DNA of 64,000 bases from Cupriavidus basilensis (GTDB lineage Bacteria; Pseudomonadota; Gammaproteobacteria; Burkholderiales; Burkholderiaceae), in NCBI RefSeq assembly GCF_000876015.1, contig NZ_BBQM01000025.1:1-64000 (forward strand). Reading direction: 5' to 3'. Below the pieces are notes generated by a model. That model did no database searches and was not told the DNA's origin. It worked only from the letters and a program-made list of their open reading frames with translations. A program made the translations under genes and the position numbers. Below, in pieces: positions 1-64,000 of the stretch (within the stretch, counting starts at the first letter, position 1; each line of letters begins with the position of its first letter).

Positions 1-144
1 CTCATCCATGTAGTTGAGCACTCGGACCTCAAGGCCGAGGTCTTCATCTTGCTGGGCAGCATTCGCCTGCTCCGCAGGCTTGCAGCCGGCGCTGAGCGTG
101 GCCAACACCACCAACACGAGTGCCATCCATGTTCGAATTTTCAT
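1..144 (-). CDS. DUF3304-like lipoprotein, N-terminal part (cut by window edge)
   Basis: The first 48 residues of a leftward gene that runs off the window. It starts with a lipoprotein signal peptide (MKIRTWMALVLVV..., lipobox LSAGC, acylated Cys21), followed by a polar linker and the segment LEVRVLNYMDE. That segment resembles the start of DUF3304 proteins, which often lie downstream of vgrG-DUF4123 pairs in Burkholderiaceae. The ATG overlaps the stop of the upstream DUF4123 gene (ATGA), so translation is probably coupled. The inferred role is an outer-membrane or periplasmic lipoprotein of a type VI effector/immunity module. The DUF3304 assignment rests on a short match and on context. Confidence 0.6.
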   Translation of the reverse strand, partial: MKIRTWMALVLVVLATLSAGCKPAEQANAAQQDEDLGLEVRVLNYMDE

Positions 145-992
145 GACTGTTCCGTCGTTTCTTGCGACTGCAGCAAACCAGCTTCACTCAATGCACCGGC
201 GACTACTCGAAAAACCACTGCGTCATGCGCGCCCGCGTTGAACTCGGGGCTATCCAGCGCCATCCGAATGCAGCTATGCGCCTGAGATGGTGTACCTGTT
301 AGTTCTCCCCACCAATGCACGTTCGTCTGAATGAGTCTCAGCAGGCCATCCGGGCGAGCCAGCGCATCAAGACGATCCATCTGCTCCCGACTGAAGACAT
401 AGGGTTCGTCAGTCCGGTCGGCTGAAGCATCGTCAGGGTGACCGACAGCCTGCAACCTGCCATCGCGTCGGAAGTACCACCACCGCAACCCATTCAGGAA
501 GCGCTCACGCTGCGCGTCATCAAACACCTGCAGCAGCGCATCCAACGAGCGGGTATCCGCGAAGCGGATCAGGAACGCCTTCCCCTCATGGTCCACAGCT
601 TCCATCTGGTCCTGGAGGTGCGCGACTGGATCAAGAGCCGACGCGATGCGATGCAAGAAGCTCAGCATCGGCTTGCCCGAAGTCTCATTCAGAACGAACT
701 CAAGGAACGTACGCCGTTCGGATTCTTCAACCGGTATGCGGACCACGGAGGGGGCGATTTCTGCCAAGCCGGGCCCGTCATAGCGCCCCTCGTAGAGTGA
801 CTGCGGATGCAAGCCCGGAAACCGCGAGCGTAGCCGCTGCGCGAAACCGGTATCGAACGCGTTGTCGACCAAGGCATACACGTTCGCCTCCGGCAATGCG
901 CCAAAAAGTTGTGCCAGAGCGCTATCCGGGAAATCGTTCACCCAAGCAGGTTCATCCGAGCGTCTGCGTTGAATCTGGAAACGGGTTGCCAT
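141..992 (-). CDS. DUF4123 domain protein (type VI effector chaperone/adaptor)
   Basis: A 283-residue protein encoded directly after vgrG. The N-terminal part has the DUF4123 signature (VYALVDNAFDTGFAQRLRS followed by a SLYEG segment). DUF4123 proteins load effectors onto the VgrG spike in the cytoplasm. The chosen start is the ATG at 992, which has a GAGGTCA ribosome-binding site; the open frame extends to 1082, but that start would overlap vgrG. The gap to the vgrG stop is 28 bases, and the stop overlaps the next gene by ATGA, so this is one operon. No separate large effector lies between the two, so the cargo may be downstream outside the window or be the VgrG C-terminus. Confidence 0.8.
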   Translation of the reverse strand: MATRFQIQRRRSDEPAWVNDFPDSALAQLFGALPEANVYALVDNAFDTGFAQRLRSRFPGLHPQSLYEGRYDGPGLAEIAPSVVRIPVEESERRTFLEFVLNETSGKPMLSFLHRIASALDPVAHLQDQMEAVDHEGKAFLIRFADTRSLDALLQVFDDAQRERFLNGLRWWYFRRDGRLQAVGHPDDASADRTDEPYVFSREQMDRLDALARPDGLLRLIQTNVHWWGELTGTPSQAHSCIRMALDSPEFNAGAHDAVVFRVVAGALSEAGLLQSQETTEQS

Positions 993-1020
993 GGTGCCAA
1001 TGACCTCGATGTCTGCTAAA

Positions 1021-3897
1021 TCAGCCGTTCCTGCTACCGAGCGAATGACCGCCAGCCATTGCGCGCAACATGCATTCGACACAGATGCTCTGTGGAAACG
1101 CCGGCAACGGATACGACTGGTTCACCGGCCCATCAAAGGTGCGCTGCGCGGCCTTGTAGGTAATCGGCCCGGAGCACTCGACGGTGATGTTGCCGTCCTC
1201 CAGCGTAATGGCTGCACCGGCCGCCGTCGCCAGGCGAATCCGCTTGGCCGCCGCAAAATCCACGTTCATGTTGGCCGACACTAATTTCAGGTCATCCTTG
1301 GCCATGAGCTTCAGCGTGTCGTGCTGCGCCTGAACGTCGATGTTGCCCTGGCCGGCGGTCAGTTGCAGGCCGATGTTGTTGTCACCCGCCTTGGACAGGC
1401 CCGCCGCCACGCCGATCGCTTGCCCAGCGTGCATGCGCGCCTGTTTGCCGACGGCGATGTTGGTGTCCTGGCCGCTGCCCAGGGCGATGCTCTCGCCGTT
1501 GGCCAACTGCAGATCCTGACCGGCCACCATGACCAACCCGGCGCGGCCGTTCGCATGCACCATCGCCTCGCCCTGGTGTGGCACCTTGCCCGGCGTGCTG
1601 GTGTTGCCGGCGCTGGCATCCTGCTTCGCCGCATCGAGCGCCTTGCCGTCCACCATGCCGGCGGCGGCCTTCTCCTGCTTGGCCAGCGGCGCATTCTCGT
1701 CCTTCGCCGACGACAGGCCAGCGGTCTGATGGGTGACGGCCCCTTGGCCCAGCGATTGGGTGAGCGCCTTGGCCTGCTTGATGAGGGCAATGCCGGCGGC
1801 GTTGTCGCCTGTGGGCACAGCTTTGCCGCTGGCGGCGTCGCGGTAGGTGGTCAGCAGCAGTCCGGCCTGGCCGCGCACGGCGGCGTGGCCGTCGGTGCGC
1901 AGCTCGAAGCCCTGACCACGGAAGCTGCCGCGCCGGTTGTCCTGTTGGTGAACGAGGTGGCCAAGGTTGATCTGGCTGTGTAGCTGCGTGGTGGCAAGCT
2001 GCGTGCGCAACTGACCATCGCTGTCATCGAAGACGAGCTGGTTGTAGCCGCTGCCGCCGTGTTCGGCGCTCTTGAAGCCGGTGTGCGCAGCAGCGTTGCG
2101 GTGTCCGTCCGCGTCGGTGCCCATGCCGTGCCAGGCGGGGCTGTGGCCGCCCGCCACGTTACCCTGGGCGCTCGGGGCCGTATCGCTGCCTTGTTTGTAG
2201 AGTGCGGCCGTGTCCATTTGAGCTGCGGTTTGGCCGCCGGGCGTCGGCGCAACGCCGGCCTCGCCCTGACCGTTGTAGAGGGCACCAATGACGACCGGCT
2301 GGTCGACATCGTCTTCGCTGAACTTGACGAGCACTTCCTGCCCAATGCGCGGCAGCCATTGCCAGCCCATGCCGGAACCGGCCTGCCGCTGCGCGACGCG
2401 TACCCAGCGGCTGCTTCGGTCATCTGCACGCTCGCCTTGTTGCCAGGGAAAGCGCACGCGGATTTCACCTGCGGGGCTGGCATGGTGCTCGCCGTCTCCG
2501 CCGGCTTGGGTCTGGCCGTCCGGGCCGACCACGATGGCGCTGTGTACGCCTTGCGCGGTGGGCGCCGCGTAGAGACGGCCGCAATCGGGTTCAGTCACGG
2601 CCGGGCGCCAGGGCCGGCGTGCGTCGCCGGCGCGGAAGACGCCAGCGTAACCGTGCGCGCGTGCTGCTTTGAGCAGATCGCCAGTCGGCGTGCTGCGTTC
2701 GACGGGGCCTTCTGCTTCTTGGAAACCAAAAACGCCCGGGCCGGATTCCGGCGCGCTGGGCGGCGTATCGAATGCCAGCGCGGCATCGAGCCCGCCCAAA
2801 CGCTGGCTGAGCGCGTTGTGCGTATCGACGGTCAGGTTGTTGATGCCGCAGTGCTCGACCAGATCCATCAACAGCGGATAGGCGCCTTCCACGTCTTGCG
2901 GCAGGTGCGGGCAATCCACCACCTGCAGACGCGTACCGCTGCGCAGCGTGCGCACCGTGCCTCGCCCCGAGAACAGCAGTGCGCGCGCCTCCAGGCTTTC
3001 CATGACCTGCTCGGCAATGCGCTGGGCATTGGCGGAATCCGGCGCCAGCGACGGGCTGATGGACAGATACGCGTCGGGGCTGCCGGCGCTGGTGGCAAAG
3101 CGCGCGGGCGCATGGGCACGCACGCTGTGCTTGCCTTCCGGGTCCCACGCGGCCACGGCAACGCCGCCGGCAGTTGTGCGGGTGTGGCAGGCCAGTTGCT
3201 GGATGGCGTCGCGCTCTTCCAGGCTGTGCGCGCGGTGGAAGCGGATGCCGCCGGCCGCAGCCGACTCCGTGTCTTCCGGCAGCTGCGTGCTGTCGGCAAA
3301 GATCACCAGCGTGTGGCCGCCGTGCGCCTGGTCGTCTTCCACCGTGGTGAAGCCGAGCCCCGCCTCGGCGAGAAGGCGTGTGACGAAGTGGTAGTCCGTC
3401 TCGCGAAACTGCGCGATGTGCGCGCGTGTACCGAAATCGCTCATGCGTGCTTCGGCACCGGCCGCGTAGCGCCACGAGGCGTACGGCTCGTACGGCGACA
3501 GCATCTGCTCAATGATGTCAGCGAGCGGCCGATTCTGGAACACCTGGCTGTGGCGCTGCTGCGTGGTCAGCCAGAACCATGGCACCACCGTCAGGCGATA
3601 GCGCGTGAGGCTGCCGTCCGCGCCGAGCTTCTCAGCCAGGCGGATCAGGCCCGTGCGCTTGGTCTGCGTACCATCGGCCAGCGTCGTGACCAGCGTGACC
3701 CGCTGGCCCAGCAATGATTTGAGCGCGATGCGCGCATTGGCGCTGACGGCCACCACGCGCCATTCGAACAGTTCGGACAGTGCCTCGCGACCGAGCCAGG
3801 CTTCCACCGCCAGATCCGCAAGCGGCCCGTCGCCTTCCAGCGTGTACAGGCGGCGTGTGGGGGCGAAGAGGTTCTGAAGAAGGGTTGTGACTTCCAT
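1021..3897 (-). CDS. vgrG: Type VI secretion system spike protein VgrG
   Basis: A 958-residue VgrG (Rhs element Vgr family). The first ~380 residues form the gp27-like hub (for example RYRLTVVPWFWLTTQQRHSQ and FRETDYHFVTRLLAEAG). A gp5/phage-baseplate OB-fold region follows around residues 440-560 (RVRFPWQQGERAD, GWQWLPRIGQEVLVKF, PVVIGALYNGQG). A DUF2345-type beta-helical extension covers about 640-930 (LLTTYRDAASGKA, GQDTNIAVGKQARMHAG, LKLMAKDDLKLVSANMNVDF). The last ~25 residues contain the pair CVEC and do not look like a toxin domain. VgrG trimers form the puncturing tip of the T6SS. The gene is first or second in a leftward operon with the DUF4123 and lipoprotein genes. Confidence 0.93.
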   Translation of the reverse strand: MEVTTLLQNLFAPTRRLYTLEGDGPLADLAVEAWLGREALSELFEWRVVAVSANARIALKSLLGQRVTLVTTLADGTQTKRTGLIRLAEKLGADGSLTRYRLTVVPWFWLTTQQRHSQVFQNRPLADIIEQMLSPYEPYASWRYAAGAEARMSDFGTRAHIAQFRETDYHFVTRLLAEAGLGFTTVEDDQAHGGHTLVIFADSTQLPEDTESAAAGGIRFHRAHSLEERDAIQQLACHTRTTAGGVAVAAWDPEGKHSVRAHAPARFATSAGSPDAYLSISPSLAPDSANAQRIAEQVMESLEARALLFSGRGTVRTLRSGTRLQVVDCPHLPQDVEGAYPLLMDLVEHCGINNLTVDTHNALSQRLGGLDAALAFDTPPSAPESGPGVFGFQEAEGPVERSTPTGDLLKAARAHGYAGVFRAGDARRPWRPAVTEPDCGRLYAAPTAQGVHSAIVVGPDGQTQAGGDGEHHASPAGEIRVRFPWQQGERADDRSSRWVRVAQRQAGSGMGWQWLPRIGQEVLVKFSEDDVDQPVVIGALYNGQGEAGVAPTPGGQTAAQMDTAALYKQGSDTAPSAQGNVAGGHSPAWHGMGTDADGHRNAAAHTGFKSAEHGGSGYNQLVFDDSDGQLRTQLATTQLHSQINLGHLVHQQDNRRGSFRGQGFELRTDGHAAVRGQAGLLLTTYRDAASGKAVPTGDNAAGIALIKQAKALTQSLGQGAVTHQTAGLSSAKDENAPLAKQEKAAAGMVDGKALDAAKQDASAGNTSTPGKVPHQGEAMVHANGRAGLVMVAGQDLQLANGESIALGSGQDTNIAVGKQARMHAGQAIGVAAGLSKAGDNNIGLQLTAGQGNIDVQAQHDTLKLMAKDDLKLVSANMNVDFAAAKRIRLATAAGAAITLEDGNITVECSGPITYKAAQRTFDGPVNQSYPLPAFPQSICVECMLRAMAGGHSLGSRNG

Positions 3898-3912
3898 GCG
3901 GCGATCTGCCCG

Positions 3913-4509
3913 TTACAGGTGCAATGTCCAACCATCCACCGGCGGCTGCACGCGCGCAGGATCTGGGCGGGGGGATTTGTTTTCGAGAAGTTCGGTAATG
4001 GCATCGAACGCTGCTAGGCGCGCAGCCTCATCAGAGGCATAGCCCGTTTCTGCCCGACAGATTTCGGTTTGCCGGATGGGGCGAATTTCGTAACGCCATC
4101 CGTTCTCCTGCCGCCACACCGTGGTCACATAGCCATCGGCCGGAAGCGACATGGGGCCATCGAAACTGCCGCCGCGCTTCCATGCGCGGGTCAGCCATAA
4201 GAGGCGCTTGGTCGCCCGGCTGCGCGGCGGCGGCTTCGGCTCGCTCTGTTGCGGTTTCACCCGCAACTCGCGGGAACAGTCTTCGTCGACGCGCAGCACG
4301 CCGTGGTAGTTGTGATGACGTAATACGTGCACCGGCCCCGTGAACACGCCACGGCATCGGTCACACGTGCCGACACCGGCGTCGCCCTCGTCGGCAGCGA
4401 CGCGAATCCACCCATCGCGCGGCAAGCCGGCCTTGATCCATCGGCCTTGCTCCCAGACAGTGGGCGGTCGGGTTCCGCGGGCTTTGCGGGGTGACCTGAT
4501 TGACCTCAT
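3913..4509 (-). CDS. Hypothetical protein upstream of vgrG
   Basis: A 198-residue unknown protein ending 15 bases before the vgrG start, so probably in the same leftward transcript. It contains a CDRC pair and a later Cys (residues ~55-80), which could bind metal, then a basic proline-rich linker, then a C-terminal part rich in aromatic residues (YVTTVWRQENGWRYEIRPIRQ). The ATG at 4509 is the only plausible ATG; a TTG lies at 4533. The first ~20 residues (MRSIRSPRKARGTRPP) look out of frame, because another minus frame there reads VLVVDEVNQVTPQSP. The 5' part may therefore be frameshifted or truncated, perhaps through the neighbouring transposon. Confidence 0.5.
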   Translation of the reverse strand: MRSIRSPRKARGTRPPTVWEQGRWIKAGLPRDGWIRVAADEGDAGVGTCDRCRGVFTGPVHVLRHHNYHGVLRVDEDCSRELRVKPQQSEPKPPPRSRATKRLLWLTRAWKRGGSFDGPMSLPADGYVTTVWRQENGWRYEIRPIRQTEICRAETGYASDEAARLAAFDAITELLENKSPRPDPARVQPPVDGWTLHL

Positions 4510-4752
4510 CGACGACCAGCACGGGTTGACCAAAACCCGGGATGGTAGAGCGGCTGTGGCCCGTTATCGCTGAAAAATATCGAAATCAGACTTAAAAAGA
4601 ACTGTCCACCAGACCCGATGCTGGCATTGCTTGCATGCGCGCTGACACGGTTTTCAGCCCGAGGCGGGGCCGATATCGCACCGGTCAGCCCTTATGATGC
4701 GTAGCCTGGCGTGACGAGACTCAAGACGCAAACATTCTCGGCGGTTGAGACG

Positions 4753-7737
4753 ATGCAGCAGATCCATGACACGGCCTACCCAATGCTGCCGGCCGAACTG
4801 GGGGAAACGGAACTGGCCACGGTGTTCACCCCGAGCCCGGCCGAAATCCGCTTTGTTGCCGACCAGTATCGGCAAGCGCCCACGCGCGCGCTGATCCTCG
4901 TCCAGCTCAAGCTGTACCAGCGGCTGGGCTACTGCCCGCCAGTTTCGGGCGTTCCGACGGCCATCGTGCATCACGTGTGTTCGGTGCTGCGCATCCGCCC
5001 ACTGCTGCGCAGCGTGCTGGCACGATACGACCGTTCAGGAAGCAAATCCCGCCACCAAAAGCTCCTGCGCGACTTTATCGGCATTCGCACCACGGACGCG
5101 CAGACACACGCGTGGCTTGCCGATGTGGCCGCGCACGCGGCGCGCATCAAAACGGAACTGCCTGACATCATCAACGTCCTGATCGAGGAGCTGATCCGGC
5201 ACCGCTATGAATTGCCGCCGCTGGCCGCGCTGACCAGGATCGCTGCCCACGCCCGCAGTCAGGTCAACGAAACCATCTACCGCACGATCGTCGAGGCGCT
5301 GGGGCCCGACCTGATCGTCAGAATCGATGCGCTCTTCGACAACCGTGGCGGGCGCACCGGCTGGGATCAGGTCAAACGGGAACCCAAGCGGCCCGCGCCA
5401 CGGGAGATCGCCGGGTTCCTCAAGCACATCGAGGCGCTGCGTGTCTTGGCTGATGGCATGCCGGTGGCACCGGAGATCCTCACCGCGCCAAAGTGCACGC
5501 AGTTGGTCACGGAAGCGCGCGCCCTGGATGTCCAGGAAATGCGGTCGCTCAAGCCCACCAAGCGCTATGCGTTGGCTGTCCTGTTCATCCTTGCGCAGTT
5601 GCAAAAAGCACTGGACGACGTGGCCGAGATCTTCATCAAGACGGTGCGCAACCTGGAACATACGGCCGAATTGCGCCTGCAGCAGTACCAATTAGCGCAC
5701 GCGGACCAGCTTGAGGCCCTGGTCGGTCAGTTTCGAGACGTGCTCGGTGTGCTGCAGGACGACACGCTGCCGGCGGAAGCCCGTGTCGCGAAGATGCGCG
5801 CGGCGCTGGGCGGCGATCCCGATGGGGTACTGACCCGCTGCAATGAACACATCGCCTACGCGGGAAACCATACGTTTCCCTTCATGCTGCGTCCGTATCG
5901 GAACCTGCGGGCGCTGCTGTTCCAGTGCCTCGATCTGCTATCGCTCAGGGCCAGCTCGCAAGACGATGCGCTCCTGCGAGCGCTGGACTGGATGCGCAGC
6001 TACAGGACCTCGCACCGCGAATACCTGATGCTCAGCGACCGTGACGCGGCCAACCTACCGCTGGGCTGGATACCGGACAAGTGGGAGAAGCCGATTTTCC
6101 CGAATGGCAAGAGCGGCCGGCTGATGCACCGCAAGTACTTCGAGCTGTGCGTATTCAGCCAAATCATGCGGGAGTTGAAATCGGGTGACATCTATGTGGA
6201 GAACAGTGACCAGTACGACGATCCACGTGTGCACCAGGTGTCGTGGGAGGAGTTCCGGGCGGAACTACCGCGCTACAGCGAGCTGGTCAATTTCCCGGTC
6301 GACGGCAAGGCATTCGTCCAGGCGTTGAAAGAAGAATTGGGTACGCTCGCTGACGCGGTGGACTCTGAGTTCCCTGCCAACGACCATGTGGAGATCAGCG
6401 AACAGGGGCTCATCCTGCATCGGCTGGAGAAAGATCCCGATCCGCCCAACAAGCTGCTGATCGATCAGGCCATCACCGCGTCGATGCCACCGGTGAGCAT
6501 TCTGGACATCCTGATCGAGACCGAGCGGTGGCTCGACTTGCACAAGCTGTTCGGTCCGCTGTCGGGGTTCGAAGCCAAGATCGACGATCCGCGCAAGCGG
6601 TTCATCACAACGCTGTTCTGTTATGGCTGCAATCTCGGACCGAGCCAGACCGCGCGCTCGGTGAAGAACCTGAGCCGCAAGCAGGTCGCCTGGCTGAATC
6701 TGCGACACGTCACCGAGGAGCGCCTGGACAAAGCCATCGTGCAGGTCATCAATGCCTACAACCGGTTCGCTTTGCCGAAGTTCTGGGGTTCCGGCAAGCG
6801 GGTGTCGGCCGACGGCACGAAGTGGAACCTCTACGAGCAGAACCTGCTGTCGGAATATCACATCCGGTACGGTGGCTATGGCGGCATCGGTTACTACCAT
6901 GTCTCCGACATGTACATCGCGCTGTTCAGCCACTTCATTCCCTGCGGCGTGCACGAGGCCGTCTACATCCTGGATGGGTTGCTCAAGAATGCCTCCAGCG
7001 TGCAGCCCGACACCGTCCATGGCGACACGCAGGCGCAGAGCGGGCCGGTGTTCGGCTTGGCACATCTACTGGGGATCAACCTGATGCCGCGCATCCGAAA
7101 CATCAAGGATCTGGTGTTCTACAAGGCCGACCGGCGCCGGCGCTACAAAAACATCGATTCGCTGTTCCGGGGCACCATCGACTGGGCACTGATCGAGCGG
7201 CATTTCCCGGACATGCTGCGCGTGGCCATCTCGATTAAGGTCGGCCGTATGACGCCGTCGACGATCCTCCGGCGCCTCGGCTCCGAGAGCCGCAAGAACA
7301 AGCTGTACTTCGCTTTCCGAGAGTTGGGCCGCGTCATCCGTACGATGTTCCTGCTGAAGTACATCAGCAACCCCGACATGCGACGGGCCATCCATGCGGC
7401 CACCAACAAGAGCGAGCAGTTCAACGACTACGCGCAGTGGCTGATGTTCGGGGGAGAGGGCGTCATCGCCGAGAACATCCGGCACGAGCAGCGCAAGGTC
7501 ATCAAGTACAACCAACTCGTGGCCAACATGGTCATCCTGTACAACGTGCAGTGGATGTCGCGCAAGCTCAAGGAGCTTCAGGAGAAGGGGTTGCCGATCG
7601 ACGCCGAAGTGCTGAAGGTGCTGTCGCCTTACCGGAAGGACCACATCAACCGGTTCGGCGATTACTTGATGGACCTGCACAAGAAGGTGCCGCCGCTTGA
7701 TCCGACGATCGATTTCTCTTTCAAATCAGCCGCTTAG
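4753..7737 (+). CDS. tnpA: Tn3-family transposase TnpA (first copy)
   Basis: A 994-residue DDE transposase of the Tn3 family, with an N-terminal DUF4158 region and a C-terminal catalytic core. Candidate catalytic residues are D in VSADGTKWNLYEQ, D in VHGDTQAQSG, and E in MFGGEGVIAENIRHEQ. The start was set at the ATG at 4753 (MQQIHDTAYP) because it aligns with the start of the second transposase at 29703, which has nearly the same length; an upstream GTG at 4711 is also open. The stop is 3 bases before a 38-bp terminal repeat. No resolvase gene accompanies it in the window. It is clearly the same subfamily as the 29703 copy but diverged, so it is not a recent duplicate. Confidence 0.93.
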   Translation: MQQIHDTAYPMLPAELGETELATVFTPSPAEIRFVADQYRQAPTRALILVQLKLYQRLGYCPPVSGVPTAIVHHVCSVLRIRPLLRSVLARYDRSGSKSRHQKLLRDFIGIRTTDAQTHAWLADVAAHAARIKTELPDIINVLIEELIRHRYELPPLAALTRIAAHARSQVNETIYRTIVEALGPDLIVRIDALFDNRGGRTGWDQVKREPKRPAPREIAGFLKHIEALRVLADGMPVAPEILTAPKCTQLVTEARALDVQEMRSLKPTKRYALAVLFILAQLQKALDDVAEIFIKTVRNLEHTAELRLQQYQLAHADQLEALVGQFRDVLGVLQDDTLPAEARVAKMRAALGGDPDGVLTRCNEHIAYAGNHTFPFMLRPYRNLRALLFQCLDLLSLRASSQDDALLRALDWMRSYRTSHREYLMLSDRDAANLPLGWIPDKWEKPIFPNGKSGRLMHRKYFELCVFSQIMRELKSGDIYVENSDQYDDPRVHQVSWEEFRAELPRYSELVNFPVDGKAFVQALKEELGTLADAVDSEFPANDHVEISEQGLILHRLEKDPDPPNKLLIDQAITASMPPVSILDILIETERWLDLHKLFGPLSGFEAKIDDPRKRFITTLFCYGCNLGPSQTARSVKNLSRKQVAWLNLRHVTEERLDKAIVQVINAYNRFALPKFWGSGKRVSADGTKWNLYEQNLLSEYHIRYGGYGGIGYYHVSDMYIALFSHFIPCGVHEAVYILDGLLKNASSVQPDTVHGDTQAQSGPVFGLAHLLGINLMPRIRNIKDLVFYKADRRRRYKNIDSLFRGTIDWALIERHFPDMLRVAISIKVGRMTPSTILRRLGSESRKNKLYFAFRELGRVIRTMFLLKYISNPDMRRAIHAATNKSEQFNDYAQWLMFGGEGVIAENIRHEQRKVIKYNQLVANMVILYNVQWMSRKLKELQEKGLPIDAEVLKVLSPYRKDHINRFGDYLMDLHKKVPPLDPTIDFSFKSAA

Positions 7738-7740
7738 ACT

Positions 7741-7778
7741 CATTCTGGCGGAAATTTTACGAATCCCGGCCGACCCTC
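7741..7778 (-). repeat. Right terminal inverted repeat of the first Tn3-family element
   Basis: Read inward from the outer end this is GAGGGTCGGCCGGGATTCG, then TAAAATTTCCGCC, then AGAATG. The first 17 positions match the terminal repeat of the complete transposon at 15019 (GAGGGTCGGCAGGGATTCA) with one mismatch. It begins 3 bases after the tnpA stop, the usual Tn3 position. The next five bases are TCCTT. No partner repeat was found between 1 and 4752, so the left end is lost or outside the window. Confidence 0.8.
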
Positions 7779-7805
7779 TCCTTCTGTGTTGCATTCCGCG
7801 TCCCG

Positions 7806-7823
7806 CTGTCATGCCTATGCCAT
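7806..7823 (+). promoter_or_regulatory. Pho-box-like site before htxA
   Basis: CTGTCAT-GCCT-ATGCCAT: two 7-base units separated by 4 bases, matching the PhoB consensus (CTGTCAT-N4-CTGTCAT) at 12 of 14 unit positions. It lies about 135 bases before the htxA start, in the 180-bp gap after the transposon end, and suggests phosphate-starvation control of the operon. The same gap holds two similar units, CATGATCGATC near 7846 and CATGATCGAATC near 7882, that could be bound by the LysR-type regulator PtxE. Binding is inferred, not shown. Confidence 0.5.
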
Positions 7824-7958
7824 ACCGACGATCTACCATCCTTTCATGATCGATCTGTAGATCAAAGTTACTTATTGATTACATGATCGAATCAGCATGC
7901 CGGAAGGAGCCGCAGTTTGCCCTCCCGATTATTCGTTGGAAGACCTTGGAGCATCACC

Positions 7959-8819
7959 ATGTTTGCAGAGCAGCAACGCGAATATCTCGACAAGGGATAT
8001 ACGAAGATTGAAAGCTTTTTCTCCGCGGAGGAAGTAGCGAAGATTCTTGAAGACGTCAAGCAAATTGAATTGGGAGCTATTGGCGTAGCTTCGGACAATG
8101 AGACTTACCAGTTCGAAAAGAAGAATGGCGAGACGACGAAGCTACTGCGTCGCGTCGAGAATCCTCACCTTTATTTCGATGCAATAGATTCTTTGGTCAG
8201 GTCGGAAAAAATCGTCGATTTGCTTCGGCATTTCCTGGGCGAAAACATCCGTTTGCACAATAGCAAAATCAACTTCAAGCCGCCATCAGGCGCGCCAGTC
8301 CAGTGGCATCAGGACTGGGCATTCTATCCCCACACAAACGATGATTTTCTTACTCTCGGAATTTTCCTCGACGAGACAAGTGAGAAAAATGGCGCGATGG
8401 CATGCTTGCCAGGCTCCCACAAAGGAAAAGTGTACGACCACCGGAACGTCGAGACGGGCGAGTTTTGCCACGCGATCTCTCGCTCCAACTGGGACGAAGC
8501 GCTCGACCCGACAGAAGGGGAGTTACTGACGGGACCCGTAGGAACTGTCACGTTGCATCACGTCCGGACCCTTCATGGTTCAGGCCCAAACCACTCAACG
8601 ATCAGGCGGCGTTTTCTGCTCATCGGCTATGCCGCGGCTGATGCCTGGCCACTTCTGGGCTGTGGCAACTATGGGGATTATGAAAGCCTCATGGTCTCTG
8701 GCCGATCCACCGTATTCCCGCGCATGGTGGAACTCCCTTTGACTGTCCCGTATCCGTTGTCGATGTACGGTGATCGCATCTTTGAAAGTCAACGAGCTTT
8801 GACTCAAAAGTACTACTGA
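7959..8819 (+). CDS. htxA: Hypophosphite:2-oxoglutarate dioxygenase (PhyH superfamily)
   Basis: A 286-residue Fe(II)/2-oxoglutarate dioxygenase. The facial triad is visible as H117-x-D119 (VQWHQDWAFYP) and H206 (RTLHGSGPN), with an Arg-rich segment after it (TIRRRFLLIG) suited to binding 2-oxoglutarate. I recognise it as very close to HtxA of Pseudomonas stutzeri WM88, which oxidises hypophosphite to phosphite in the cytoplasm; this is from memory, not an alignment. The start is the ATG at 7959 with TTGGAG upstream; a TTG at 7917 is less likely. It is first in an operon whose later genes import and oxidise phosphite, which strongly supports the role. A related PhyH enzyme acting on another reduced-P substrate is the main alternative. 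GC content looks lower than in the flanking transposases. Confidence 0.85.
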   Translation: MFAEQQREYLDKGYTKIESFFSAEEVAKILEDVKQIELGAIGVASDNETYQFEKKNGETTKLLRRVENPHLYFDAIDSLVRSEKIVDLLRHFLGENIRLHNSKINFKPPSGAPVQWHQDWAFYPHTNDDFLTLGIFLDETSEKNGAMACLPGSHKGKVYDHRNVETGEFCHAISRSNWDEALDPTEGELLTGPVGTVTLHHVRTLHGSGPNHSTIRRRFLLIGYAAADAWPLLGCGNYGDYESLMVSGRSTVFPRMVELPLTVPYPLSMYGDRIFESQRALTQKYY

Positions 8820-8828
8820 AGTCTTTAA

Positions 8829-9740
<912 letters not shown>

Positions 9741-9863
9741 AGCACGAGGGGTCCGTTCTTGGATGAGGGCAGCGGACGACAAGGTGGACTGACGCACGCC
9801 AGCTCCTTGTCTCCGCTGCACGAACATACGGGCGCGCATCGCGATACCACAGAGGATGAACCA

Positions 9864-10712
9864 ATGAATCAGCGAATCGAAGAAGTCATGCTGGCTAATG
9901 TCAAGAGGGACGTAGCCAGGAGAAAGCGGCATTTTGCAACGTCGGTCGTAGTACTCAGTTTGCTGGCAGTGGCCTGGTACGTGTGTCAGATAGAATTCCA
10001 GAAGCTAGGCGCCGGTTTACCGAGACTATGGTCATTCGTCGTGCAGATGTTTCCACCCGACCTGAGCGACCTGGACGTCATTCTAAAAGGGGCTGGCGAG
10101 ACGCTCGCCATGGCGACGATTGGCACGATATTCGCCACAATCATGGCATTTCCGCTGGCACTCATGGCTGCGCGTAATACCTGTCCGAACAAGTGGACCT
10201 ATCGGGTATCCCGCGCCATCCTGAACGCCAGCCGCGGCACGGAGACATTTGTCTATGCACTTGTATTTGTAGCAGCAGTGGGCTTCGGTCCGTTCTCCGG
10301 CGTACTGGCCATTACTTTCCACATGGTAGGGGCAATCGGCAAAATGTTTGCTGAAGCCATCGAGCCCGTTGACCAAGGGCCATTGGATGCGCTCGCCTTG
10401 ACCGGTGCCAGCAGGGCAAAGATTATCCGCTACGGTCTGATCCCGGATGTTATGCCGCACCTGATCGCGAGCGTTCTATACATTTGGGAATTCAGTGTCA
10501 GAACGTCCACAGTACTGGGCATCGTAGGCGCAGGTGGAATTGGGCAGACCCTGAAAGATACTGTGGACTTGTTGGAATTCAACAAGATGATTACGGTACT
10601 GGCGGTTATATTGCTGATGGTGTCGGCAATCGATTTCATCAGTGACCGGCTCAGGTACTTGATATTGGACACAAAACGCGAGGGATTCGAAACTCTCCCT
10701 GCGAATAACTGA
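9864..10712 (+). CDS. ptxC: Phosphite ABC transporter permease
   Basis: A 282-residue inner-membrane permease of the PhnE/PtxC family with about six membrane segments (for example HFATSVVVLSLLAVAWYVC and MITVLAVILLMVSAIDFI). The conserved cytoplasmic EAA-like loop is seen as EAIEPVDQGPLDALALTGAS. The ATG at 9864 has AGAGGA upstream; the frame is open from 9759, but the first 35 residues of that version do not look membrane- or family-like. It pairs with the binding protein before it and the ATPase after it to form one importer. Confidence 0.88.
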   Translation: MNQRIEEVMLANVKRDVARRKRHFATSVVVLSLLAVAWYVCQIEFQKLGAGLPRLWSFVVQMFPPDLSDLDVILKGAGETLAMATIGTIFATIMAFPLALMAARNTCPNKWTYRVSRAILNASRGTETFVYALVFVAAVGFGPFSGVLAITFHMVGAIGKMFAEAIEPVDQGPLDALALTGASRAKIIRYGLIPDVMPHLIASVLYIWEFSVRTSTVLGIVGAGGIGQTLKDTVDLLEFNKMITVLAVILLMVSAIDFISDRLRYLILDTKREGFETLPANN

Positions 10713-10745
10713 TTGCTTCACGTATTACTGGAAGGGCGGTTCGCA

Positions 10746-11546
10746 ATGAAAGATGTAGCGTTGCAGTTAAAGAATGTCGGTAAGTCATACGGCAATAAAG
10801 TTGTCCTGGAATCGATTGACTTCGAAGTACGTCACGGCTCAATGGTTGCCTTGCTCGGCACAAGCGGGGCAGGGAAGTCGACGCTTTTCCGATGTCTCAC
10901 TGGCCTTGAGCCGATTGACTCCGGTTCTATCGTGGCGCTCGGAGAATCCATACATGAACTGTCTCCGGCGCGTCTGCGGGCAGTACGTGGCCAGATCGGG
11001 TTCGTGTTCCAACAACTGCACCTGGTGAAAAGGTTCTCAGCACTCGAGAATGTATTGGGTGCGCGTCTGGCAGAGATGCCCATTTGGCGCGTCACATTGA
11101 AAAGCTTCAGCCGGGCTGACAAAGTGCTCGCGTTCGAATGTCTGGACCGGGTCGGCATGCTCGATTATGCAAACACGCCTACGCAACTGCTGTCAGGCGG
11201 TCAGCAACAGCGTATTGCGATAGCGCGAGCCTTGGCGCAGAAGCCCAAGATTATTATTGCGGACGAACCCGTCTCCAGCCTCGATCCGCTGACGGCGCGC
11301 TCGGTTCTGCAAACGCTGAAAGCCGCGGCTACAGATCTTAATGTCGCGGTCCTGTGCAGCCTGCACCAGGTAGACCTGGCACTTGAAGTGTCTGATCGAG
11401 TCGTGGGATTGCGGGATGGGCGAATCAGTTTGAATATGGCTAACCAACCGAATGATCAAGGCATGATGCAAAAGATACGATCCATTTATCAGCAGCGTGC
11501 CGTACACAGCGACAGAGACGAGCCGTTGCAGCGGCATGTCGCGTAG
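10746..11546 (+). CDS. ptxA: Phosphite ABC transporter ATP-binding protein
   Basis: A 266-residue ABC ATPase of the PhnC/PtxA family. Walker A is GTSGAGKST (near residue 39), the Q-loop is [12 protein letters not shown], the signature is [15 protein letters not shown], Walker B is [13 protein letters not shown] and the switch His is in CSLHQVDLA. The start is the ATG at 10746, behind GAAGGGCGG; a TTG at 10713 is less likely. In the described ptxABCDE operon the ATPase comes first, whereas here the order is B-C-A, as in many phnD-E-C variants. Confidence 0.9.
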
Positions 11547-11565
11547 TTCGTTCCTCAGAGGTCCC

Positions 11566-12567
11566 ATGAAACCAAGAATCGTAACAACGCATCGAATCCA
11601 CCCTGACACGCTGGCCCTCCTTGAGACCGCCGCTGAAGTAATTTCCAATCAGTCCGATTCAACCATGTCGCGGGAAGAGGTACTGTTGCGCACCAATGAT
11701 GCGGACGGGATGATGGTGTTTATGCCGGATAGCATAGATGCGGATTTTCTATCCGCGTGCCCCAATCTGAAGGTCATCGGCGCCGCGCTTAAAGGATATG
11801 ACAACTTTGATGTCGAGGCATGTACCCGCCATGGGATTTGGTTTACGATTGTTCCTGATTTGCTTACGAGTCCCACAGCTGAACTAACGATTGGCCTGTT
11901 GCTGAGCATCACACGGAATATGCTGCAAGGTGATAATTACATTCGATCACGCCAGTTCAATGGTTGGACCCCGCGGTTTTATGGCACAGGTTTGACGGGT
12001 AAAACCGCCGGCATCATTGGGACGGGAGCGGTCGGGCGGGCGGTCGCAAAGCGGCTGGCCGCCTTCGATATGCAAATTCAGTACACGGATCCGCAGCCTT
12101 TGCCGCAAGAGTCGGAAAGGGCATGGAATGCGAGCAGAACATCGCTGGACCAGCTATTGGCGACAAGCGATTTCATCATTCCCATGCTGCCGATGTCGTC
12201 AGATACCCACCACACCATAAATGCTCGGGCATTAGACCGCATGAAGCCCGGTGCGTACCTCGTCAATGCCTGTCGCGGCTCCATCGTAGATGAGCGGGCC
12301 GTGGTGCATGCGCTTCGGACGGGGCATCTGGGCGGTTACGCCGCAGACGTCTTCGAGATGGAGGAATGGGCGCGTCCCGACAGGCCGCATTCTATTCCTG
12401 ACGAATTGCTTGATCCTGCTTTACCCACATTCTTTACGCCTCACCTGGGTTCGGCGGTCAAATCGGTACGGATGGAAATCGAGCGTGAAGCCGCCCTCAG
12501 TATCCTCGAAGCGTTGCAAGGGCGCATTCCACGCGGAGCGGTCAACCATGTTGGAGCGGGGAGATGA
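11566..12567 (+). CDS. ptxD: Phosphite dehydrogenase (phosphonate dehydrogenase), NAD-dependent
   Basis: A 333-residue D-2-hydroxyacid dehydrogenase-fold enzyme that oxidises phosphite to phosphate with NAD. Recognisable PtxD residues are K76 (ALKGYDNFD), R237 ([10 protein letters not shown]), E266 ([15 protein letters not shown]) and H293 ([18 protein letters not shown]). The nucleotide fold is GTGAVG at 152-157, followed by D175 (YTDPQ), which predicts preference for NAD over NADP. GAGG precedes the ATG at 11566. K76, R237 and E266 share the numbering of the WM88 enzyme. It is the terminal catalytic step of this operon and delivers phosphate in the cytoplasm. Confidence 0.95.
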
Positions 12568-12571
12568 CTGA

Positions 12572-13441
12572 GTGATTAATCTCGATCACGTTGAGAGTTT
12601 TCTGGCCGTAGTCGCAGCCGGGGGCTTCCGCGACGCCGCAAAACAACTCGACATTTCGCAGTCGACGGTGACGCAGCATATCAAGAAGCTTGAAGAGTCG
12701 CTTAAGATGGAAGTGATCGTGCGAAGCAATGCCGGTTGCAGCTTGACAGCCGAGGGTGAAACTTTTTTGCCGTATGCGCAACAGCTCGTCAACCTGGCGT
12801 GTAAAGCCGGAACTCTATTTGAAAAGAAAGATGAAATCACGATTGGTGCGAGTTCTAACACGGGCATATACTTGCTTCAGCCATATATAAAAGAGTTTGA
12901 AGAGCGAACGCCATTTTCAGTCAAGGTGGTCATCGATAGAAACGAGGCGATAGCGCGGACCATAGAGAATTACGACCTGGACATCGCTGTCGTCGAAAGA
13001 TGGGACGAGCGCCCGGGATTCGCTGCCAAGCTGTGGCGACGAGAAGAGCTGGTACTTATCGTACCGCTGGGGCATCCGTGGGCGGGCATGCGGAGTGTTG
13101 GGCCGAACCAGCTTGAAAACCAAGTCTTGATCGGAGGCGAGGCGGGCTCGGGCACCGGACGGGTCCTTCGGCAGTATCTCGGTACACGGGCAAATACGCT
13201 GAGTGTTTCCTTGCAACTGGGCAGTACCGCCGCTGTAAAAAGTGCTGTGCAGGCAGGACTGGGGATATCAGTCGTGATGAAAGCGTCCGTCGAGAACGAG
13301 TCCCGACTTGTCTTGTTTTCAACGGTTCCCTTTGAGGGCGATCCGCCCCGGAAGGAGATCTACATCGTGTTTCGGAATGGCATGCTGAAGCATCCGTCCA
13401 TCGCTGCTTTCGTCGACATACTTTTGAGCCGTCCGCACTAA
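12572..13441 (+). CDS. ptxE: LysR-family transcriptional regulator, PtxE-like
   Basis: A 289-residue LysR regulator with an N-terminal helix-turn-helix (FLAVVAAGGFRDAAKQLDIS, then QSTVTQHIKKLEESL) and a C-terminal effector domain (EITIGASSNTGIYLL onward). It starts with GTG four bases after the ptxD stop and points the same way, as ptxE does in ptxABCDE operons. It probably senses phosphite or a related ligand and acts on the promoter before htxA. Its role at that promoter is inferred from position. Confidence 0.85.
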   Translation: MINLDHVESFLAVVAAGGFRDAAKQLDISQSTVTQHIKKLEESLKMEVIVRSNAGCSLTAEGETFLPYAQQLVNLACKAGTLFEKKDEITIGASSNTGIYLLQPYIKEFEERTPFSVKVVIDRNEAIARTIENYDLDIAVVERWDERPGFAAKLWRREELVLIVPLGHPWAGMRSVGPNQLENQVLIGGEAGSGTGRVLRQYLGTRANTLSVSLQLGSTAAVKSAVQAGLGISVVMKASVENESRLVLFSTVPFEGDPPRKEIYIVFRNGMLKHPSIAAFVDILLSRPH

Positions 13442-13673
13442 ATCGGCTTGTGAGCTCGGCTTGTAATGCCGCCGCCGACCCTGGGCGCCGAAGTTCGGGC
13501 TGTGGCGTCGCCACACCGATTCTTTCCACGGCAGCTTCGGCTACGACGGAGTGAAAGATATGGGCGAGGGCAACAAACAAAATAGCCAGTCAAACGACTG
13601 GCTCTTGAAATTTTGAGGACAAAACCTTTGAAGTCTAGCCTCTCATCCCGATAAAGTGACCTGCTCCGTTTTT
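13442..13673. other. Gap after ptxE with a hairpin and an IS end
   Basis: I see no gene here. It contains the hairpin at 13584-13603. Near 13658 the sequence TGACCTGCTCCG could be the terminal repeat of the IS3-family remnant that follows. Confidence 0.4.
13584..13603 (-). terminator. Hairpin, possible terminator
   Basis: AGCCAGTC-AAAC-GACTGGCT is a perfect 8-bp stem. On the minus strand it is followed by ATTTTGTTTG, so it would work best as a terminator for leftward transcription. On the plus strand, for the ptx operon, the T-run is weak (CTTGAAATTTTG). Confidence 0.45.
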
Positions 13674-13916
13674 TCATACCACCGCCATTTGGGAAATGGC
13701 ATGGATTGATAAACAGTTCCTCAAGCTTTGGGCCATTTGCAACGGCGTCAGGTAGCCCAAGCTGGAATGCGGTCGTACCTCGTTGTAATGGCGCCGCCAA
13801 TCCGCGATGACGATTCTGGCCTCGATCCGGTTGCGAAACCATTCCAGACTGAAGCACTCGTCACGCAGTTTGCCATTGAAACTTTCGGTGGTGCCGTGCT
13901 GCCATGGCTTGCCCAT
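13674..13916 (-). pseudogene. IS3-family transposase OrfB, C-terminal fragment
   Basis: The last ~80 residues of an IS3-family (IS407-like) integrase-core transposase. GKPWQHGTTESFNGKLRDEC holds the end of the DDE domain, followed by WRRHYNEVRPHSSLGYLTP, which is typical of these proteins. The rest of OrfB and all of OrfA are missing; upstream on the minus strand the frame becomes unrelated sequence by about 13920. It is a dead remnant marking a past insertion at the 3' side of the ptx operon. Confidence 0.85.
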
Positions 13917-14108
13917 AGCGGGGATACCGAAAAGCTAACTCCTTCAGCAGAAGTTTGCCTGCCGGAGCCTCTCTTCGCTGTGAGATGGTATCGGTTGCGC
14001 AGGTACAGATTAGACGGTATTGAGCTGGTACTGTGCAGGGCCATAGACCGACGCCCGCATCGCCCCATACAAGCTTATTAATAACTCGTAATCTCGCAGT
14101 AAGGTCAA

Positions 14109-14588
14109 CTACAACTTGGCAGCCTTTCGGACAACTCCGAGTTTAGTTTGATCTCGGTGAACTCTTGGCGGCGGTTGGCTCAGCAACTGGGCATCCAGGC
14201 CCCGGTTGCTAGCGTTGTAAGCCCACACAACAAACTGCTCCAGCAGTCTTTCGTTCTCGACCTTAAGCCGGGCATTTTCGGCCTCAATACGCTCAAGACG
14301 TTCTAAAAGCGCCTGTGCTTCTGTAGCTCCCAAGCCAAGGGAGCTTTTTGACCGAGCATTTGGAAGCCCTGCAACGCGGCTCTTCGTTAATTGGAAGGCC
14401 TGCTTTATGCGAACCCGCTGATTTAGGGCTTGTCTTGTGTATCGGGCGTTAAGTCGTTGCTCGACAATCTCAATGAGTAATTCCCAAGTAAGCTTCCCCT
14501 CCCAGCCGTCGAGAATGCTAACTATGGCTTCTATATCCTGGTCTTCCAAGTTACGTGCTCGAACTTTCGGCCTATTTCTAGCCATCAT
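14109..14588 (-). CDS. Tn554 TnpC-like accessory protein (remnant element)
   Basis: A 159-residue protein with an N-terminal part that may bind DNA and a predicted coiled coil at about 93-120 (EAQALLERLERIEAENARLK), ending in FVVWAYNASNRGLDAQLLSQ plus a basic tail. From memory this matches the small third protein of Tn554-like tripartite recombinase modules. The start codon overlaps the stop of the upstream integrase fragment, the usual arrangement in those modules. It may be intact but is probably orphaned, since no full TnpA or TnpB is present. Confidence 0.55.
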   Translation of the reverse strand: MMARNRPKVRARNLEDQDIEAIVSILDGWEGKLTWELLIEIVEQRLNARYTRQALNQRVRIKQAFQLTKSRVAGLPNARSKSSLGLGATEAQALLERLERIEAENARLKVENERLLEQFVVWAYNASNRGLDAQLLSQPPPRVHRDQTKLGVVRKAAKL

Positions 14589-15018
14589 TTTTCTCCATCG
14601 CGAGCATCAGGTTGCGCATGGTTTCAGTCGATATAATCGCACTAGGAGAGGGCTCCGGCCGGTGCGTTAAAGCGGCCCGAGCTACTTTGGCTTGCTCGAT
14701 TCTTGACGGGACAGGAAGGTTTGACAGTTGGATGACCGCACCATGAGGAATACTGGGGTCATCAAGAAGGGCACACAATTGAGCCAGCCTTTTTACCGTC
14801 AGCTCGTGATGGTCTACCCACCGACTAGCTCCAAAGTAACCGTCAGCATGAGCCTGCTTGGCTGCCTCTAGATTCTCTCTAGCAGTCACCAGCTCATCCC
14901 GAATCCTGGCTGACCGAACCTCATCGCCTTTTACGCAGACCTGCTCAGAACAATTGAGGCAGTCAGCATGTAGCTGGCAGGGAGCCATGGTGTAATCATG
15001 GATACACACACCGAATTC
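14578..15018 (-). pseudogene. Tn554 TnpB-like integrase, C-terminal fragment interrupted by the transposon
   Basis: The open frame contains EFGVCIHDYTMAPCQLHADC, then LNCSEQVCVKGD and a helical tail. This Cys-rich pattern is typical of the C-terminus of large Tn554-type tyrosine recombinases. The catalytic domain is missing. The frame runs into the left end of the 17.7-kb transposon exactly at the AATTC duplication. Beyond the right end (32750 onward, minus strand) the frame stays open but does not look like a recombinase, so the gene was probably truncated before the transposon arrived. A GTG at 15009 could start a short peptide. Confidence 0.55.
15014..15018. repeat. Target-site duplication, left copy (AATTC)
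   Basis: The five bases immediately outside the left inverted repeat are AATTC. They are identical to the five bases immediately outside the right repeat (32745-32749). Five-bp duplications are characteristic of Tn3-family transposition. Confidence 0.9.
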
Positions 15019-15056
15019 GAGGGTCGGCAGGGATTCATGTAAAAAACCGCAGAAAC
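15019..15056 (+). repeat. Left terminal inverted repeat, 38 bp
   Basis: It starts GAGGGTCGGCAGGGATTCAT and ends AACCGCAGAAAC. All 38 positions are identical to the reverse complement of 32707-32744. 38 bp is the standard Tn3-family repeat length. It ends 4 bases before the stop of the KfrA/TnpT-like gene. Confidence 0.95.
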
Positions 15057-15060
15057 AGGC

Positions 15061-16161
15061 TTAAGTCCCTGTCACAGTTGGGTTTTTATCATTCCTCTGT
15101 GTCATTTTTTCTGCCCCTTCAACAGGGTCTTTCGCGGACGCATCAGGACTGGGCACCGTAGCGCTGAAACGCTCCAGCATGCTGACCACGACCTGCTCTT
15201 GCGCCGTGACGGATGACTTGGCTGCGGTCAGCGCCAGTTCCAGCTGTTGCTTTGCCGTGAGCAGTTCGTTGGCCTTGGCCTCCAACTGTTCGTTCGAGGC
15301 GTTGAGTTGCTTGACGGCCGCCTCCTGCTCAACCAGGCGCCGACCCAACTCCTCGGTGCGCCGTTGTGAAAACCCAAGTTCATCCTTGAGCGGCCGCAGG
15401 CTCCGCAGCTCTTCCTGGAGCTGGTGCAGATCGCCCTGGGCACGGGATAGATCACCCAACAAGCGCGCGTTTTCCTGAAGGGTGTGGACGGCTTGCTGCT
15501 GCTTGGTTGCCAAGGCTTCATTCACGGTGCGCAACTCAGCCTGCAGGTACTGCACCTGCTGCTCATGCTTGCGCTGGTCCTGATCGCGCTGCTCTTTGGT
15601 GGACTGCCGGAAATGCTCCAGTGCCTGGCGGGCATGCTGGTGCTTTTCCTCCAGGGATTGCCGGTGGCGTTCTTCGGCCTCGATGCGCTCCTGCAGATCG
15701 ACTACCTGTTGCGTGAGTTGTGTGCCTTCCAGGATCTTGCCGCGCAGTGACTCGCTGGTTTTTGCATGGGCTGCTTTTTCATCGGCCAACGCCCGCTGGG
15801 TTTGTTCCAGTTGCTGGCGGGCGGACTGGGCCTCGGTATTTAGGGCCGCGGCGGCGTGCTGATACTGCGCCAGCTGCTCCGCGTGCCTGGCCTGCGCCGA
15901 AATGACCCGCTCTTCGGCTTCCTCGTTCACCCGGGTGGCCAACCGCCCCACCAGATCCTGGATCGCCTCGCTGACAGCCACGCGGGTGCCGGTGGCTCCG
16001 CCTTCCTCTTCCTCGATCTCCTTCAGATAGCGGTGGATCGTGGTTTTGGAGCCGCTGCCCAGCTCTTCGCGCACCGCATCGATGGACGGATTCCGCCCGG
16101 TGGCCCGCAATTTATCGCGGGCGCGCAGCACTTCTGATTTGTAGATCCCGGCTCTGGCCAT
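15061..16161 (-). CDS. KfrA/TnpT-like coiled-coil DNA-binding protein
   Basis: A 366-residue protein with an N-terminal KfrA-type DNA-binding domain (residues 1-50; GRNPSIDAVREELGSGSKTT and IHRYLKEIEEEE), then a long predicted coiled coil (about 75-330, rich in Q, E, A and L), then a polar tail. TnpT of Tn4651 has the same plan and helps the TnpS recombinase resolve cointegrates. The position at the transposon end and the tyrosine recombinase at the other end support that role; plasmid KfrA-like function is the alternative. AGAGGTG precedes the ATG at 16161. A perfect inverted repeat 24 bases upstream (16185-16213) is a good candidate for its own operator. Confidence 0.75.
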   Translation of the reverse strand: MARAGIYKSEVLRARDKLRATGRNPSIDAVREELGSGSKTTIHRYLKEIEEEEGGATGTRVAVSEAIQDLVGRLATRVNEEAEERVISAQARHAEQLAQYQHAAAALNTEAQSARQQLEQTQRALADEKAAHAKTSESLRGKILEGTQLTQQVVDLQERIEAEERHRQSLEEKHQHARQALEHFRQSTKEQRDQDQRKHEQQVQYLQAELRTVNEALATKQQQAVHTLQENARLLGDLSRAQGDLHQLQEELRSLRPLKDELGFSQRRTEELGRRLVEQEAAVKQLNASNEQLEAKANELLTAKQQLELALTAAKSSVTAQEQVVVSMLERFSATVPSPDASAKDPVEGAEKMTQRNDKNPTVTGT

Positions 16162-16184
16162 GGCTCACCTCTCTATTTCGTACC

Positions 16185-16213
16185 ATAGTATGTATTATGA
16201 TATTACATACTAT
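16185..16213. promoter_or_regulatory. Inverted repeat, likely operator of the KfrA/TnpT-like gene
   Basis: ATAGTATGTA-(9 bases)-TACATACTAT is a perfect repeat with 10-bp arms, immediately upstream of the KfrA/TnpT-like start and in an AT-rich stretch suitable for its promoter. KfrA proteins bind inverted repeats and repress themselves, so autoregulation is the simplest reading. Confidence 0.6.
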
Positions 16214-16437
16214 TTATGAAGTCAAGAAATTGGGTTTTCTGCCATTTCTAACATTCGGTAATGGTGAATTATTCAATGTGATGCTGGTTTTCGCCCGTTT
16301 CCGCGATGGCGTGGGTACGGATGGCTGTGGATTCGAGTCGATGTGCAATACCTGCAATGCTTTGGTGAGATTCCCTCATCCAGGCCGCAACTTCACCTGA
16401 ATCCGTGTGCTCGGCTCGACCGCAGCTTCATGTTCGA

Positions 16438-16462
16438 GCTACAACATTAATGATGTTGTAGC
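16438..16462. repeat. Inverted repeat, candidate recombination core or operator
   Basis: GCTACAACAT-TAATG-ATGTTGTAGC has perfect 10-bp arms and a 5-base centre. It lies in the 413-bp gap between the divergent KfrA/TnpT-like gene and phnF. No T-run follows, so it is unlikely to be a terminator. Its shape suits a tyrosine-recombinase core site (resolution site of the transposon) or a repressor operator for phnF. I found no second copy in the element. Confidence 0.45.
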
Positions 16463-16509
16463 GCTACGTCCTGGCATCTCGAAAAACCCCGGATAGTCGT
16501 AACGCCAGG

Positions 16510-16527
16510 GTGTCATGAAACGGACAT
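16510..16527 (+). promoter_or_regulatory. Pho-box-like site before phnF
   Basis: GTGTCAT-GAAA-CGGACAT: two 7-base units with 4-base spacing, matching the PhoB unit consensus at 11 of 14 positions, 48 bases before the phnF start. C-P lyase operons are classical PhoB targets. One box only, so moderate confidence. Confidence 0.45.
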
Positions 16528-16574
16528 GGGCACCTCGTAAGCTCACGCTCATCCGCTTATCTAGATAACTAAAC

Positions 16575-17303
16575 ATGAGCCTCTACGTTGTCAATCGTGA
16601 TTCTGGTCTGGCCCTGTACGCACAGATCGCTCAACAACTGGAGCTGGTCGTACACAACCAATACGCATCCGGGGAATGCTTGCCGTCGGAGGGGGATCTG
16701 GCAGTGCAATTTGGTGTCAACCGCCATACCTTGCGCCGCGCAATAGACGAGCTGGTCGAGGCAGGCCTACTGGAACGCCGTCACGGCCTGGGCATCTTTG
16801 TGCTCGACACACAACTGGACTACCAGATTGGCAAAGGCACGCGTTTCACCGAAAACCTGGCCGCACTTGGGTTCATGACCGAGAACCGCATCCTTCGCAA
16901 GCAGACCATTGGCGCCCTGCCTAGGGTGGCACAACGCCTGACCATTCAGGAAGGGGATGCAGTGCACTGGATTGAGACGTTACGCATGGTGGAGCAACGC
17001 CCCATGTGCTTGATATCGCACTTCGTGCCCGCCGAAAAATTCCCAGACCTCTTCGAGCGTTTCGAAAGCGGATCGCTGCATGCGCTGCTGGGTGCCACAT
17101 ATGGCTGCAAGTTACGCCGAACAGAAAGCCTAGTGACAGCGGTGCTCCCGCAAGGGGACGACGCCAAGACGCTGGGGATGCCGCAGAACCGACCGGTGCT
17201 GCGGGTCAAGAGTGTGAACGTGGACGACCGGGATGGTACCCCGGTCGAATACGCCATTACCCGGTTCCGTGCAGACCGGATCCAACTGCGCATCAACCCC
17301 TGA
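16575..17303 (+). CDS. phnF: GntR-family regulator of phosphonate metabolism
   Basis: A 242-residue HutC/PhnF-type regulator. The N-terminal winged helix covers residues ~10-75 (LALYAQIAQQLELVV, CLPSEGDLAVQFGVNRHTLR, RAIDELVEAGLLERRHGLGI). The C-terminal UTRA ligand domain (from ~95) includes HWIETLRMVEQRPMCLISHF. It is first in the operon and probably represses it or tunes it to a phosphonate or phosphate signal. The stop is 50 bases before phnD. Confidence 0.92.
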   Translation: MSLYVVNRDSGLALYAQIAQQLELVVHNQYASGECLPSEGDLAVQFGVNRHTLRRAIDELVEAGLLERRHGLGIFVLDTQLDYQIGKGTRFTENLAALGFMTENRILRKQTIGALPRVAQRLTIQEGDAVHWIETLRMVEQRPMCLISHFVPAEKFPDLFERFESGSLHALLGATYGCKLRRTESLVTAVLPQGDDAKTLGMPQNRPVLRVKSVNVDDRDGTPVEYAITRFRADRIQLRINP

Positions 17304-17353
17304 CGGTCTCGCAAACCTATCTCTTTGTCTTCCCACTCACATGAGCCTTTGTA

Positions 17354-18295
17354 ATGTATCTGAAACAATCCATCCGCCGTATGCTGTTGGCCACCGGCCT
17401 GGCTCTGATGGCCAGTCCGTTTGCTGCCGTGGCCGCACAAAACGACGGCACGGCCGCCAAGCCGCTGCGCGTAATTTTGGTGCCCGCCGACGGCGGCACC
17501 GAAGACGGCACCAAGAAGGACTTCCAGCCCATTTTCTCGGCCATCGAACAATCGACGGGCCTGAAGTTCGACATCAAGGTCGGTCAGAGCTACGGTTCGG
17601 TGGTGGAGGCCATGTGCAGCGGCGCGGCAGACATTGCCTGGTACGGCCCGCTGTCTTACCTTCAAGCCAAGAGCCGAGGCTGTTCCGAATTGCTGGCGCT
17701 GGCTGTCAGCAAGGGCCAGTCGGTGTACTACTCAGGTCTGTTCGCACGCACCGACAGTGGTATCAACAGCGTCGCCGACCTCAAAGGCAAAAAAGTGGCC
17801 TTGGGCGACGTGAATTCCACCTCCAGCTTTGCCGTGCCAGTGGCCATGATGATGGCCGGTGGCGTACTGCCTGCGCGTGATCTGGGCACCATCAACATGG
17901 CCGGCAGCCATGCCAATGTGCTGAAGGCCTTGGCCGAGGGGCTGGTCGATGCCGGTGGTGCGTCGTTCGACTCCTTCGAAAAAGCCGTCAACGGCAAAGC
18001 GATCGACCCCTCCAAGGTCAAAGTGATCATCAAGAGTGCGGCCATTCCCTATCCGCCGCTGGCCATCCACCCCAAGGTAGATGGTGCCGTCAAGGCCAAG
18101 CTGCGCGAGGCGTTCAACAACGTCGACAAACTGCCCGGCATCACCAAAGACCAGATCCGCGGCTACGGTGGTGGCAAGGTGGACGGCTACACCGCCAATG
18201 TCAGTGAAGAAGACATGGCCAATGCCGGCAAGCTGTTTGAGATGGTCACCGACCCAGTCAAGCAGGACATCATGAAAAAGGCCAGCGCGCGCTAA
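17354..18295 (+). CDS. phnD: Phosphonate ABC transporter substrate-binding protein
   Basis: A 313-residue periplasmic PhnD. The signal peptide covers residues 1-28 (LLATGLALMASPFAAVAA), and the mature part has RVILVPADGGTEDGTKKDF, ADIAWYGPLSYLQA and KKVALGDVNSTSSFAVP. It differs strongly from the ptxB product at 8844, so the two importers are separate lineages. The ribosome-binding site is weak. It captures alkylphosphonates for PhnC-PhnE. Confidence 0.93.
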   Translation: MYLKQSIRRMLLATGLALMASPFAAVAAQNDGTAAKPLRVILVPADGGTEDGTKKDFQPIFSAIEQSTGLKFDIKVGQSYGSVVEAMCSGAADIAWYGPLSYLQAKSRGCSELLALAVSKGQSVYYSGLFARTDSGINSVADLKGKKVALGDVNSTSSFAVPVAMMMAGGVLPARDLGTINMAGSHANVLKALAEGLVDAGGASFDSFEKAVNGKAIDPSKVKVIIKSAAIPYPPLAIHPKVDGAVKAKLREAFNNVDKLPGITKDQIRGYGGGKVDGYTANVSEEDMANAGKLFEMVTDPVKQDIMKKASAR

Positions 18296-18382
18296 GCAGC
18301 GCCGCGCTACTCAAGCACCCCGTGCACGACAGTCAGGCCCAGGTCACTGGGTCGGGCTGCTGCATGAAAGAAAGGAAGCGAC

Positions 18383-19180
18383 ATGATCCGCTTTGAATCT
18401 CTCCAAAAAATCTGGCCCGATGGCACCCGGGCGATCAGCGAGGTGTCGCTGGAGATCCCGCAGGGCCAGTTCTGCGTGATCCTCGGCCCTTCGGGTGCGG
18501 GCAAATCCACGCTGTTGCGCGCGGTCAACGGACTCATGCGGCCGACCTCGGGCCGGGTGCTGATCGACGGCATCGAATTCAACACTGCCACGCAGCGCGC
18601 GTTGCGCCAGCGCGTGGCCATGATCCACCAGCACTTCAACCTGACCAACCGCATGAGCGTTGCGGCCAATGTGCTGTCCGGCCTGTTGCCCACGGTCTCC
18701 ACCTTGCGTGCCCTGTCCGGCTGGTTCAAGCCTGAGCAGCGCCAGAAAGCCTGCCAGTTGCTCAACCGCGTCGGCTTGTCACCCACACACCTCCAGCGCC
18801 GTGCGGGCGACTTGTCGGGCGGTCAGCAGCAGCGGGTGGGCATTGCCCGCGCTTTCATGATGGACCCCGAAGTGGTGCTGGCCGACGAACCGGTGGCTAG
18901 CCTGGACCCCAAGATCTCGCGTGACATCCTGAGCCTGATTCGCGACGCTGCGCGCGAGCGCAACGCAACCGTGTTGTGCAGCCTGCACCAGGTCGATCTG
19001 GCCCGTGAGTTTGGCGACCGCATCGTGGGCATGCGCGACGGACGTGTCGTTTTCGACGGCACGCCAGCGGAATTCACCGACGAGCGCGTGCATGCGCTTT
19101 ACCAGGGTGCCCGCTGGGAAGATGCACCAGCGGCCGAGAGCGACGCGCAGCACTCGGTGGCCGGTCTGGCTGTGGCATGA
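18383..19180 (+). CDS. phnC: Phosphonate ABC transporter ATP-binding protein
   Basis: A 265-residue ABC ATPase. Walker A is GPSGAGKST, the Q-loop is MIHQHFNLTNRM, the signature is [15 protein letters not shown], Walker B is VVLADEPVASLDP and the switch is [17 protein letters not shown] precedes the ATG. It energises uptake through PhnE. The stop lies 11 bases before the chosen phnE start. Confidence 0.95.
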   Translation: MIRFESLQKIWPDGTRAISEVSLEIPQGQFCVILGPSGAGKSTLLRAVNGLMRPTSGRVLIDGIEFNTATQRALRQRVAMIHQHFNLTNRMSVAANVLSGLLPTVSTLRALSGWFKPEQRQKACQLLNRVGLSPTHLQRRAGDLSGGQQQRVGIARAFMMDPEVVLADEPVASLDPKISRDILSLIRDAARERNATVLCSLHQVDLAREFGDRIVGMRDGRVVFDGTPAEFTDERVHALYQGARWEDAPAAESDAQHSVAGLAVA

Positions 19181-19191
19181 GGGGCGAAGCG

Positions 19192-20223
19192 ATGACCACA
19201 TCCACACGCCCCATACCCGTGCCGCCCCAGGGCACCGCACTGCACTGGCACCTGAGCGCGCCCTACAACGCCAAACATCTGCTGGTGCTGATCGCCGTCA
19301 TGGTGCTGTTGTTCGTGACCGGACAACGCACCGAAATGGACCGCATGGTGGCCATGACGGCACAGGCCGTGGCCAAGACCGTGGGCCTGGCTGACGATTC
19401 ACAAGTCGCGCGCGGCTTGTCGCGCGTCGGTCAAGCCATGTGGCCACCCGCCATCGCAGAAACCGAAGAGGTGGGCCGGATTCAGGACCTGGATCGCCAG
19501 AAGCTGCCCCTGTTCTCGCACATCGAGACCCAGGAGCGCGTCGAGCAGAAGATGAATCTGGACACGCTGAAGATGGAAGCCACGACGGAAACCGTCGAAG
19601 TGCTGGTCAAGCCGGTCGGCTATGTCTGGACGGTTTTCATCAAGATGATCGAGACCCTGGAGATTGCGCTGTGGGGCACGATCCTGTCGGTGCTGGTGTC
19701 GATTCCCCTGGCGTATTTCGCGGCCCGCAACTACAGCCCCAACCGTTTTACCTACACCGCTGCCCGCGGCACCATCAGTCTGCTGCGTTCAGCGCCGGAA
19801 CTCATCGTCGCTTTGTTCCTGGTGCTGGCCTACGGCTTTGGCCCCATCGCTGGCGTGCTGGCGCTGGGCCTGCATGCGGCCGGCTTCCTGGGCAAGTTCT
19901 ACGCCGAGGACATCGAGAACGCCGACAAGAAGCCGCAAGAGGCGCTGGAGGCCATCGGCGCGGGCAAGCTCAAGACGCTGTGGTACGGCGTCATCCCCCA
20001 GGTCTTGCCGCAATACATCGCCTACACCGCCTACATCCTGGACCGCAACCTGCGCATGGCCACCGTCATCGGTCTGGTGGGCGCGGGCGGCATCGGCCAG
20101 GAACTCAAGGGCCGTTTTGACATGTTCCAGTACGGCCATGTCATGACCATCCTGATCGCGATCTTCGTCTTTGTGTTCGTGCTGGACCAGTTGCAGGCGC
20201 GCATCCGCGCCAAGCTGATCTGA
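19192..20223 (+). CDS. phnE: Phosphonate ABC transporter permease
   Basis: A 343-residue inner-membrane permease, longer than the classical ~276-residue PhnE because of a ~95-residue hydrophilic segment between the first membrane helix (LLVLIAVMVLLFVTG, ~30-45) and the second (VWTVFIKMIETLEIALWG). The EAA-like loop is ENADKKPQEALEAIGAGK. The start at 19192 has GAGGGG at the right distance; an in-frame ATG at 19177 overlaps the phnC stop and is possible. Confidence 0.92.
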   Translation: MTTSTRPIPVPPQGTALHWHLSAPYNAKHLLVLIAVMVLLFVTGQRTEMDRMVAMTAQAVAKTVGLADDSQVARGLSRVGQAMWPPAIAETEEVGRIQDLDRQKLPLFSHIETQERVEQKMNLDTLKMEATTETVEVLVKPVGYVWTVFIKMIETLEIALWGTILSVLVSIPLAYFAARNYSPNRFTYTAARGTISLLRSAPELIVALFLVLAYGFGPIAGVLALGLHAAGFLGKFYAEDIENADKKPQEALEAIGAGKLKTLWYGVIPQVLPQYIAYTAYILDRNLRMATVIGLVGAGGIGQELKGRFDMFQYGHVMTILIAIFVFVFVLDQLQARIRAKLI

Positions 20224-20249
20224 GGCGACCGCTGACAACAAGGAACAAC

Positions 20250-20729
20250 ATGACAAACACTTCTGAAGCACCGGATCGTGCGCAGTGGCTGCGGCTGTGG
20301 TCGGCCTTGCCGGCCGCAGCGGTCAAGGCCCTGGCGGCCGATCTGGCGGGCCAGCACCGGGTCGAAGACCTGGCGTTGCCGCAATCCGGTCTGGGCCTGC
20401 TGCCGCTGACCGACAGCGCCCTGGGCGATACCTATTTCATCGGTGAGATTCCCTTGGCACAAGCGCATGTGCGGGTCACGACCACCCAAGGGCAGTCGAT
20501 CGAAGGCGCGGCCATTCTGGTGGACGACCGTGCCGGTGTGGCCCGTTCCATGGCCATCCTGGACGCGGTGCTGGCGGCCCGCATGCCAGGTTGTGAAGCG
20601 GCCCTGCGGTTGCTCACCCAGGGTGCGACCGCCGTGGCGGAACAAGGCCGCCAGCGCCGCGCCTTACTCGCGGCCACGCGGGTGGACTTTGCCCTGCTGG
20701 GAACGAACGAGGAGGACGATGATGAATGA
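20250..20729 (+). CDS. phnG: C-P lyase core subunit PhnG
   Basis: A 159-residue PhnG. The family pattern is visible in QSGLGLLPLTDSALGDTYFI, GEIPLAQAHVRV and ARSMAILDAVLAARM. PhnG is part of the PhnG2H2I2J2 core and, with PhnI, forms the ribose-1-phosphonate triphosphate intermediate from ATP. AAGGAA precedes the ATG. It overlaps phnH by 8 bases. Confidence 0.93.
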   Translation: MTNTSEAPDRAQWLRLWSALPAAAVKALAADLAGQHRVEDLALPQSGLGLLPLTDSALGDTYFIGEIPLAQAHVRVTTTQGQSIEGAAILVDDRAGVARSMAILDAVLAARMPGCEAALRLLTQGATAVAEQGRQRRALLAATRVDFALLGTNEEDDDE

Positions 20730-21306
20730 GACTGGGATGGCGGCGGCACCGGCAGAAGCCGCGTGGCGCATCTGGCAAGCGCCGCGCCAGCAAACGGCGT
20801 TTCGCCAGTTGATGACCGCGTTTTCCTATCCGGGCCGCGTGGTGCCACTGGCCGATGGCGCTGAATCGGCGCTCCTGCTGGTGTTGACCACCCTGGTGGA
20901 CAGCGCCTGTGCGCTGGCCGATCCGCTGCACGCGCTATCAAGCGACGATCTGCGCCGACTGGGCGTGCGCTCGGCCAGTGTGGAGGCGGCCGAGTTCGTG
21001 CTGGCCGATGGCAACCGTTTGCTGGAGGCCACGCCGCGCCTGGGATCGCTGGAAAACCCCGAACAAGGCGCGACCGTGGTGATGCGCGTCTCCCGTTTCG
21101 GTGAGGGTCCCCATCTGCGGCTCACCGGGCCGGGTATTCAACACGAGCAGGTGCTGCAGGTCAGCGGCATCGATCCGGGCTGGTGGAAGCAACGGTCCGA
21201 ATGGAATGCCCACTTCCCGCTGGGCGTGGACCTGATTCTGGTGAGCGGGCACGAGGTCGCGGTATTGCCCCGAACCACCCACATCAACCTCAAAGGAGCC
21301 CACTGA
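20722..21306 (+). CDS. phnH: C-P lyase core subunit PhnH
   Basis: A 194-residue PhnH (AFRQLMTAFSYPGRVVPLAD near the N-terminus and FPLGVDLILVSGHEVAVLPR at the C-terminus are family hallmarks). It belongs to the cytoplasmic C-P lyase core. GAGGAGGA lies just before two adjacent ATG codons at 20719 and 20722; the second has the better spacing. The stop shares one base with the phnI start. Confidence 0.93.
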   Translation: MNETGMAAAPAEAAWRIWQAPRQQTAFRQLMTAFSYPGRVVPLADGAESALLLVLTTLVDSACALADPLHALSSDDLRRLGVRSASVEAAEFVLADGNRLLEATPRLGSLENPEQGATVVMRVSRFGEGPHLRLTGPGIQHEQVLQVSGIDPGWWKQRSEWNAHFPLGVDLILVSGHEVAVLPRTTHINLKGAH

Positions 21307-22427
21307 TGGGATACGTTGCCATCAAGGGCGGTGGCCGGGCCATCGCCGGTGCCGAAGCCGCCGTCGAAGCCCTGCGCTGCGCCGAAGGGCCAGCGGGTAC
21401 GCCGCTCACGCTGTCGGCCATCGAACAGCAGTTGCGGTTGCTGACATCGCGCGTCGTGTCGGAAGGGGGCCTCTACCACCCACGCCTGGCCGCTCTGGCC
21501 ATCAAACAGATGCAGGGCGACACACTGGAAGCGGCGTTCGCTCTGCGCGCCTACCGCTCCACCAAGCCACGCCTGATGGATGTGCCGGTGCAGGACACGA
21601 GCCGCATGCGCCTAATCCGCCGGATTTCGAGCGCTTTCAAGGACATCCCCGGCGGACAGATGCTGGGCCCGACCACCGACTACGCGCTGCGCCTGATGCG
21701 TCTGGATTTGGCCAACGAGTCGCCCGAGGACTTTCGCGCGGTCTCGCGGCGGTTTCTGGACGGCGTGGCCGACACCGACCTGCCCGACAGCTTCCCCAAG
21801 GTGGTCGATGCCTTGCGTGACGAAGGCTTGCTGCCGCCGCTGACCCGGCGCGCCCATGCGGCGTTCGACATCACCCGCGACCCGCTGGTTTTCCCAGTGC
21901 CGCGTTCGGCGGCCCTGGCCACCATGGCACGCGCCGAAACCGGCTCGCTCTTGGCGATTGCGTATTCCAACATGCGTGGCTATGGCGACGTGCACCCCAC
22001 CATCGCCGAGCTGCGCGTGGGCTATGTGCCGGTGATGCTGCCGCACCCGGTGACAGGCGAGCCCATCGAAGCCGGTGAGGTACTGATGACCGAATGCGAA
22101 GTGGTGGCCATGTTTGAGGGTGATGCTACCGACGGCCCACCCACTTTCACCCTAGGCTATGGCGCCTGTTTCGGTCACAACGAAGTCAAGGCCATCGCCA
22201 TGGCCATCCTCGACCGCGCCCTGCAAAAGGGTATGCGCGACGGTCCCAGCAACCCGTCGGAAGACCCGGAATTCGTGCTGCTGCACGTCGATGGCGTGGA
22301 TTCGATGGGCTTTGCCAGTCACTACAAGATGCCGCACTACGTGACCTTCCAGTCCGACATGGACCGGCTGCGCACCACGCAGGACAAGGCAACCGCACAA
22401 CCGACCCAAGAAGGAGCGCCATCATGA
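21306..22427 (+). CDS. phnI: C-P lyase core subunit PhnI (nucleosidase/phosphonylase)
   Basis: A 373-residue PhnI, beginning MGYVAIKGGGRAIAGAEAA, a strongly conserved start. With PhnG/H/L it attaches the phosphonate to ribose of ATP and releases adenine. AAGGAG precedes the ATG. The stop overlaps the phnJ start (ATGA), indicating coupled synthesis of the two core subunits. Confidence 0.95.
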   Translation: MGYVAIKGGGRAIAGAEAAVEALRCAEGPAGTPLTLSAIEQQLRLLTSRVVSEGGLYHPRLAALAIKQMQGDTLEAAFALRAYRSTKPRLMDVPVQDTSRMRLIRRISSAFKDIPGGQMLGPTTDYALRLMRLDLANESPEDFRAVSRRFLDGVADTDLPDSFPKVVDALRDEGLLPPLTRRAHAAFDITRDPLVFPVPRSAALATMARAETGSLLAIAYSNMRGYGDVHPTIAELRVGYVPVMLPHPVTGEPIEAGEVLMTECEVVAMFEGDATDGPPTFTLGYGACFGHNEVKAIAMAILDRALQKGMRDGPSNPSEDPEFVLLHVDGVDSMGFASHYKMPHYVTFQSDMDRLRTTQDKATAQPTQEGAPS

Positions 22428-23329
22428 ACCCGGGCTACGAACTGCCCCTGGACGAGGCGGGCTACAGCTTCGGCTTCCTGGACGAATACGCCAAGCGCGA
22501 GGTGCGCCGCACCATCCTCAAGGCGATCAGCATCCCCGGTTACCAGACGCCCTATGCCTCACGCGAAATGCCTATGGGGCGCGGCTTTGGCACCGGCGGT
22601 CTGCAGGTTACGCTGTCGCTGATTGGCGAGGGCGACACCCTGAAGGTGATCGACCAGGGCGCGGACGACTCCGTCAACGCGGTGAACCTGCGTCACTTTG
22701 TGGAACTGACCTGCCCGGGCGTGGACACCACAGAACACACGCTTGATGCCACTCTGATCCAGTCGCGCCACCGCATTCCGGAAACGCCGCTGACCGAAGC
22801 GCAGGTGTTGATCCTGCAAGTGCCGTATCCGGACCCACTGGTGGTGGTGGAACCCTCCGAGGCTCGACGCAAGGTCATGCACGGCGAAGGCGACTATTCG
22901 CGGCTGCTGACCAAGCTGTACGAGGACATCGTGCAGTTTGACGAGATCACCATCTCGCACCGCTACCCCACGCGCATCAACGGCCACTATGTGATCGACC
23001 CCAGCCCGATCCCGCGCTACGACGTGCCGCAGTTGCACCAGAGCCCGGCGCTGATCCTGCTGGGTGCGGGGCGCGAGAAAAAAATCTATGCGGTGCCGCC
23101 GTACACCCGCGCCGACCCGCTGGCGTTCGACGACGTGCCATTCCGCACCGAAGACTTCACCAACGAACACGGCCAGCGCCGCGCCTGCGAACGGTGCGGC
23201 GCCACCGACAGCTTCCTCGACGAGCTCATTGCCGACGATGGCGGCAAGCACTGGCATTGCTCGGACTCGGATTTTTGCAATAGCCGTATGGCCCGCCAGG
23301 CTGAACAAGCTCAGGAGACCACGGTATGA
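22424..23329 (+). CDS. phnJ: Radical-SAM C-P lyase PhnJ
   Basis: A 301-residue catalytic subunit that cleaves the carbon-phosphorus bond. The four cysteines of the unusual C-terminal 4Fe-4S site are present: C255 and C258 (CERC), C279 (HWHC) and C285 (SDFC), matching the CX2C...CX5C plan of E. coli PhnJ. The N-terminal region ISIPGYQTPYASREMP holds the Gly-containing segment expected near the radical Gly. It is followed by phnK with an ATGA overlap. No residue seen argues against activity. Confidence 0.96.
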   Translation: MNPGYELPLDEAGYSFGFLDEYAKREVRRTILKAISIPGYQTPYASREMPMGRGFGTGGLQVTLSLIGEGDTLKVIDQGADDSVNAVNLRHFVELTCPGVDTTEHTLDATLIQSRHRIPETPLTEAQVLILQVPYPDPLVVVEPSEARRKVMHGEGDYSRLLTKLYEDIVQFDEITISHRYPTRINGHYVIDPSPIPRYDVPQLHQSPALILLGAGREKKIYAVPPYTRADPLAFDDVPFRTEDFTNEHGQRRACERCGATDSFLDELIADDGGKHWHCSDSDFCNSRMARQAEQAQETTV

Positions 23330-24156
23330 AAAAAATTCTGGAAGTACGCGGACTGACCAAGATCCACGGCCGGGGTTGCGAACTCTGCCTGGAGAGCACT
23401 GGCCCCGACATGGACACCAACATCTGCCCACACTGTGGCTCGGTGGTGGCCTGCCACAACATCAGCCTGGACCTGCACGAGGGCGAGATCCTCGGCATCA
23501 TGGGCGAGTCCGGCAGCGGCAAGTCCACCGTGGTCAAGACGCTGTTCTTCGACGATGCGCCCACCGCTGGTGAAGCCCTGTTTTTTGACGGCGAGCGCCA
23601 GTGGGACATGTTCGCGCTCAACGCCGCGCAGCAGCGCTGGCTGCGCAACCACCGCTTTGGCATGGTGTACCAGAACCCGCATCTGGGACTCAATTTCAAC
23701 GTCTCGGCCGGCGGAAACATTGCCGAGCGCCTGCTGATGAGCGACCTGGCCCACTACGGCGAAATCCGCGAACGGGCGCGCAGCTTGTTGGCGCGCACTG
23801 AGGTGTTGGCAGAACGCATGGACGAGTCGCCCAAGAAGTTCTCGGGCGGCATGCAGCAGCGCGTGCAGATCGCCAAGGCACTGGCCACCCAGCCGCCGCT
23901 GCTCTACCTCGACGAGGTCACCACCGGCCTGGACCTTTCGGTGCAGGCGCGCATCCTGGACCTGATTCTGGAAATCCAGCAGGAGCTGGGCACCGCCATG
24001 ATCGTGGTCACCCACGATCTGGGTGTCATCCGCCTGCTGACCGGACGCACGATCGTCATGAAATACGGCCGCGTCATCGAGTCCGGGCTGACCGACCAGA
24101 TCCTCGAAGACCCCCAGCACGCCTACACCCAGCGCCTGGTCGCGTCGGCTCTCTGA
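23326..24156 (+). CDS. phnK: C-P lyase ABC-type ATPase PhnK
   Basis: A 276-residue ABC protein that docks on the core complex at PhnJ rather than working in transport. Walker A is GESGSGKST, the Q-loop is MVYQNPHLGLNFN, the signature is FSGGMQQRVQIAKAL and Walker B is LLYLDEVTTGLDL. An N-terminal insertion with paired cysteines (CELCLES, CPHCGS, ~residues 23-45) is typical of PhnK. It overlaps phnJ by 4 bases. Confidence 0.95.
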   Translation: MKKILEVRGLTKIHGRGCELCLESTGPDMDTNICPHCGSVVACHNISLDLHEGEILGIMGESGSGKSTVVKTLFFDDAPTAGEALFFDGERQWDMFALNAAQQRWLRNHRFGMVYQNPHLGLNFNVSAGGNIAERLLMSDLAHYGEIRERARSLLARTEVLAERMDESPKKFSGGMQQRVQIAKALATQPPLLYLDEVTTGLDLSVQARILDLILEIQQELGTAMIVVTHDLGVIRLLTGRTIVMKYGRVIESGLTDQILEDPQHAYTQRLVASAL

Positions 24157-24169
24157 GGAAACCTGAATC

Positions 24170-24895
24170 ATGCAAGAAGCCATCCTCAAAATCGAAGGTC
24201 TCTCCAAACAGTTCCAGCTGCACGACCAGAACAAACTGATCCCGTCGTGTGCACAGGTTCAACTGGAGGTGTTTGCCGGCGAGCTGACCGCGCTGATCGG
24301 CCCGACCGGCGCCGGCAAATCGTCGGTGCTCAAGGCCATTTACCGCACCTACCTGCCCAGCAGTGGGCGCATCCTTTACCGGGACGCCAACGGTGCCATC
24401 ACCGATCTGGCCCAGGCCAGCGAACACCGCATGCTGGAGCTGCGCAAGCAGGACCTGGGTTTCGTCACCCAATTTCTGCACTGTCTACCGCGCAAGTCGG
24501 CGGTCGAGGTAGTGGCCGAGCCGCTGGTGCAGCGGGGCAGCCCGCGCGAAGCTGCTGCCGAGCGCGCGCGCGAACTGCTGGCCCTGCTCAACGTGCCGGA
24601 ACGCTTGTGGGCGGTACCACCCGCCACCTTCTCGGGCGGCGAGAAACAGCGCGTCAACCTGGCACGCGGGCTGATCGCCCGGCCTCGGCTGCTGTTGCTT
24701 GACGAACCCACGGCCAGCCTAGACCCGTCCACCACCGACCGCGTGGTGGAGCTGTTGAAGTCCATCAAGGCCGAAGGCGTGGCCATGCTGGCCATCTTCC
24801 ACGACCCCGAACTTGTCCGACGCCTGGCCGATCGCGTCGTAACCCTCACGCCCCCGGTGTCTGCGGCGGCATTGCTGGAGACCTGTGCCTCATGA
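24170..24895 (+). CDS. phnL: C-P lyase ABC-type ATPase PhnL
   Basis: A 241-residue ABC protein required with PhnG, H and I for forming the ribose triphosphate phosphonate. Walker A is GPTGAGKSS, the signature is FSGGEKQRVNLARGL, Walker B is LLLLDEPTASLDP and the switch is IFHDPELV. A 13-base gap with GAGGAAAC separates it from phnK, and it overlaps phnM by ATGA. Confidence 0.95.
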   Translation: MQEAILKIEGLSKQFQLHDQNKLIPSCAQVQLEVFAGELTALIGPTGAGKSSVLKAIYRTYLPSSGRILYRDANGAITDLAQASEHRMLELRKQDLGFVTQFLHCLPRKSAVEVVAEPLVQRGSPREAAAERARELLALLNVPERLWAVPPATFSGGEKQRVNLARGLIARPRLLLLDEPTASLDPSTTDRVVELLKSIKAEGVAMLAIFHDPELVRRLADRVVTLTPPVSAAALLETCAS

Positions 24896-26046
24896 ATCCC
24901 ATTTTGCTGACCCATGCCCGCGTGGTGTTCCCCACCGAAGTCCGTGACAACGTGGCCATCCTGATCGAAGGCGACACCATCACAGCCATCGACCCGGCCA
25001 GCAGCGCAGGTGCCACCGAGATCGACCTGCGCGGTCGCACCCTGATGCCAGGTCTGATCGACCTGCACTGCGACGCAATGGAGAAAGAGGTGGAGCCGCG
25101 GCCCGGCGTGCACTTCCCGCTGGAGTTCGCCTGTGCCCAGGCCGACAAGCGCAATGCGGCGGCCGGCATCACGACGGTGTTTCATGCCCTGTCCTTTGCC
25201 AACCACGAGCTGGGCGTGCGCAACAACGCCTTCGCCGCCGAGATCGCCCGTTCGATTGGCGACTGGCAGGCCCATGCCCTGATCGACAACCGGGTGCATG
25301 TGCGTTACGAGGTGACGGACGAAACGGCGCCGCCGGTGCTGTCGGCGCTGCTGCAGGACGGTCATGCGCACCTCATGTCTTTCATGGATCACAGCCCCGG
25401 TCAGGGTCAGTTCCGCGATGTCGAGGCGTACCGCGCCTACCTGGCCAAGACCTACAAGACCGATGAGGCGCAGATCGACGACATCCTGGCGCGCAAAGCC
25501 GGGGCCGCACAGGGCGCCATGCGGCGCATGGAGCAGCTTGCGGAACTGGCCCGTGCGTGCGGCGTGTCCATTGCCAGCCACGACGACGACAGCCCGCAGA
25601 AAGTGGCGACCGTCAAGGCCCTGGGCGCTGTGGTGTCGGAGTTTCCGGTGAACCTGGAGACGGCACAGGCCGCCCGTGCACAAGGCCTGGCCACCTTGTT
25701 TGGCGCTCCCAACATCCTGCGCGGCAAGTCCCAGTCGGGCAACATGCGTGCCCTCGATGCCGTGCTGGCCGGTGTCGCCGACTGCCTGTGCGGTGACTAC
25801 TCGCCAGCGGCGCTGTTGCCGTCGGTCATGCGCTTGCCCGATCTGGCCGGCATCCCCCTGGCCGAGGCTGTGGCCCTCGTCACGTGCAACCCAGCTCGTG
25901 CTGCAGGTTTGCACGACCGGGGCGAGATCGCCGTGGGCAAGCGCGCAGACCTGATTGCGGTCAAAACCATGGGCGGACTGCCACAGGCCGAGCGGGTCTG
26001 GTCGGGCGGTAAAGCTTCGCTGGTCGCGCATTTTGACCACGCCTGA
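24892..26046 (+). CDS. phnM: RPnTP hydrolase PhnM
   Basis: A 384-residue amidohydrolase-superfamily enzyme that removes pyrophosphate from ribose-1-phosphonate 5-triphosphate. Metal-binding features are HCDAMEKEVEPRPGV near residue 60 and SIASHDDDSP near 225, with the active-site stretch GAPNILRGKSQSGNMRALDA. The C-terminal beta strand RGEIAVGKRADLIAV is typical. It sits inside the tightly packed operon. Confidence 0.95.
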   Translation: MNPILLTHARVVFPTEVRDNVAILIEGDTITAIDPASSAGATEIDLRGRTLMPGLIDLHCDAMEKEVEPRPGVHFPLEFACAQADKRNAAAGITTVFHALSFANHELGVRNNAFAAEIARSIGDWQAHALIDNRVHVRYEVTDETAPPVLSALLQDGHAHLMSFMDHSPGQGQFRDVEAYRAYLAKTYKTDEAQIDDILARKAGAAQGAMRRMEQLAELARACGVSIASHDDDSPQKVATVKALGAVVSEFPVNLETAQAARAQGLATLFGAPNILRGKSQSGNMRALDAVLAGVADCLCGDYSPAALLPSVMRLPDLAGIPLAEAVALVTCNPARAAGLHDRGEIAVGKRADLIAVKTMGGLPQAERVWSGGKASLVAHFDHA

Positions 26047-26059
26047 GAGGGACTGGCAC

Positions 26060-26629
26060 ATGCGAACTCGCCTCATCTACGTGGTCGGCGCCTCGGGCAG
26101 CGGCAAGGACACGCTCATGGGCCATGCCCGCCAGAAGCTGGCGGGTGATCCCAGGGTGTGTTTTGCCCATCGCTACATCACCCGACCCGCAACGGCAGGC
26201 GGCGAAAACCATGTGGCCTTGACCACGGAGGAATTCACCGCTCGCCAGAACGGCAAGCTCTTTGCCATGCACTGGTCCAGCCACGGCCTGCATTACGGAA
26301 TCGGCATCGAGATCAACCAGTGGCTGGGCAAAGGCATCACGGTGGTGATCAACGGCTCGCGGGAATACCTGGACGAGGCCCGCCAACGTTACCCGGAGCT
26401 GCTGCCGGTGACGATTGACGTGGCCACCACCGTGCTGCGTGATCGGCTGCTGGCCCGTGGCCGCGAGGATGCCGAATCCATTGAGCAGCGCCTGCACCGC
26501 CATGAAACGTTGCGCCTGCAGCCCGTGCCCGGTGTGCTCATCCAGAACAACGGACCCGTCGAGGTGGCCGGCGAAGCGCTGATCCGGTTGATCGCAGAAC
26601 ACACCCAAGGAGCGCCAGTATGCGTGTGA
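26060..26629 (+). CDS. phnN: Ribose 1,5-bisphosphokinase PhnN
   Basis: A 189-residue kinase with P-loop GASGSGKDT and the guanylate-kinase-like lid RYITRPATAGGENHVAL. It converts ribose 1,5-bisphosphate to PRPP, the last step of the C-P lyase pathway. The start is the ATG at 26060 after GAGAGGGACT. It overlaps phnP by 10 bases. Confidence 0.94.
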   Translation: MRTRLIYVVGASGSGKDTLMGHARQKLAGDPRVCFAHRYITRPATAGGENHVALTTEEFTARQNGKLFAMHWSSHGLHYGIGIEINQWLGKGITVVINGSREYLDEARQRYPELLPVTIDVATTVLRDRLLARGREDAESIEQRLHRHETLRLQPVPGVLIQNNGPVEVAGEALIRLIAEHTQGAPVCV

Positions 26630-27387
26630 GTTTTCTGGGCACGGGCGCTGCGGGCGGGGTTCCGCTCTACGGTTGCACCTGCCGGGCCTGTGAACGCGCA
26701 AGGACCGAGCCACACTTCGTCCGCCGCCCTTGCAGCGCCCTGATTGAATCCGGAGGTACCCGGGTGCTACTGGATGCCGGGCTGATGGACCTTCACGAAC
26801 GGTTTGCGCCGGGTAGCCTGGACGCGATTGTTCTCACGCACTACCACCCCGACCACGTGCAGGGACTCTTTCATCTGCGCTGGGGTAAGGGGACGCCCAT
26901 CACAGTCTATGGCCCACCAGACAGCGAAGGCTGCGCCGATTTGTTCAAGCACCCTGGTGTACTGGCCTTCGAGACGGTGCACAAGTTCGAGGCCTTCACC
27001 GTCGGGGCGCTGCGCCTGACGCCCCTGCCGCTGCTTCACTCCAAACCCACGCTGGGCTATGCCATCGAGGGCACCCAGGGCCAACGCTTCGCCTACCTCA
27101 CAGACACCCTGGGTTTGCCGCCGAAGTCGGCCAAGTTCCTGCGCGCCTGGGGCGACTTTGACATGGCCATCGACTGTTCCTATCCGCCGCACCCGACCCC
27201 GAAAAACCACAACGATTGGGACGAAGCACATCGGTGTGCCATCGAATCTGGTGCCCGCATCACCTGGCTCACCCATGCCGGTCATGCGCTGGACGACTGG
27301 ATGATGGAAGAGACGCCGAGCGTCGCAAGTCATATCCGGCTGGCCCGGGACGGCAGCACGGCCGACATACCGTCCCAAACGCAATGA
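26620..27387 (+). CDS. phnP: Cyclic ribose phosphodiesterase PhnP
   Basis: A 255-residue metallo-beta-lactamase-fold enzyme that opens 5-phosphoribosyl 1,2-cyclic phosphate. The metal motif is THYHPDHVQG, with later ligands in LLHSKPTLGY, DCSYPP and WLTHAGH. The Cys-rich start (YGCTCRACERART) is typical of PhnP. AAGGAG precedes the ATG inside the end of phnN. The stop overlaps the transporter that follows. Confidence 0.94.
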   Translation: MRVSFLGTGAAGGVPLYGCTCRACERARTEPHFVRRPCSALIESGGTRVLLDAGLMDLHERFAPGSLDAIVLTHYHPDHVQGLFHLRWGKGTPITVYGPPDSEGCADLFKHPGVLAFETVHKFEAFTVGALRLTPLPLLHSKPTLGYAIEGTQGQRFAYLTDTLGLPPKSAKFLRAWGDFDMAIDCSYPPHPTPKNHNDWDEAHRCAIESGARITWLTHAGHALDDWMMEETPSVASHIRLARDGSTADIPSQTQ

Positions 27388-28232
27388 ACGCGCCGCTGGC
27401 ACTGGCCCTGTCGGTGGCCATGCACGTCACCTGGAACCTGATGGCACGGCATTTGCCCAGGGAATCGAACCCGCTGTGGTGGGTGTTGCTCGCCCATCTG
27501 GTGCTGTTTGCGCCCTGGGGGTTCTGGGAGCTGGCGACAACCGTCGTTTGGTCACTGGAGATGACGCTGCTACTGATCGTATCGGCCACTGCGAATGTGG
27601 TTTATTTCTCCGGTCTGGCCAGGGCCTACGAGCACGCACCGGTCGCACTGGTCTATCCTCTGGTGCGCAGTTCACCTCTTTTCATTGCGATCTGGGGCAC
27701 GCTGTTCTTCGGTCAAAATCTCCCGCCCATTGCCTGGCTGGGCATTGGCATCAGCGTGCTGGGCTTGCTCGTCATGGCATCGAGTGCTCAACAGGGGTCG
27801 GATCGACGAGCATTCCGATGGGCCATGCTGGCCATGTTGGCGACAAGCGTTTATTCCCTGAGTGACAAGGCGGCCACCGAACACATCCCAAGCTTCATGG
27901 GGCTCGTGGGTTTTCTGTCCGTCGGCTACCTGGCATCCTGGATCAGCATGACCTTGCGCATGCATCGGCACACCCGCAGTTGGGTGCCGGCACAGCGCAT
28001 TGATCTCGCGTCGCTGGCTCTTGGCGGAACCTGTATCGGTCTCGCCTACGCCTTGGTTATCCACGCCATGCGCCAGTTGCCTGCGGCGGAGGTCGTGTCG
28101 TACACCAACGCCGGTATCGTGCTCGCTGCAGTTCTCTCCATTTTTTTGTTCAATGACAAAGTCGGATGGCAAAAGAGAATCATGGGGGTCGTGATCATCA
28201 CGAGTGGTTTGGGGGTGCTTGCCATGAGGTGA
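27384..28232 (+). CDS. DMT/EamA-family transporter at the end of the phn operon
   Basis: A 282-residue membrane protein with about ten predicted helices and the EamA repeat pattern (LARAYEHAPVALVYPLVRSS and MRQLPAAEVVSYTNAGIVLA). The start codon overlaps the phnP stop (ATGA), so it is translated with the C-P lyase genes. The substrate is unknown. Export of a by-product or import of a phosphonate-linked organic group are possibilities; a small-molecule exporter is the family default. Confidence 0.85.
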   Translation: MNAPLALALSVAMHVTWNLMARHLPRESNPLWWVLLAHLVLFAPWGFWELATTVVWSLEMTLLLIVSATANVVYFSGLARAYEHAPVALVYPLVRSSPLFIAIWGTLFFGQNLPPIAWLGIGISVLGLLVMASSAQQGSDRRAFRWAMLAMLATSVYSLSDKAATEHIPSFMGLVGFLSVGYLASWISMTLRMHRHTRSWVPAQRIDLASLALGGTCIGLAYALVIHAMRQLPAAEVVSYTNAGIVLAAVLSIFLFNDKVGWQKRIMGVVIITSGLGVLAMR

Positions 28233-28311
28233 GCGACACAATACCAACCATCGCACACCAGCATTCCAACCCGGCTCGCGACCTGCCGGTGAAGTAAAAG
28301 CGACTTCCGAT

Positions 28312-29646
28312 ATGTCCCAAATTTCCCGATACGTCGAGGCCGCCGAGCGTGACAACACGCGTCGAAGCTATGCCGCAGCCATTCGCCATTTCGAGGTGGA
28401 GTGGAAAGGCTTGCTGCCAACGACCGCTGATGCAACCTCCCGTTACCTGGCTGACCACGCGGCCACGCTGGCGATCAGCACCCTCCGTCAGCGGCTCGCC
28501 GCGCTCTCGCGCTGGCACATCGACCATGGTTTTGCAGACCCGACCAAGGCACCCTTGGTGCGCCAGGTTCTCAAAGGCATTCGCTCCATTCACTCGGTTG
28601 CAGAAAAGCGGGCACGCCCCCTTGAAATCGATGTCGTCCAGCAGATCGATCAATGGCTGGGGGTGGCCATCGGCAACGCAGAACGCAGCGATGACCGATT
28701 GGCGCTGCTTCGCCACACCCGCAACCGCAGTTTGCTGCTGCTGGGTTTCTGGCGGGGATTTCGATCGGACGAGTTGGTCAACCTGCGGGTGGAGAACGTG
28801 GAAGTCTCGCCTGGCGAAGGGCTGTCGTGCTACCTGAGCCGCAGCAAGGGCGATCGGCAGATGCTGGGCCGCGTATACAAATGTCCGGCGCTGTCCCGCC
28901 TGTGTCCTGTGACGGCTTTCACGGCATGGGTCAGTCTGGTCGGCCTGACCCAAGGCCCGGTGTTTCGCAAGATCGACCGCTGGGGGCGAATCGGTCAAGA
29001 AGGGCTGCATGCCAACAGCCTGATCCCATTGTTGCGCAGCCTTTTGGCTGAGGCCGGGGTCGCCGCTTCCGAGGCATACAGCAGCCACTCCCTGCGTCGC
29101 GGATTTGCCGGTTGGGCTCGCGCCAGCGGTTGGGACATCAAGGAACTCATGGAGTACGTGGGCTGGAAGGATGTCAAATCGGCCATGCGTTATCTGGATG
29201 CCTCCGGCAGCGCACTTCAGGCCCGGTTTGAGGCGGGTCTCGCAACACTGGCCCCAGCAGATCGAGCGGATCGGTCACCACCGCCTTCGATGCACGCGCC
29301 GGCCGAGCAAACCAAGGAACAGGCCCAGAGGCCCCGTCTGCCTGAGCTCGCAACACCATCGGCAATCCTGCGCGTCACAGTGTTGCTGGCCCGGTTCAGC
29401 CCACAATCGCGCGGGCTGACGAGAGGCCGGCGGCTGATCGAGCAGACCTGCTTCGAGCGCTACGCCATGCAGCGCTTGAATACCGAGGGCACACAGTACG
29501 AACTGACAGTGCCCTACGAATCCAGGGATTCACTGGAAGAGGCGATTGCCGCTTTGCTCGATGACATGTACCGCATCGCCGAGGACAACCAGTGCCTGCT
29601 GGAGGCTGCGTTTCACGAGCCGGCCACCGACTCGTATTGGGACTGA
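28312..29646 (+). CDS. Tyrosine recombinase of the transposon (TnpS/TnpI-like)
   Basis: A 444-residue site-specific recombinase. The core-binding domain covers ~1-100. Catalytic residues are R151 (GFRSDEL), K179, H259 and R262 (SSHSLRRG), W285 in place of the second His (EYVGWKD), and Y294 (AMRYLD). About 120 residues beyond the catalytic domain form an extra C-terminal region of unknown function. In Tn3 elements such enzymes resolve cointegrates. The partner is probably the KfrA/TnpT-like protein at the other end of the element. It ends 56 bases before tnpA. Confidence 0.85.
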   Translation: MSQISRYVEAAERDNTRRSYAAAIRHFEVEWKGLLPTTADATSRYLADHAATLAISTLRQRLAALSRWHIDHGFADPTKAPLVRQVLKGIRSIHSVAEKRARPLEIDVVQQIDQWLGVAIGNAERSDDRLALLRHTRNRSLLLLGFWRGFRSDELVNLRVENVEVSPGEGLSCYLSRSKGDRQMLGRVYKCPALSRLCPVTAFTAWVSLVGLTQGPVFRKIDRWGRIGQEGLHANSLIPLLRSLLAEAGVAASEAYSSHSLRRGFAGWARASGWDIKELMEYVGWKDVKSAMRYLDASGSALQARFEAGLATLAPADRADRSPPPSMHAPAEQTKEQAQRPRLPELATPSAILRVTVLLARFSPQSRGLTRGRRLIEQTCFERYAMQRLNTEGTQYELTVPYESRDSLEEAIAALLDDMYRIAEDNQCLLEAAFHEPATDSYWD

Positions 29647-29702
29647 AGGGCTGGGATGATGACGGCGGATGGCACGACGCACCAGCGGGGGAGGCCTCAC
29701 GA

Positions 29703-32690
29703 ATGACTACGCTTCATGAGACGGCCTATCCCCATCTGAAGCCCGACCCCACTGAGAGGGAGCTGGCAGAACTCTTCACACCCACCGAGGCGGAACGGGC
29801 GCTGGTGGCGGGAGTCGGCAAACGGCCTTTACCTCGCGTGGCCGCCCTCATTCACCTGAAGGTTTTCCAGCGCCTGGGGTATTTTCTGACACTGTCCGAT
29901 GTGCCGCAGGTGATCAGGGAACACGTTGCACAGCACGCGGGTGTCCCGCGGGCGCCAGCGCTGGCGGACCTCAAGCGCTTTGAGGCCTCGGGCTCGCGCA
30001 TGGTGGTCTTCACAGCATTGCGTCGCTATCTGAACGTCAAACCACTCAACCCGGCGGGGTACGCCTGGCTGGGCGTTGTGGCGGACACCGCGGCCGAGAC
30101 GAAACACGCCGTGGCCGACATCATCAACGTGATGCTGGAGGAGTTGGTCCACCATCGCTGCGAATTGCCCGCCTTCTCGACGCTGGATCGGATGGCGTTT
30201 CGTGCCCGGGAAAAGAGCAACAACCAGCATTTCTCCGCCATCGCTGGGCAACTGACGTCACAGACGAAGACATTGATCGATGGCTTGCTCAAGACGGCCA
30301 CGGGCGAGTCGGCGTCACCCTGGCAAATGCTCAAGCGCGAGCCCAAGCGGCCCACCAACAAAGAAACACGGACCTACATCCAGCACATCCGGCGTCTGCA
30401 GCACCTGGTGGAGCAACTTCCCAAGCCCGACGTGCCCGTGCCCAAGCTCAAGCAGTTCCGGCTGCTGGCGCGCGCGCTCAATGCCACTGAGATGGCTGAA
30501 CTCAAGCCACAAAAGCGCTATGCGCTGGTGGTGATCTTCATTCGGGCGCAGCATGCCCAATCGCTGGACGACGCTGCCGACCTGTTCATCCGTCTCATGC
30601 AGAACCTGGAGAACAATGCCCGGCAGAAACTGTTGTCCTTCCAGCAGGAGCGCGTCCACAAGACCGACATGCTGGTCGGGCAGCTCAAGGACATCCTGGG
30701 TGCCTACCAGTTGGTTGGGACCGACACCCAACGCGTCGAAGCCATCAGCACGACCCTGGTGGCCGAAGTGGACGAGCTGCTGAACGAATGCGAACAGCAT
30801 CTGGCCTATGCCGGGCGCAACCACCTGCCGTTCCTGCTGCAGCCGTACAAGATGGTGCGAGCGCAGCTGCTCAACTGCATCGACATCGCGTCGCCCAAGG
30901 CCAGCAGCGAGGACCTGGTGGTGGAGCGGCTGATGGAAGCCCTCTCCAAACTGCGCGACAACCGTGCCGACACCGTACCGCTGGACATGCTGGGCCTGAG
31001 TGAAGACACGGATTTGCGCTGGATGTCGGCCCAGTGGAGAAAGCTTGTGCTGGTCAAACCGGCAGGCAAGGGCCGCGCGGAGTCCGTCCGCCGCCGGTAT
31101 TTTGAGCTGGCCGTCATGCACGCCGTCAAGGACGATCTGAAGTCCGGAGACCTCTTCATCAAGTTCGGGGAGCGCTACGACGACTACCGCGAGCAGTTGG
31201 TCGATGACGAAACCTTTGAACGCGAGCTGGGCGACTATGGGCAGGTCACGGGCATCGAGACGGAGCCCGGCGCCTTCGTGTCGAAGCTGAAATCGTCCAT
31301 GGCGCTGCGAGCCATGGAAATCGATGCCGGATTTCCAGAAAACGCCCATGCTGAAATCGTCGATGGACGCCTGATCCTCAGAAAACCGCCTCGCTCAGAC
31401 ATTGTCGAGGCCGCCGCGCGCATCGACGGCATGATCACCGAGCGGATGGAGGCGGCCAGCATTGTGGACGTGATGATCGACACCGAGCGGTGGCTGGACC
31501 TTCACAAGCTGTTTCGTCCGCTGGCGGGGACCGACAGTCGCCTTGAGGACTTGCGCATGCGCGTGATCACGACCTTGTTCTGCTATGGCTGCAACCTGGG
31601 ACCCGTTCAGACCGCCAAATCGATCAAAGGTCTGAGTCGGCGTCAGATTTCCTGGCTGAACCTGAAATACGTCAGCGAAGACCTTCTGGACAAGGCCATC
31701 GTCAAGGTGATTAACGCCTACAACAAGTTCGAACTGCCCGGTTACTGGGGCACCGGCAAACACGCATCGGCCGATGGCACCAAGTGGAACCTGTACGAGC
31801 AGAACCTACTGTCCGAGCACCACATCCGCTATGGCGGCTACGGCGGCATCGGCTACTACCATGTCTCCGACAAGTTCATCGCACTGTTCAGTCACTTCAT
31901 TTCTTGTGGCACCTATGAGGGGATCCACATCCTGGATGGGCTGATGAGCAACGAGTCCGACATTCGGCCCGACACGATCCACGGTGACACGCAGGCACAG
32001 AGCTACCCGGTTTTTGCGCTGGCTCACTTGCTTGGCATCCAGCTCATGCCGCGCATCCGAGGCATCCAGGACCTGAAATTCCATCGCCCGCAGGCGGGCA
32101 CCGTGTACCAGAACATCAATACGCTGTTCAGCGACGTGATCGACTGGCAGTTGATTGAACTGCATCTGCCGGCGATGCTGCGGGTGGCTGTGTCTATCAA
32201 GACGGGAAAGATCACGCCATCGGCCATCCTGCGCCGACTTGGCACTTACAGCCGCAAGAACAAGCTGTACTTCGCCTTCGTCGAACTCGGCAAAGTGATC
32301 CGGACCATGTTTCTGCTGAGCTACATCGGGGACGTCGGACTGCGCAAGGTGATCCACGCCGAAACCAACAAGAGCGAACAATTCAACGGCTTTGCCGGCT
32401 GGTCGTTTTTCGGGGGAGAGGGGATCATTGCCGAAAACATCCGGCACGAGCAGCGCAAGGTCATCAAGTACAACCACCTCGTGGCCAACATGATCATCCT
32501 GCACAACGTGGTGGGCATGACACGTGTACTGCGAGAGCTTCGCGACGAAGGCACCGAGATCACGCCGGAGATATTGGGCGGCCTTGCGCCGTTCCGCACG
32601 GCCCATATCAACCGATTTGGAGACTACACACTCGACTTCCGCCGGAAGATCGGTCCGCTGGATTTCGAAGTCACCATTATTCCAATATAA
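29703..32690 (+). CDS. tnpA: Tn3-family transposase TnpA (second copy)
   Basis: A 995-residue transposase of the same subfamily as the one at 4753, with N-terminal DUF4158 (MTTLHETAYPHLKPDPTERE) and a catalytic core: D in ASADGTKWNLYEQ, D in IHGDTQAQSY, E in SFFGGEGIIAENIRHEQ. GGGGGAGG precedes the ATG at 29703. The stop is 16 bases before the right terminal repeat. It should act on the 38-bp repeats at 15019 and 32707. Confidence 0.96.
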   Translation: MTTLHETAYPHLKPDPTERELAELFTPTEAERALVAGVGKRPLPRVAALIHLKVFQRLGYFLTLSDVPQVIREHVAQHAGVPRAPALADLKRFEASGSRMVVFTALRRYLNVKPLNPAGYAWLGVVADTAAETKHAVADIINVMLEELVHHRCELPAFSTLDRMAFRAREKSNNQHFSAIAGQLTSQTKTLIDGLLKTATGESASPWQMLKREPKRPTNKETRTYIQHIRRLQHLVEQLPKPDVPVPKLKQFRLLARALNATEMAELKPQKRYALVVIFIRAQHAQSLDDAADLFIRLMQNLENNARQKLLSFQQERVHKTDMLVGQLKDILGAYQLVGTDTQRVEAISTTLVAEVDELLNECEQHLAYAGRNHLPFLLQPYKMVRAQLLNCIDIASPKASSEDLVVERLMEALSKLRDNRADTVPLDMLGLSEDTDLRWMSAQWRKLVLVKPAGKGRAESVRRRYFELAVMHAVKDDLKSGDLFIKFGERYDDYREQLVDDETFERELGDYGQVTGIETEPGAFVSKLKSSMALRAMEIDAGFPENAHAEIVDGRLILRKPPRSDIVEAAARIDGMITERMEAASIVDVMIDTERWLDLHKLFRPLAGTDSRLEDLRMRVITTLFCYGCNLGPVQTAKSIKGLSRRQISWLNLKYVSEDLLDKAIVKVINAYNKFELPGYWGTGKHASADGTKWNLYEQNLLSEHHIRYGGYGGIGYYHVSDKFIALFSHFISCGTYEGIHILDGLMSNESDIRPDTIHGDTQAQSYPVFALAHLLGIQLMPRIRGIQDLKFHRPQAGTVYQNINTLFSDVIDWQLIELHLPAMLRVAVSIKTGKITPSAILRRLGTYSRKNKLYFAFVELGKVIRTMFLLSYIGDVGLRKVIHAETNKSEQFNGFAGWSFFGGEGIIAENIRHEQRKVIKYNHLVANMIILHNVVGMTRVLRELRDEGTEITPEILGGLAPFRTAHINRFGDYTLDFRRKIGPLDFEVTIIPI

Positions 32691-32706
32691 TCATAAGGTT
32701 AGGTTC

Positions 32707-32744
32707 GTTTCTGCGGTTTTTTACATGAATCCCTGCCGACCCTC
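32707..32744 (-). repeat. Right terminal inverted repeat, 38 bp
   Basis: The reverse complement is identical over all 38 positions to the left repeat at 15019-15056. Its outer end CCCTC is followed directly by the AATTC duplication. Confidence 0.95.
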
Positions 32745-32749
32745 AATTC
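32745..32749. repeat. Target-site duplication, right copy (AATTC)
   Basis: Matches 15014-15018 exactly; see the left copy. Confidence 0.9.
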
Positions 32750-32765
32750 CGCGGCGGCCTTCTCG

Positions 32766-33137
32766 ATGCTGGGCCTGCAGGGATCCGCCCATCGTCTGGC
32801 GGGTTCGCAGGGGGATGCCATCGACATCGTCGATGAGGCCCTTGTCGGCAACGAATCGGCCTGGATCAGCCGGCGCGAGATCCTGCTGCCCACCGGCCTC
32901 GACGGCACGCCTTGGACCATGCGGCTCTTCTGCCCAAAGCACATCGTTCGCGCTGTCGAGGCCCAGTTCGCTGGATGGCGTCCCGATGAGCCGATCGTTC
33001 TTCCCACTGTTGAGCCGGCTCGACTTAGCTTCGACAGCGTCCCATATTTCGCCGTCCAGCACAGCGACGGGGTCGGCGCGATATTCCAGCCGGCCTGGCT
33101 CGTCAGCGACTGGGGGCCGCCAGGAGGAATCATTTGA
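32766..33137 (+). CDS. Hypothetical protein fragment at the transposon junction
   Basis: A 123-residue open frame (MLGLQGSAHRLAGSQGDAI onward) that stays open to the left as far as the transposon edge (NSAAAFS before the Met). It may therefore be the C-terminal part of a longer gene cut by rearrangement. I recognise no family. It ends 39 bases before the antitoxin start and codes on the same strand; amino-acid composition favours this frame over the antisense one. Confidence 0.4.
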   Translation: MLGLQGSAHRLAGSQGDAIDIVDEALVGNESAWISRREILLPTGLDGTPWTMRLFCPKHIVRAVEAQFAGWRPDEPIVLPTVEPARLSFDSVPYFAVQHSDGVGAIFQPAWLVSDWGPPGGII

Positions 33138-33176
33138 TCTATAATTGGTAGTCATTTGATACCAGATGGAGCCGAG
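33130..33176 (+). promoter_or_regulatory. Promoter and repeat operator of the RES-Xre toxin-antitoxin operon
   Basis: TATAAT at about 33141 is a perfect -10 element, flanked by two direct copies of TCATTTGAT (at about 33130 and 33152). The repeats straddle the -10, as expected for antitoxin autorepression. The ribosome-binding site GGAG follows just before the antitoxin ATG. Confidence 0.5.
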
Positions 33177-33602
33177 ATGGTGATCACGCCCGAAGAGATC
33201 AGCGCGGTCATGGCGCTGGCGCCGGTGCCGCACTCGTTTGCCGAGCTCGATGCGGCGGTGCGCGAAGGCCTGCCGAAGGCGGCACTGCGCGAGAGCGTGG
33301 CGCATGTTGCGCGTTCGGTTGAGCAGCGACGCGCCTTGATGGCGCGGATCGTGCCGGAGGCGACCTACAAGCGCCGCCGCGAGCGGTTGTCGCCGGACGA
33401 GTCCGAGAAGACCGAGCGCCTGGCGCGAATCTTCGCGAGCGCCAATCTTGTCTGGGACGACGAAGACGACGCCCGTGAATTTCTCAACACGCCGCACCCG
33501 CTGCTGGAGGGCCGCACCCCCTTGGACGTTGGCATGACGGAGTTGGGCGCGCGCCGGGTGGAAGAGCTGCTCTGGAAGCTGTTCTATGGGATTCCGGTCT
33601 GA
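33177..33602 (+). CDS. Xre/ParS-family antitoxin (DUF2384), partner of RES toxin
   Basis: A 141-residue antitoxin with an N-terminal Xre-like region and the C-terminal DUF2384 toxin-binding domain (REFLNTPHPLLEGRTPLDVG and RVEELLWKLFYGIPV). The start is the ATG at 33177 behind GGAG; an ATT/ATG-less extension to 33156 is unlikely. The stop shares a base with the toxin start, giving tight coupling. Confidence 0.9.
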   Translation: MVITPEEISAVMALAPVPHSFAELDAAVREGLPKAALRESVAHVARSVEQRRALMARIVPEATYKRRRERLSPDESEKTERLARIFASANLVWDDEDDAREFLNTPHPLLEGRTPLDVGMTELGARRVEELLWKLFYGIPV

Positions 33603-34057
33603 TGCGGATCTACCGCATCGCCGACAGTCGCCACCCGATCTGGACCGGCACCGGCGCCATGCTGGTCGGAGGGCGCTTCAACAGCCCAGGGCGGCCCGTC
33701 ATTTACGGGGCGCTGACCTTCGCCGGCGCCATGCTCGAGGTGCTGGTCCATGCGCGCATCGGCAAGGTGCCGCGCCACCACGTTTGTGTGGCCGCCGACG
33801 TGCCCGAGGATGTGTCAATTGAGCGCGTCGAATGGACGGCCTTGCCGGCAGGCTGGGATGCACACGATGCGCCAGCCATCGCGCGCGCCTACGGAGATCG
33901 CTGGCTGGAGGACGGGAGAACTGCGATCTTGCTGGTGCCGTCTGTGGTCGCGCGCGCCGAGTGGAATGCGCTGGTCAATCCTGCCCACCCGGAGGCTGTA
34001 CGGATTGTCGTCGGGCCGGCTGAGCCCGTGCGCTGGGATGAGCGGCTATTCCGCTAG
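33602..34057 (+). CDS. RES-family NAD+-degrading toxin
   Basis: A 151-residue RES-domain toxin (NAD+ phosphorylase/hydrolase family). The Arg- and Glu-containing signature is visible in WTGTGAMLVGGRFNSPGRPV and AGAMLEVLVHARIGKVP. Coupled to the DUF2384 antitoxin, it forms a type II toxin-antitoxin pair that depletes NAD when the antitoxin is lost. It probably stabilises the island. Confidence 0.9.
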   Translation: MRIYRIADSRHPIWTGTGAMLVGGRFNSPGRPVIYGALTFAGAMLEVLVHARIGKVPRHHVCVAADVPEDVSIERVEWTALPAGWDAHDAPAIARAYGDRWLEDGRTAILLVPSVVARAEWNALVNPAHPEAVRIVVGPAEPVRWDERLFR

Positions 34058-34749
34058 GAGCGCGCCAAACCGCTGCCCGGCGTGGAAGTCGCTCTGCCCG
34101 CCGGCCCGCGATTCCTCCGCGTTCCGGGCACCTATGGCGCGGTGCTAAGCAAGTCGGGCATCTACGATCAGATCCATGGCGACCATGCATGGTGCCAGTG
34201 GTTCGGTCTGCGTATGTTCGAGGTCCTCCCGGGCATGAGGGAGGAGGGCGGCCCAGTCGGCTTCCGCTATCCCTCATGCAAGCACCGTAGCCACCTGGCA
34301 CTGGCGGTGCAGTCCGGCTAGCTGGAGGTCTGGCGCCGGCGGGTCTCCGTTCTCCTCGCCCCATACGCCCGCAGCCTTGATATCTGCGTGCAAGGCGTCG
34401 GTCGACTTGGGGGCGATGGGGTGAAAAAATTGAGAAGCGCCCTGATCATTTGCTATTCCTACGCTGGCTTGGCCGCCGCGGTCGAGGTGTCGCTTGGGTT
34501 CTGGAAGAAAGCGGCCGACAGAGAGGCCAATTTCAGCGCGCAAGAGCAGTCCCAGCAGTTCGCGCACGGCGCCGTCGCGGTGTGGGGCCGGTTGACCGAT
34601 GGCGAGCAGGCCCCGGCGACGCGGCGCGGCTGCAAGCCTTGGTCGACGCGATGCGGCCGGCCGAAGACGAGTGAGAAAACGCCCCTTGAATTGGGTGGAT
34701 CGGCCTCCACATCGATCTTCCGCCCGAGAGGGAAAACTTGGAGACCAAT
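34058..34749. other. Gap with a possible gene fragment and a degenerate repeat copy
   Basis: A plus-strand frame at 34082-34321 (LPAGPRFLRVPGTYGAVLSK, ending in HLALAVQSG) may be a real fragment but has no clear start or family. 34351-34460 is a degraded copy of 39464-39591. Beyond that I see no supported gene before 34750. Confidence 0.4.
34351..34460 (-). pseudogene. Truncated copy of the gene at 39204-39578
   Basis: About 110 bases match 39464-39591 closely (shared stretches GCAGCCTTGATATCTGCGTG and GGGGTGAAAAAATTGAG). This copy lacks about 13 bases (CGCGCGACACCCG in the intact copy), which breaks the frame, and its 3' coding part is missing. It shows that sequence of the small-gene array was duplicated toward the left edge of the island. 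Confidence 0.75.
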
Positions 34750-35028
34750 ATGGATCGTGGAACCAAAGACGAGGCTTACGTCCGGCGCGCGCTGGAATTG
34801 GCCGATTCCGAATGCGGTCGCTGGATCGCAAACCAGAGCAGCTTCAACCACGCAGATTCGACCCCGCTTGATCCGTCGGTCAAAGCGGCCATCGTCACAT
34901 CGACTGCAATCTATGTGCAGATGGCTGGATTCGATGACGCTGAGGTCAAAGCAGCACTGGCACTCGAGACGGAAGGCGAGGCTCGCGCCTTCATCGATCG
35001 CCTGCAGCCGAAAATGCCGCGACCGTAA
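34750..35028 (+). CDS. Hypothetical protein
   Basis: A 92-residue acidic protein (MDRGTKDEAYVRRALELADS...). The ATG at 34750 follows GGAG at the right spacing, and a good terminator follows the stop. It is helical in appearance with no recognised family. Start, stop and terminator together make it a believable single-gene unit. Confidence 0.6.
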   Translation: MDRGTKDEAYVRRALELADSECGRWIANQSSFNHADSTPLDPSVKAAIVTSTAIYVQMAGFDDAEVKAALALETEGEARAFIDRLQPKMPRP

Positions 35029-35043
35029 GAAGTTCGGCAGGGG

Positions 35044-35066
35044 CCGCCCGCGAGGCGGTTTTTTTT
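35044..35066 (+). terminator. Rho-independent terminator
   Basis: CCGCC-CGCGA-GGCGG followed by eight T residues, 15 bases after the stop of the preceding gene. Confidence 0.8.
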
Positions 35067-35134
35067 CGCCGTGGCTCATGCCGATAACTGGCATTATCGG
35101 CATGGCGCTGTTCTTGGGCGCTCAGGAGGCAGAT

Positions 35135-36103
35135 ATGTGCTATTCGGCAAAGATTGCGGCGGACCTTCGTTGGCTGGAACGAGAATATGGCGCCACTCTG
35201 AGCTTGCCCCTGTTCGCCGAGTTGTTCCGGCACCTGAAAGCCGGAAGTGGATGGCAAAAGGTGCCCAAAACGATGCGGGCCAGTTTCCAGGCCCCACGCA
35301 ACGATCTTGAACGCGAGATCGCTGGACTGATCGGGGAGGGCCAGCGAGCACAGACCAGTTTCTTCGAGACAGAATTATTCAAACAACGGTCCCGCCTGGC
35401 CTCCGCAGAGCGTTCTCTTGCCGTCAAAGCAACGAAGAAAGCCGAGAGCGACAAGCGTATTGCGATCGAGAAAATCGCCGCGGCCCAGCGCAACCTAGTA
35501 GACCTGCAGCGCGTCGAGCAAATGGACTCGGACTCCAGAATTTTCCCCGGCTACTACGCTCCGGTCATCGTTGCGAATAACGGCCAGCGGACGATCGTGC
35601 CGATGCGCTATCGGTGCCGGCTCCCCGGTTGGACGGAAGCGATGGAGCGGCAAAAGCCGGGCACCTATAACGCTCGCATGGATAACCTGGAAAGAGCCTG
35701 GGGAAAGCTCTTTGGCGTGCAGCACGGAGTTCTCGTCGCCAATGCTTTTTTCGAGAACGTGACCCGCCACAGGATGGAGCATCGTGAGCTCGCGGCCGGG
35801 GAGAAAGAACAGAACGTTGTACTGGAGTTCCAGCCGGAGCCTCGGCGGCCGATGCTGCTAGCGTGCCTATGGTCCTTCAGCAAATCGGAGGGGGAAGATC
35901 CGGACCTATATTCGTTTGCGGCCATCACCGATGATCCGCCGGCGGAGGTTGCGGCCGCGGGCCACGATCGATGCATCGTGCCGATCAAGTCCGAGCGTCT
36001 CGATGCTTGGCTCAACCCGAAGCCGGGCGACCTCGCTGAGCCATACGCGATCCTGGCCGATCGGGCTCGCCTTTTCTACGAGCATCGTTTGGCAGCAGCT
36101 TAG
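35135..36103 (+). CDS. SRAP (HMCES/YedK-like) abasic-site protein with an insertion
   Basis: A 322-residue protein of the SOS-response-associated peptidase family. Cys2 (MCYSAK) is the family nucleophile that crosslinks to abasic sites. Further family elements are GVLVANAFFENV (position of the catalytic Glu), MLLACLWSF, and the active-site His in AAGHDRCIVPIKSERLDAWL. It is about 90 residues longer than YedK. The extra part (residues ~65-130, rich in K, E, A and R) looks like a coiled-coil insertion after the N-terminus. AGGAGG lies before the ATG at 35135. Island-borne copies may protect the element or host DNA during the SOS response. Confidence 0.8.
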   Translation: MCYSAKIAADLRWLEREYGATLSLPLFAELFRHLKAGSGWQKVPKTMRASFQAPRNDLEREIAGLIGEGQRAQTSFFETELFKQRSRLASAERSLAVKATKKAESDKRIAIEKIAAAQRNLVDLQRVEQMDSDSRIFPGYYAPVIVANNGQRTIVPMRYRCRLPGWTEAMERQKPGTYNARMDNLERAWGKLFGVQHGVLVANAFFENVTRHRMEHRELAAGEKEQNVVLEFQPEPRRPMLLACLWSFSKSEGEDPDLYSFAAITDDPPAEVAAAGHDRCIVPIKSERLDAWLNPKPGDLAEPYAILADRARLFYEHRLAAA

Positions 36104-36112
36104 AAGAAACGC

Positions 36113-36415
36113 TTATTCCTTGATCAGAAAGCGTTCGCGCTTCTTATCTGCGATCCAAGCCGGCGCGCGGCCGCGGCCGCTCCATTCCGCACCGGTTTTG
36201 GGATCGCGATACATGGGCGGAACCTTGGGCTTAGCGCCGGCCTGTCCGAGTTTGCTAGCTGTTCCGAAGACCTGCTTTACTGTCAGTCCATACGTTGCGA
36301 CTTTCTCGCGCACATCGGCAAGGACGGCCGCCAGTTCCTCCTCACGTGCTCTTTCGGCTTTGGCTTCCAGCTCGAGGAGTTGTGCCTTCAGGTCTTGGTA
36401 CGTGCTCGTTGCCAT
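36113..36415 (-). CDS. H-NS-family nucleoid-associated protein
   Basis: A 100-residue protein with an N-terminal coiled-coil oligomerisation region (LKAQLLELEAKAERAREEEL) and the H-NS C-terminal DNA-binding motif (YRDPKTGAEWSGRGRAPAWI). It is convergent with the SRAP gene. Island-encoded H-NS-like proteins usually silence the element's own genes. Confidence 0.92.
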   Translation of the reverse strand: MATSTYQDLKAQLLELEAKAERAREEELAAVLADVREKVATYGLTVKQVFGTASKLGQAGAKPKVPPMYRDPKTGAEWSGRGRAPAWIADKKRERFLIKE

Positions 36416-36673
36416 AAATTTGCGTTTTGCGTTGGTAGGAATGCGGGATTATACGGAACTGTGAGATTGGAAGAAAACAGCGACAACCTACGACGCCTTA
36501 ATCAAGGGAGATTATGGCGGTCTGCTGCACGCCGTGCTTGGTGACTTCGTGCCGATAAAAAACCAGATCGACACCCCGTTGGTTGCTGTGGGCCACATGA
36601 AGCGGGCTGATTTTCACAGTTTCCACTCTGTTCAAACCGGGGGATCATCCTGTCACAGTGAACACATTCACCT
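36416..36673. other. Gap between the H-NS-like gene and the next gene
   Basis: 258 bases. A minus-strand frame is open through part of it (36502-36720) but overlaps the next gene and has no ribosome-binding site. I see nothing supportable other than the likely promoter of the H-NS-like gene near 36420-36450. Confidence 0.4.
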
Positions 36674-37063
36674 TCATGTCGTTGCCGGCAGGTAAGTGAT
36701 TTGGACCCAAGACCTGTCACTTACCGCTGCGAGAAACTGTGCTTCCGGACCATCGTAGCGAATGAACGAATGGAAGGTTTGCTGCGTGACATCCCACAGC
36801 CGCCCGGATGCGTCACGCACGACAGAGTGTGCATCGAATATGGCACCACTTTCTACATTCCCCGATACGTGTAGCCAGCCGCACACAACTGACCAGGTCG
36901 GGTGTAGACGTACCCATTCTTCGGCATTGTCGTGACAATGAGAGGGGCGTGGCGACCAGTCGATCGGGCACGGTGTCACATAGTCAATGTGCTCGGCCTC
37001 GGCGAGCTTGTGCGCAAGAGCGGCCGCCATTTCAGCGGGGGTCGGGTAGGGGCGGGTGGCCAT
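36674..37063 (-). CDS. Hypothetical protein
   Basis: A 129-residue soluble protein (MATRPYPTPAEMAAALAHKL...) with SHCHDNAEEWVRLHP and VCGWLHVSGNVESGAIFDAH, a pattern of His, Cys and Asp that could form a small hydrolase-like site (Cys-His-Asp). No family is recognised. It is the last well-supported member of the leftward array before the H-NS-like gene. Confidence 0.7.
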   Translation of the reverse strand: MATRPYPTPAEMAAALAHKLAEAEHIDYVTPCPIDWSPRPSHCHDNAEEWVRLHPTWSVVCGWLHVSGNVESGAIFDAHSVVRDASGRLWDVTQQTFHSFIRYDGPEAQFLAAVSDRSWVQITYLPATT

Positions 37064-37109
37064 GTTTTCTGCACAACGCTGGCCGTAGCCAGCTGCTTCG
37101 TTGCGTCGA

Positions 37110-37550
37110 TCAGGTTCCTGCCGGCGTTTGCAGTCCGAAGAATCTCCGGCCTGGCCTAAAAGCGACCAGGATTGCGGCCGAGACTACGGCTGCGGTCAGG
37201 TACATATGCCTGAGCCATCCGCTCGCCTCTGCTACGGCCTTGTCAATCGGGACCACCTTGAAAGAAGGCGATTTGCAGACGACCGAGGGGATTCCCTTCG
37301 TCTGCCCTACAGCCTGATCTGTGCACTGGGACACCAGCACGCCGCCGGCCGGCGCCGGCCGAACCGAGGTCTCTGCCCAGTGATAGATTTCCGCGATGGT
37401 CGCCTCGACAGGCGAATCACCGGTAACGGTCATCATCAGCAACGCGGCGCCAGCGAAGCTAGCCGGAATCACTACGCTCGCTTGGAATAGGCGCCAAAGG
37501 GTGTAAAGCGACGCGGTGATGACGTCCCGCCTCGACAGTGTAGTTTTCAT
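37110..37550 (-). CDS. Hypothetical membrane protein
   Basis: A 146-residue protein with two predicted membrane helices, ~25-45 (VVIPASFAGAALLMM) and ~118-135 (YLTAAVVSAAILVAF), and an outward loop with two cysteines (SQCTDQ, VVCKS) that may pair. TAGGAGAG precedes the ATG. Family unknown. Confidence 0.7.
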   Translation of the reverse strand: MKTTLSRRDVITASLYTLWRLFQASVVIPASFAGAALLMMTVTGDSPVEATIAEIYHWAETSVRPAPAGGVLVSQCTDQAVGQTKGIPSVVCKSPSFKVVPIDKAVAEASGWLRHMYLTAAVVSAAILVAFRPGRRFFGLQTPAGT

Positions 37551-37627
37551 CTAATCTCTCCTAACAGGGGCGAGCACCTTTGCCCGCATAGGTATATCGC
37601 CACGACATCGGGAAATCGGCAAATCTG

Positions 37628-37759
37628 TTACATATTTCTCCGCCACGCGTGCGCCGTAGTCTCTCGTGATCGATCCAACTCTCCGGTTGATGGATTATAC
37701 GCTAGCATAAGCGCGGCAAAATTACCTGTGGTCAGAGCGATCGAAAAGATTTTTTTCAT
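37628..37759 (-). CDS. Small membrane peptide, diverged copy of the gene at 43525
   Basis: A 43-residue frame, MKKIFSIALTTGNFAALMLA, then YNPSTGELD and an unrelated basic tail. The first ~29 residues match the peptide at 43525 (MKKILAIAVTTGNFAALILA, YSPSTGEVD). The tail diverges, so this copy is probably truncated or recombined. Confidence 0.55.
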   Translation of the reverse strand: MKKIFSIALTTGNFAALMLAYNPSTGELDRSRETTAHAWRRNM

Positions 37760-37781
37760 TGCTAGGTGTGTGGTTTTCCGC

Positions 37782-38318
37782 TTATTTGGGTAGTGTCGCT
37801 AGAAACACGTCATGATGCGTTTGAACACAGGGGTGCCCGTGGCGAATCATGCCCTGCAAATACGCTATCCGCAAATGCCCTTCAATTAGCTGGTACGGTT
37901 CGCAGAACGGTTCGTTTCCTTCCCTAGGGTGACGATAACGTCCGGCCCCGTGAGCAACGATCATCGGGGTCGGAGTCGTACCGGCCTCCAACATCGTCCT
38001 ACCTAGCCATGTCTCACGCCTGTCGCGTCCTTCAAGGAGATCGTCTCCCCAACGTGCGAGCGTTTCTGGCCATCTCCTTACGTGCCGAATCTGAAGAATC
38101 GCGTTGCAGTCGAGTGACTGCATCTCGTACTTCCAGTTCAGAGGACGTAGCGGTAGCCATGCCTGAAAATCCTGCCAGTGACGGTATATCCAACTCTCTA
38201 CAACCAGCTCGGGCACTGCCGCAAACTGCTTGGGCCAGCGCTTGTAGTAATCCACAAAAGGCTCTACAGCACTTGATCCCCAACCGATTGGCTCGGGAAT
38301 GCGGGCATCTGCACACAT
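37782..38318 (-). CDS. Hypothetical protein
   Basis: A 178-residue protein rich in Trp, His and Arg (SWIYRHWQDFQAWLPLRPLN, GHLRIAYLQGMIRHGHPCVQ). The ATG at 38318 sits behind GGAAAAGTGGTT, the leader type of this array; a GTG at 38324 is less likely. No recognised family. Confidence 0.7.
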   Translation of the reverse strand: MCADARIPEPIGWGSSAVEPFVDYYKRWPKQFAAVPELVVESWIYRHWQDFQAWLPLRPLNWKYEMQSLDCNAILQIRHVRRWPETLARWGDDLLEGRDRRETWLGRTMLEAGTTPTPMIVAHGAGRYRHPREGNEPFCEPYQLIEGHLRIAYLQGMIRHGHPCVQTHHDVFLATLPK

Positions 38319-38336
38319 AACCACTTTTCCGATGGA

Positions 38337-38999
38337 TTATTTGTCGCGCTGAGCTATGCCAGCGAGTTTCTTCGCTGGAAGCGACTGATATAGCGCACTG
38401 ATCTTGGCCGGCTCTGTGATCATTCTGTCGACGATGAGATTGATAAGCACGAACAGCGACACCGCCACGTCCCCACTGTCGCGTATGTCCATCTCGCCAG
38501 GGTGTACTGCCTCGTTTCCGATTACGCGAACAGTGTCCAACGCTTGCTGCAACTCCGCCGATAACCCTTTCTTGACCAGCTCTCCTATATCCTTATTTAT
38601 ATCTTTGCCCGGTTCACCGAAGTGCCTACAGAGCTTCTGTATTACGAGCCTCAGCAAAGCGGCCGCCCCTCGCGGTGAGCGTCGCATTATCTCCCTTGCC
38701 TCAAGGAAGTCGGCCTCGCAATCGCTGGGGAGATCCGGGCTTGGCAGCGGAGCAGCGGATTCGGTCGGGAAGACCTGCACTACTGGCCCGGGCTCTTCCT
38801 TGGCCAGCCGGCGCATGAAAGAGTCTTCAACGAGCCAAACGGCGTCCTTCTTACACTTTGCGCAGCACGCCGTCCAAACGACGCTGTACTCGTTTGCGTT
38901 CAGCAACAGATTGCGCCACTGCATGTGAGCAAAGGCTCCACAACGTGGACAATCGAACGCATCCTTCTGAAATTCAGGAGCCACCAATTCCGATTTCAT
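38337..38999 (-). CDS. DUF4145 domain protein
   Basis: A 220-residue protein with an N-terminal zinc-ribbon-like part (FDCPRCGAF and CCAKCKKDA) and the C-terminal DUF4145 helical domain (RRSPRGAAALLRLVIQKLCR, RVIGNEAVHPGEMD). DUF4145 proteins occur in mobile elements and near restriction systems; function is unknown. GGAAAACTAA precedes the ATG. Confidence 0.8.
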   Translation of the reverse strand: MKSELVAPEFQKDAFDCPRCGAFAHMQWRNLLLNANEYSVVWTACCAKCKKDAVWLVEDSFMRRLAKEEPGPVVQVFPTESAAPLPSPDLPSDCEADFLEAREIMRRSPRGAAALLRLVIQKLCRHFGEPGKDINKDIGELVKKGLSAELQQALDTVRVIGNEAVHPGEMDIRDSGDVAVSLFVLINLIVDRMITEPAKISALYQSLPAKKLAGIAQRDK

Positions 39000-39008
39000 T
39001 TAGTTTTC

Positions 39009-39185
39009 CTATTCCTCATCCGGCAAAGTGCTGGGATCATCGTTCGCCTGCTCGTTCAGTTCCTTGCATGCCTTGCTCGACAGCGGAATGGTGACGCAGT
39101 TGAACGACACGAAATCGTCGCCAACCTGGTCGGCGCCGGCATCTTCGAGCAGCTGCTTTGCCCGCTTGTTGAGCCGATATCCCAT
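39009..39185 (-). CDS. Small hypothetical protein, paralogue of the gene at 44783
   Basis: 58 residues (MGYRLNKRAKQLLEDAGADQ, then VGDDFVSFNCVTIPLSSKAC). The leader is GGAAAAGCACGC. It is nearly identical to the gene at 44783-44959, with only a few substitutions near the N-terminus, so a recent duplication inside the array. Confidence 0.7.
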   Translation of the reverse strand: MGYRLNKRAKQLLEDAGADQVGDDFVSFNCVTIPLSSKACKELNEQANDDPSTLPDEE

Positions 39186-39203
39186 GCGTGCTTTTCCGTC
39201 CGG

Positions 39204-39578
39204 TCATTTATTCGGTGCTCGATGGATGAAGAAGAGCACCATCGCAACTACCCCAGTCACAAAACCCGCGAGCGTCAGCGGCACCTCTGCTAAGAGCGAC
39301 CCCGAAGCGATCCACGCGCCGAACCAGAGAACGCACGACAAGCCGGCCCAGCGCAACGCAAGTAACTTCGCACGAGGCTTTAGCCACTCGTAGTTGACCG
39401 CGCGATTTTGCCGGTCTGAGTGGCGGACCCAGACATCGACCGCATTCCGGCTAGCGTCTCCGATCTCCTCGCCCCAAACGCCCGCAGCCTTGATATCTGC
39501 GTGCAAGGCGTCGGTCGACTCGCGCGACACCCGCTTTGGGGGCAATGGGGTGAAAAAATTGAGCAGCGCCCTGATCAT
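39204..39578 (-). CDS. Hypothetical membrane protein
   Basis: A 124-residue protein with a polar N-terminal half and two C-terminal membrane helices (WAGLSCVLWFGAWIASGSLL and PLTLAGFVTGVVAMVLFFI). The leader is GGAAAAGCAA. A broken partial copy lies at 34351-34460. Confidence 0.7.
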   Translation of the reverse strand: MIRALLNFFTPLPPKRVSRESTDALHADIKAAGVWGEEIGDASRNAVDVWVRHSDRQNRAVNYEWLKPRAKLLALRWAGLSCVLWFGAWIASGSLLAEVPLTLAGFVTGVVAMVLFFIHRAPNK

Positions 39579-39587
39579 TTGCTTTTC

Positions 39588-39803
39588 CTATGCCTTCTCA
39601 ATCTCGAAATTCGTTGCGGCGTAGCTGACGTTGCACGACCAGATCTCTTTGCCGCCCTTGTAGAACTTGGCCAACCCGCTCGAGACAACAACGTCAGCCT
39701 CCGGAAAAACAATAGAGTGCCCATTGGCCGCAGCTGCGAGGAAAGTTCTCTCCTTGCACCTGGCGACGTACTGACCGTCCTTGAGAGTGAGGTTCCTACC
39801 CAT
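39588..39803 (-). CDS. Small hypothetical protein
   Basis: 71 residues (MGRNLTLKDGQYVARCKERT...), probably a beta-rich soluble protein. The leader is GGAAAAGCATAC. No family recognised. Confidence 0.65.
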   Translation of the reverse strand: MGRNLTLKDGQYVARCKERTFLAAAANGHSIVFPEADVVVSSGLAKFYKGGKEIWSCNVSYAATNFEIEKA

Positions 39804-39818
39804 GTATGCTTTTCCGAG

Positions 39819-40205
39819 TCAGTGCCTGACCGTGGGTTGGGTAGGCGTTCCCGGTGCCTCCTCCTGAACCGTGGCTTTAGCCACCATTGCGAGCGCGACA
39901 TCAACGTCCTCGCGCCTCACCTTGCCCGTAGCAATCAACATATCGATAACCCGTGCGTCTACGCTCGCTGCTTCTTTGAACGGGTCTTCTCGGGACTTTG
40001 CAAGCACCGCCGCAGACGCAGGCGCGATCTCGGGCATGGACTCCATGCCCAGCAAGACCATCTCGATCTGCCGGCGCGACGGAGTATCCTCATGCCGCTC
40101 GGTCAGCGTGAAGATCCTGTGGAGAATCACACTCAACAGGTCATCGTTGATAACCGTCCCCTTGGTGGAATCTGATTCCCTCGGGAAGATAGCATTGGCT
40201 GTCAT
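39819..40205 (-). CDS. Hypothetical protein
   Basis: A 128-residue helical acidic protein (MTANAIFPRESDSTKGTVIN...). The leader is GGAAAAACAG. No family recognised. Confidence 0.65.
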   Translation of the reverse strand: MTANAIFPRESDSTKGTVINDDLLSVILHRIFTLTERHEDTPSRRQIEMVLLGMESMPEIAPASAAVLAKSREDPFKEAASVDARVIDMLIATGKVRREDVDVALAMVAKATVQEEAPGTPTQPTVRH

Positions 40206-40216
40206 CTGTTTTTCCT

Positions 40217-40411
40217 TTACGACTGGTGTTGTTGTACCAATGCAAGTTGAATGCGTTGGGCCGTTTCCTCTACCAAGGCCGCCAACTCACGCACGGCTTT
40301 CTCACTTGTGACGCCACGCTCGGTGCAATAGTGTGCCAAGGCATCGCCGCAAGCTTTGGTGATGTAATCCGGCAGCGCGATCCGGTTTTCAACTGCGACA
40401 ACACGCTTCAA
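40217..40411 (-). CDS. Small hypothetical protein (start uncertain)
   Basis: About 64 residues, with a convincing C-terminal part (ALPDYITKACGDALAHYCTE, VRELAALVEETAQRIQLALV). The frame stays open far upstream, overlapping the next gene. I chose a TTG at 40411 downstream of GGAAAAGCC and AAGAG; a different non-ATG start is possible. Confidence 0.45.
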   Translation of the reverse strand: MKRVVAVENRIALPDYITKACGDALAHYCTERGVTSEKAVRELAALVEETAQRIQLALVQQHQS

Positions 40412-40442
40412 ACTCTTATGCGTCTTCGGCTTTTCCCATTTG

Positions 40443-40742
40443 TCAGGTTCGGCCAAGGGCTCGATACTTTTGCCCGTCTTCCGCAAGTGCCAGCAGTTCC
40501 GGTAGGGTATTGATCGCTGCGACCACCAGCGCCATATCTCGGCCGGAGAACTCGCGCGCAATCCCGTCATGCACCGCTCCAATTGCCCGCACAGATTCCA
40601 TGAAGGTCCTTGGCTCCGGGCTGTGCAAATGCTCAGGCAGGACGCAGATGCGACCGTTCTCTTCCTTACAGCAGTGCCACTGTCCCGGCCGATGGTCTGC
40701 ACGATCCATCAGTTCCTTCAATCGAGCAATCAGATCTTCCAT
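40443..40742 (-). CDS. Hypothetical protein
   Basis: 99 residues (MEDLIARLKELMDRADHRPG...), with adjacent cysteines (WHCCKEE), His and Glu residues and a helical C-terminus (MALVVAAINTLPELLALAED). The leader is GGAAAACG. Similar to small phage-encoded proteins in style; no family assigned. Confidence 0.65.
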   Translation of the reverse strand: MEDLIARLKELMDRADHRPGQWHCCKEENGRICVLPEHLHSPEPRTFMESVRAIGAVHDGIAREFSGRDMALVVAAINTLPELLALAEDGQKYRALGRT

Positions 40743-40754
40743 CGTTTTCCGATC

Positions 40755-40901
40755 TCAGCGGGAAGGCTTGTAGAGGGCGAGCAGGCCCATGAAGACGGCC
40801 GCGCCAATCAATGAGCTAGATGCCCCGATGCCTGCGCATGTGGCCGACCCGATGATCAGGACGAGGCTGAGAGCGTTGTCCAAAGTTAGCTTTGAAAGCA
40901 T
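40755..40901 (-). CDS. Small membrane peptide
   Basis: 48 residues, mostly hydrophobic (LSLVLIIGSATCAGIGASSS, LIGAAVFMGLLALY), with two membrane segments. The ribosome-binding site is AGGAGAAG. Too short for certainty, but it fits the packing of the array exactly. Confidence 0.55.
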   Translation of the reverse strand: MLSKLTLDNALSLVLIIGSATCAGIGASSSLIGAAVFMGLLALYKPSR

Positions 40902-40910
40902 CGTCTTCTC

Positions 40911-41117
40911 CTACTCGTAACGCTTGGTCTTGCGGTTGTACTTGCCGTACTTCACCTTGGTTGAACAGCGGGCAGTACGGGGATTCCTGCAGGGCATGCC
41001 CTTTTCGGCCGTCCAACCGCATGAGCACTGCTCCCAACAATCGCAGTCGCCCATCGGCGCAGCACACTTTGTGCATCGCATGTTGGCCTTACTGAACAAG
41101 GCATCGATTCCCGACAT
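40911..41117 (-). CDS. Small cysteine-rich protein, likely zinc-binding
   Basis: 68 residues with CTKC, CDCWEQCSC, MPCRN and RCST, eight cysteines in 40 residues, then a basic tail (KVKYGKYNRKTKRYE). Two zinc knuckles or a small nucleic-acid-binding protein are likely. The leader is GGAAAATCT. Confidence 0.65.
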   Translation of the reverse strand: MSGIDALFSKANMRCTKCAAPMGDCDCWEQCSCGWTAEKGMPCRNPRTARCSTKVKYGKYNRKTKRYE

Positions 41118-41128
41118 AGATTTTCCTC

Positions 41129-41686
41129 TCAGGTAGAGACGATAGGGATGTTCCAGCCGAGAAATGCTGCCCGGCCAGGCGCCTCGTCGACACCATGAGG
41201 GCGGCGATCATCGAAGATGAACCAGTCTCCCGTTGTCGGCTTGTGGCGAACCTTGCCTTGCCGGAACGTCAGGCCATCATTGTGCAGCACGACCATTAGA
41301 ACCAGCCCCTCATCGTCGGTGTGCATGTCGACAGAGGCAGTCGCCACGAGAAGTTCCTCACGACCCCGGTAGCCACCAACAGCGCGGCGGTAGCCGTGCG
41401 CGGAGAGATCGGGGAGCCATGCGTCGCAATTACGGCTTGCCCAATTCGGAACCGTGTAGGTTTCAACTGGATCACCGCAGAACTCGTCTTTTTCAGCCGC
41501 AACGTAGAACTCCTCAGCCAACTCGCTCGAGAGCCTGATGACATGGTTCGGAATCGTGACAGAGCCACGAATCGTGCCGAGTGGCGGCGTGCCGCCCGCG
41601 GTGGCTGAGCGTGGCGACCTGTATCGATTCGGGAGTGCTGCCTGCTTAATGCAGGTCTCCGAGGCCTTTTTTTTCGTTCCGTTCAT
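41129..41686 (-). CDS. 2-oxoglutarate/Fe(II) oxygenase-like protein
   Basis: A 185-residue protein whose C-terminal half has a double-stranded beta-helix pattern with a possible metal triad HTD (VDMHTDDEGLVLMVV) and a distal His (FIFDDRRPHGVDEAP), followed by Arg. This fits 2OG-Fe(II) oxygenases of phage and island type. The substrate is unknown; nucleic-acid or protein hydroxylation is possible. The start overlaps the stop of the metallopeptidase gene (ATGA), so the two are coupled. Confidence 0.6.
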   Translation of the reverse strand: MNGTKKKASETCIKQAALPNRYRSPRSATAGGTPPLGTIRGSVTIPNHVIRLSSELAEEFYVAAEKDEFCGDPVETYTVPNWASRNCDAWLPDLSAHGYRRAVGGYRGREELLVATASVDMHTDDEGLVLMVVLHNDGLTFRQGKVRHKPTTGDWFIFDDRRPHGVDEAPGRAAFLGWNIPIVST

Positions 41687-42189
41687 GACCCCGCCAACTC
41701 ATGCAATTTCCGGCGATCGGCGAGCTGTTCAGCGTCGCAACCTTTCGAACCAGGCTCAAACGTGGCAATTTCGAGGAGTGCGGCAACAAGCTCGTCGAGT
41801 GAGGCACCTGTCAGACGCATTGCGATCCGATCTGCCAAGAATTCCTCGCCAGCGCGCGCAATGTCCGACCTGGACAACAGCGAGGACCAGCGTCGTCGGA
41901 AGTGGCCGCACTCATGCGCGACGGCAATCCGCAATAGCCGCTCATCCGCTTCCATCAGCATGCGAGCGGGGACGGAAATCGTGTTTGAAAAAGGCGCGTA
42001 GGCAATGTAGTGCTCCGCAATACGTGCTTTTGGTGGCTTTCGTTTACCGAGCGCCACAGTGAAGCTGTCGATCCATGATTGTGCTAGCTTGAGCTTCTGC
42101 AGCAGGCGGTTCTTCTGGTCTGCGGACAAGCCGCTGACCCAATCAGATGAACGGACAGCACTGGGCCGACTCTGCGTTGCCTGCGCCAT
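41683..42189 (-). CDS. Zinc metallopeptidase-like protein (HECGH)
   Basis: A 168-residue protein with the zinc motif HECGH (IAVAHECGHFRRRW) and a downstream Glu (AGEEFLADRIAMRL), the HExxH...ExxxD plan of M48/M56-like peptidases, but without membrane helices. The ATG at 42189 follows a short gap. Coupled by ATGA to the oxygenase-like gene. Target unknown. Confidence 0.65.
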   Translation of the reverse strand: MAQATQSRPSAVRSSDWVSGLSADQKNRLLQKLKLAQSWIDSFTVALGKRKPPKARIAEHYIAYAPFSNTISVPARMLMEADERLLRIAVAHECGHFRRRWSSLLSRSDIARAGEEFLADRIAMRLTGASLDELVAALLEIATFEPGSKGCDAEQLADRRKLHELAGS

Positions 42190-42192
42190 CAA

Positions 42193-42603
42193 CTACTCTC
42201 CCGTCGGGATCCGGCCCGTGCGTCGAAGGATAGTGGCTGTGAGTGCGCGAGCCCTATTGCGCTTGCACCGAAGTGCCCATCCTTCGACCACCAATGCACC
42301 GTGGCCATTTATCGCAACGAAGACGAGAAGCCAAACTGCCAGCGTCAGCAAGATGGATGTCATTTCGTTGAGCTTTGTATGGGGCTCGGGCAAGACCTTG
42401 CTCCACCCAGCCACCATGGTGCCAAAAGCGAGGGTCCCGCGCTGAATATCGACAATCAGCGCAAGTGGCAGCAAGATGGAAAATTGCCAGAACAGCGCGC
42501 GCTCAGCTGAGCTATCGTCAGTTGTGGAGAGATGCAACCAGGCTTTTGCCGCGCACATGGTGGCGACTAAGAGAAGGGCAATGGTCCAAAGAGTATGTAA
42601 CAT
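42193..42603 (-). CDS. Hypothetical membrane protein
   Basis: 136 residues with three or four predicted helices (LWTIALLLVATMCAAKAWL, FSILLPLALIV, MTSILLTLAVWLLVFVAI) and a basic C-terminal tail. It ends 3 bases before the metallopeptidase ATG, so probably co-translated. Confidence 0.65.
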   Translation of the reverse strand: MLHTLWTIALLLVATMCAAKAWLHLSTTDDSSAERALFWQFSILLPLALIVDIQRGTLAFGTMVAGWSKVLPEPHTKLNEMTSILLTLAVWLLVFVAINGHGALVVEGWALRCKRNRARALTATILRRTGRIPTGE

Positions 42604-42704
42604 CGGACGGGTTCCAAGTTCTAATCAGAACGACGCTGGTGCGGCGCCGATACTTCAATGCGGTGAGGCTCCATTGTCAGGTCCACTTCCTATCGTGCGG
42701 TCAA

Positions 42705-42992
42705 TCAATGACCGAAGCTTTTCCACTTTGGCGCGGGTGCCGAAATGGCTTTGGGAATGGGCCGCTTGGAAGGCTGGGTCACCAGCGCGACCACTGCGTT
42801 GTCGCAATCAGTCTGATCTTCCACGCTTGGCGAGATGTCTGCCTTCTGCTTGGCTTGACATTGCATGTCACGCTTCTTTGCCTCGTCAATGTGATCGGAG
42901 TACCAGGCCACCGTGTGGGCATGAACTGCGTGCGACATGAGCGAGGCCGCGACAGCAGCGACGCCCAGAGTCATCGCGAAATTCCTCTTCAT
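42705..42992 (-). CDS. Small secreted protein, EexN-like
   Basis: 95 residues with a signal peptide (MTLGVAAVAASLMSHAVHA) and a mature part WYSDHIDEAKKRDMQCQAKQ followed by DCDNAVVALV. This Cys/His spacing resembles EexN entry-exclusion proteins of conjugative elements, though the lipobox is absent. The leader is GGAAAAGAGCAA. If right, it hints at a conjugative origin for the island. Confidence 0.5.
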   Translation of the reverse strand: MKRNFAMTLGVAAVAASLMSHAVHAHTVAWYSDHIDEAKKRDMQCQAKQKADISPSVEDQTDCDNAVVALVTQPSKRPIPKAISAPAPKWKSFGH

Positions 42993-43008
42993 TTGCTCTT
43001 TTCCGTTG

Positions 43009-43479
43009 TTAGAGTGGCAAGCCAGCGACGGAGTAAAGCCGCACTGCAGAGCGCGGAATGCCCAGGCGTTCAATTTCACCCTCAGTCTGGATAGGCAGGA
43101 CCAAAAGTCGATGCATGAAGGCCCCCCCGTCGGGATCGACGTGAGTGCAAAGTCGCTCCACCAGTTCCCGATTCTGTTGAGGCTCATCCACGATCACAAC
43201 ATCGGCGCCGTTGAGATCAAACATAGGATAGTGACCTATCGCAGAACCCCGCACCTGGCCGTCAAATTTGACCTCTGCCTTCTCACGTACCAAGAGGGTC
43301 TGGTTGTCGACATACGCTACTCGCATGCCATCCTGAGCATGTGTTTCTTTCGTCCACTGCTTCAACGACGAGGTCTTTCCCGTTCGGCACCGACCAACGA
43401 TTCCGAGAACCTTCACCGTTCCGAGACATTCGCTCACAAGATCCGCGACTATCGCAGGGGTCAAGATGACGTGATTCAT
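43009..43479 (-). CDS. P-loop NTPase-like protein
   Basis: A 156-residue protein with Walker A GRCRTGKTSS and Walker B GADVVIVDEPQQN. It resembles the nucleotide-binding part of Zot- or VirB11-like ATPases but is much shorter. The ATG at 43479 follows GGAAAAACTA. A small motor or switch protein is possible; function is not assigned. Confidence 0.65.
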   Translation of the reverse strand: MNHVILTPAIVADLVSECLGTVKVLGIVGRCRTGKTSSLKQWTKETHAQDGMRVAYVDNQTLLVREKAEVKFDGQVRGSAIGHYPMFDLNGADVVIVDEPQQNRELVERLCTHVDPDGGAFMHRLLVLPIQTEGEIERLGIPRSAVRLYSVAGLPL

Positions 43480-43524
43480 TAGTTTTTCCAATTGGTGGTT
43501 ATGCGGTAACTTTTTTTCGAACCC

Positions 43525-43680
43525 TTATTCTTGGGAAATCATCGCCCAAACGTTGAACATTAAAGTCGGAACCAGCAGCGCCAAGTAGTACTTATCCACC
43601 TCTCCGGTTGACGGACTGTACGCTAGTATCAGCGCGGCAAAGTTGCCGGTGGTTACTGCGATCGCAAGAATCTTCTTCAT
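43525..43680 (-). CDS. Small membrane peptide
   Basis: 51 residues (MKKILAIAVTTGNFAALILA ... YYLALLVPTLMFNVWAMI), two membrane helices. A diverged copy lies at 37628. The GGAAAA leader is 16 bases upstream, farther than usual. Confidence 0.6.
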   Translation of the reverse strand: MKKILAIAVTTGNFAALILAYSPSTGEVDKYYLALLVPTLMFNVWAMISQE

Positions 43681-43699
43681 TGTGAAATCCCAGGTTTTC

Positions 43700-43864
43700 C
43701 TATTCGTGGTCTCTCAGTTCGGCGAGTGACACTTCCAACGTCTCGGCCGTGTCCGTGTGCAAATCGGCGGGTCCGACACCCGAAGGCATCTTGCGAGACT
43801 CTGCAGCGTCCCGCAGGACGTTAATCGCCAGTCTCAGAGCGCCAGCGATGGTTACGTTTGGCAT
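43700..43864 (-). CDS. Small hypothetical protein
   Basis: 54 residues (MPNVTIAGALRLAINVLRDA ... ETLEVSLAELRDHE), helical and acidic. The leader is GGAAAAGCCCCC. Confidence 0.6.
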   Translation of the reverse strand: MPNVTIAGALRLAINVLRDAAESRKMPSGVGPADLHTDTAETLEVSLAELRDHE

Positions 43865-43882
43865 GGGGGCTTTTCCGAGTTG

Positions 43883-44158
43883 TTAGCTGTCGGCCCACGC
43901 GGCTTTCATCTGTGCCCGGTCGGCGAGTTCTTCAGCGGTATATCGGCGCACCTTCTCGCCGTCGATGAGCCATTCGGTGCCGTCAGCCAGGCGCGCTGAA
44001 ATCGCGCCTGGCTTGCCCAACACGGCGTACGCACGAACAGCATCCACGACGGCCGGAGCCGAAGGGTCGACCGCGCGAATCGCCGCTTCAGCTTCGACAA
44101 TCCAATCCTTATGCAACTGCGCGAGTTCCGAAACTTCCATGATCTTCGCCTTCTCCAT
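43883..44158 (-). CDS. Hypothetical protein
   Basis: About 91 residues (MEKAKIMEVSELAQLHKDWI ... EWLIDGEKVRRYTAEELADR). The frame is open to an ATG at 44227, but that would overlap the preceding gene by 65 bases; the ATG at 44158 follows directly after the stop, and one at 44140 has GGAGAAGG. No family. Confidence 0.6.
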   Translation of the reverse strand: MEKAKIMEVSELAQLHKDWIVEAEAAIRAVDPSAPAVVDAVRAYAVLGKPGAISARLADGTEWLIDGEKVRRYTAEELADRAQMKAAWADS

Positions 44159-44162
44159 GGCG

Positions 44163-44771
44163 TTATATGGCTCGAAGGCTGTACGTGCGGCCATGTGGGC
44201 CACCGATTCGGAGTTTGTCGTATCCATTCTTGGACACCGCGACGCCTTTGCTCACGGTGCCTACTTCTCCGTCGACAACAAACACACCTTCCGTTGTTTC
44301 GACCTCTGTAAACCGCTCGCTGCTCAAAAGCCCGTTAGCAACGGTAGTGCGGATCGTTACAAGCTCTCCCACCGCCTTGAACTGTTGGCGTGCTTGCTCA
44401 GCTTTATCCGCAGCTTGTCGTTCCTCCTGGTACTTCTTCCAGCCGACAAGTGCGATGCGAGCGGCCACGCCTCCGGAGACACCGACGATGCAAGCTAGTG
44501 CGATGTACCCGAGAAGGCCAGCCAAGTAGTAGTAGAGAACTCCCGCAGGCCCGCTTCCGGTTGGGCCGAACGCAACATCGATTGAGCCGCTGAGTTGGGC
44601 GCCAGCCGGCAGAATGCTATTCAACACAGAAATCGGTGAAAAGCTTGCCTCTCCCCGGAAAAACTGGATCGCCTGCCAGAAGCAGTACAGCATGCCGACG
44701 AAAGCCATCATCGAAATTGCGAGGCTCGCGGCTATCCTGGTCGCTGGTGTGGTATTCCTGGCGGAGTTCAT
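44163..44771 (-). CDS. Hypothetical membrane protein with C-terminal cytoplasmic domain
   Basis: A 202-residue protein with two or three N-terminal helices (IAASLAISMMAFVGMLYCFW, YLAGLLGYIALACIVGV), a short coiled coil (KYQEERQAADKAEQARQQFK) and a beta-rich end (TTEGVFVVDGEVGTVSKGVA). The leader is GGAAAAGCCGAT. The C-terminal part looks like a small regulatory or plug domain; no family assigned. Confidence 0.65.
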   Translation of the reverse strand: MNSARNTTPATRIAASLAISMMAFVGMLYCFWQAIQFFRGEASFSPISVLNSILPAGAQLSGSIDVAFGPTGSGPAGVLYYYLAGLLGYIALACIVGVSGGVAARIALVGWKKYQEERQAADKAEQARQQFKAVGELVTIRTTVANGLLSSERFTEVETTEGVFVVDGEVGTVSKGVAVSKNGYDKLRIGGPHGRTYSLRAI

Positions 44772-44782
44772 ATCGGCTTTTC

Positions 44783-44959
44783 CTATTCCTCATCCGGCAA
44801 AGTGCTGGGATCATCGTTCGCCTGCTCGTTCAGTTCCTTGCATGCCTTGCTCGACAGCGGAATGGTGACGCAGTTGAACGACACGAAATCGTCGCCAACC
44901 TGATCGGCGCCGGCATCTTCGAGCAGCTTCTTTGCCTGCTTGTTGAGCCGATATCCCAT
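44783..44959 (-). CDS. Small hypothetical protein, paralogue of the gene at 39009
   Basis: 58 residues (MGYRLNKQAKKLLEDAGADQ...). Leader GGAAAAGCACGC, identical to that of its copy at 39009. The flanking 3' sequence also matches, so the duplicated unit is gene plus spacer. Confidence 0.7.
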   Translation of the reverse strand: MGYRLNKQAKKLLEDAGADQVGDDFVSFNCVTIPLSSKACKELNEQANDDPSTLPDEE

Positions 44960-44981
44960 GCGTGCTTTTCCTGGCCCTTGC

Positions 44982-45254
44982 TCAACTGCGTGCGAACCAC
45001 ATAGGAACCTTGTCGCCCGCCTCGCGCAGGTTCTCCAGCATGTGGCCGCAGAACTCATTTGCGGCATCCACTGCTGTCATGCCTTCCGGAATGCGCTCGC
45101 TCGCATACAGCGCATCGTGAAGGGTGCCCATCGTTCCCGTAGCGGAGAAGATATGCCGCTGCTTCTTCGCCTGCTCGGGCTCAAGTGCGAGGTTGACCGC
45201 GTTTGTGAGCATGATTGTCTGTACTGCCCACAGGAACTGCTCCTGCTTCGTCAT
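44982..45254 (-). CDS. Small hypothetical protein
   Basis: 90 residues (MTKQEQFLWAVQTIMLTNAV ... ANEFCGHMLENLREAGDKVP), helical. The leader is GGAAAAGGAGAAC. Confidence 0.65.
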   Translation of the reverse strand: MTKQEQFLWAVQTIMLTNAVNLALEPEQAKKQRHIFSATGTMGTLHDALYASERIPEGMTAVDAANEFCGHMLENLREAGDKVPMWFARS

Positions 45255-45275
45255 AAGTTCTCCTTTTCCTCGGCG

Positions 45276-46028
45276 TCAGGCCGCTAGCTCTTGCCAGCGA
45301 CTGACTGTTACGTTCCAGTATGCCTCCGCCCGCAGGCCATCGTAGGCCCCGAAGGAGAAGCCGTCATTCATTTCGATCAGCGCGGTCTCGCCCGTGTCGA
45401 GCACGCCAAAGTCGATAACGAAGCCTGCCGGCATGCCCGCGTCAGCGGCCAGCGTGGCCACCGCGCCTCGGATCACGTCCAGGTCGGGGGCTGCACTCCG
45501 CTCCCCGCCATGGTCCGCGAGCCGAACATCAAGGACAACCCCACCCGCGACGTAGGCACGCCATTCACTGACGAAGCGCACTGGATCGGAGATCCAGACT
45601 GGCTTCGAGCCCGAAGCACCATTGAATCTGTAGTCGCCCTCGAACTCCGCCACGAAGCCAGTAAAGCGCTTCCACCCATCGGCGGGCTTGATGAACAGCC
45701 GCTTGCCGCTCACCAGCAAGGCGCGCGCCTCGTTGAGAGATGTCAGCTTCTGCACCTGGCGATATAGAAGGTGCGCAAGGCTGGCCGGGTACGGTGTGTG
45801 GGGCGGGAGCTCCTTGCCGAGCTGCCGCAGCGCATGCTTGACGAACGGTACAGATCCCACCGCCACGACACCGGGCGCGACCTTTACCTTCGCGCGCTCA
45901 ACCTGCGACGCCGATGCGCGAAGCACGACGATGCCCTTGCTGGTCGCCAGATCGGACATGACGGTTTCCTCACGCCCGAGCATGCCGTTGCCCTTCGTCT
46001 GAACGAGAATGCCGTTAGGAGTGACCAC
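45276..46028 (-). CDS. ATP-grasp domain protein (DUF4343-like)
   Basis: A 250-residue protein with the ATP-grasp pattern: LFIKPADGWKRFTGFV (nucleotide-binding Lys), EWRAYVAGGVVLDVRLADHG, and the metal-binding end GFVIDFGVLDTGETALIEMN. DUF4343-type proteins in phages and islands are suggested ligases with unknown substrate. The start is a GTG behind GGAAAAGCGCA. It is one of the few members of the array with an enzymatic fold. Confidence 0.75.
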   Translation of the reverse strand: MVTPNGILVQTKGNGMLGREETVMSDLATSKGIVVLRASASQVERAKVKVAPGVVAVGSVPFVKHALRQLGKELPPHTPYPASLAHLLYRQVQKLTSLNEARALLVSGKRLFIKPADGWKRFTGFVAEFEGDYRFNGASGSKPVWISDPVRFVSEWRAYVAGGVVLDVRLADHGGERSAAPDLDVIRGAVATLAADAGMPAGFVIDFGVLDTGETALIEMNDGFSFGAYDGLRAEAYWNVTVSRWQELAA

Positions 46029-46052
46029 TGCGCTTTTCCTGTGCGTGGCGCA

Positions 46053-46301
46053 TCAGTCGATGACCGACAGGCCGAGGCCTTCGGCCAGCGCCTTTGCTTC
46101 GTCGGGGGTATTGCAGCAATCGATCCAGAAGTCCTGCCTGGTTGCGACAGCGATGGCGTAAGGAGGTACGTCAGGCCCACACTCGTTCTGGCGGCCGATG
46201 ACAACTGCGACCCCGGCCGCAAGGTACCCGGCCATCTCTGCCCGGCATTCCGGGAAAACCTTTGCCACGTGCGCGGCCTGGGCTGTGGTGAGTGCTTCCA
46301 T
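46053..46301 (-). CDS. Small hypothetical protein
   Basis: 82 residues (MEALTTAQAAHVAKVFPECR ... RQDFWIDCCNTPDEAKALAE). Four cysteines. Leader GGAAAAGCC. No family. Confidence 0.65.
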   Translation of the reverse strand: MEALTTAQAAHVAKVFPECRAEMAGYLAAGVAVVIGRQNECGPDVPPYAIAVATRQDFWIDCCNTPDEAKALAEGLGLSVID

Positions 46302-46315
46302 GGCTTTTCCGTCCT

Positions 46316-46603
46316 CTACGCCGCTGCGGCCCGGTGCCTATTTTGCGCCCGATGAAAAGCCCTGATACAGCTTGCCGGGTTCTGGAGCGCATACGGGGTG
46401 AGCGCATAGTCCCGAAACTCTTCGTCGAACGTGTCAAGGAAGCCGCGCTGCTCGGCTTTCCGCCGATACTTGTCATGCCGACGTCGGTTAAACCAACCGT
46501 TCAGCATCTGTCCAACATCCGGCCCGCGCCGCGAGCTACTGGACAAGACGCCTCGCAGGGCATATCCGGCGACGAGACCGATAACGAGTTCTTCCATGTG
46601 CAT
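46316..46603 (-). CDS. Small basic hypothetical protein
   Basis: 95 residues, a short hydrophobic N-terminus (MEELVIGLVAGYALRGVLSS) then a strongly basic Arg-rich middle (WFNRRRHDKYRRKAEQRGF). Start at 46603 behind GGAAAAGAC; the next ATG at 46597 is possible. Confidence 0.6.
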   Translation of the reverse strand: MHMEELVIGLVAGYALRGVLSSSSRRGPDVGQMLNGWFNRRRHDKYRRKAEQRGFLDTFDEEFRDYALTPYALQNPASCIRAFHRAQNRHRAAAA

Positions 46604-46619
46604 GTCTTTTCCGGTGCCT

Positions 46620-46826
46620 TTACGAGTTCTGGCGAGCAACCGCCCCGTACCAAAATGCACGTACGCGTGGGCTCATCATGACCGCTGATGCAATGACACC
46701 GCCAACCGTACTCGCTACCGGCGCGGACAAGCCGAGTAGGTCAAGGGTGATAAGGCCACCCGCTACCGCGCCGGCCCCAACTGCCGACGCTAAGCGGCAC
46801 GCTTCTGCTTTCACGTTCATCGTCAT
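46620..46826 (-). CDS. Small membrane protein
   Basis: 68 residues with a long hydrophobic middle (AVGAGAVAGGLITLDLLGLS, TVGGVIASAVMM). AGGAAAAATG leader; an ATG two codons later may be the true start. Confidence 0.6.
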   Translation of the reverse strand: MTMNVKAEACRLASAVGAGAVAGGLITLDLLGLSAPVASTVGGVIASAVMMSPRVRAFWYGAVARQNS

Positions 46827-46831
46827 TTTTC

Positions 46832-47059
46832 CTATCGGATCGGTTGCTTCAGGACAGCGGCGCGATACCGGGAGCGCAACAGCAGATCCGGAACCGGCGC
46901 AAGCACCTCGGCCATGAACTGAAGCTCTACACAGGAATCCACGCCGTTTTGCTGTGCCGCGCGATCGAAGGCTGCCTGCGCCGCTTCGAGTCGTGCCTTG
47001 TCGCCGGACGCTAAGCCACGAATTGCGACTCGCTCGGCTTCGGTAAGGATCGTGCTCAT
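46832..47059 (-). CDS. Small hypothetical protein
   Basis: 75 residues (MSTILTEAERVAIRGLASGD ... ELQFMAEVLAPVPDLLLRSR). The start at 47059 follows CGAAAA; helical, no family. Confidence 0.6.
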   Translation of the reverse strand: MSTILTEAERVAIRGLASGDKARLEAAQAAFDRAAQQNGVDSCVELQFMAEVLAPVPDLLLRSRYRAAVLKQPIR

Positions 47060-47066
47060 TTTTCGA

Positions 47067-47333
47067 TCAATGAAGGATCCCGTCCGGATGCTTGTTACGC
47101 CCGAGCGCAGCATTCAACTGGGCGACGCCACCGGCAACAACTTCGGAGTGGGCTTGTCTCTCCTCAGCGGTCCCTGCAACGATCATCGGAATGTTGTGCA
47201 TTCCTTCCGCGAGAGCCAGAATTTTTTGCTTCTCTGCGGAGTCGGGTAACGACCGCGCTAGCAGCCGTATTTGTATCGCACCAACGCTTACCAGGTGCAG
47301 CGCGTCACGCTCTGCTTTGCTGAGTTCTTCCAT
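47067..47333 (-). CDS. Small hypothetical protein
   Basis: 88 residues (MEELSKAERDALHLVSVGAI ... HSEVVAGGVAQLNAALGRNK), helical. No clear ribosome-binding site; it starts 9 bases after the stop of the preceding gene, so it may depend on re-initiation. Confidence 0.55.
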   Translation of the reverse strand: MEELSKAERDALHLVSVGAIQIRLLARSLPDSAEKQKILALAEGMHNIPMIVAGTAEERQAHSEVVAGGVAQLNAALGRNKHPDGILH

Positions 47334-47342
47334 GTGAAGCGC

Positions 47343-47627
47343 CTACGCGAGCTTCGCGTTGTCAGCCGAAAGGATCGCCTCGGCCGCCTTGTGTTTGGAC
47401 GGAAAGCCCGCCCCCAGGATGACGGCAGCACGCGTGCCCTTGCCGAGCACCTTCGCATCGCCCTTGCATTTGGCAAACCACCGCCATTTGAGAGATTGCT
47501 TGCCCTTGCAATCCCACACATGCACCTGCTCCCGCCACACTTCACCGGCCTCAATGTCGTTGATCTCGACGTGCTGGTGCGCGGAGCGTCCGGAGTCCGC
47601 AATGGTGGTGAAGTTGTAGATGGGCAT
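47343..47627 (-). CDS. Small hypothetical protein
   Basis: 94 residues (MPIYNFTTIADSGRSAHQHV ... VWDCKGKQSLKWRWFAKCKG), basic C-terminus. Leader GGAAAAGCACC. Confidence 0.6.
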   Translation of the reverse strand: MPIYNFTTIADSGRSAHQHVEINDIEAGEVWREQVHVWDCKGKQSLKWRWFAKCKGDAKVLGKGTRAAVILGAGFPSKHKAAEAILSADNAKLA

Positions 47628-47642
47628 GGTGCTTTTCCGTGT

Positions 47643-47813
47643 TTAGAGCGCCTTTCGGGCCTTCCCTGATTCAACAACGGCGTGGATGACAATGCCAACG
47701 AGTGCAACTGCGGCTGCGACGCACGCCAGCGCGGTCTGGCCCAGCGCCAGCCAAGTGCCGGCTGTTCCCGCCCCGACTCCCGTGATGAGGCCCGCAAAGT
47801 ATGTCTTATTCAT
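47643..47813 (-). CDS. Small membrane peptide
   Basis: 56 residues (MNKTYFAGLITGVGAGTAGT, LALGQTALACVAAAVALVGI), two hydrophobic segments. Leader GGAAAAACAAAC. Confidence 0.55.
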   Translation of the reverse strand: MNKTYFAGLITGVGAGTAGTWLALGQTALACVAAAVALVGIVIHAVVESGKARKAL

Positions 47814-47831
47814 GTTTGTTTTTCCGTCCAG

Positions 47832-48101
47832 TCAGTGAAGGTCGTAGTCACGTTCCAGCGAATTGTCCGCCAACGGACATTCACGCAGTGTTTGAAGCAT
47901 CACGTGTCCGTCGATAACCTCATGCACGGCCTCGCGCAGCACCTTAAGAGAAGAGGTTGACTTGAGTTCCACCTCGACGTCCGGCAAGCCGCCCGTGTCG
48001 GGATGAACTTCCCAGGCGGTAGCCAGCCCGTGCCGGTCGCGTGCCTGGCGAAAACCTTCAACATCCGCTGCACACTCAGCGCGAAAAGAAAAACTCTTCA
48101 T
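47832..48101 (-). CDS. Small hypothetical protein
   Basis: 89 residues (MKSFSFRAECAADVEGFRQA ... HEVIDGHVMLQTLRECPLAD), alpha/beta in appearance. Leader GGAAAAAGGTA. Confidence 0.6.
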   Translation of the reverse strand: MKSFSFRAECAADVEGFRQARDRHGLATAWEVHPDTGGLPDVEVELKSTSSLKVLREAVHEVIDGHVMLQTLRECPLADNSLERDYDLH

Positions 48102-48115
48102 TACCTTTTTCCGTC

Positions 48116-48301
48116 CTATCGATCCAGCTCGTACTTGGTCAGCAGTTCAGCCTTGCGCCGTTCCTTGCGTATGCGGCCTTCGGTAGCATCTGCGGTCGGC
48201 TCAATGTCCGGCCTTGCCGCGAGGGTGGCGTCGTAGCGCTCGGTCTCTGCCACCAGGCGCAGCAGCTCGCGCAGTTCCGTCTTCGCAGTTGAAAACATCA
48301 T
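48116..48301 (-). CDS. Small hypothetical protein
   Basis: 61 residues (MMFSTAKTELRELLRLVAET ... RKERRKAELLTKYELDR), helical with basic end. CAGGAG ribosome-binding site instead of the GGAAAA leader. Two tandem ATG codons. Confidence 0.6.
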   Translation of the reverse strand: MMFSTAKTELRELLRLVAETERYDATLAARPDIEPTADATEGRIRKERRKAELLTKYELDR

Positions 48302-48523
48302 TTACTCCTGTCGGAAGATAGTTGGACCACCAATCAGGCCCACTTCGACCAGTTCCGTCCGCCCGTAGTTTCTGCGGGACTTTCGGACCTCGTACCCATC
48401 TTCATCCTTGCTCAGTCGCGCAATATGGCCCGACACCGGAGCAACCTCATCGCGCACGGCAGCGAGATCCCGCATCATCAGGTCACCCCGCAGAGATCGC
48501 AGGCATTCGAGAAGTGTTGCCAC
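48302..48523 (-). CDS. Small hypothetical protein
   Basis: 73 residues from a GTG (MATLLECLRSLRGDLMMRDL ... SGHIARLSKDEDGYEVRKSR). Leader GGAAAAAGCATT. Abuts the next gene with no gap. Confidence 0.55.
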   Translation of the reverse strand: MATLLECLRSLRGDLMMRDLAAVRDEVAPVSGHIARLSKDEDGYEVRKSRRNYGRTELVEVGLIGGPTIFRQE

Positions 48524-48539
48524 AATGCTTTTTCCGTGT

Positions 48540-48767
48540 TCAAAAAGGGATCAGCGGCCGCCGATCAACCGCCGTACCGGGTAGATATTGAGTCGAACCG
48601 CGCTTGGCGCATCGCGGGCACTCGTAAGACACCGAGGGCGCGAGGTTTCCACGCAAATATGCTTGGCGCAATTGGGCTGTCGCTTCCTGCGGTACTACGT
48701 GTCCTTGCGTCGCACACGCTCGTGCGGCTCGACGTCGCTCGAATCGCTTCAAGAGCCCATTCAACAT
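48540..48767 (-). CDS. Small Cys-containing basic protein
   Basis: 75 residues (MLNGLLKRFERRRAARACAT ... VSYECPRCAKRGSTQYLPGT). One CPRC knuckle. The start at 48767 follows GGAAAAACAGGGGG; an upstream ATG at 48788 would place that leader inside the gene. Confidence 0.55.
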   Translation of the reverse strand: MLNGLLKRFERRRAARACATQGHVVPQEATAQLRQAYLRGNLAPSVSYECPRCAKRGSTQYLPGTAVDRRPLIPF

Positions 48768-48788
48768 CACTACCCCCTGTTTTTCCAT

Positions 48789-49079
48789 TCAAATGTTCAC
48801 ACCACACGCGGTAAGGACTGCCAAGACGGCGGATGCGATGAGGCAGTAAAGTCCAGCTCGAACCCAAGAGTTTGCAATGCGGCCGGCTTTGCGGAGCTGG
48901 TCATCAAGCCCGCGAAACACGTGGACATGTCCTCCAGCCGCGAACGATTCGATGGAGGCTGCCACCGCGTCAATTCCCAAACGTGTCGCGTTCAAGACTG
49001 AGTTCAGGCTGAACGCCAAAATCACACCACCAGCGAGCCCTAATACGGCGGACAGCACCTGCATAGTCTGCAAAGTCAT
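48789..49079 (-). CDS. Hypothetical membrane protein
   Basis: 96 residues with two helices at the ends (VLSAVLGLAGGVILAFSL and YCLIASAVLAVLTACGV) and a soluble middle. AAAAGGAA precedes the ATG by ten bases. Confidence 0.6.
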   Translation of the reverse strand: MTLQTMQVLSAVLGLAGGVILAFSLNSVLNATRLGIDAVAASIESFAAGGHVHVFRGLDDQLRKAGRIANSWVRAGLYCLIASAVLAVLTACGVNI

Positions 49080-49094
49080 GACCTATATTCCTTT

Positions 49095-49346
49095 TCAAAC
49101 GACCTTCAGCGTGCGTGCCGCACGGCGGATGCGTGATGCTGCGGCCTTCGCCGTGTCACCCACTTGACTCCAGTCGTGGTGCCACCAGGCAATGACCGTC
49201 GCCGCGGTTGCAGTGTTCTCCGCACCGATCACTGCGGCCACTTCCGTAGCCACCGCCGCCCACCAGGCAGAGCCTTCAGCATCGGTCGCTCGTGCGTCGA
49301 TGGCACGCCTGTAGATAGCTTTCGCAGTATCCAGTGAGATGTCCAT
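49095..49346 (-). CDS. Small hypothetical protein
   Basis: 83 residues (MDISLDTAKAIYRRAIDARA ... VIAWWHHDWSQVGDTAKAAA), Trp- and Ala-rich. Leader GGAAAAGC directly before the ATG. Confidence 0.6.
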   Translation of the reverse strand: MDISLDTAKAIYRRAIDARATDAEGSAWWAAVATEVAAVIGAENTATAATVIAWWHHDWSQVGDTAKAAASRIRRAARTLKVV

Positions 49347-49356
49347 GCTTTTCCGA

Positions 49357-49671
49357 TTAGCGGTACGTGTTTCTTGTAAGCATCCGACACAAACCTGCAA
49401 GAGCTGCTGCGAAGAGAACGAACAGGAGCCAGCCGGGAGTAGTTGTGCCGGAAAGCGCTCTCAAGGCGCTTGCAAGAGGTTGTCCCCATGCCGTCGCGAT
49501 GAGAAATAGGATCACTAGTTGAACGGCAAAATGCAGAGCAAAGTCCTTTCTGGCGTCCTTGTCGTGCTGCTTTCGCCAGTAGGCTCGGTGAGCTTTGTAT
49601 CTCGGACTATCTTGCCGATCCGCCTCCATATTCCGAAGCCGTTCAAGGGGAGACATTTGCGAATCTTTCAT
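49357..49671 (-). CDS. Hypothetical membrane protein
   Basis: 104 residues: a charged N-terminus (SPLERLRNMEADRQDSPRYK) and two C-terminal helices (FAVQLVILFLIATAWG, GWLLFVLFAAALAGLC). GGGAAACAAG leader variant before the ATG at 49671. Confidence 0.6.
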   Translation of the reverse strand: MKDSQMSPLERLRNMEADRQDSPRYKAHRAYWRKQHDKDARKDFALHFAVQLVILFLIATAWGQPLASALRALSGTTTPGWLLFVLFAAALAGLCRMLTRNTYR

Positions 49672-49693
49672 GGTGAGCTTGTTTCCCTTGAAA

Positions 49694-50302
49694 TTAGCGG
49701 TACAGAACCGCATCCAGCGCTTCCAATGAAGCTGCGAGATCGCGCCATTCTGACCAGTTGCTGTCGGCGCCGAACTTGCTGTGCACTCGCCGCGCACAAG
49801 TGGCCACCGACAGAATTTCCTTCGCTGGGCAAAGGGTCACTGCGTTGCGCAACGCCAGTACGGCCATATCGCTGCGCTCGGCCACGCCATCGTCATCGAC
49901 ATCGGACAGGACTTTCTTAGCCGCGATTACCATCATGGCCAGTTGCGCTTCAAGCTGCTTGATCTTCTGTTCGGATTCGGTCTTTGTGCGCTTCAATCGT
50001 GAAGTTGCTTCCAGTACGAATTCGTCACCTGGCTTGTCCTGCGTCCAGCAGCTTCTTTCGAAGTGGTCATCGACCAAACCACGCCCTTCCTCGTGCTTCG
50101 GACGGCCGGGGTTGTCGGGGTCGTCCTCTATCTCGCTGCACGCCCACTGGGTAGCTTCACCACCACCAGTTCGTGCAACGGAAAGCGCTCCACCGCAAAT
50201 TCGGCAAGACGGCACAGGCATCGCTGTGTATCGGTCTTTCAGTAAGGCGATAAGCTCAACGTCGGAATACTCAGTCGGCTCGCGATTCGGATCGAATTTC
50301 AT
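49694..50302 (-). CDS. Hypothetical protein, Ead/Ea22-like, first gene of the array
   Basis: A 202-residue protein with a zinc-ribbon-like N-terminus (CRICGGALSV ... WACSEIEDD) and a coiled-coil segment (RLKRTKTESEQKIKQLEAQL), similar in build to phage Ead/Ea22-type proteins. Leader GGAAAAACGGG. It is the promoter-proximal gene of the leftward array and lies 45 bases downstream of the palindrome at 50347. Confidence 0.65.
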   Translation of the reverse strand: MKFDPNREPTEYSDVELIALLKDRYTAMPVPSCRICGGALSVARTGGGEATQWACSEIEDDPDNPGRPKHEEGRGLVDDHFERSCWTQDKPGDEFVLEATSRLKRTKTESEQKIKQLEAQLAMMVIAAKKVLSDVDDDGVAERSDMAVLALRNAVTLCPAKEILSVATCARRVHSKFGADSNWSEWRDLAASLEALDAVLYR

Positions 50303-50346
50303 CCCGTTTTTCCGTTTGGAAGTTTGGTGCCTCGGAGCATTTTACA

Positions 50347-50363
50347 TATCCCCATTGGGGATA
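50347..50363. promoter_or_regulatory. Palindromic operator before the small-gene array
   Basis: TATCCCCATTGGGGATA, perfect 8-bp arms around one base. It sits between the HTH regulator and the first gene of the array, where the array promoter must be. A second copy of the core lies upstream of the regulator (50631). Confidence 0.7.
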
Positions 50364-50364
50364 G

Positions 50365-50592
50365 TCAATTTTCTTTCGCGTGCCACCCCAAAATCTCTTG
50401 AATGTACGCACGCCCCATTTCGGGCAAGGCACGGGCGTCAGACGATTCGCTCGGGAGCAGCCACTTGTCGAGCGTACGCTTTGACACACTGATGCGGGTC
50501 GCAAACTCATCTCGCGTCATGCCAAGCTGTGTCATTGCGTCGCGCAAAAATTGTTGCTGCGAGGGCGGAGGATTTCTCTTCTTAGCGTCCAT
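50365..50592 (-). CDS. Helix-turn-helix regulator of the island
   Basis: A 75-residue single-domain HTH protein (FLRDAMTQLGMTRDEFATRI, SVSKRTLDKWLLPSES), similar to phage Cro-type or KorB-independent plasmid regulators. Start at the ATG 50592. The flanking palindromes at 50347 and 50631 are natural binding sites, giving control of itself and of the array. Confidence 0.75.
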   Translation of the reverse strand: MDAKKRNPPPSQQQFLRDAMTQLGMTRDEFATRISVSKRTLDKWLLPSESSDARALPEMGRAYIQEILGWHAKEN

Positions 50593-50630
50593 CAAATACT
50601 GTTATCGGCGTCCGTGTTCGTGGTCTGTAT

Positions 50631-50645
50631 ATCCCCATCGGGGAT
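50631..50645. promoter_or_regulatory. Palindromic operator before the HTH regulator
   Basis: ATCCCCATCGGGGAT, the same ATCCCC/GGGGAT arms and spacing as 50348-50362. It is 39 bases upstream of the regulator start and just downstream of the integrase stop, so suits autoregulation. Confidence 0.7.
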
Positions 50646-50650
50646 GTCAG

Positions 50651-51349
50651 TCAAGTGACTGCGAAACGATCGCCAACGGCTGCAATCGCCTCCCTGAGCT
50701 CTTGTAGGGAGACTTCCAGATATGGCGCAACGTGATCCAGTTCGGCATGCCCCAGCAGCAACTGCACGGTTTCGAGCGACTGTCCCTGCGCCAGGAGTCG
50801 GCTGGCGAACGTCCGCCGCCCCGAGTGGCTGCTATAGCCCTTCCCAAGCCCGGCCACCCGATAGAGCCCCGTCACGTAGCTTTGCAGGCTGTCGGCCGCC
50901 AGGTAATCGACACGCGCGCCGGCCTCGTTGATCCTACGCTTGATGCTCAGCTCGTAGGGGCCGCCCTTGTGCGTCAGGATGAGAGAGGTCTGAGGCATCA
51001 GGCCTCGCCATTTGCCGCGATCCAGAGCCGTGCCCTTGTCGTGCTCCCACCGCCATTCAATGTAGCGCTCCACGGCCGCAATTGTCTTGGGGTGGCTGAG
51101 ATACACGCAGCGCTGGCGGCAACCCTTTGTGATCGCGGAGCGCAGGCTTACCTCTTCGCGCAATTGGCCTGAGGCTTGAAGCACATCAGCGACCTCGATG
51201 CGGGCGATCTCGGACACCCGCATGCCACAGGTGAAGCCGAGCAGAAGGACAAGCGCATCGCGCTCCGGGTGCCGACTGGTGGCCTCGGTGACGCGGAGGA
51301 GGTGGCGGATCTGAGAAGATTTGAGGGTCTTGGCGCGTTTGATTTTCAT
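50651..51349 (-). CDS. Small tyrosine integrase of the island
   Basis: A 232-residue catalytic-domain-only recombinase. Residues R44 (GMRVSEIARI), K75 (TKG), H175 and R178 (SSHSGRRTF), H201 (LLGHAELDH) and Y210 (VAPYLEVS) are all present, so it should be active. The N-terminal core-binding domain normal for phage integrases is missing. It is the last island gene, facing away from dnaE2, whose 3' end is 186 bases away. The attachment site is likely in that gap. Confidence 0.9.
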   Translation of the reverse strand: MKIKRAKTLKSSQIRHLLRVTEATSRHPERDALVLLLGFTCGMRVSEIARIEVADVLQASGQLREEVSLRSAITKGCRQRCVYLSHPKTIAAVERYIEWRWEHDKGTALDRGKWRGLMPQTSLILTHKGGPYELSIKRRINEAGARVDYLAADSLQSYVTGLYRVAGLGKGYSSHSGRRTFASRLLAQGQSLETVQLLLGHAELDHVAPYLEVSLQELREAIAAVGDRFAVT

Positions 51350-51535
51350 CGTTGTCCGTCTCGGAATACGCTCGATTTCGAGCTTGTTACGAGAGAAAAA
51401 CGCGCAGCGCTCCTTTCCATCATAAACCGGCCAAATGCCTGGTGTCCTCGGAAAATATACGGTGCCTGGTCGCGATTGGCCTACCGACGGAGGTTCGTTG
51501 CTGGCCAGAATGGTCAGTCAGCCCGGGCCGGCGGC
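51350..51535. other. Junction between the island integrase and dnaE2
   Basis: 186 bases with no gene. It probably contains the integrase promoter and the island/chromosome attachment site. I could not identify a repeat of it elsewhere in the window. Confidence 0.4.
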
Positions 51536-54500
51536 TCAGCAAAAGTTGCGGCTGCTGGTTTCCAGACGACCCAGCATCGGCGACAGATCTACTACACGCT
51601 GCGCCACCAGGTGCCGCACCTCGCCTTCGCATTGCCATTGCCCGAAGACGCCGGCCAGGGTGGCGCCCAGCACTTCCTTGCGGTACCGCTCGAAGACATG
51701 GGGCCAGACGATGATGTTGACGACACCGGTCTCATCTTCCAGTGTCATGAAAATGACGCCGTTCGCCGTGGCGGGGCGCTGGCGTACCGTCACGATGCCG
51801 GCCGCGCGTGCGGTCTGGCGCGGCCGGTAGGTGGCCAGCTCGGCTGCCGGCGCGAAACGGCGGCCGGCCAGCGCCGCGCGCAGCAACGCCAGCGGGTGGC
51901 GCCGCAGGGTCAGACCCATGGCCCGGTAGTCGCCCACGATTTCTTCGCCCTCGGTCGCTGGCGCCAGTTCCGCCGGCGCCTCCGCCAGGTCAGCGGGCCG
52001 CAACAGGTCCTTGTCGGGCACCGCGGCGGCCGCCTGCCACAGGGCCTGCCTGCGCCCGCCGGTGAGCGAGGCCAGCGCGTTGCCGGCAGCCAGCGCTTGC
52101 AGGTCATGCCGATCCAGTGCGGCGCGCCGGGCCAGGTCTTTCGCATCGGAGAACCCGCGAATGGCGCGCGCCTCCTCGATGCGCTGCGCCGACTCGCGCC
52201 GCATCCCGCGCAAGAGGGAAAGGCCAAGGCGCACCGCAGGTAGAGGGTCTACGGCCGTGGCCTCGAGGACGGAGTCCCAGCCGCTAATCGACACGTCCGC
52301 CGGCAGCACCGTCACGTCGTGGCGCTTCGCATCCTGTACCAACTGCGAAGGGGTGTAGAAGCCCATCGGCTGGCTGTTCAGCAGCGCGCAAAGGAAGGCG
52401 GCCGGCTCATGGCGTTTCAGCCAGGCCGAGGCATAGACGAGCAGGGCGAAGCTGGCGGCATGACTCTCGGGGAAACCGTACTCGCCGAAGCCCTGGATCT
52501 GCCGGAAGATGCTTTCGGCGAATTCCAGATCGTAGCCGCGTGCGAGCATGCCGCTCACGATGCGTTCGTGGTACTGGCCGAGACCGCCTTTTCGCTTCCA
52601 CGCGGCCATCGCCCGGCGAAGCTGATCGGCCTCGCCGGCGGAGAAGCCGGCGGCAAGCATGGCCACCTGCATGACCTGTTCCTGGAAGATCGGTACACCG
52701 AGCGTGCGCGAGAGGGCCTTTTCCATATCGGCGCTCGGATAGGACACAGGCTCGAAGCCCTGGCGGCGGCGCAGGTAAGGGTGGACCATACCGCCCTGTA
52801 CCGGGCCCGGACGCACGATGGCCACCTCGATCACCAAGTCGTAGAAGGTGCGCGGCCGCAGGCGCGGCAACATCGACATCTGGGCGCGCGACTCCACCTG
52901 GAACACCCCGATGCTGTCGGCCCGGCACAGCATGTCGTAGGTCGCCGGATCCTCGGGCGGGATGTCCTGCAGTTCGAAGGCCTCGCCGCGCCGTGCCGAG
53001 ACCAGATCGAGCGCACGGCGAACGGCCGACAGCATGCCCAGTGCGAGCACGTCGACCTTGAGCAGGCCCAGCGCGTCCAGATCGTCTTTGTCCCACTGGA
53101 TCACGCTGCGGTCGGGCATGGCGGCGTTCTCGATCGGCACCAGGCGCGACAGCTTGTCCTTGGCGAACACGAAGCCGCCCGAGTGCTGCGACAGGTGACG
53201 CGGGAAGCCAAGCAACTGCGTTGCCATACTGGCCCAGCGCTGGGTGAGTTCGGCGTCGGTGTCCAGCCCGCATTCTGCGAAGCGCAGCAGCAGGTCGGCC
53301 TTTCCATCGAACCAGTGATGTGCCTTGGCAACCATGTCAACGATGGCCGGATCGACGCCCAGCGCCTTGCCGGCCTCCCGCAGGGCGCCACGGGGGCGAT
53401 AGGTGGCCACCGCCGCGGCCAGGGCGGCGCGGTTGCGCCCGTACTTGCGGTATAGGTACTGGATGACTTCCTCACGCCGCTGGTGCTCGAAGTCCACGTC
53501 GATATCGGGCGGTTCGCCGCGCTCCTTCGAGATGAATCGCTCGAACAGCAGATTGCCGCGCGCGGGGTCGACCTCGGTGATGCCGAGGCAATAGCAGACT
53601 GCCGAGTTCGCGGCCGAGCCGCGCCCCTGGCACAGGATGCCGTTCGATCGGGCGAAGCGCACGATGTCGTAGACGGTCAGGAAGTAGGGCTCGTAGTGCA
53701 TCTCCGCGATCAGGGCCAACTCGTGCTCCAACTGCGTCTGGACCGCGAGCGGGATGCCCTTGGGGAAGCGGCGGTTCGCGCCGATGTAGGCCTCCTCGCG
53801 CAGGTACTCGGTCGGAGGCCGGCCGTCGGGTACCAGCTCATCCGGATACTCATACCGCAGTTCATCCAACGAGAACCGGCAGAGGTTCGCGATGTGTACG
53901 GACTCGGTGAGCAGCCGGTGTGGATAGACGTTGGCCAACCGCAGTTGCGAGCGCAGATGCTGTTCCGCGTTCGGCGTGAGATCGTAGCCACACTGAGCCA
54001 CGGGCTTGCCCAGGCGGATGGCGGTCAGCAGGTCCAGCAATGGCTTGCGCGAACGCACGTGCATGAGGACGTTGCCCGTGGCCACCAGCCGCAGGTGGTG
54101 ATCCGCCGCAGTCTGTTCGACGCCGGCGCGGTGGATGTCGTCCATCGGCCGGTAGAGCAGGTTGAGCGCCATCCAGGCCCGGCCGGCGAAGGTGGTAGAG
54201 ATCCACGCGGCCTGGCTGCCGAGTTTCTCCGCCGGCGCGCAGTACTCCGGTGTGAAAACGATCAGACAGTCAGGCAGGCCGCGCAGATGGGAGTAGGGTG
54301 GTTCGGGGGAGGCCAGATCCCGCAGGGTTAGCTGGTAGCTACCTTTCGCCGCACGCATGCGGCCGAGCGTGATCAGCTCGCACAGATTGCCGTAGCCTGC
54401 ACGGTTGCGGGCCAGCGCAACGAAGGATAAGGCCGTGCCGCCATCGGCATTGACGAGACGGAAGGAGGCGCCGACGAGGAGTCTCAGGCCGTGCTGCTTG

Positions 54501-54691
54501 GCAACGGTGTGCGCGCGCACGATGCCGGCCAGAGAGCATTCGTCGGTGATCGCCAGCGCGTGGTAGCCCAGTTGTACCGCGCGCTCGGCCAGCTCCTCGG
54601 CGCGGGAGGCGCCCTGCAGGAAAGAGAAATTCGAAAGGCAGTGCAACTCGGCGTAGTCGGGAAGCCCGCCGCCGGAAGAAGTGGGCAACAT
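51536..54691 (-). CDS. dnaE2: Error-prone DNA polymerase DnaE2
   Basis: A 1051-residue C-family polymerase (ImuC). The PHP domain starts at the N-terminus (YAELHCLSNFSFLQGASRAE) and the polymerase core has PDIDVDFEHQRREEVIQYL with the catalytic Asp pair and GRGSAANSAVCYCLGITEVD. It ends in LSPMLGRLETSS, the normal DnaE2 C-terminus, so the island did not truncate it. The start is the ATG at 54691; a longer frame overlaps imuB. With ImuA and ImuB it performs SOS translesion synthesis. Confidence 0.95.
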   Translation of the reverse strand: MLPTSSGGGLPDYAELHCLSNFSFLQGASRAEELAERAVQLGYHALAITDECSLAGIVRAHTVAKQHGLRLLVGASFRLVNADGGTALSFVALARNRAGYGNLCELITLGRMRAAKGSYQLTLRDLASPEPPYSHLRGLPDCLIVFTPEYCAPAEKLGSQAAWISTTFAGRAWMALNLLYRPMDDIHRAGVEQTAADHHLRLVATGNVLMHVRSRKPLLDLLTAIRLGKPVAQCGYDLTPNAEQHLRSQLRLANVYPHRLLTESVHIANLCRFSLDELRYEYPDELVPDGRPPTEYLREEAYIGANRRFPKGIPLAVQTQLEHELALIAEMHYEPYFLTVYDIVRFARSNGILCQGRGSAANSAVCYCLGITEVDPARGNLLFERFISKERGEPPDIDVDFEHQRREEVIQYLYRKYGRNRAALAAAVATYRPRGALREAGKALGVDPAIVDMVAKAHHWFDGKADLLLRFAECGLDTDAELTQRWASMATQLLGFPRHLSQHSGGFVFAKDKLSRLVPIENAAMPDRSVIQWDKDDLDALGLLKVDVLALGMLSAVRRALDLVSARRGEAFELQDIPPEDPATYDMLCRADSIGVFQVESRAQMSMLPRLRPRTFYDLVIEVAIVRPGPVQGGMVHPYLRRRQGFEPVSYPSADMEKALSRTLGVPIFQEQVMQVAMLAAGFSAGEADQLRRAMAAWKRKGGLGQYHERIVSGMLARGYDLEFAESIFRQIQGFGEYGFPESHAASFALLVYASAWLKRHEPAAFLCALLNSQPMGFYTPSQLVQDAKRHDVTVLPADVSISGWDSVLEATAVDPLPAVRLGLSLLRGMRRESAQRIEEARAIRGFSDAKDLARRAALDRHDLQALAAGNALASLTGGRRQALWQAAAAVPDKDLLRPADLAEAPAELAPATEGEEIVGDYRAMGLTLRRHPLALLRAALAGRRFAPAAELATYRPRQTARAAGIVTVRQRPATANGVIFMTLEDETGVVNIIVWPHVFERYRKEVLGATLAGVFGQWQCEGEVRHLVAQRVVDLSPMLGRLETSSRNFC

Positions 54692-54698
54692 GGCTCGA

Positions 54699-56162
54699 TC
54701 ACCCGAACAGCCCGTGCAGGTACCAGCGTGCGGCGTCGCCTTCGCGACTGCCCATGCGCTCCTGAAAGATCCAGTAGCAGGCATGGTCGCGGCCCTCGGC
54801 CACATAGTAGTCACGCGTGACCACCTCGCCTGCCCACCATCCTGCCTCGATGCGCTCTGGCGGGGACACCATGCGCAGCGGGGACCCATAGTAGGGGCGA
54901 TGCTCGCGCTCGAGCAGGGGGATCGGCTGGTCCAGCAGCCAGACCGGCCGAGGCAAAGCCGGCGCGGCGGCTCCGGCCGGGATCTTGTCCGTCACGGGCA
55001 CCCAGGCGTTCGCGACGGCGGGCCGGTAGTCGGGCTGCAGCGCCGGCTGCAGGACGCGATCCGCGCCCAGTCGCGCGACGAGCAGCTCCAGCAGCCGGGT
55101 GTGGTCCTCCGGCGTGCCGCTCGGTTCAGGGAACAGGCTTTGGCTCGGCGGGGCCAGCGGCTGGGTATCGATGGCGGCCAATTGCACGGCGATCATGGGC
55201 GCGTCGACGCTCAGCCGTGCCAGCCGCTCGCGCAGCAGGCGGACCAGGTGATCGGCATGCCAGTTCGGCTCGGCCAAGGCGATCTCCACGACCGTCGGCG
55301 GGATCGCCTCCCGACCCCGCTCATGATGCAGGGACACGGCAAAGCGCGTGATGGCCAGGTGCCGCGCCGTGAGCCAGCCGATCAGCTGCTCGATCAACCC
55401 GGAGGCATAGGCCAGGGTGGCCTCCACATGCTCGATACGGTCGGGCAGGTCCACCCTCGCGGAAAACTCCGGCGGCGCCTCCAGCCAGTCGAACACTTCC
55501 GCTGCCTCGCCCAGTGCGCGGTCGAGCGCTTCGTTGATGGCGGCGCCGCAGCGCCGCTGCAGGCCGGCCCGCGGCAGGCGGCGCAAGTCGCCCAGAGTGC
55601 GGCAACCCAGGCCGTCCAACCACTCGGCATGGATACGTGCGGCCGGCAGGGTTGCAGCGGGGAGGGCGCCCAGCCGACGGCCGAGGCGGGTTGTCTTGAG
55701 CGACACGCCGCCGCCAGCGCGCGCGAGGAGCCATGCGGCCTGCGCTGTGGACGCGCACCCGGTCACCACGGTATAGCCCAGCGCGTCGGCGGTCGCACGC
55801 ATGCGCGCGCGTAGCCGACGGGCACCACCGAAGAGCCGCAGGCTCGCGGAGACGTCGACCAGCACGGCGTCTTCCTCGGCGCCCACGACACACGGTGAAA
55901 ACTGCAGGAGGGCGAGGGCCAGCGCACGCAGGCCCTCCGCCTCTCGCGCCGGGTCGCGCTCGATGAGCACGGTTTGCGGCGCGATCGTCTGCACGCCGCC
56001 GCGGCGCATATGCGGCCGCACGCCGGCGGCGCTGGCCAGCGGCGAGGCGTGGTGTACACGGTCCTTGTCGAGGACTGCCACGGCCAGCTCAGTGGACCAA
56101 CGAGGCCGGAACACTTCGAGGCATAGGCGCGGCAGGCGCAGGCAGATCCACAGGCGATGCAT
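54699..56162 (-). CDS. imuB: Y-family-like polymerase accessory protein ImuB
   Basis: A 487-residue ImuB. It starts MHRLWICLRLPRLCLEVFRP and has the Y-family fold pattern (CVVGAEEDAVLVDVSASLRL, LDGLGCRTLGDLRRLPRAGL). ImuB lacks polymerase activity and bridges DnaE2 with the beta clamp. The start was set at 56162; this overlaps the imuA end by 74 bases. Eight bases separate it from dnaE2. Confidence 0.93.
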   Translation of the reverse strand: MHRLWICLRLPRLCLEVFRPRWSTELAVAVLDKDRVHHASPLASAAGVRPHMRRGGVQTIAPQTVLIERDPAREAEGLRALALALLQFSPCVVGAEEDAVLVDVSASLRLFGGARRLRARMRATADALGYTVVTGCASTAQAAWLLARAGGGVSLKTTRLGRRLGALPAATLPAARIHAEWLDGLGCRTLGDLRRLPRAGLQRRCGAAINEALDRALGEAAEVFDWLEAPPEFSARVDLPDRIEHVEATLAYASGLIEQLIGWLTARHLAITRFAVSLHHERGREAIPPTVVEIALAEPNWHADHLVRLLRERLARLSVDAPMIAVQLAAIDTQPLAPPSQSLFPEPSGTPEDHTRLLELLVARLGADRVLQPALQPDYRPAVANAWVPVTDKIPAGAAAPALPRPVWLLDQPIPLLEREHRPYYGSPLRMVSPPERIEAGWWAGEVVTRDYYVAEGRDHACYWIFQERMGSREGDAARWYLHGLFG

Positions 56163-56790
56163 GACGGCGAAGCAGGATGGGCGAGGGCGCCAGCGGAACA
56201 AAGACGGGCTTGTCCTGCTGCGGGCCGCGGCGCTTGAAGAAGGTAAGATCGGCGCCACCAGCTGCTGGGACGATGCCGACCCGTAGCGGCGCCGGTGACG
56301 CGTCTCGCGCGCAGGCGAGAGGGCGTATGAGGTAGAACAGCGCTTCGCCCGACTGCGCGGCCAGGTGTAGCCGGCGCAGGGCATCGTTGCGCATGTGCTG
56401 CTGCCACAGCAACACCGCGCCGCAGGTGCCAGCGCGCAGCATCTGCTCCGTGGCCCAGAGGGCATCGGCGGTACGTTCAGCGCGCACCCAAAGCAATTGC
56501 CGAGGGGGCAGACCCCAATTGGCGAAGGCCAGCGCCTGAGGCGAATGCGGGGGCTGTATCAGCGCGACGGGGCGCGTACTTGCCATCAGGGCCGGTCGTA
56601 GCAGGCGCAGCTCGCCGACGCCGGGCTGCTGGACCAGCATTTCCACCAGTGTGCTGGCTGGCCAGCCGCCGCCGGGGAGTTCACCGACCAGTTCCTGGTA
56701 GCCCGTGGGCACGGTACGGCCAACTGCCCGGGCGAGCTGGGACGCACGCCAAAGGGCAGGGTGAATGGACTCGGGGAGAGGAATGGGCAT
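56089..56790 (-). CDS. imuA: ImuA (SulA/RecA-like SOS mutagenesis protein)
   Basis: A 233-residue ImuA with YQELVGELPGGGWPASTLVE at the N-terminus, the position of the degenerate RecA-like nucleotide fold, and the pattern PVALIQPPHSPQALAFANWG. First gene of the imuA-imuB-dnaE2 operon, directly behind the LexA box. Confidence 0.92.
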   Translation of the reverse strand: MPIPLPESIHPALWRASQLARAVGRTVPTGYQELVGELPGGGWPASTLVEMLVQQPGVGELRLLRPALMASTRPVALIQPPHSPQALAFANWGLPPRQLLWVRAERTADALWATEQMLRAGTCGAVLLWQQHMRNDALRRLHLAAQSGEALFYLIRPLACARDASPAPLRVGIVPAAGGADLTFFKRRGPQQDKPVFVPLAPSPILLRRHASPVDLPAPAAPMPRSVPASLVH

Positions 56791-56823
56791 GGCTGGTTTC
56801 GGAGCAATCTGTAAACCAGTCTA

Positions 56824-56839
56824 CTGTATATTTATACAG
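56824..56839 (-). promoter_or_regulatory. LexA box of the imuA-imuB-dnaE2 operon
   Basis: CTGTATATTTATACAG, an exact CTGT-N8-ACAG SOS box with AT-rich centre, 34 bases before the imuA start. It predicts DNA-damage induction of the whole cassette. Confidence 0.93.
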
Positions 56840-57071
56840 TGGTCACTCAAAAGCAGAAAGATGCCCTAAGCACCATATTGCCAGTTCGTTTGGTGACGAA
56901 GACAGCATTTCATCAAACTTGATAGTCCTGAAGGGGGATGGAGCGGGGAAAGGCCCGCTGCTACAGTCGCCCGCGCACACTCCTCGCGCTCGGGCCGTAT
57001 CCTCAGTCGGAACAGGGCCCCGGCACGCCGCCGGCGTGCGCTCGCCAACAAATAAAAACGGGTCAGGTCAC

Positions 57072-59072
57072 ATGTTCCACGGTCTTCGTGCCGGCGCGCG
57101 CTCTCGCGCGGCCGGCCTGTTCACGCTCGCGCTTGCCGCGGGCCTGCTGTCCGCCTGCGGCAGCGACGAATCCCCATCTCCCCCCGCCGCCCAGGCGCCC
57201 GCCAGCCGGCTGGTGGTCGACACCGGCACGGCCGCGCCCGCGCAGGGCGGCACGCTGACGCTGAAAGCCACGCTGCTCGGCGCCGATGGCCAGGAGGTCA
57301 AGGGCGCGAAATTCGCGTGGTCGTCGTCCAACGAAGCGGTCGCAGTCGTCATTTCGGCTTCCGACCAGGCGCCGGCGGCGGCCAGCATGATGCAGCCGGT
57401 CGGCACCTATGCGTCGGTGCGCATGCTGGCGCCGGGCGAGGTCGACATCGTCGCCACGGCGACGCTGCCCGACGGCAGCCAGGCCACCAGCACCACGCAC
57501 CTGGCGGTGCAGGCGCCGGCGGCGAAGACCTATGCGCTGGCGCTGTCGCCGTCCACGCTGACGGTCAACTATGGCGCGGCGGCGCAGGTCGTCACGGCGG
57601 TGGTGCGGCGCTCGGACGGCGTGGATGGTGCGGCGGACCTGACGAACTGGTCGTGGAACGTGGACAACGCCACCTTCGCCGCCGTGCCGGCGGCGGACAG
57701 CCACTCGGCGCAGGTTTCCACCACGGGCACGCTGGCCGGCACGGGCCAGCTCACCGCGTGCGCCAGCACGCCGGCGGGCGACCGGCTGTGCGCCAACGCG
57801 GCGCTGGCGCGGCCGCTGGTGGCACTGCCGTCGATCGCGTTCTCGGTGCCCTCGCTGAACGTGAAGCCGGGCCGTACCGGCACCGTGACGGCGACGCTGA
57901 CCGACGGGCCGGGCGCCGACCTGGCCAGCCGGGCCACGCTGGCCTGGTCGATTCAGCAAAGCGGTACGGCCGCTTCCATCGTCAGCATGCCCACCAGCAC
58001 CGGCGTGATGATCGGTCTCGACGCCGCGCAGACCGGCAACTATGCCGCGACGCTGACGCTGACCGCGACCTACCCGGACGGCCGCACCAACAGCAGCACG
58101 CTGCCGCTGACGTCCACGGGTGCGTGGAGCCGCCTGCCGGATGCGCCGATCGCCAGCCCGTCGCTCGTCAGCCTGGCGATCGACGGCACGCGCGTGTGGC
58201 GGCTGACCGCCGACGGCAGCCAGCCGGCGCGGCTGGAGCGCTTCGGCGTGGCCGGCGACGGACCCGCCGAGCCCGCCGCGGCATTGCCGGCGGCGGCGCA
58301 AGGCATGTGGCTGGCGGCGGATACGGACCCGGCGAATTCGGCGGTGGTGGTGCAACTGGGCGCCGATGGCGCGAGCGTGCCGTTCGGCAGCTTCGACGCG
58401 GCCTTCGCCAATCCGCGCGCGGATTTCACGTTGACGGGATGCGCGCAGTATGCGGCCAGCCCGACCGCGGGGCGTGCCTTTGTGAAGGCAACTGGTGGCA
58501 CCGGCATTGTCTCGGCGGGCTGGTGTGTCACTTCCGGGGCGTGGTGGTGGCAGCCTGTGGGCGGAGGAGCGACCGTGAACAATTTCATCAGGGCGGTGCC
58601 GATCCTCGAAGGGCGTCCATTTCCTGGCGGTGGTGGCTTGGCGATCGAGGCAGATGGGTCACGCTACGTAATGCAGTCGGATGGCTCCCAGATCTGGGAT
58701 GGCAGCGTCCAGGCTCCCCTTGCCTGGGGCGCTGTCTCCTCCGGCGCTATCGATGAAAATGCGCCGCTCTACGGTTATGTGGGCGGAAACGGAATCGTTG
58801 TCAGCCCCGGTTCGTCCCTGCCTTATGTCACCTTCGTGCCCTCGGCGCCGCCCCTGATCAAGCTGAGTGCCATCCCGCATTTCGTGATCGGCCTCCCAGC
58901 GTCCTGGTCCGCTCTCGTCGTCGCCAATACGGACGGCACCACGCCGACGATGCTCGCGCTGCCCGGCAATGCATTCGGGCTGGATTTCGCGGGCGCTGTC
59001 GACGCTAACGGCAAGCTGCGCATCGCCGCGCGCCTCGCGGACGGCTCGGTGTGGGTCTACGACCAGCCTTGA
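57072..59072 (+). CDS. Ig-like-domain lipoprotein
   Basis: A 666-residue lipoprotein: signal peptide with lipobox LLSACGSD (Cys34 or so), a Pro/Ala linker, then at least three Ig-like (Big-2-type) repeats to ~350 (GGTLTLKATLLGADGQEVKG, LALSPSTLTVNYGAAAQVVT, GRTGTVTATLTDGPGADLAS), and a C-terminal beta-propeller-like half (WSRLPDAPIASPSLVSLAID, ...LADGSVWVYDQ). The 5' two-thirds are strongly GC-rich; the last ~500 bases are less so. Probably outer-membrane anchored; function unknown. The ATG at 57072 is chosen because it begins the signal peptide. Confidence 0.8.
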   Translation: MFHGLRAGARSRAAGLFTLALAAGLLSACGSDESPSPPAAQAPASRLVVDTGTAAPAQGGTLTLKATLLGADGQEVKGAKFAWSSSNEAVAVVISASDQAPAAASMMQPVGTYASVRMLAPGEVDIVATATLPDGSQATSTTHLAVQAPAAKTYALALSPSTLTVNYGAAAQVVTAVVRRSDGVDGAADLTNWSWNVDNATFAAVPAADSHSAQVSTTGTLAGTGQLTACASTPAGDRLCANAALARPLVALPSIAFSVPSLNVKPGRTGTVTATLTDGPGADLASRATLAWSIQQSGTAASIVSMPTSTGVMIGLDAAQTGNYAATLTLTATYPDGRTNSSTLPLTSTGAWSRLPDAPIASPSLVSLAIDGTRVWRLTADGSQPARLERFGVAGDGPAEPAAALPAAAQGMWLAADTDPANSAVVVQLGADGASVPFGSFDAAFANPRADFTLTGCAQYAASPTAGRAFVKATGGTGIVSAGWCVTSGAWWWQPVGGGATVNNFIRAVPILEGRPFPGGGGLAIEADGSRYVMQSDGSQIWDGSVQAPLAWGAVSSGAIDENAPLYGYVGGNGIVVSPGSSLPYVTFVPSAPPLIKLSAIPHFVIGLPASWSALVVANTDGTTPTMLALPGNAFGLDFAGAVDANGKLRIAARLADGSVWVYDQP

Positions 59073-59185
59073 TATAGCGGCTGGCGCGCAGATTGGTCCT
59101 TTTCCTCGAGCGTTGCGCTCCAATAGCCGCTGGAGATCGCAAGTCTCTACCGCACCGGCCGGCCGCCGGCACTTCAGTGAGAGTT

Positions 59186-59722
59186 ATGCAAAGCATCATC
59201 TTTCCGGGCAACACGCGCCAGCCCTGCCAGGCGCGCTATGGCGTTCTCCATATCAAAGAGAGCGGCACACGCATTGCACAGATCGTCGTCGTACAGAGCG
59301 ACAAAGACGCCCATATGGGCACTAGCCTGTGGAACACCGATGAAGGGCGGAATCTCGTACTCAATCGCATTCTGGAGACGGATCTACAGGGCGTTCGAAT
59401 CGAGTACATCAGATTCGCAACGGTCATCCATTCGAGCGGCGTCCTCCACGCAATCGACCTTCCCATCGAGGTCGATATCGACGACTACGTCGCGAAGGGT
59501 AATCGCCATGACGTAGGCCAGGCACTTGCGCAAGATTGGATCGGTGTCTTGCGAAACCTCGTTGGGCGGGGCAATAAGCAATATGGAATCTGGAGCGGCG
59601 ATGTCGTGGGGGGCTGTGCTCGGTTCTACATGGACTTCGAAGAGCGAAAATTCATCGACCCAGCGATTGCGCGCGAGTGGCTTAAGGCTCTTGGTTTCCC
59701 CCATGAAATCGTAGCGTCGTGA
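59186..59722 (+). CDS. Hypothetical protein
   Basis: A 178-residue soluble acidic protein (MQSIIFPGNTRQPCQARYGV ... GVRIEYIRFATVIHSSGVLH ... GLFPHEIVAS-like end). GAGAG precedes the ATG at 59186. No recognised family. It could be an immunity or accessory protein, but nothing near it supports a specific role. Confidence 0.6.
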   Translation: MQSIIFPGNTRQPCQARYGVLHIKESGTRIAQIVVVQSDKDAHMGTSLWNTDEGRNLVLNRILETDLQGVRIEYIRFATVIHSSGVLHAIDLPIEVDIDDYVAKGNRHDVGQALAQDWIGVLRNLVGRGNKQYGIWSGDVVGGCARFYMDFEERKFIDPAIAREWLKALGFPHEIVAS

Positions 59723-60319
59723 GCACCTGCGCGGCTCGACAGCGAGGCGGGCTGCCGATGGACTACGCGGCGGTCCACAACCCGGAACAGTAGTTGCCCC
59801 CCGCTGCGCCTACGAAGGAATCCATCAGATAACGAAGAGCATGTCGCGCTTTCACTGGAAGCGCCGTTGAAGCAGGAAAAGGCAGTGAGGTGGCCGCGTT
59901 GTTCGGATTCGTACCTGCGCTGGATGCAGTGGAAAAGGGCGCACATGCTGGCGCGGAGAGTCCACGCAGCAAAGAAGCGTTCCGAAGGGTATTTGGCGCG
60001 AACTTGGCAGGTTAAAAGGGTGCCGCCGTGGAGGGGCGCCATTCCGGAGCTTGCCGATCTTGCGTACTGTTACACAACGCAAAACCTTATCCGGTGTCCC
60101 TCATGTAGCGACCGCGTCTGAGACAGGCGCGGCCCCCGCGAACAGCCCGGCGACTTTCTGTCGTCACGGCGGCCCCTTGACTATATCGCAAGAGCCCTGG
60201 AGCCCTCCAATCCGCGCTCCTGTAGGAGTTTTCGTTACTCGTAACGAAAACCCCACGCCGCGACTCGGGAAAAGTGCGGAGATGGCAGAATGGTTAACGT
60301 TTTAACCTCTGGAAACCTC
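59723..60319. other. Gap with a long palindrome
   Basis: About 600 bases. A plus-strand frame at 59867-60121 has weak coding character and is not called. The supported item is the 24-bp palindrome at 60228-60251. Confidence 0.4.
60228..60251. promoter_or_regulatory. Long palindrome, candidate operator
   Basis: GTTTTCGTTAC-TC-GTAACGAAAAC, perfect 11-bp arms, 68 bases upstream of the gene at 60320. No T-run follows. The shape suits a dimeric repressor site controlling that gene. Confidence 0.55.
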
Positions 60320-60928
60320 ATGCCATTCTCTGATCTTGAAACTGACCGTATTTCGATTGTCAAGGCTGATGGGCAGCGTTTTGACGGGCTGAAAGCGAGT
60401 GTTCAGGGCAGCAAAATCTTCATGACGGGCAGTAAGCCCTTGGTTGAGCCTGGTGACATGATCGTCTGCGCTCGATCCAACGGTTCTGAGGAGTCCTACC
60501 GTGTCCTGGACCCTGGTTTTCATGAAGACTTCCACGGCATCCCGGCCGGCTACCAGATGAGCGTGCAGAAGCTGGGAGTGCTGCCCAAACCGGGAGCGCC
60601 GGGGAACACGACCTACAACTTTCACGGGGCGAATTCCCGAGTCAATGTCCAGTCCGTGGATAACTCAACCAACGTCGCCGGCATCGATCCCACGCTTCAG
60701 GCCGCGTTGCAGCACCTCGTTTCCGCGATTGAGCGTGCTGGCCTTACCGCAGACGGTCGGCGCGACGCCCTGGAGATTGTGGAAGGTGTGACCGCACAAT
60801 GTGAAAGCCCCAAACCGTCCCGTGCCATCGTTGGCGCGCTTCTGAAGGGTCTTCCTGCGGTTGCCGAGATCGCCAAGGCAGGCGAGGCAGTCTTGGGCTT
60901 CATCGGGGCCGCGCAGTCCCAGTTCTGA
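60320..60928 (+). CDS. Hypothetical protein
   Basis: A 202-residue protein: a beta-rich N-terminal half (RISIVKADGQRFDGLKASVQ, EPGDMIVCARSNGSEESYRV), an Asn-rich linker (NTTYNFHGANSRVNVQSVDN), and a helical C-terminus (LQHLVSAIERAGLTADGRRD). The linker/helix part resembles the C-terminal regions of some small defence or abortive-infection-associated proteins, but I cannot name a family. An ATG at 60290 is an alternative start. The palindrome upstream suggests regulated expression. Confidence 0.65.
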   Translation: MPFSDLETDRISIVKADGQRFDGLKASVQGSKIFMTGSKPLVEPGDMIVCARSNGSEESYRVLDPGFHEDFHGIPAGYQMSVQKLGVLPKPGAPGNTTYNFHGANSRVNVQSVDNSTNVAGIDPTLQAALQHLVSAIERAGLTADGRRDALEIVEGVTAQCESPKPSRAIVGALLKGLPAVAEIAKAGEAVLGFIGAAQSQF

Positions 60929-61731
60929 CCGATTAACCAGGGCCGGCGCTGTGCCGCCGGCTCGCATTCCCTCGTTTCAATTCAATTGGGAAGATTTTTC
61001 AAATCAATCGCGGTTCTACAACCTCGCTGCGGCGTTTGTAGTCCCCGGATATTTCTTCATAATTTGACATAATTATCATTATGAATTTAAGCTTTGTCAG
61101 GGCTAAGTTGTAATGTCCGCTATAGCCAAGTTCAAATGTCCGAGTTTGTCGGGCGTAACCTGAGCGGTTTCCAGTCTGCTGGAGGCTGCCATGACACCGG
61201 ACACCATCACCCTAACCACGCGGCAAGTGTATTGACGGGCTTTAATCGTGCGGGCCATGGTGCAGATTGAATCCGTACAGCTTTCGCTAAAGGCCGATCC
61301 ACGCCAACCTAGTTTTTCGGCAGTCTACCTCGCAATCGCGCTAGTCTTCCCGCCATTCGCTTCCCTGTCTCGTGAAATGCGACGCGTTCCCGCCGAAGCA
61401 CGGCGCGTTAGCGTGCAGAGAGCGCCTATGGCGACGGGGAAAAATCACCACCGCCTCGCGCTGGCCTCCGCGGACTATTTAGCCGGCCGTCGGGCCACAA
61501 GAGCCTGAGTTAGCACGCTGCTTGCCTCCCCCAGGATCCTCTTAAGTGTGGCTTGTTGGAACTCTCTGAACGACGAGACCGTTAACGCGTTGAACACCTC
61601 TCGCAATAGCTCTTGGTCTAGGGCATGCAACGTTTGGCATGGTGCCCCCGCCGCCGCCAGCATCCGAGGGTGGTTGATGCGACGACGACAAGAGCCTTCC
61701 CAAGCATTGACAATGGATTGCGCGGTGTACC
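60929..61731. other. Decayed intergenic region with an IS remnant
   Basis: No intact gene seen. It contains an apparent IS 5' end (61100-61234), and a minus-strand frame at 61475-61663 (LREVFNALTVSSFREFQQAT) that could be a fragment of an old gene. Confidence 0.4.
61100..61234 (+). mobile_element. Remnant of an IS element, 5' end only
   Basis: Two similar segments AATGTCCGCTATAGCCAAGT and CAAATGTCCG are followed by ATG and the short peptide MTPDTITLTTRQVY before a stop. This looks like the left end and start of a transposase gene of the IS481/ISNCY type, cut after 14 codons. Identification is from memory of such starts and is tentative. Confidence 0.35.
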
Positions 61732-62064
61732 TTGGGGCCTATGTCCCCCTCGGTATCGCGACATGTCCTTCAAAACAGATGCGCTGCAATTCGGGCCTGC
61801 ATCCCTCGAGCACCCATAGACAGCTCCCTGCCCCCACCCACTTTTCGATTGGTGCTGATGGCTTGCTCTGGTCCAAAGGACGAGCAGCGCGCACCGGCGT
61901 TGCAGCTTTACCGAGGTGTCATAAACCAGACCTATCGTGCGGTCACGCTCGCAGGCGCGGTGCCGAAAGTGATGATCCTCTCCGCCCTGCACGGATTTAT
62001 TGGCCCGGATCTCGAGGTTGAGCCTTATGACGTTCGGCTCGCGCTCGAGCCCGCAACAAATTAG
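61732..62064 (+). pseudogene. DUF6884-like protein fragment
   Basis: The part from about 61850 on reads FRLVLMACSGPKDEQRAPAL, QLYRGVINQ..., VMILSALHGFIGPDLEVEPY. This matches the DUF6884 pattern (Cys-Ser/Gly-K near the start, then ILSA-HG and PY). The frame ends after ~70 residues of the domain, and the N-terminal 30-40 residues look non-coding, so a truncated gene; a GTG or TTG start near 61849 is possible. Confidence 0.45.
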
Positions 62065-62150
62065 CGCAATGTCCGCGCTCAAGCATTCTGGCTTCGCTAA
62101 TTATCACGATCCGGAGTTGCGCGGTGAGCATTGCTGGTCGTTTTCGCCCG

Positions 62151-62738
62151 TCAAATGGTCGAGACGCTCGGACGAAAATGCTTTTCGTTGTAGGGATAGC
62201 GTTTTCCGGACTCCAGGTCGAAAGCCACTCTGTCCGTCAGTGTTTCCAGCGCCTTGCCATACAGGTGAAAAAGCAGCGCCGGCTGGCCGTTCAGCACATG
62301 GATACTATGCACATCATCGGGCTGGTAGAGCGCAGGGTGACCAGGCTCGACCTTGAACTCCCTGTCGACCACCACGGCGGCCGGCCCGTCGTCGGCAGTG
62401 ATCCGATAGACCCGGTTGGTCTCTTCCCCCTCGATCCCCACGATGATGGCCCAGGTGCCATGGTTGTGCGGCACGCTGGTCTTCCCAGGGTGCAGCGCGT
62501 TGACGTAGAGTGCAAAGCCTTGATCCGGATCAGCGTGCAGTACGTAACGCTGTGATCCAGACCCACCGGGCGCCGGCAGCGGAAAGTTGGCGAAAGAGAA
62601 CCACTCGCGGCGGGCGGCAAGTTCCTCTAGCACCTGCGCCGTGCGCTCCAGCTTGTGCTCCGCGCTTTCCGCATGGATGCGCTTGATCCGCTTGACGGCC
62701 GCGGCCACGAGGGGCTTCCAGGCGGGGGAATGACTCAT
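62151..62738 (-). CDS. Cysteine dioxygenase family protein (cupin)
   Basis: A 195-residue cupin of the cysteine-dioxygenase/thiol-dioxygenase type. The iron ligands are in SVPHNHGTWAIIVGIEGEET (HxH) and the distal His in PDDVHSIHVLNG. It shares the last 4 bases of the dienelactone hydrolase gene (ATGA). With an upstream rhodanese, an organosulfur or thiol-oxidising pathway is likely; the substrate may be a thiol other than cysteine. Confidence 0.85.
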   Translation of the reverse strand: MSHSPAWKPLVAAAVKRIKRIHAESAEHKLERTAQVLEELAARREWFSFANFPLPAPGGSGSQRYVLHADPDQGFALYVNALHPGKTSVPHNHGTWAIIVGIEGEETNRVYRITADDGPAAVVVDREFKVEPGHPALYQPDDVHSIHVLNGQPALLFHLYGKALETLTDRVAFDLESGKRYPYNEKHFRPSVSTI

Positions 62739-63499
62739 GCGGGTTCTCCTGTGCTACGTTGATGAACGGCGATATCGCCGGATGTCAATGTCCCGTTAAC
62801 CAAGCGCCCGAGCAGCGCATGCGTGCGCTGCTCCGCCAAGGCAGCCGATGCCGGATGAAAGGGCGGATGGCCGAAGCGTCCGAAGCCGTGATCGGCCTCG
62901 GCATAGACATGAACCTCGGCGTGTGGCTTCCCTGCGAGATCCTTGCGCAGGCCGTCGACAAGTTCGGGAGGCGTGCGGAAGTCGAGATGCCCGATATGGA
63001 CCAGGGTGGGCACGTCTATGGTCTTTCCAGCGCCCCCATGATCGCCCATGCGCGTCGGGTAATATGCCACGGCGGCATCAAGCACGCCCTGCGCCGCACC
63101 CAGGTAGGCCAATTCGCCGCCAAGGCAGAAACCCACGGATGCCACCGCGCCGGCACCATGGCGCGAGCGCAGCCACGCGGCGGTCGCTGCCAGGTCCTGG
63201 ACGGCCAGCGTCCTGTCCAGGCCTGCGCTGAGCGCACGCCCGCGCTGTTGATCCTGCGGGTTGTATTCAAGGTCGACACCAGGCTCCTGGCGCCAGAACA
63301 GGTCGGGCACGAGGGCGACATAGCCCAGCGCGGCGTAACGTTCGGCAACCTCGCGAATCCAGCTGTTGATGTTGTAGATCTCCGGCAGAAGAATCACAGC
63401 CGGCAGCGGCGTGTCGGGTTGGATGATGGGTTCGACGAACCAGGCGCGAATGGCGCCATCGTCGACGGGGATGGAGAGGGTTCGAGCAGGCATTGTCAT
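62735..63499 (-). CDS. Dienelactone hydrolase family protein
   Basis: A 254-residue alpha/beta hydrolase of the DLH family: nucleophile Cys in VGFCLGGELAYLGAA, acid Asp in IGHLDFRTPPELVD, His in AEADHGFGRFGHPPF. The N-terminal PAVILLPEIYNINSWIREVA fits. It overlaps its neighbours by 4 bases on both sides, so is a mid-operon gene. Confidence 0.92.
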   Translation of the reverse strand: MTMPARTLSIPVDDGAIRAWFVEPIIQPDTPLPAVILLPEIYNINSWIREVAERYAALGYVALVPDLFWRQEPGVDLEYNPQDQQRGRALSAGLDRTLAVQDLAATAAWLRSRHGAGAVASVGFCLGGELAYLGAAQGVLDAAVAYYPTRMGDHGGAGKTIDVPTLVHIGHLDFRTPPELVDGLRKDLAGKPHAEVHVYAEADHGFGRFGHPPFHPASAALAEQRTHALLGRLVNGTLTSGDIAVHQRSTGEPA

Positions 63500-64000
63500 T
63501 GTGGTTGGGTGGATTCGAGGGACCGATGCACGCGAGCCAGCGGAAATCCCGCTGGCTCGCGCTGTGCTTGCGCGGTCAGCTGTTTTTCCCAGTCGAGATA
63601 GGCACGCATCGATGCGGCATTACCGCTTCGGCGGTCGTGAGCCCAGAACAGGAAATCGATGCGTTGCTCACGCGTCAACGCATCCGCCGGGGGAGCCTCG
63701 ACCGGCTCGCCGGCGGCTTCCCAGCTCGCTTGCCCGCCGCGTACCACGAAGACACTGGCATGCTGGACGGAATCCAACAGGTCTGCCGCGGCAAGATGCG
63801 CCAGGCGGTCGTCCTCGGAGAACAGGATGACGTCCTGCCCAGATGCCGCTGCCGCGATGGGGCCGTCCAGGCGCGCCCTGGTTGCCCACGCCGCGCCGGG
63901 CGGGTGCGCCAGCAGGTAAGCCTCGCTGCTGCCCACGCACCACGCGGAACCGCCCTGCCCAATCCGCGCTCGGGCTTGGTCGACGTCCAATTCAGGGGCA
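63496..64000 (-). CDS. Rhodanese-domain protein, C-terminal part (cut by window edge)
   Basis: 168 residues of a longer gene that enters from the right. It shows a rhodanese-like fold (DQARARIGQGGSAWCVGSSE, DVILFSEDDRLAHLAAADLL, VFVVRGGQASWEAAG), with Ser replacing or displaced from the usual active-site Cys in this last repeat. The C-terminal tail is polar and helical. Multi-rhodanese proteins of this size are known next to thiol dioxygenases. First gene of the operon within the window. Confidence 0.8.
   Translation of the reverse strand, partial: APELDVDQARARIGQGGSAWCVGSSEAYLLAHPPGAAWATRARLDGPIAAAASGQDVILFSEDDRLAHLAAADLLDSVQHASVFVVRGGQASWEAAGEPVEAPPADALTREQRIDFLFWAHDRRSGNAASMRAYLDWEKQLTAQAQREPAGFPLARVHRSLESTQPQ

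Follow-up and report, generated by a model that had tools for sequence, protein, structure and literature searches.

The use of phosphonate, phosphite and hypophosphite is held to spread sideways, and to our knowledge the carrier of such phosphorus pathways has rarely been seen. The stretch of Cupriavidus basilensis DNA analysed here (the window: 64,000 nucleotides on contig C38, with w marking a window position) has a phosphonate operon between two transposon ends, and it raises the question of which piece of DNA actually moved. The initial annotation, made from this stretch, held that 17,726 bp had moved as one unit. In our opinion, what moved in this genome was most likely a larger composite, which carries an htx-ptx locus as well.

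Excerpts of earlier papers describe a ptx module on Acinetobacter plasmids (PMC10117892), a phosphite island of Desulfotignum flanked by transposases (PMC4046663), an island of C. metallidurans with phosphonate genes and the transposon Tn6048 (PMC2864759) and a phn operon in strains of Paracoccus yeei (PMC11578231). Excerpts of two further papers (PMC4465626, PMC10746228) contain nothing on phn or htx cargo in Tn3 transposons. Among the titles and abstract beginnings listed in our literature search, none mentions phn or htx genes as the cargo of a Tn3 transposon; these come mostly without the subscription literature, hence this is no proof that such an element is unpublished.

The phn transposon and its cargo

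The inner transposon occupies w15019-32744 (17,726 bp). Its terminal inverted repeats, the left one at 15019-15056 on the forward strand and the right one at 32707-32744 on the reverse strand, are identical in 38 of 38 bp, just as the initial annotation had it, and a perfect pair of this length is far beyond chance. The pentamer AATTC lies immediately outside both, at 15014-15018 and at 32745-32749; at the base composition of the window, two 5-mers agree by chance once in 690. The same AATTC also stands directly before a further copy of the left end on C38 (pentamer at 260976-260980, end at 260981), and the pentamer at the right end therefore equals those flanking the inner and the outer left end alike. 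Hence the pair at 15014 and 32745 is not the only possible target duplication.

The cargo genes were named by profile search (NCBIfam, Pfam) and all lie on the forward strand. They begin with the regulator gene phnF (16575-17303; TIGR02325 above cut-off), followed by phnD for a binding protein (17354-18295; TIGR01098 and PF12974 above cut-off, the PhnD equivalog TIGR03431 below its cut-off), phnC for an ATPase (18383-19180; TIGR02315 above cut-off) and phnE for a permease (19177-20223; TIGR01097 above cut-off). The lyase genes proper start with phnG (20250-20729; TIGR03293 and PF06754 above cut-offs). Next come an open frame that contains phnH with an internal start (20443-21306; TIGR03292 above cut-off, match at residues 116-280), an open frame that contains phnI (21183-22427; PF05861, residues 43-402), the C-P lyase gene phnJ (22424-23329; PF06007), phnK (23326-24156; best match TIGR02323, below its cut-off), phnL (24170-24895; TIGR02324 above cut-off) and phnM (24892-26046; NF011989 above cut-off). 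An open frame containing phnN (25955-26629; TIGR02322 above cut-off, residues 38-215), phnP (26620-27387; TIGR03307 above cut-off) and the open frame of a phosphonate-associated EamA-type permease, 'phn_DUF6' (27216-28232; TIGR03340 above cut-off), complete the set. Eleven of the 13 phn products pass the cut-off of the model that bears their own name (NCBIfam; Pfam for PhnI and PhnJ); the exceptions are PhnD, which passes broader models only, and PhnK, whose best match stays under its cut-off.

The predicted C-P lyase operon has phnGHIJKLM complete, with phnN and phnP present. The gene list proposed at the outset, phnF-phnDCE-phnGHIJKLMNP plus a transporter, is borne out by the profiles, the transporter being the EamA permease. 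Profiles and intact ends likewise agree with the description of a complete Tn3-family transposon bearing a whole C-P lyase operon, and on these grounds we accept that description for the inner unit.

The gene order, EamA included, recurs on plasmid RPME01 of Methylibium petroleiphilum PM1, where 12 of the 13 proteins compared are 56-83% identical and PhnG 39% (PhnH lies outside the comparison). PM1 was considered as a carrier of the phn transposon and rejected. The Tn3-type tnpA near its phn genes is bounded by a separate pair of 69-bp repeats, with phn outside them, and the encoded TnpA is 23% identical to that of the phn transposon in the C-terminal half.

Transposition genes and the cargo slot

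TnpA of the phn transposon has the DDE_Tnp_Tn3 domain (PF01526), which places it in the Tn3 family; in its longest frame tnpA runs from 29592 to 32690 on the forward strand, with NF033527 and PF01526 above cut-offs, and many relatives align from residues 16-38 onward only. The tyrosine recombinase gene tnpS (28312-29646, forward strand; PF00589) lies directly before it. At the other end of the element is tnpT (15061-16161, reverse strand; PF11740), which encodes a KfrA_N-domain resolution accessory protein. All three genes are open frames. Beside tnpT, at 16185-16213, sequence comparison locates the core of an rst-like site, an inverted repeat whose 9-bp arms equal those of the repeat in the tnpT-tnpS gap of Tn4651; with substitutions, this repeat is kept in seven of seven aligned elements.

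Compared with Tn4651, which we take to be the name and extent of the transposon in pWW0, identity is 55% for TnpS, 43% for TnpT and 33% for TnpA, and TnpA is 25% identical to that of Tn21. Since the protein identities and the rst-like site agree, we assign the phn transposon, by its sequence, to the Tn4651-type (TnpS/TnpT) Tn3 transposons. In this type of resolution system, according to an excerpt of a published description, rst separates tnpS from a divergently oriented tnpT (PMC7157771). The two elements share the divergent tnpT and tnpS, the rst-like repeat with equal arms beside tnpT and the KfrA_N domain of TnpT. They differ in layout: in Tn4651 the tnpT-tnpS gap is 180 bp and tnpA is about 48 kb off, whereas in the phn transposon 12 kb of phn cargo separate rst from tnpS, and tnpS adjoins tnpA. 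The phn transposon thus departs from the usual arrangement of the subgroup, tnpT adjoining tnpS, which is not a stated requirement.

A search for copies with other cargo, which the initial annotation had proposed, turned up related backbones whose slot is filled by genes for metal resistance or catabolism. Loci were fetched with TnpA (best 80 of 102), supplemented by plasmid records and extensions. Cargo lies between tnpT and tnpS in at least eight distinct elements, namely the phn transposon, one on an Acidovorax defluvii contig and those at G004, G007, L023, L010, L011 and L019. The two genes are adjacent at seven loci (L032, L033, L058, L060, L070, L088, L092) and in Tn4651; L065 was kept out of this count, its tnpT and tnpS being only 26-36% alike and distant from tnpA. 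In a quick TnpA tree, in which Tn21 and Tn4651 have long branches, the cargo-gap and adjacent sets separate across a single branch, with 65 rows unlabelled; the tree excludes L013, L014, L045, L053, L075, L076 and loci with a TnpA match of 850 residues or fewer.

An alignment of seven elements is conserved through the rst-like site near tnpT; beyond it the elements share little before tnpS begins. What fills the slot elsewhere are chromate genes, MerR and MerP, CadR and a P-type ATPase, a CzcA-type pump, acyl-CoA enzymes or an acetolactate-synthase-like protein. The chromate element of the Variovorax sp. RA8 plasmids and the mercury, cadmium, metal-efflux and catabolic elements at L023, L019, G007 and G004 and in Acidovorax defluvii have the same backbone order and slot as the phn transposon, with TnpA 89-96% identical, and differ in cargo. 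No second left end was seen in these stretches. The last frame before tnpS is co-directional with it in all seven elements checked (in four of them this frame is not named by a family search), and the stretch 28000-28500 yielded no terminator-like site; for both reasons it is possible that tnpS is transcribed from the cargo.

Duplications of 5 bp occur in five of the eight other copies with both ends readable (Acidovorax, G004, G006, L019 and Comamonas pYAZ2) and are lacking in three, both Variovorax RA8 copies and the one in Pandoraea; G007 does not count here because its contig ends at the repeat. The copy on pYAZ2 of Comamonas testosteroni (L146 20001-23909, continuing into L148 across the record start) has both transposon ends at 100% and a TACAA duplication. 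It was considered as a minimal cassette with new cargo and rejected, since its inner gene codes for another Tn3 transposase, which shares 73% identity with the one in PM1; the ends of this inner unit presumably are of the IS1071 kind. In a sample of 369 genomes of the class the left end gave, besides our own copies, one 133-base match at 77%.

The unit that moved

Left of the inner transposon, also on the forward strand, lies a locus in which two genes are clear. One is htxB (8844-9740), for a hypophosphite-binding protein that agrees with PDB 5me4 at 260 of 265 aligned residues, and the other is ptxD (11497-12567), whose product matches the phosphite dehydrogenases of the PDB with 478 bits. 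Excerpts of two papers identify 5me4 as HtxB of Pseudomonas stutzeri WM88 (PMC5700983, PMC6629693), to which the protein encoded here is thus 98% identical. HtxA is seen only as a neighbouring PhyH-type 2-oxoglutarate dioxygenase (7917-8819; PF05721, distant matches to PDB dioxygenases), a candidate named by the adjoining htxB. The permease gene htxC (9759-10712; PF00528), the ATPase gene htxD (10713-11546; PF00005) and the gene for a ptxE-like LysR regulator (12572-13441; PF03466, PF00126) are named by their place.

Reportedly, Alcaligenes faecalis WM2072 has a locus htxABCD-ptxDE and Pseudomonas stutzeri WM88 an htx locus. The gene kinds and the order reported for WM2072 match w7917-13441; unlike those loci, htx-ptx here adjoins identified transposon ends and a whole phn operon. 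No htxAB was found outside our own genome in a sample of 398 genomes of the phylum. From the gene content predicted here, the composite joins genes for phosphite use, and probably for hypophosphite use, with those for a C-P lyase.

The second left end of our genome starts outside the window at C38:260981, with 1.5 kb to go to the end of the contig. It equals the inner left end over the first 166 bp, after which comes a methyltransferase gene, fused in frame to the tail of tnpT. The same structure is found in Pandoraea terrigena and Burkholderia aenigmatica. The Pandoraea contig has an outer left end (6463), an inner left end and a right end (28795). It differs from our inner 17,726 bp by one mismatch, and by none over the 523 bp to the left of the inner left end, AATTC included; the identity spans w14496-32744 and stops at the last base of the right repeat. 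The outer left ends of both genomes are likewise identical from their first base, while the outermost flanks differ. Inward of the outer repeat the two are identical wherever they align, with a 1.3-kb insertion in the Pandoraea interior and then an IS3-type sequence that replaces w7779-14495, htx-ptx being absent. The Pandoraea right end matches neither left end in a 5-bp duplication.

The Burkholderia aenigmatica plasmid has w7910-16023 (8,114 bp) at 100% together with the outer left end, and phn is absent; the IS3-type sequence known from Pandoraea stands at the left edge of its htx-ptx. Judging by these matches, we take the copies in both species to be remnants of the composite. The one in Burkholderia aenigmatica (L009 15443-26519) lies between two 564-bp cadR-bearing stretches that are 95.7% alike. 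Acinetobacter indicus has the left end over 304 bp at 100%, then another junction and htx genes at 98% as far as mid-ptxD; no right repeat was found there within 11 mismatches. In Undibacterium the htx-ptx segment and the tnpS-tnpA right end, both at 99.9%, lie beside a different, inverted phn operon. The Undibacterium contig (L108-L111 in a row), at 30447-54269, has phn proteins 61-90% identical to ours (PhnH outside the comparison) and looks like a reshuffled island. Among the other genomes compared, none with the whole composite and both cargoes was seen.

As the sequence left of 15019 is common to Pandoraea (523 bp) and Burkholderia aenigmatica, it belongs to the mobile DNA, and the claim that the 17,726 bp moved as one unit is not supported in that form. 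The accompanying claim, that AATTC is duplicated at the inner ends, can be followed only insofar as the pentamer is present outside both; the copy that precedes the outer left end, at C38:260976-260980, and the one after the right end appear to be the better pair. The anatomy is there to be read, its ends are common to several genera, and the identity with Pandoraea ends exactly at the outer repeats. We consider it likely, with good though not full confidence, that a composite of 26,513 bp (not counting a later insertion, element 1, described below), consisting of the outer left end, htxABCD-ptxDE, the inner left end, phn and a single right end, was inserted between AATTC copies in a probable conjugative plasmid and was afterwards split by element 1.

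The alternative that survives best, unlikely as we find it, is that the 17,726-bp phn transposon inserted alone at an AATTC of the plasmid and that the outer AATTC is there by chance. It would explain the AATTC immediately outside both inner ends, related single elements of the Tn4651 type do produce 5-bp duplications, and the inner join, too, leaves one reading frame uninterrupted. However, the inner left flank recurs in Pandoraea (523 bp) and in Burkholderia aenigmatica (about 7.1 kb of the 8,114 bp), and the right flank in Pandoraea is a different one. Moreover, since the window has only one right-type copy of the 38-bp repeat, a surrounding htx-ptx transposon would be left without a right end.

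Several tests were applied to the joins themselves. With G+C contents of 51.8% in the inner left flank, 72.4% in the outer left flank and 63.2% in the right flank, overall composition does not decide between the inner and the outer join; nor does a reading-frame test of the target, because frames are open across both. The codon-position G+C has equal phase on either side of the outer join, which mildly supports it. The initial annotation had also suggested looking for the empty site. This gave none: neither the joined flanks (601 nt), compared with the plasmid collection and with 198 genomes including our own, nor the joined frame (258 residues), compared with the plasmids and with 298 genomes including our own, met a relative that spans the join. 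A frame at C38 about 260029-260980 and window 32745-33137 may be split by the composite.

A different objection accepts the composite and regards it as a relic, in which the outer left end was left behind by a deletion and movement took place by conjugation and homologous recombination, not by TnpA. The Pandoraea copy without a duplication fits this, as do the IS3-type sequence and the deletions that distinguish the copies, and the differing junctions past the left end, after 166 bp (our genome, Pandoraea, Burkholderia aenigmatica) or after 304 bp (Acinetobacter). Yet the identity between our genome and Pandoraea ends exactly at both outer repeats, as transposition predicts, tnpA, tnpS and tnpT are open and the rst-like site is in place; we therefore think it quite improbable.

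A survey of PhnJ in 198 genomes (own included) bears on the last alternative. One copy, 50-55% identical to that of the transposon, is present in 55 of the 59 same-genus genomes; in our own genome C38 bears the 100% copy, and C39 another with 53% identity. Close PhnJ proteins were found elsewhere only in Pandoraea (100%, beside another of 55%) and in one genome of the order (79%). An operon ancestral to the host, with repeats that are a coincidence of neighbouring insertion sequences, could point to phnJ in those 55 genomes, but we give it practically no credence, for these copies, and that on C39, are of the 50-55% type, and the identical operon of Pandoraea sits within the same repeats. Because 55 of 59 same-genus genomes carry only the other PhnJ, the operon on the transposon is by its sequence relationships foreign, and a predicted second C-P lyase in this host. 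The initial annotation's reference to horizontal spread finds support here, as the element is common to different genera and its operon differs from the usual one of the genus.

Probable carrier plasmid, proposed mechanism and meaning

Element 1, a second Tn3-family element inside the composite, has its tnpA at 4711-7737 on the forward strand (49% to the first tnpA) and its right repeat at 7741-7778, so that w7779 is the first base beyond; its left part and left repeat are absent from the assembly. The last bases of C38 and w7779 are contiguous, over 6 bases, in Undibacterium sp. and on a plasmid of Acinetobacter indicus, and for this reason the two ends of the contig appear to belong to a single composite that element 1 interrupts. 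It is simplest to picture C38 as a circular plasmid in which element 1 later divided the composite, with the break in the assembly at that point. C38 encodes TrbB/VirB11-like, TrbE/VirB4, TrbI, CagX, TrbL, coupling, ParA-like and KfrA-like proteins, and parts of it match Cupriavidus plasmids; from this gene content, the composite is probably carried by a conjugative plasmid.

Other features were noted along the way. Within element 1 (window 1-7778), left of tnpA, are genes for VgrG and a DUF4123 protein, parts of type VI secretion; a search for relatives of these (E up to 1e-15) gave none in 39 related stretches, eight of which have a tnpA with more than 60% likeness to the one in element 1. 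Next to the transposon on its right side, at window 33156-34057, is a pair of Xre/MbcA antitoxin and RES-domain toxin genes. At window about 51530-56780 are imuA, a Y-family polymerase gene and an error-prone DNA polymerase gene, 73-81% identical to listed Cupriavidus plasmids.

How could the composite have arisen and moved? A sister transposon with htx-ptx cargo may have received the phn transposon by insertion. Such a sister is suggested by Acinetobacter indicus, which joins the identical left end to htx by a different junction. One right end would then have been lost, for example by recombination between the two tnpS-tnpA-right-end modules, so that a single right end, at 32744, remained beside two left ends. 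Either of these could be paired with it by TnpA, and use of the outer one would carry hypophosphite, phosphite and phosphonate use as one unit. Insertion of the composite would have been replicative, duplicating AATTC at the outer ends, with resolution by TnpS and TnpT at rst. The predicted functions of the cargo and the closure across the contig ends are likewise parts of the model that we infer. In the composite reading, the AATTC that precedes the inner left end is there by chance or, if the nesting took place in this way, survives from an older duplication as its left half, and would agree with the outer AATTC by chance. That coincidence, 1 in 690 by the composition of the window and perhaps likelier given A/T-rich targets, is the weakest point of the composite reading.

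More tentatively still, and with more doubt than conviction, one may speculate that a single family of composites carried hypophosphite, phosphite and phosphonate use among Betaproteobacteria and into Acinetobacter, which would explain the near-identical htx reported in unrelated bacteria, and that a clade of TnpS/TnpT transposons moved its cargo slot into the tnpT-tnpS gap, with tnpS read from the cargo and resolution tied to cargo expression.

For phosphorus-scavenging pathways a carrier with defined ends and open transposition genes is now visible. The Pandoraea copy differs by one base in 17.7 kb, so the transfer is recent. That elements for metal resistance, catabolism and phosphorus use have their cargo in one common slot also points to a transposon family of modular build, found here mainly in Burkholderiales. 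If the composite works as proposed, one event would give its recipient access to three kinds of reduced phosphorus.
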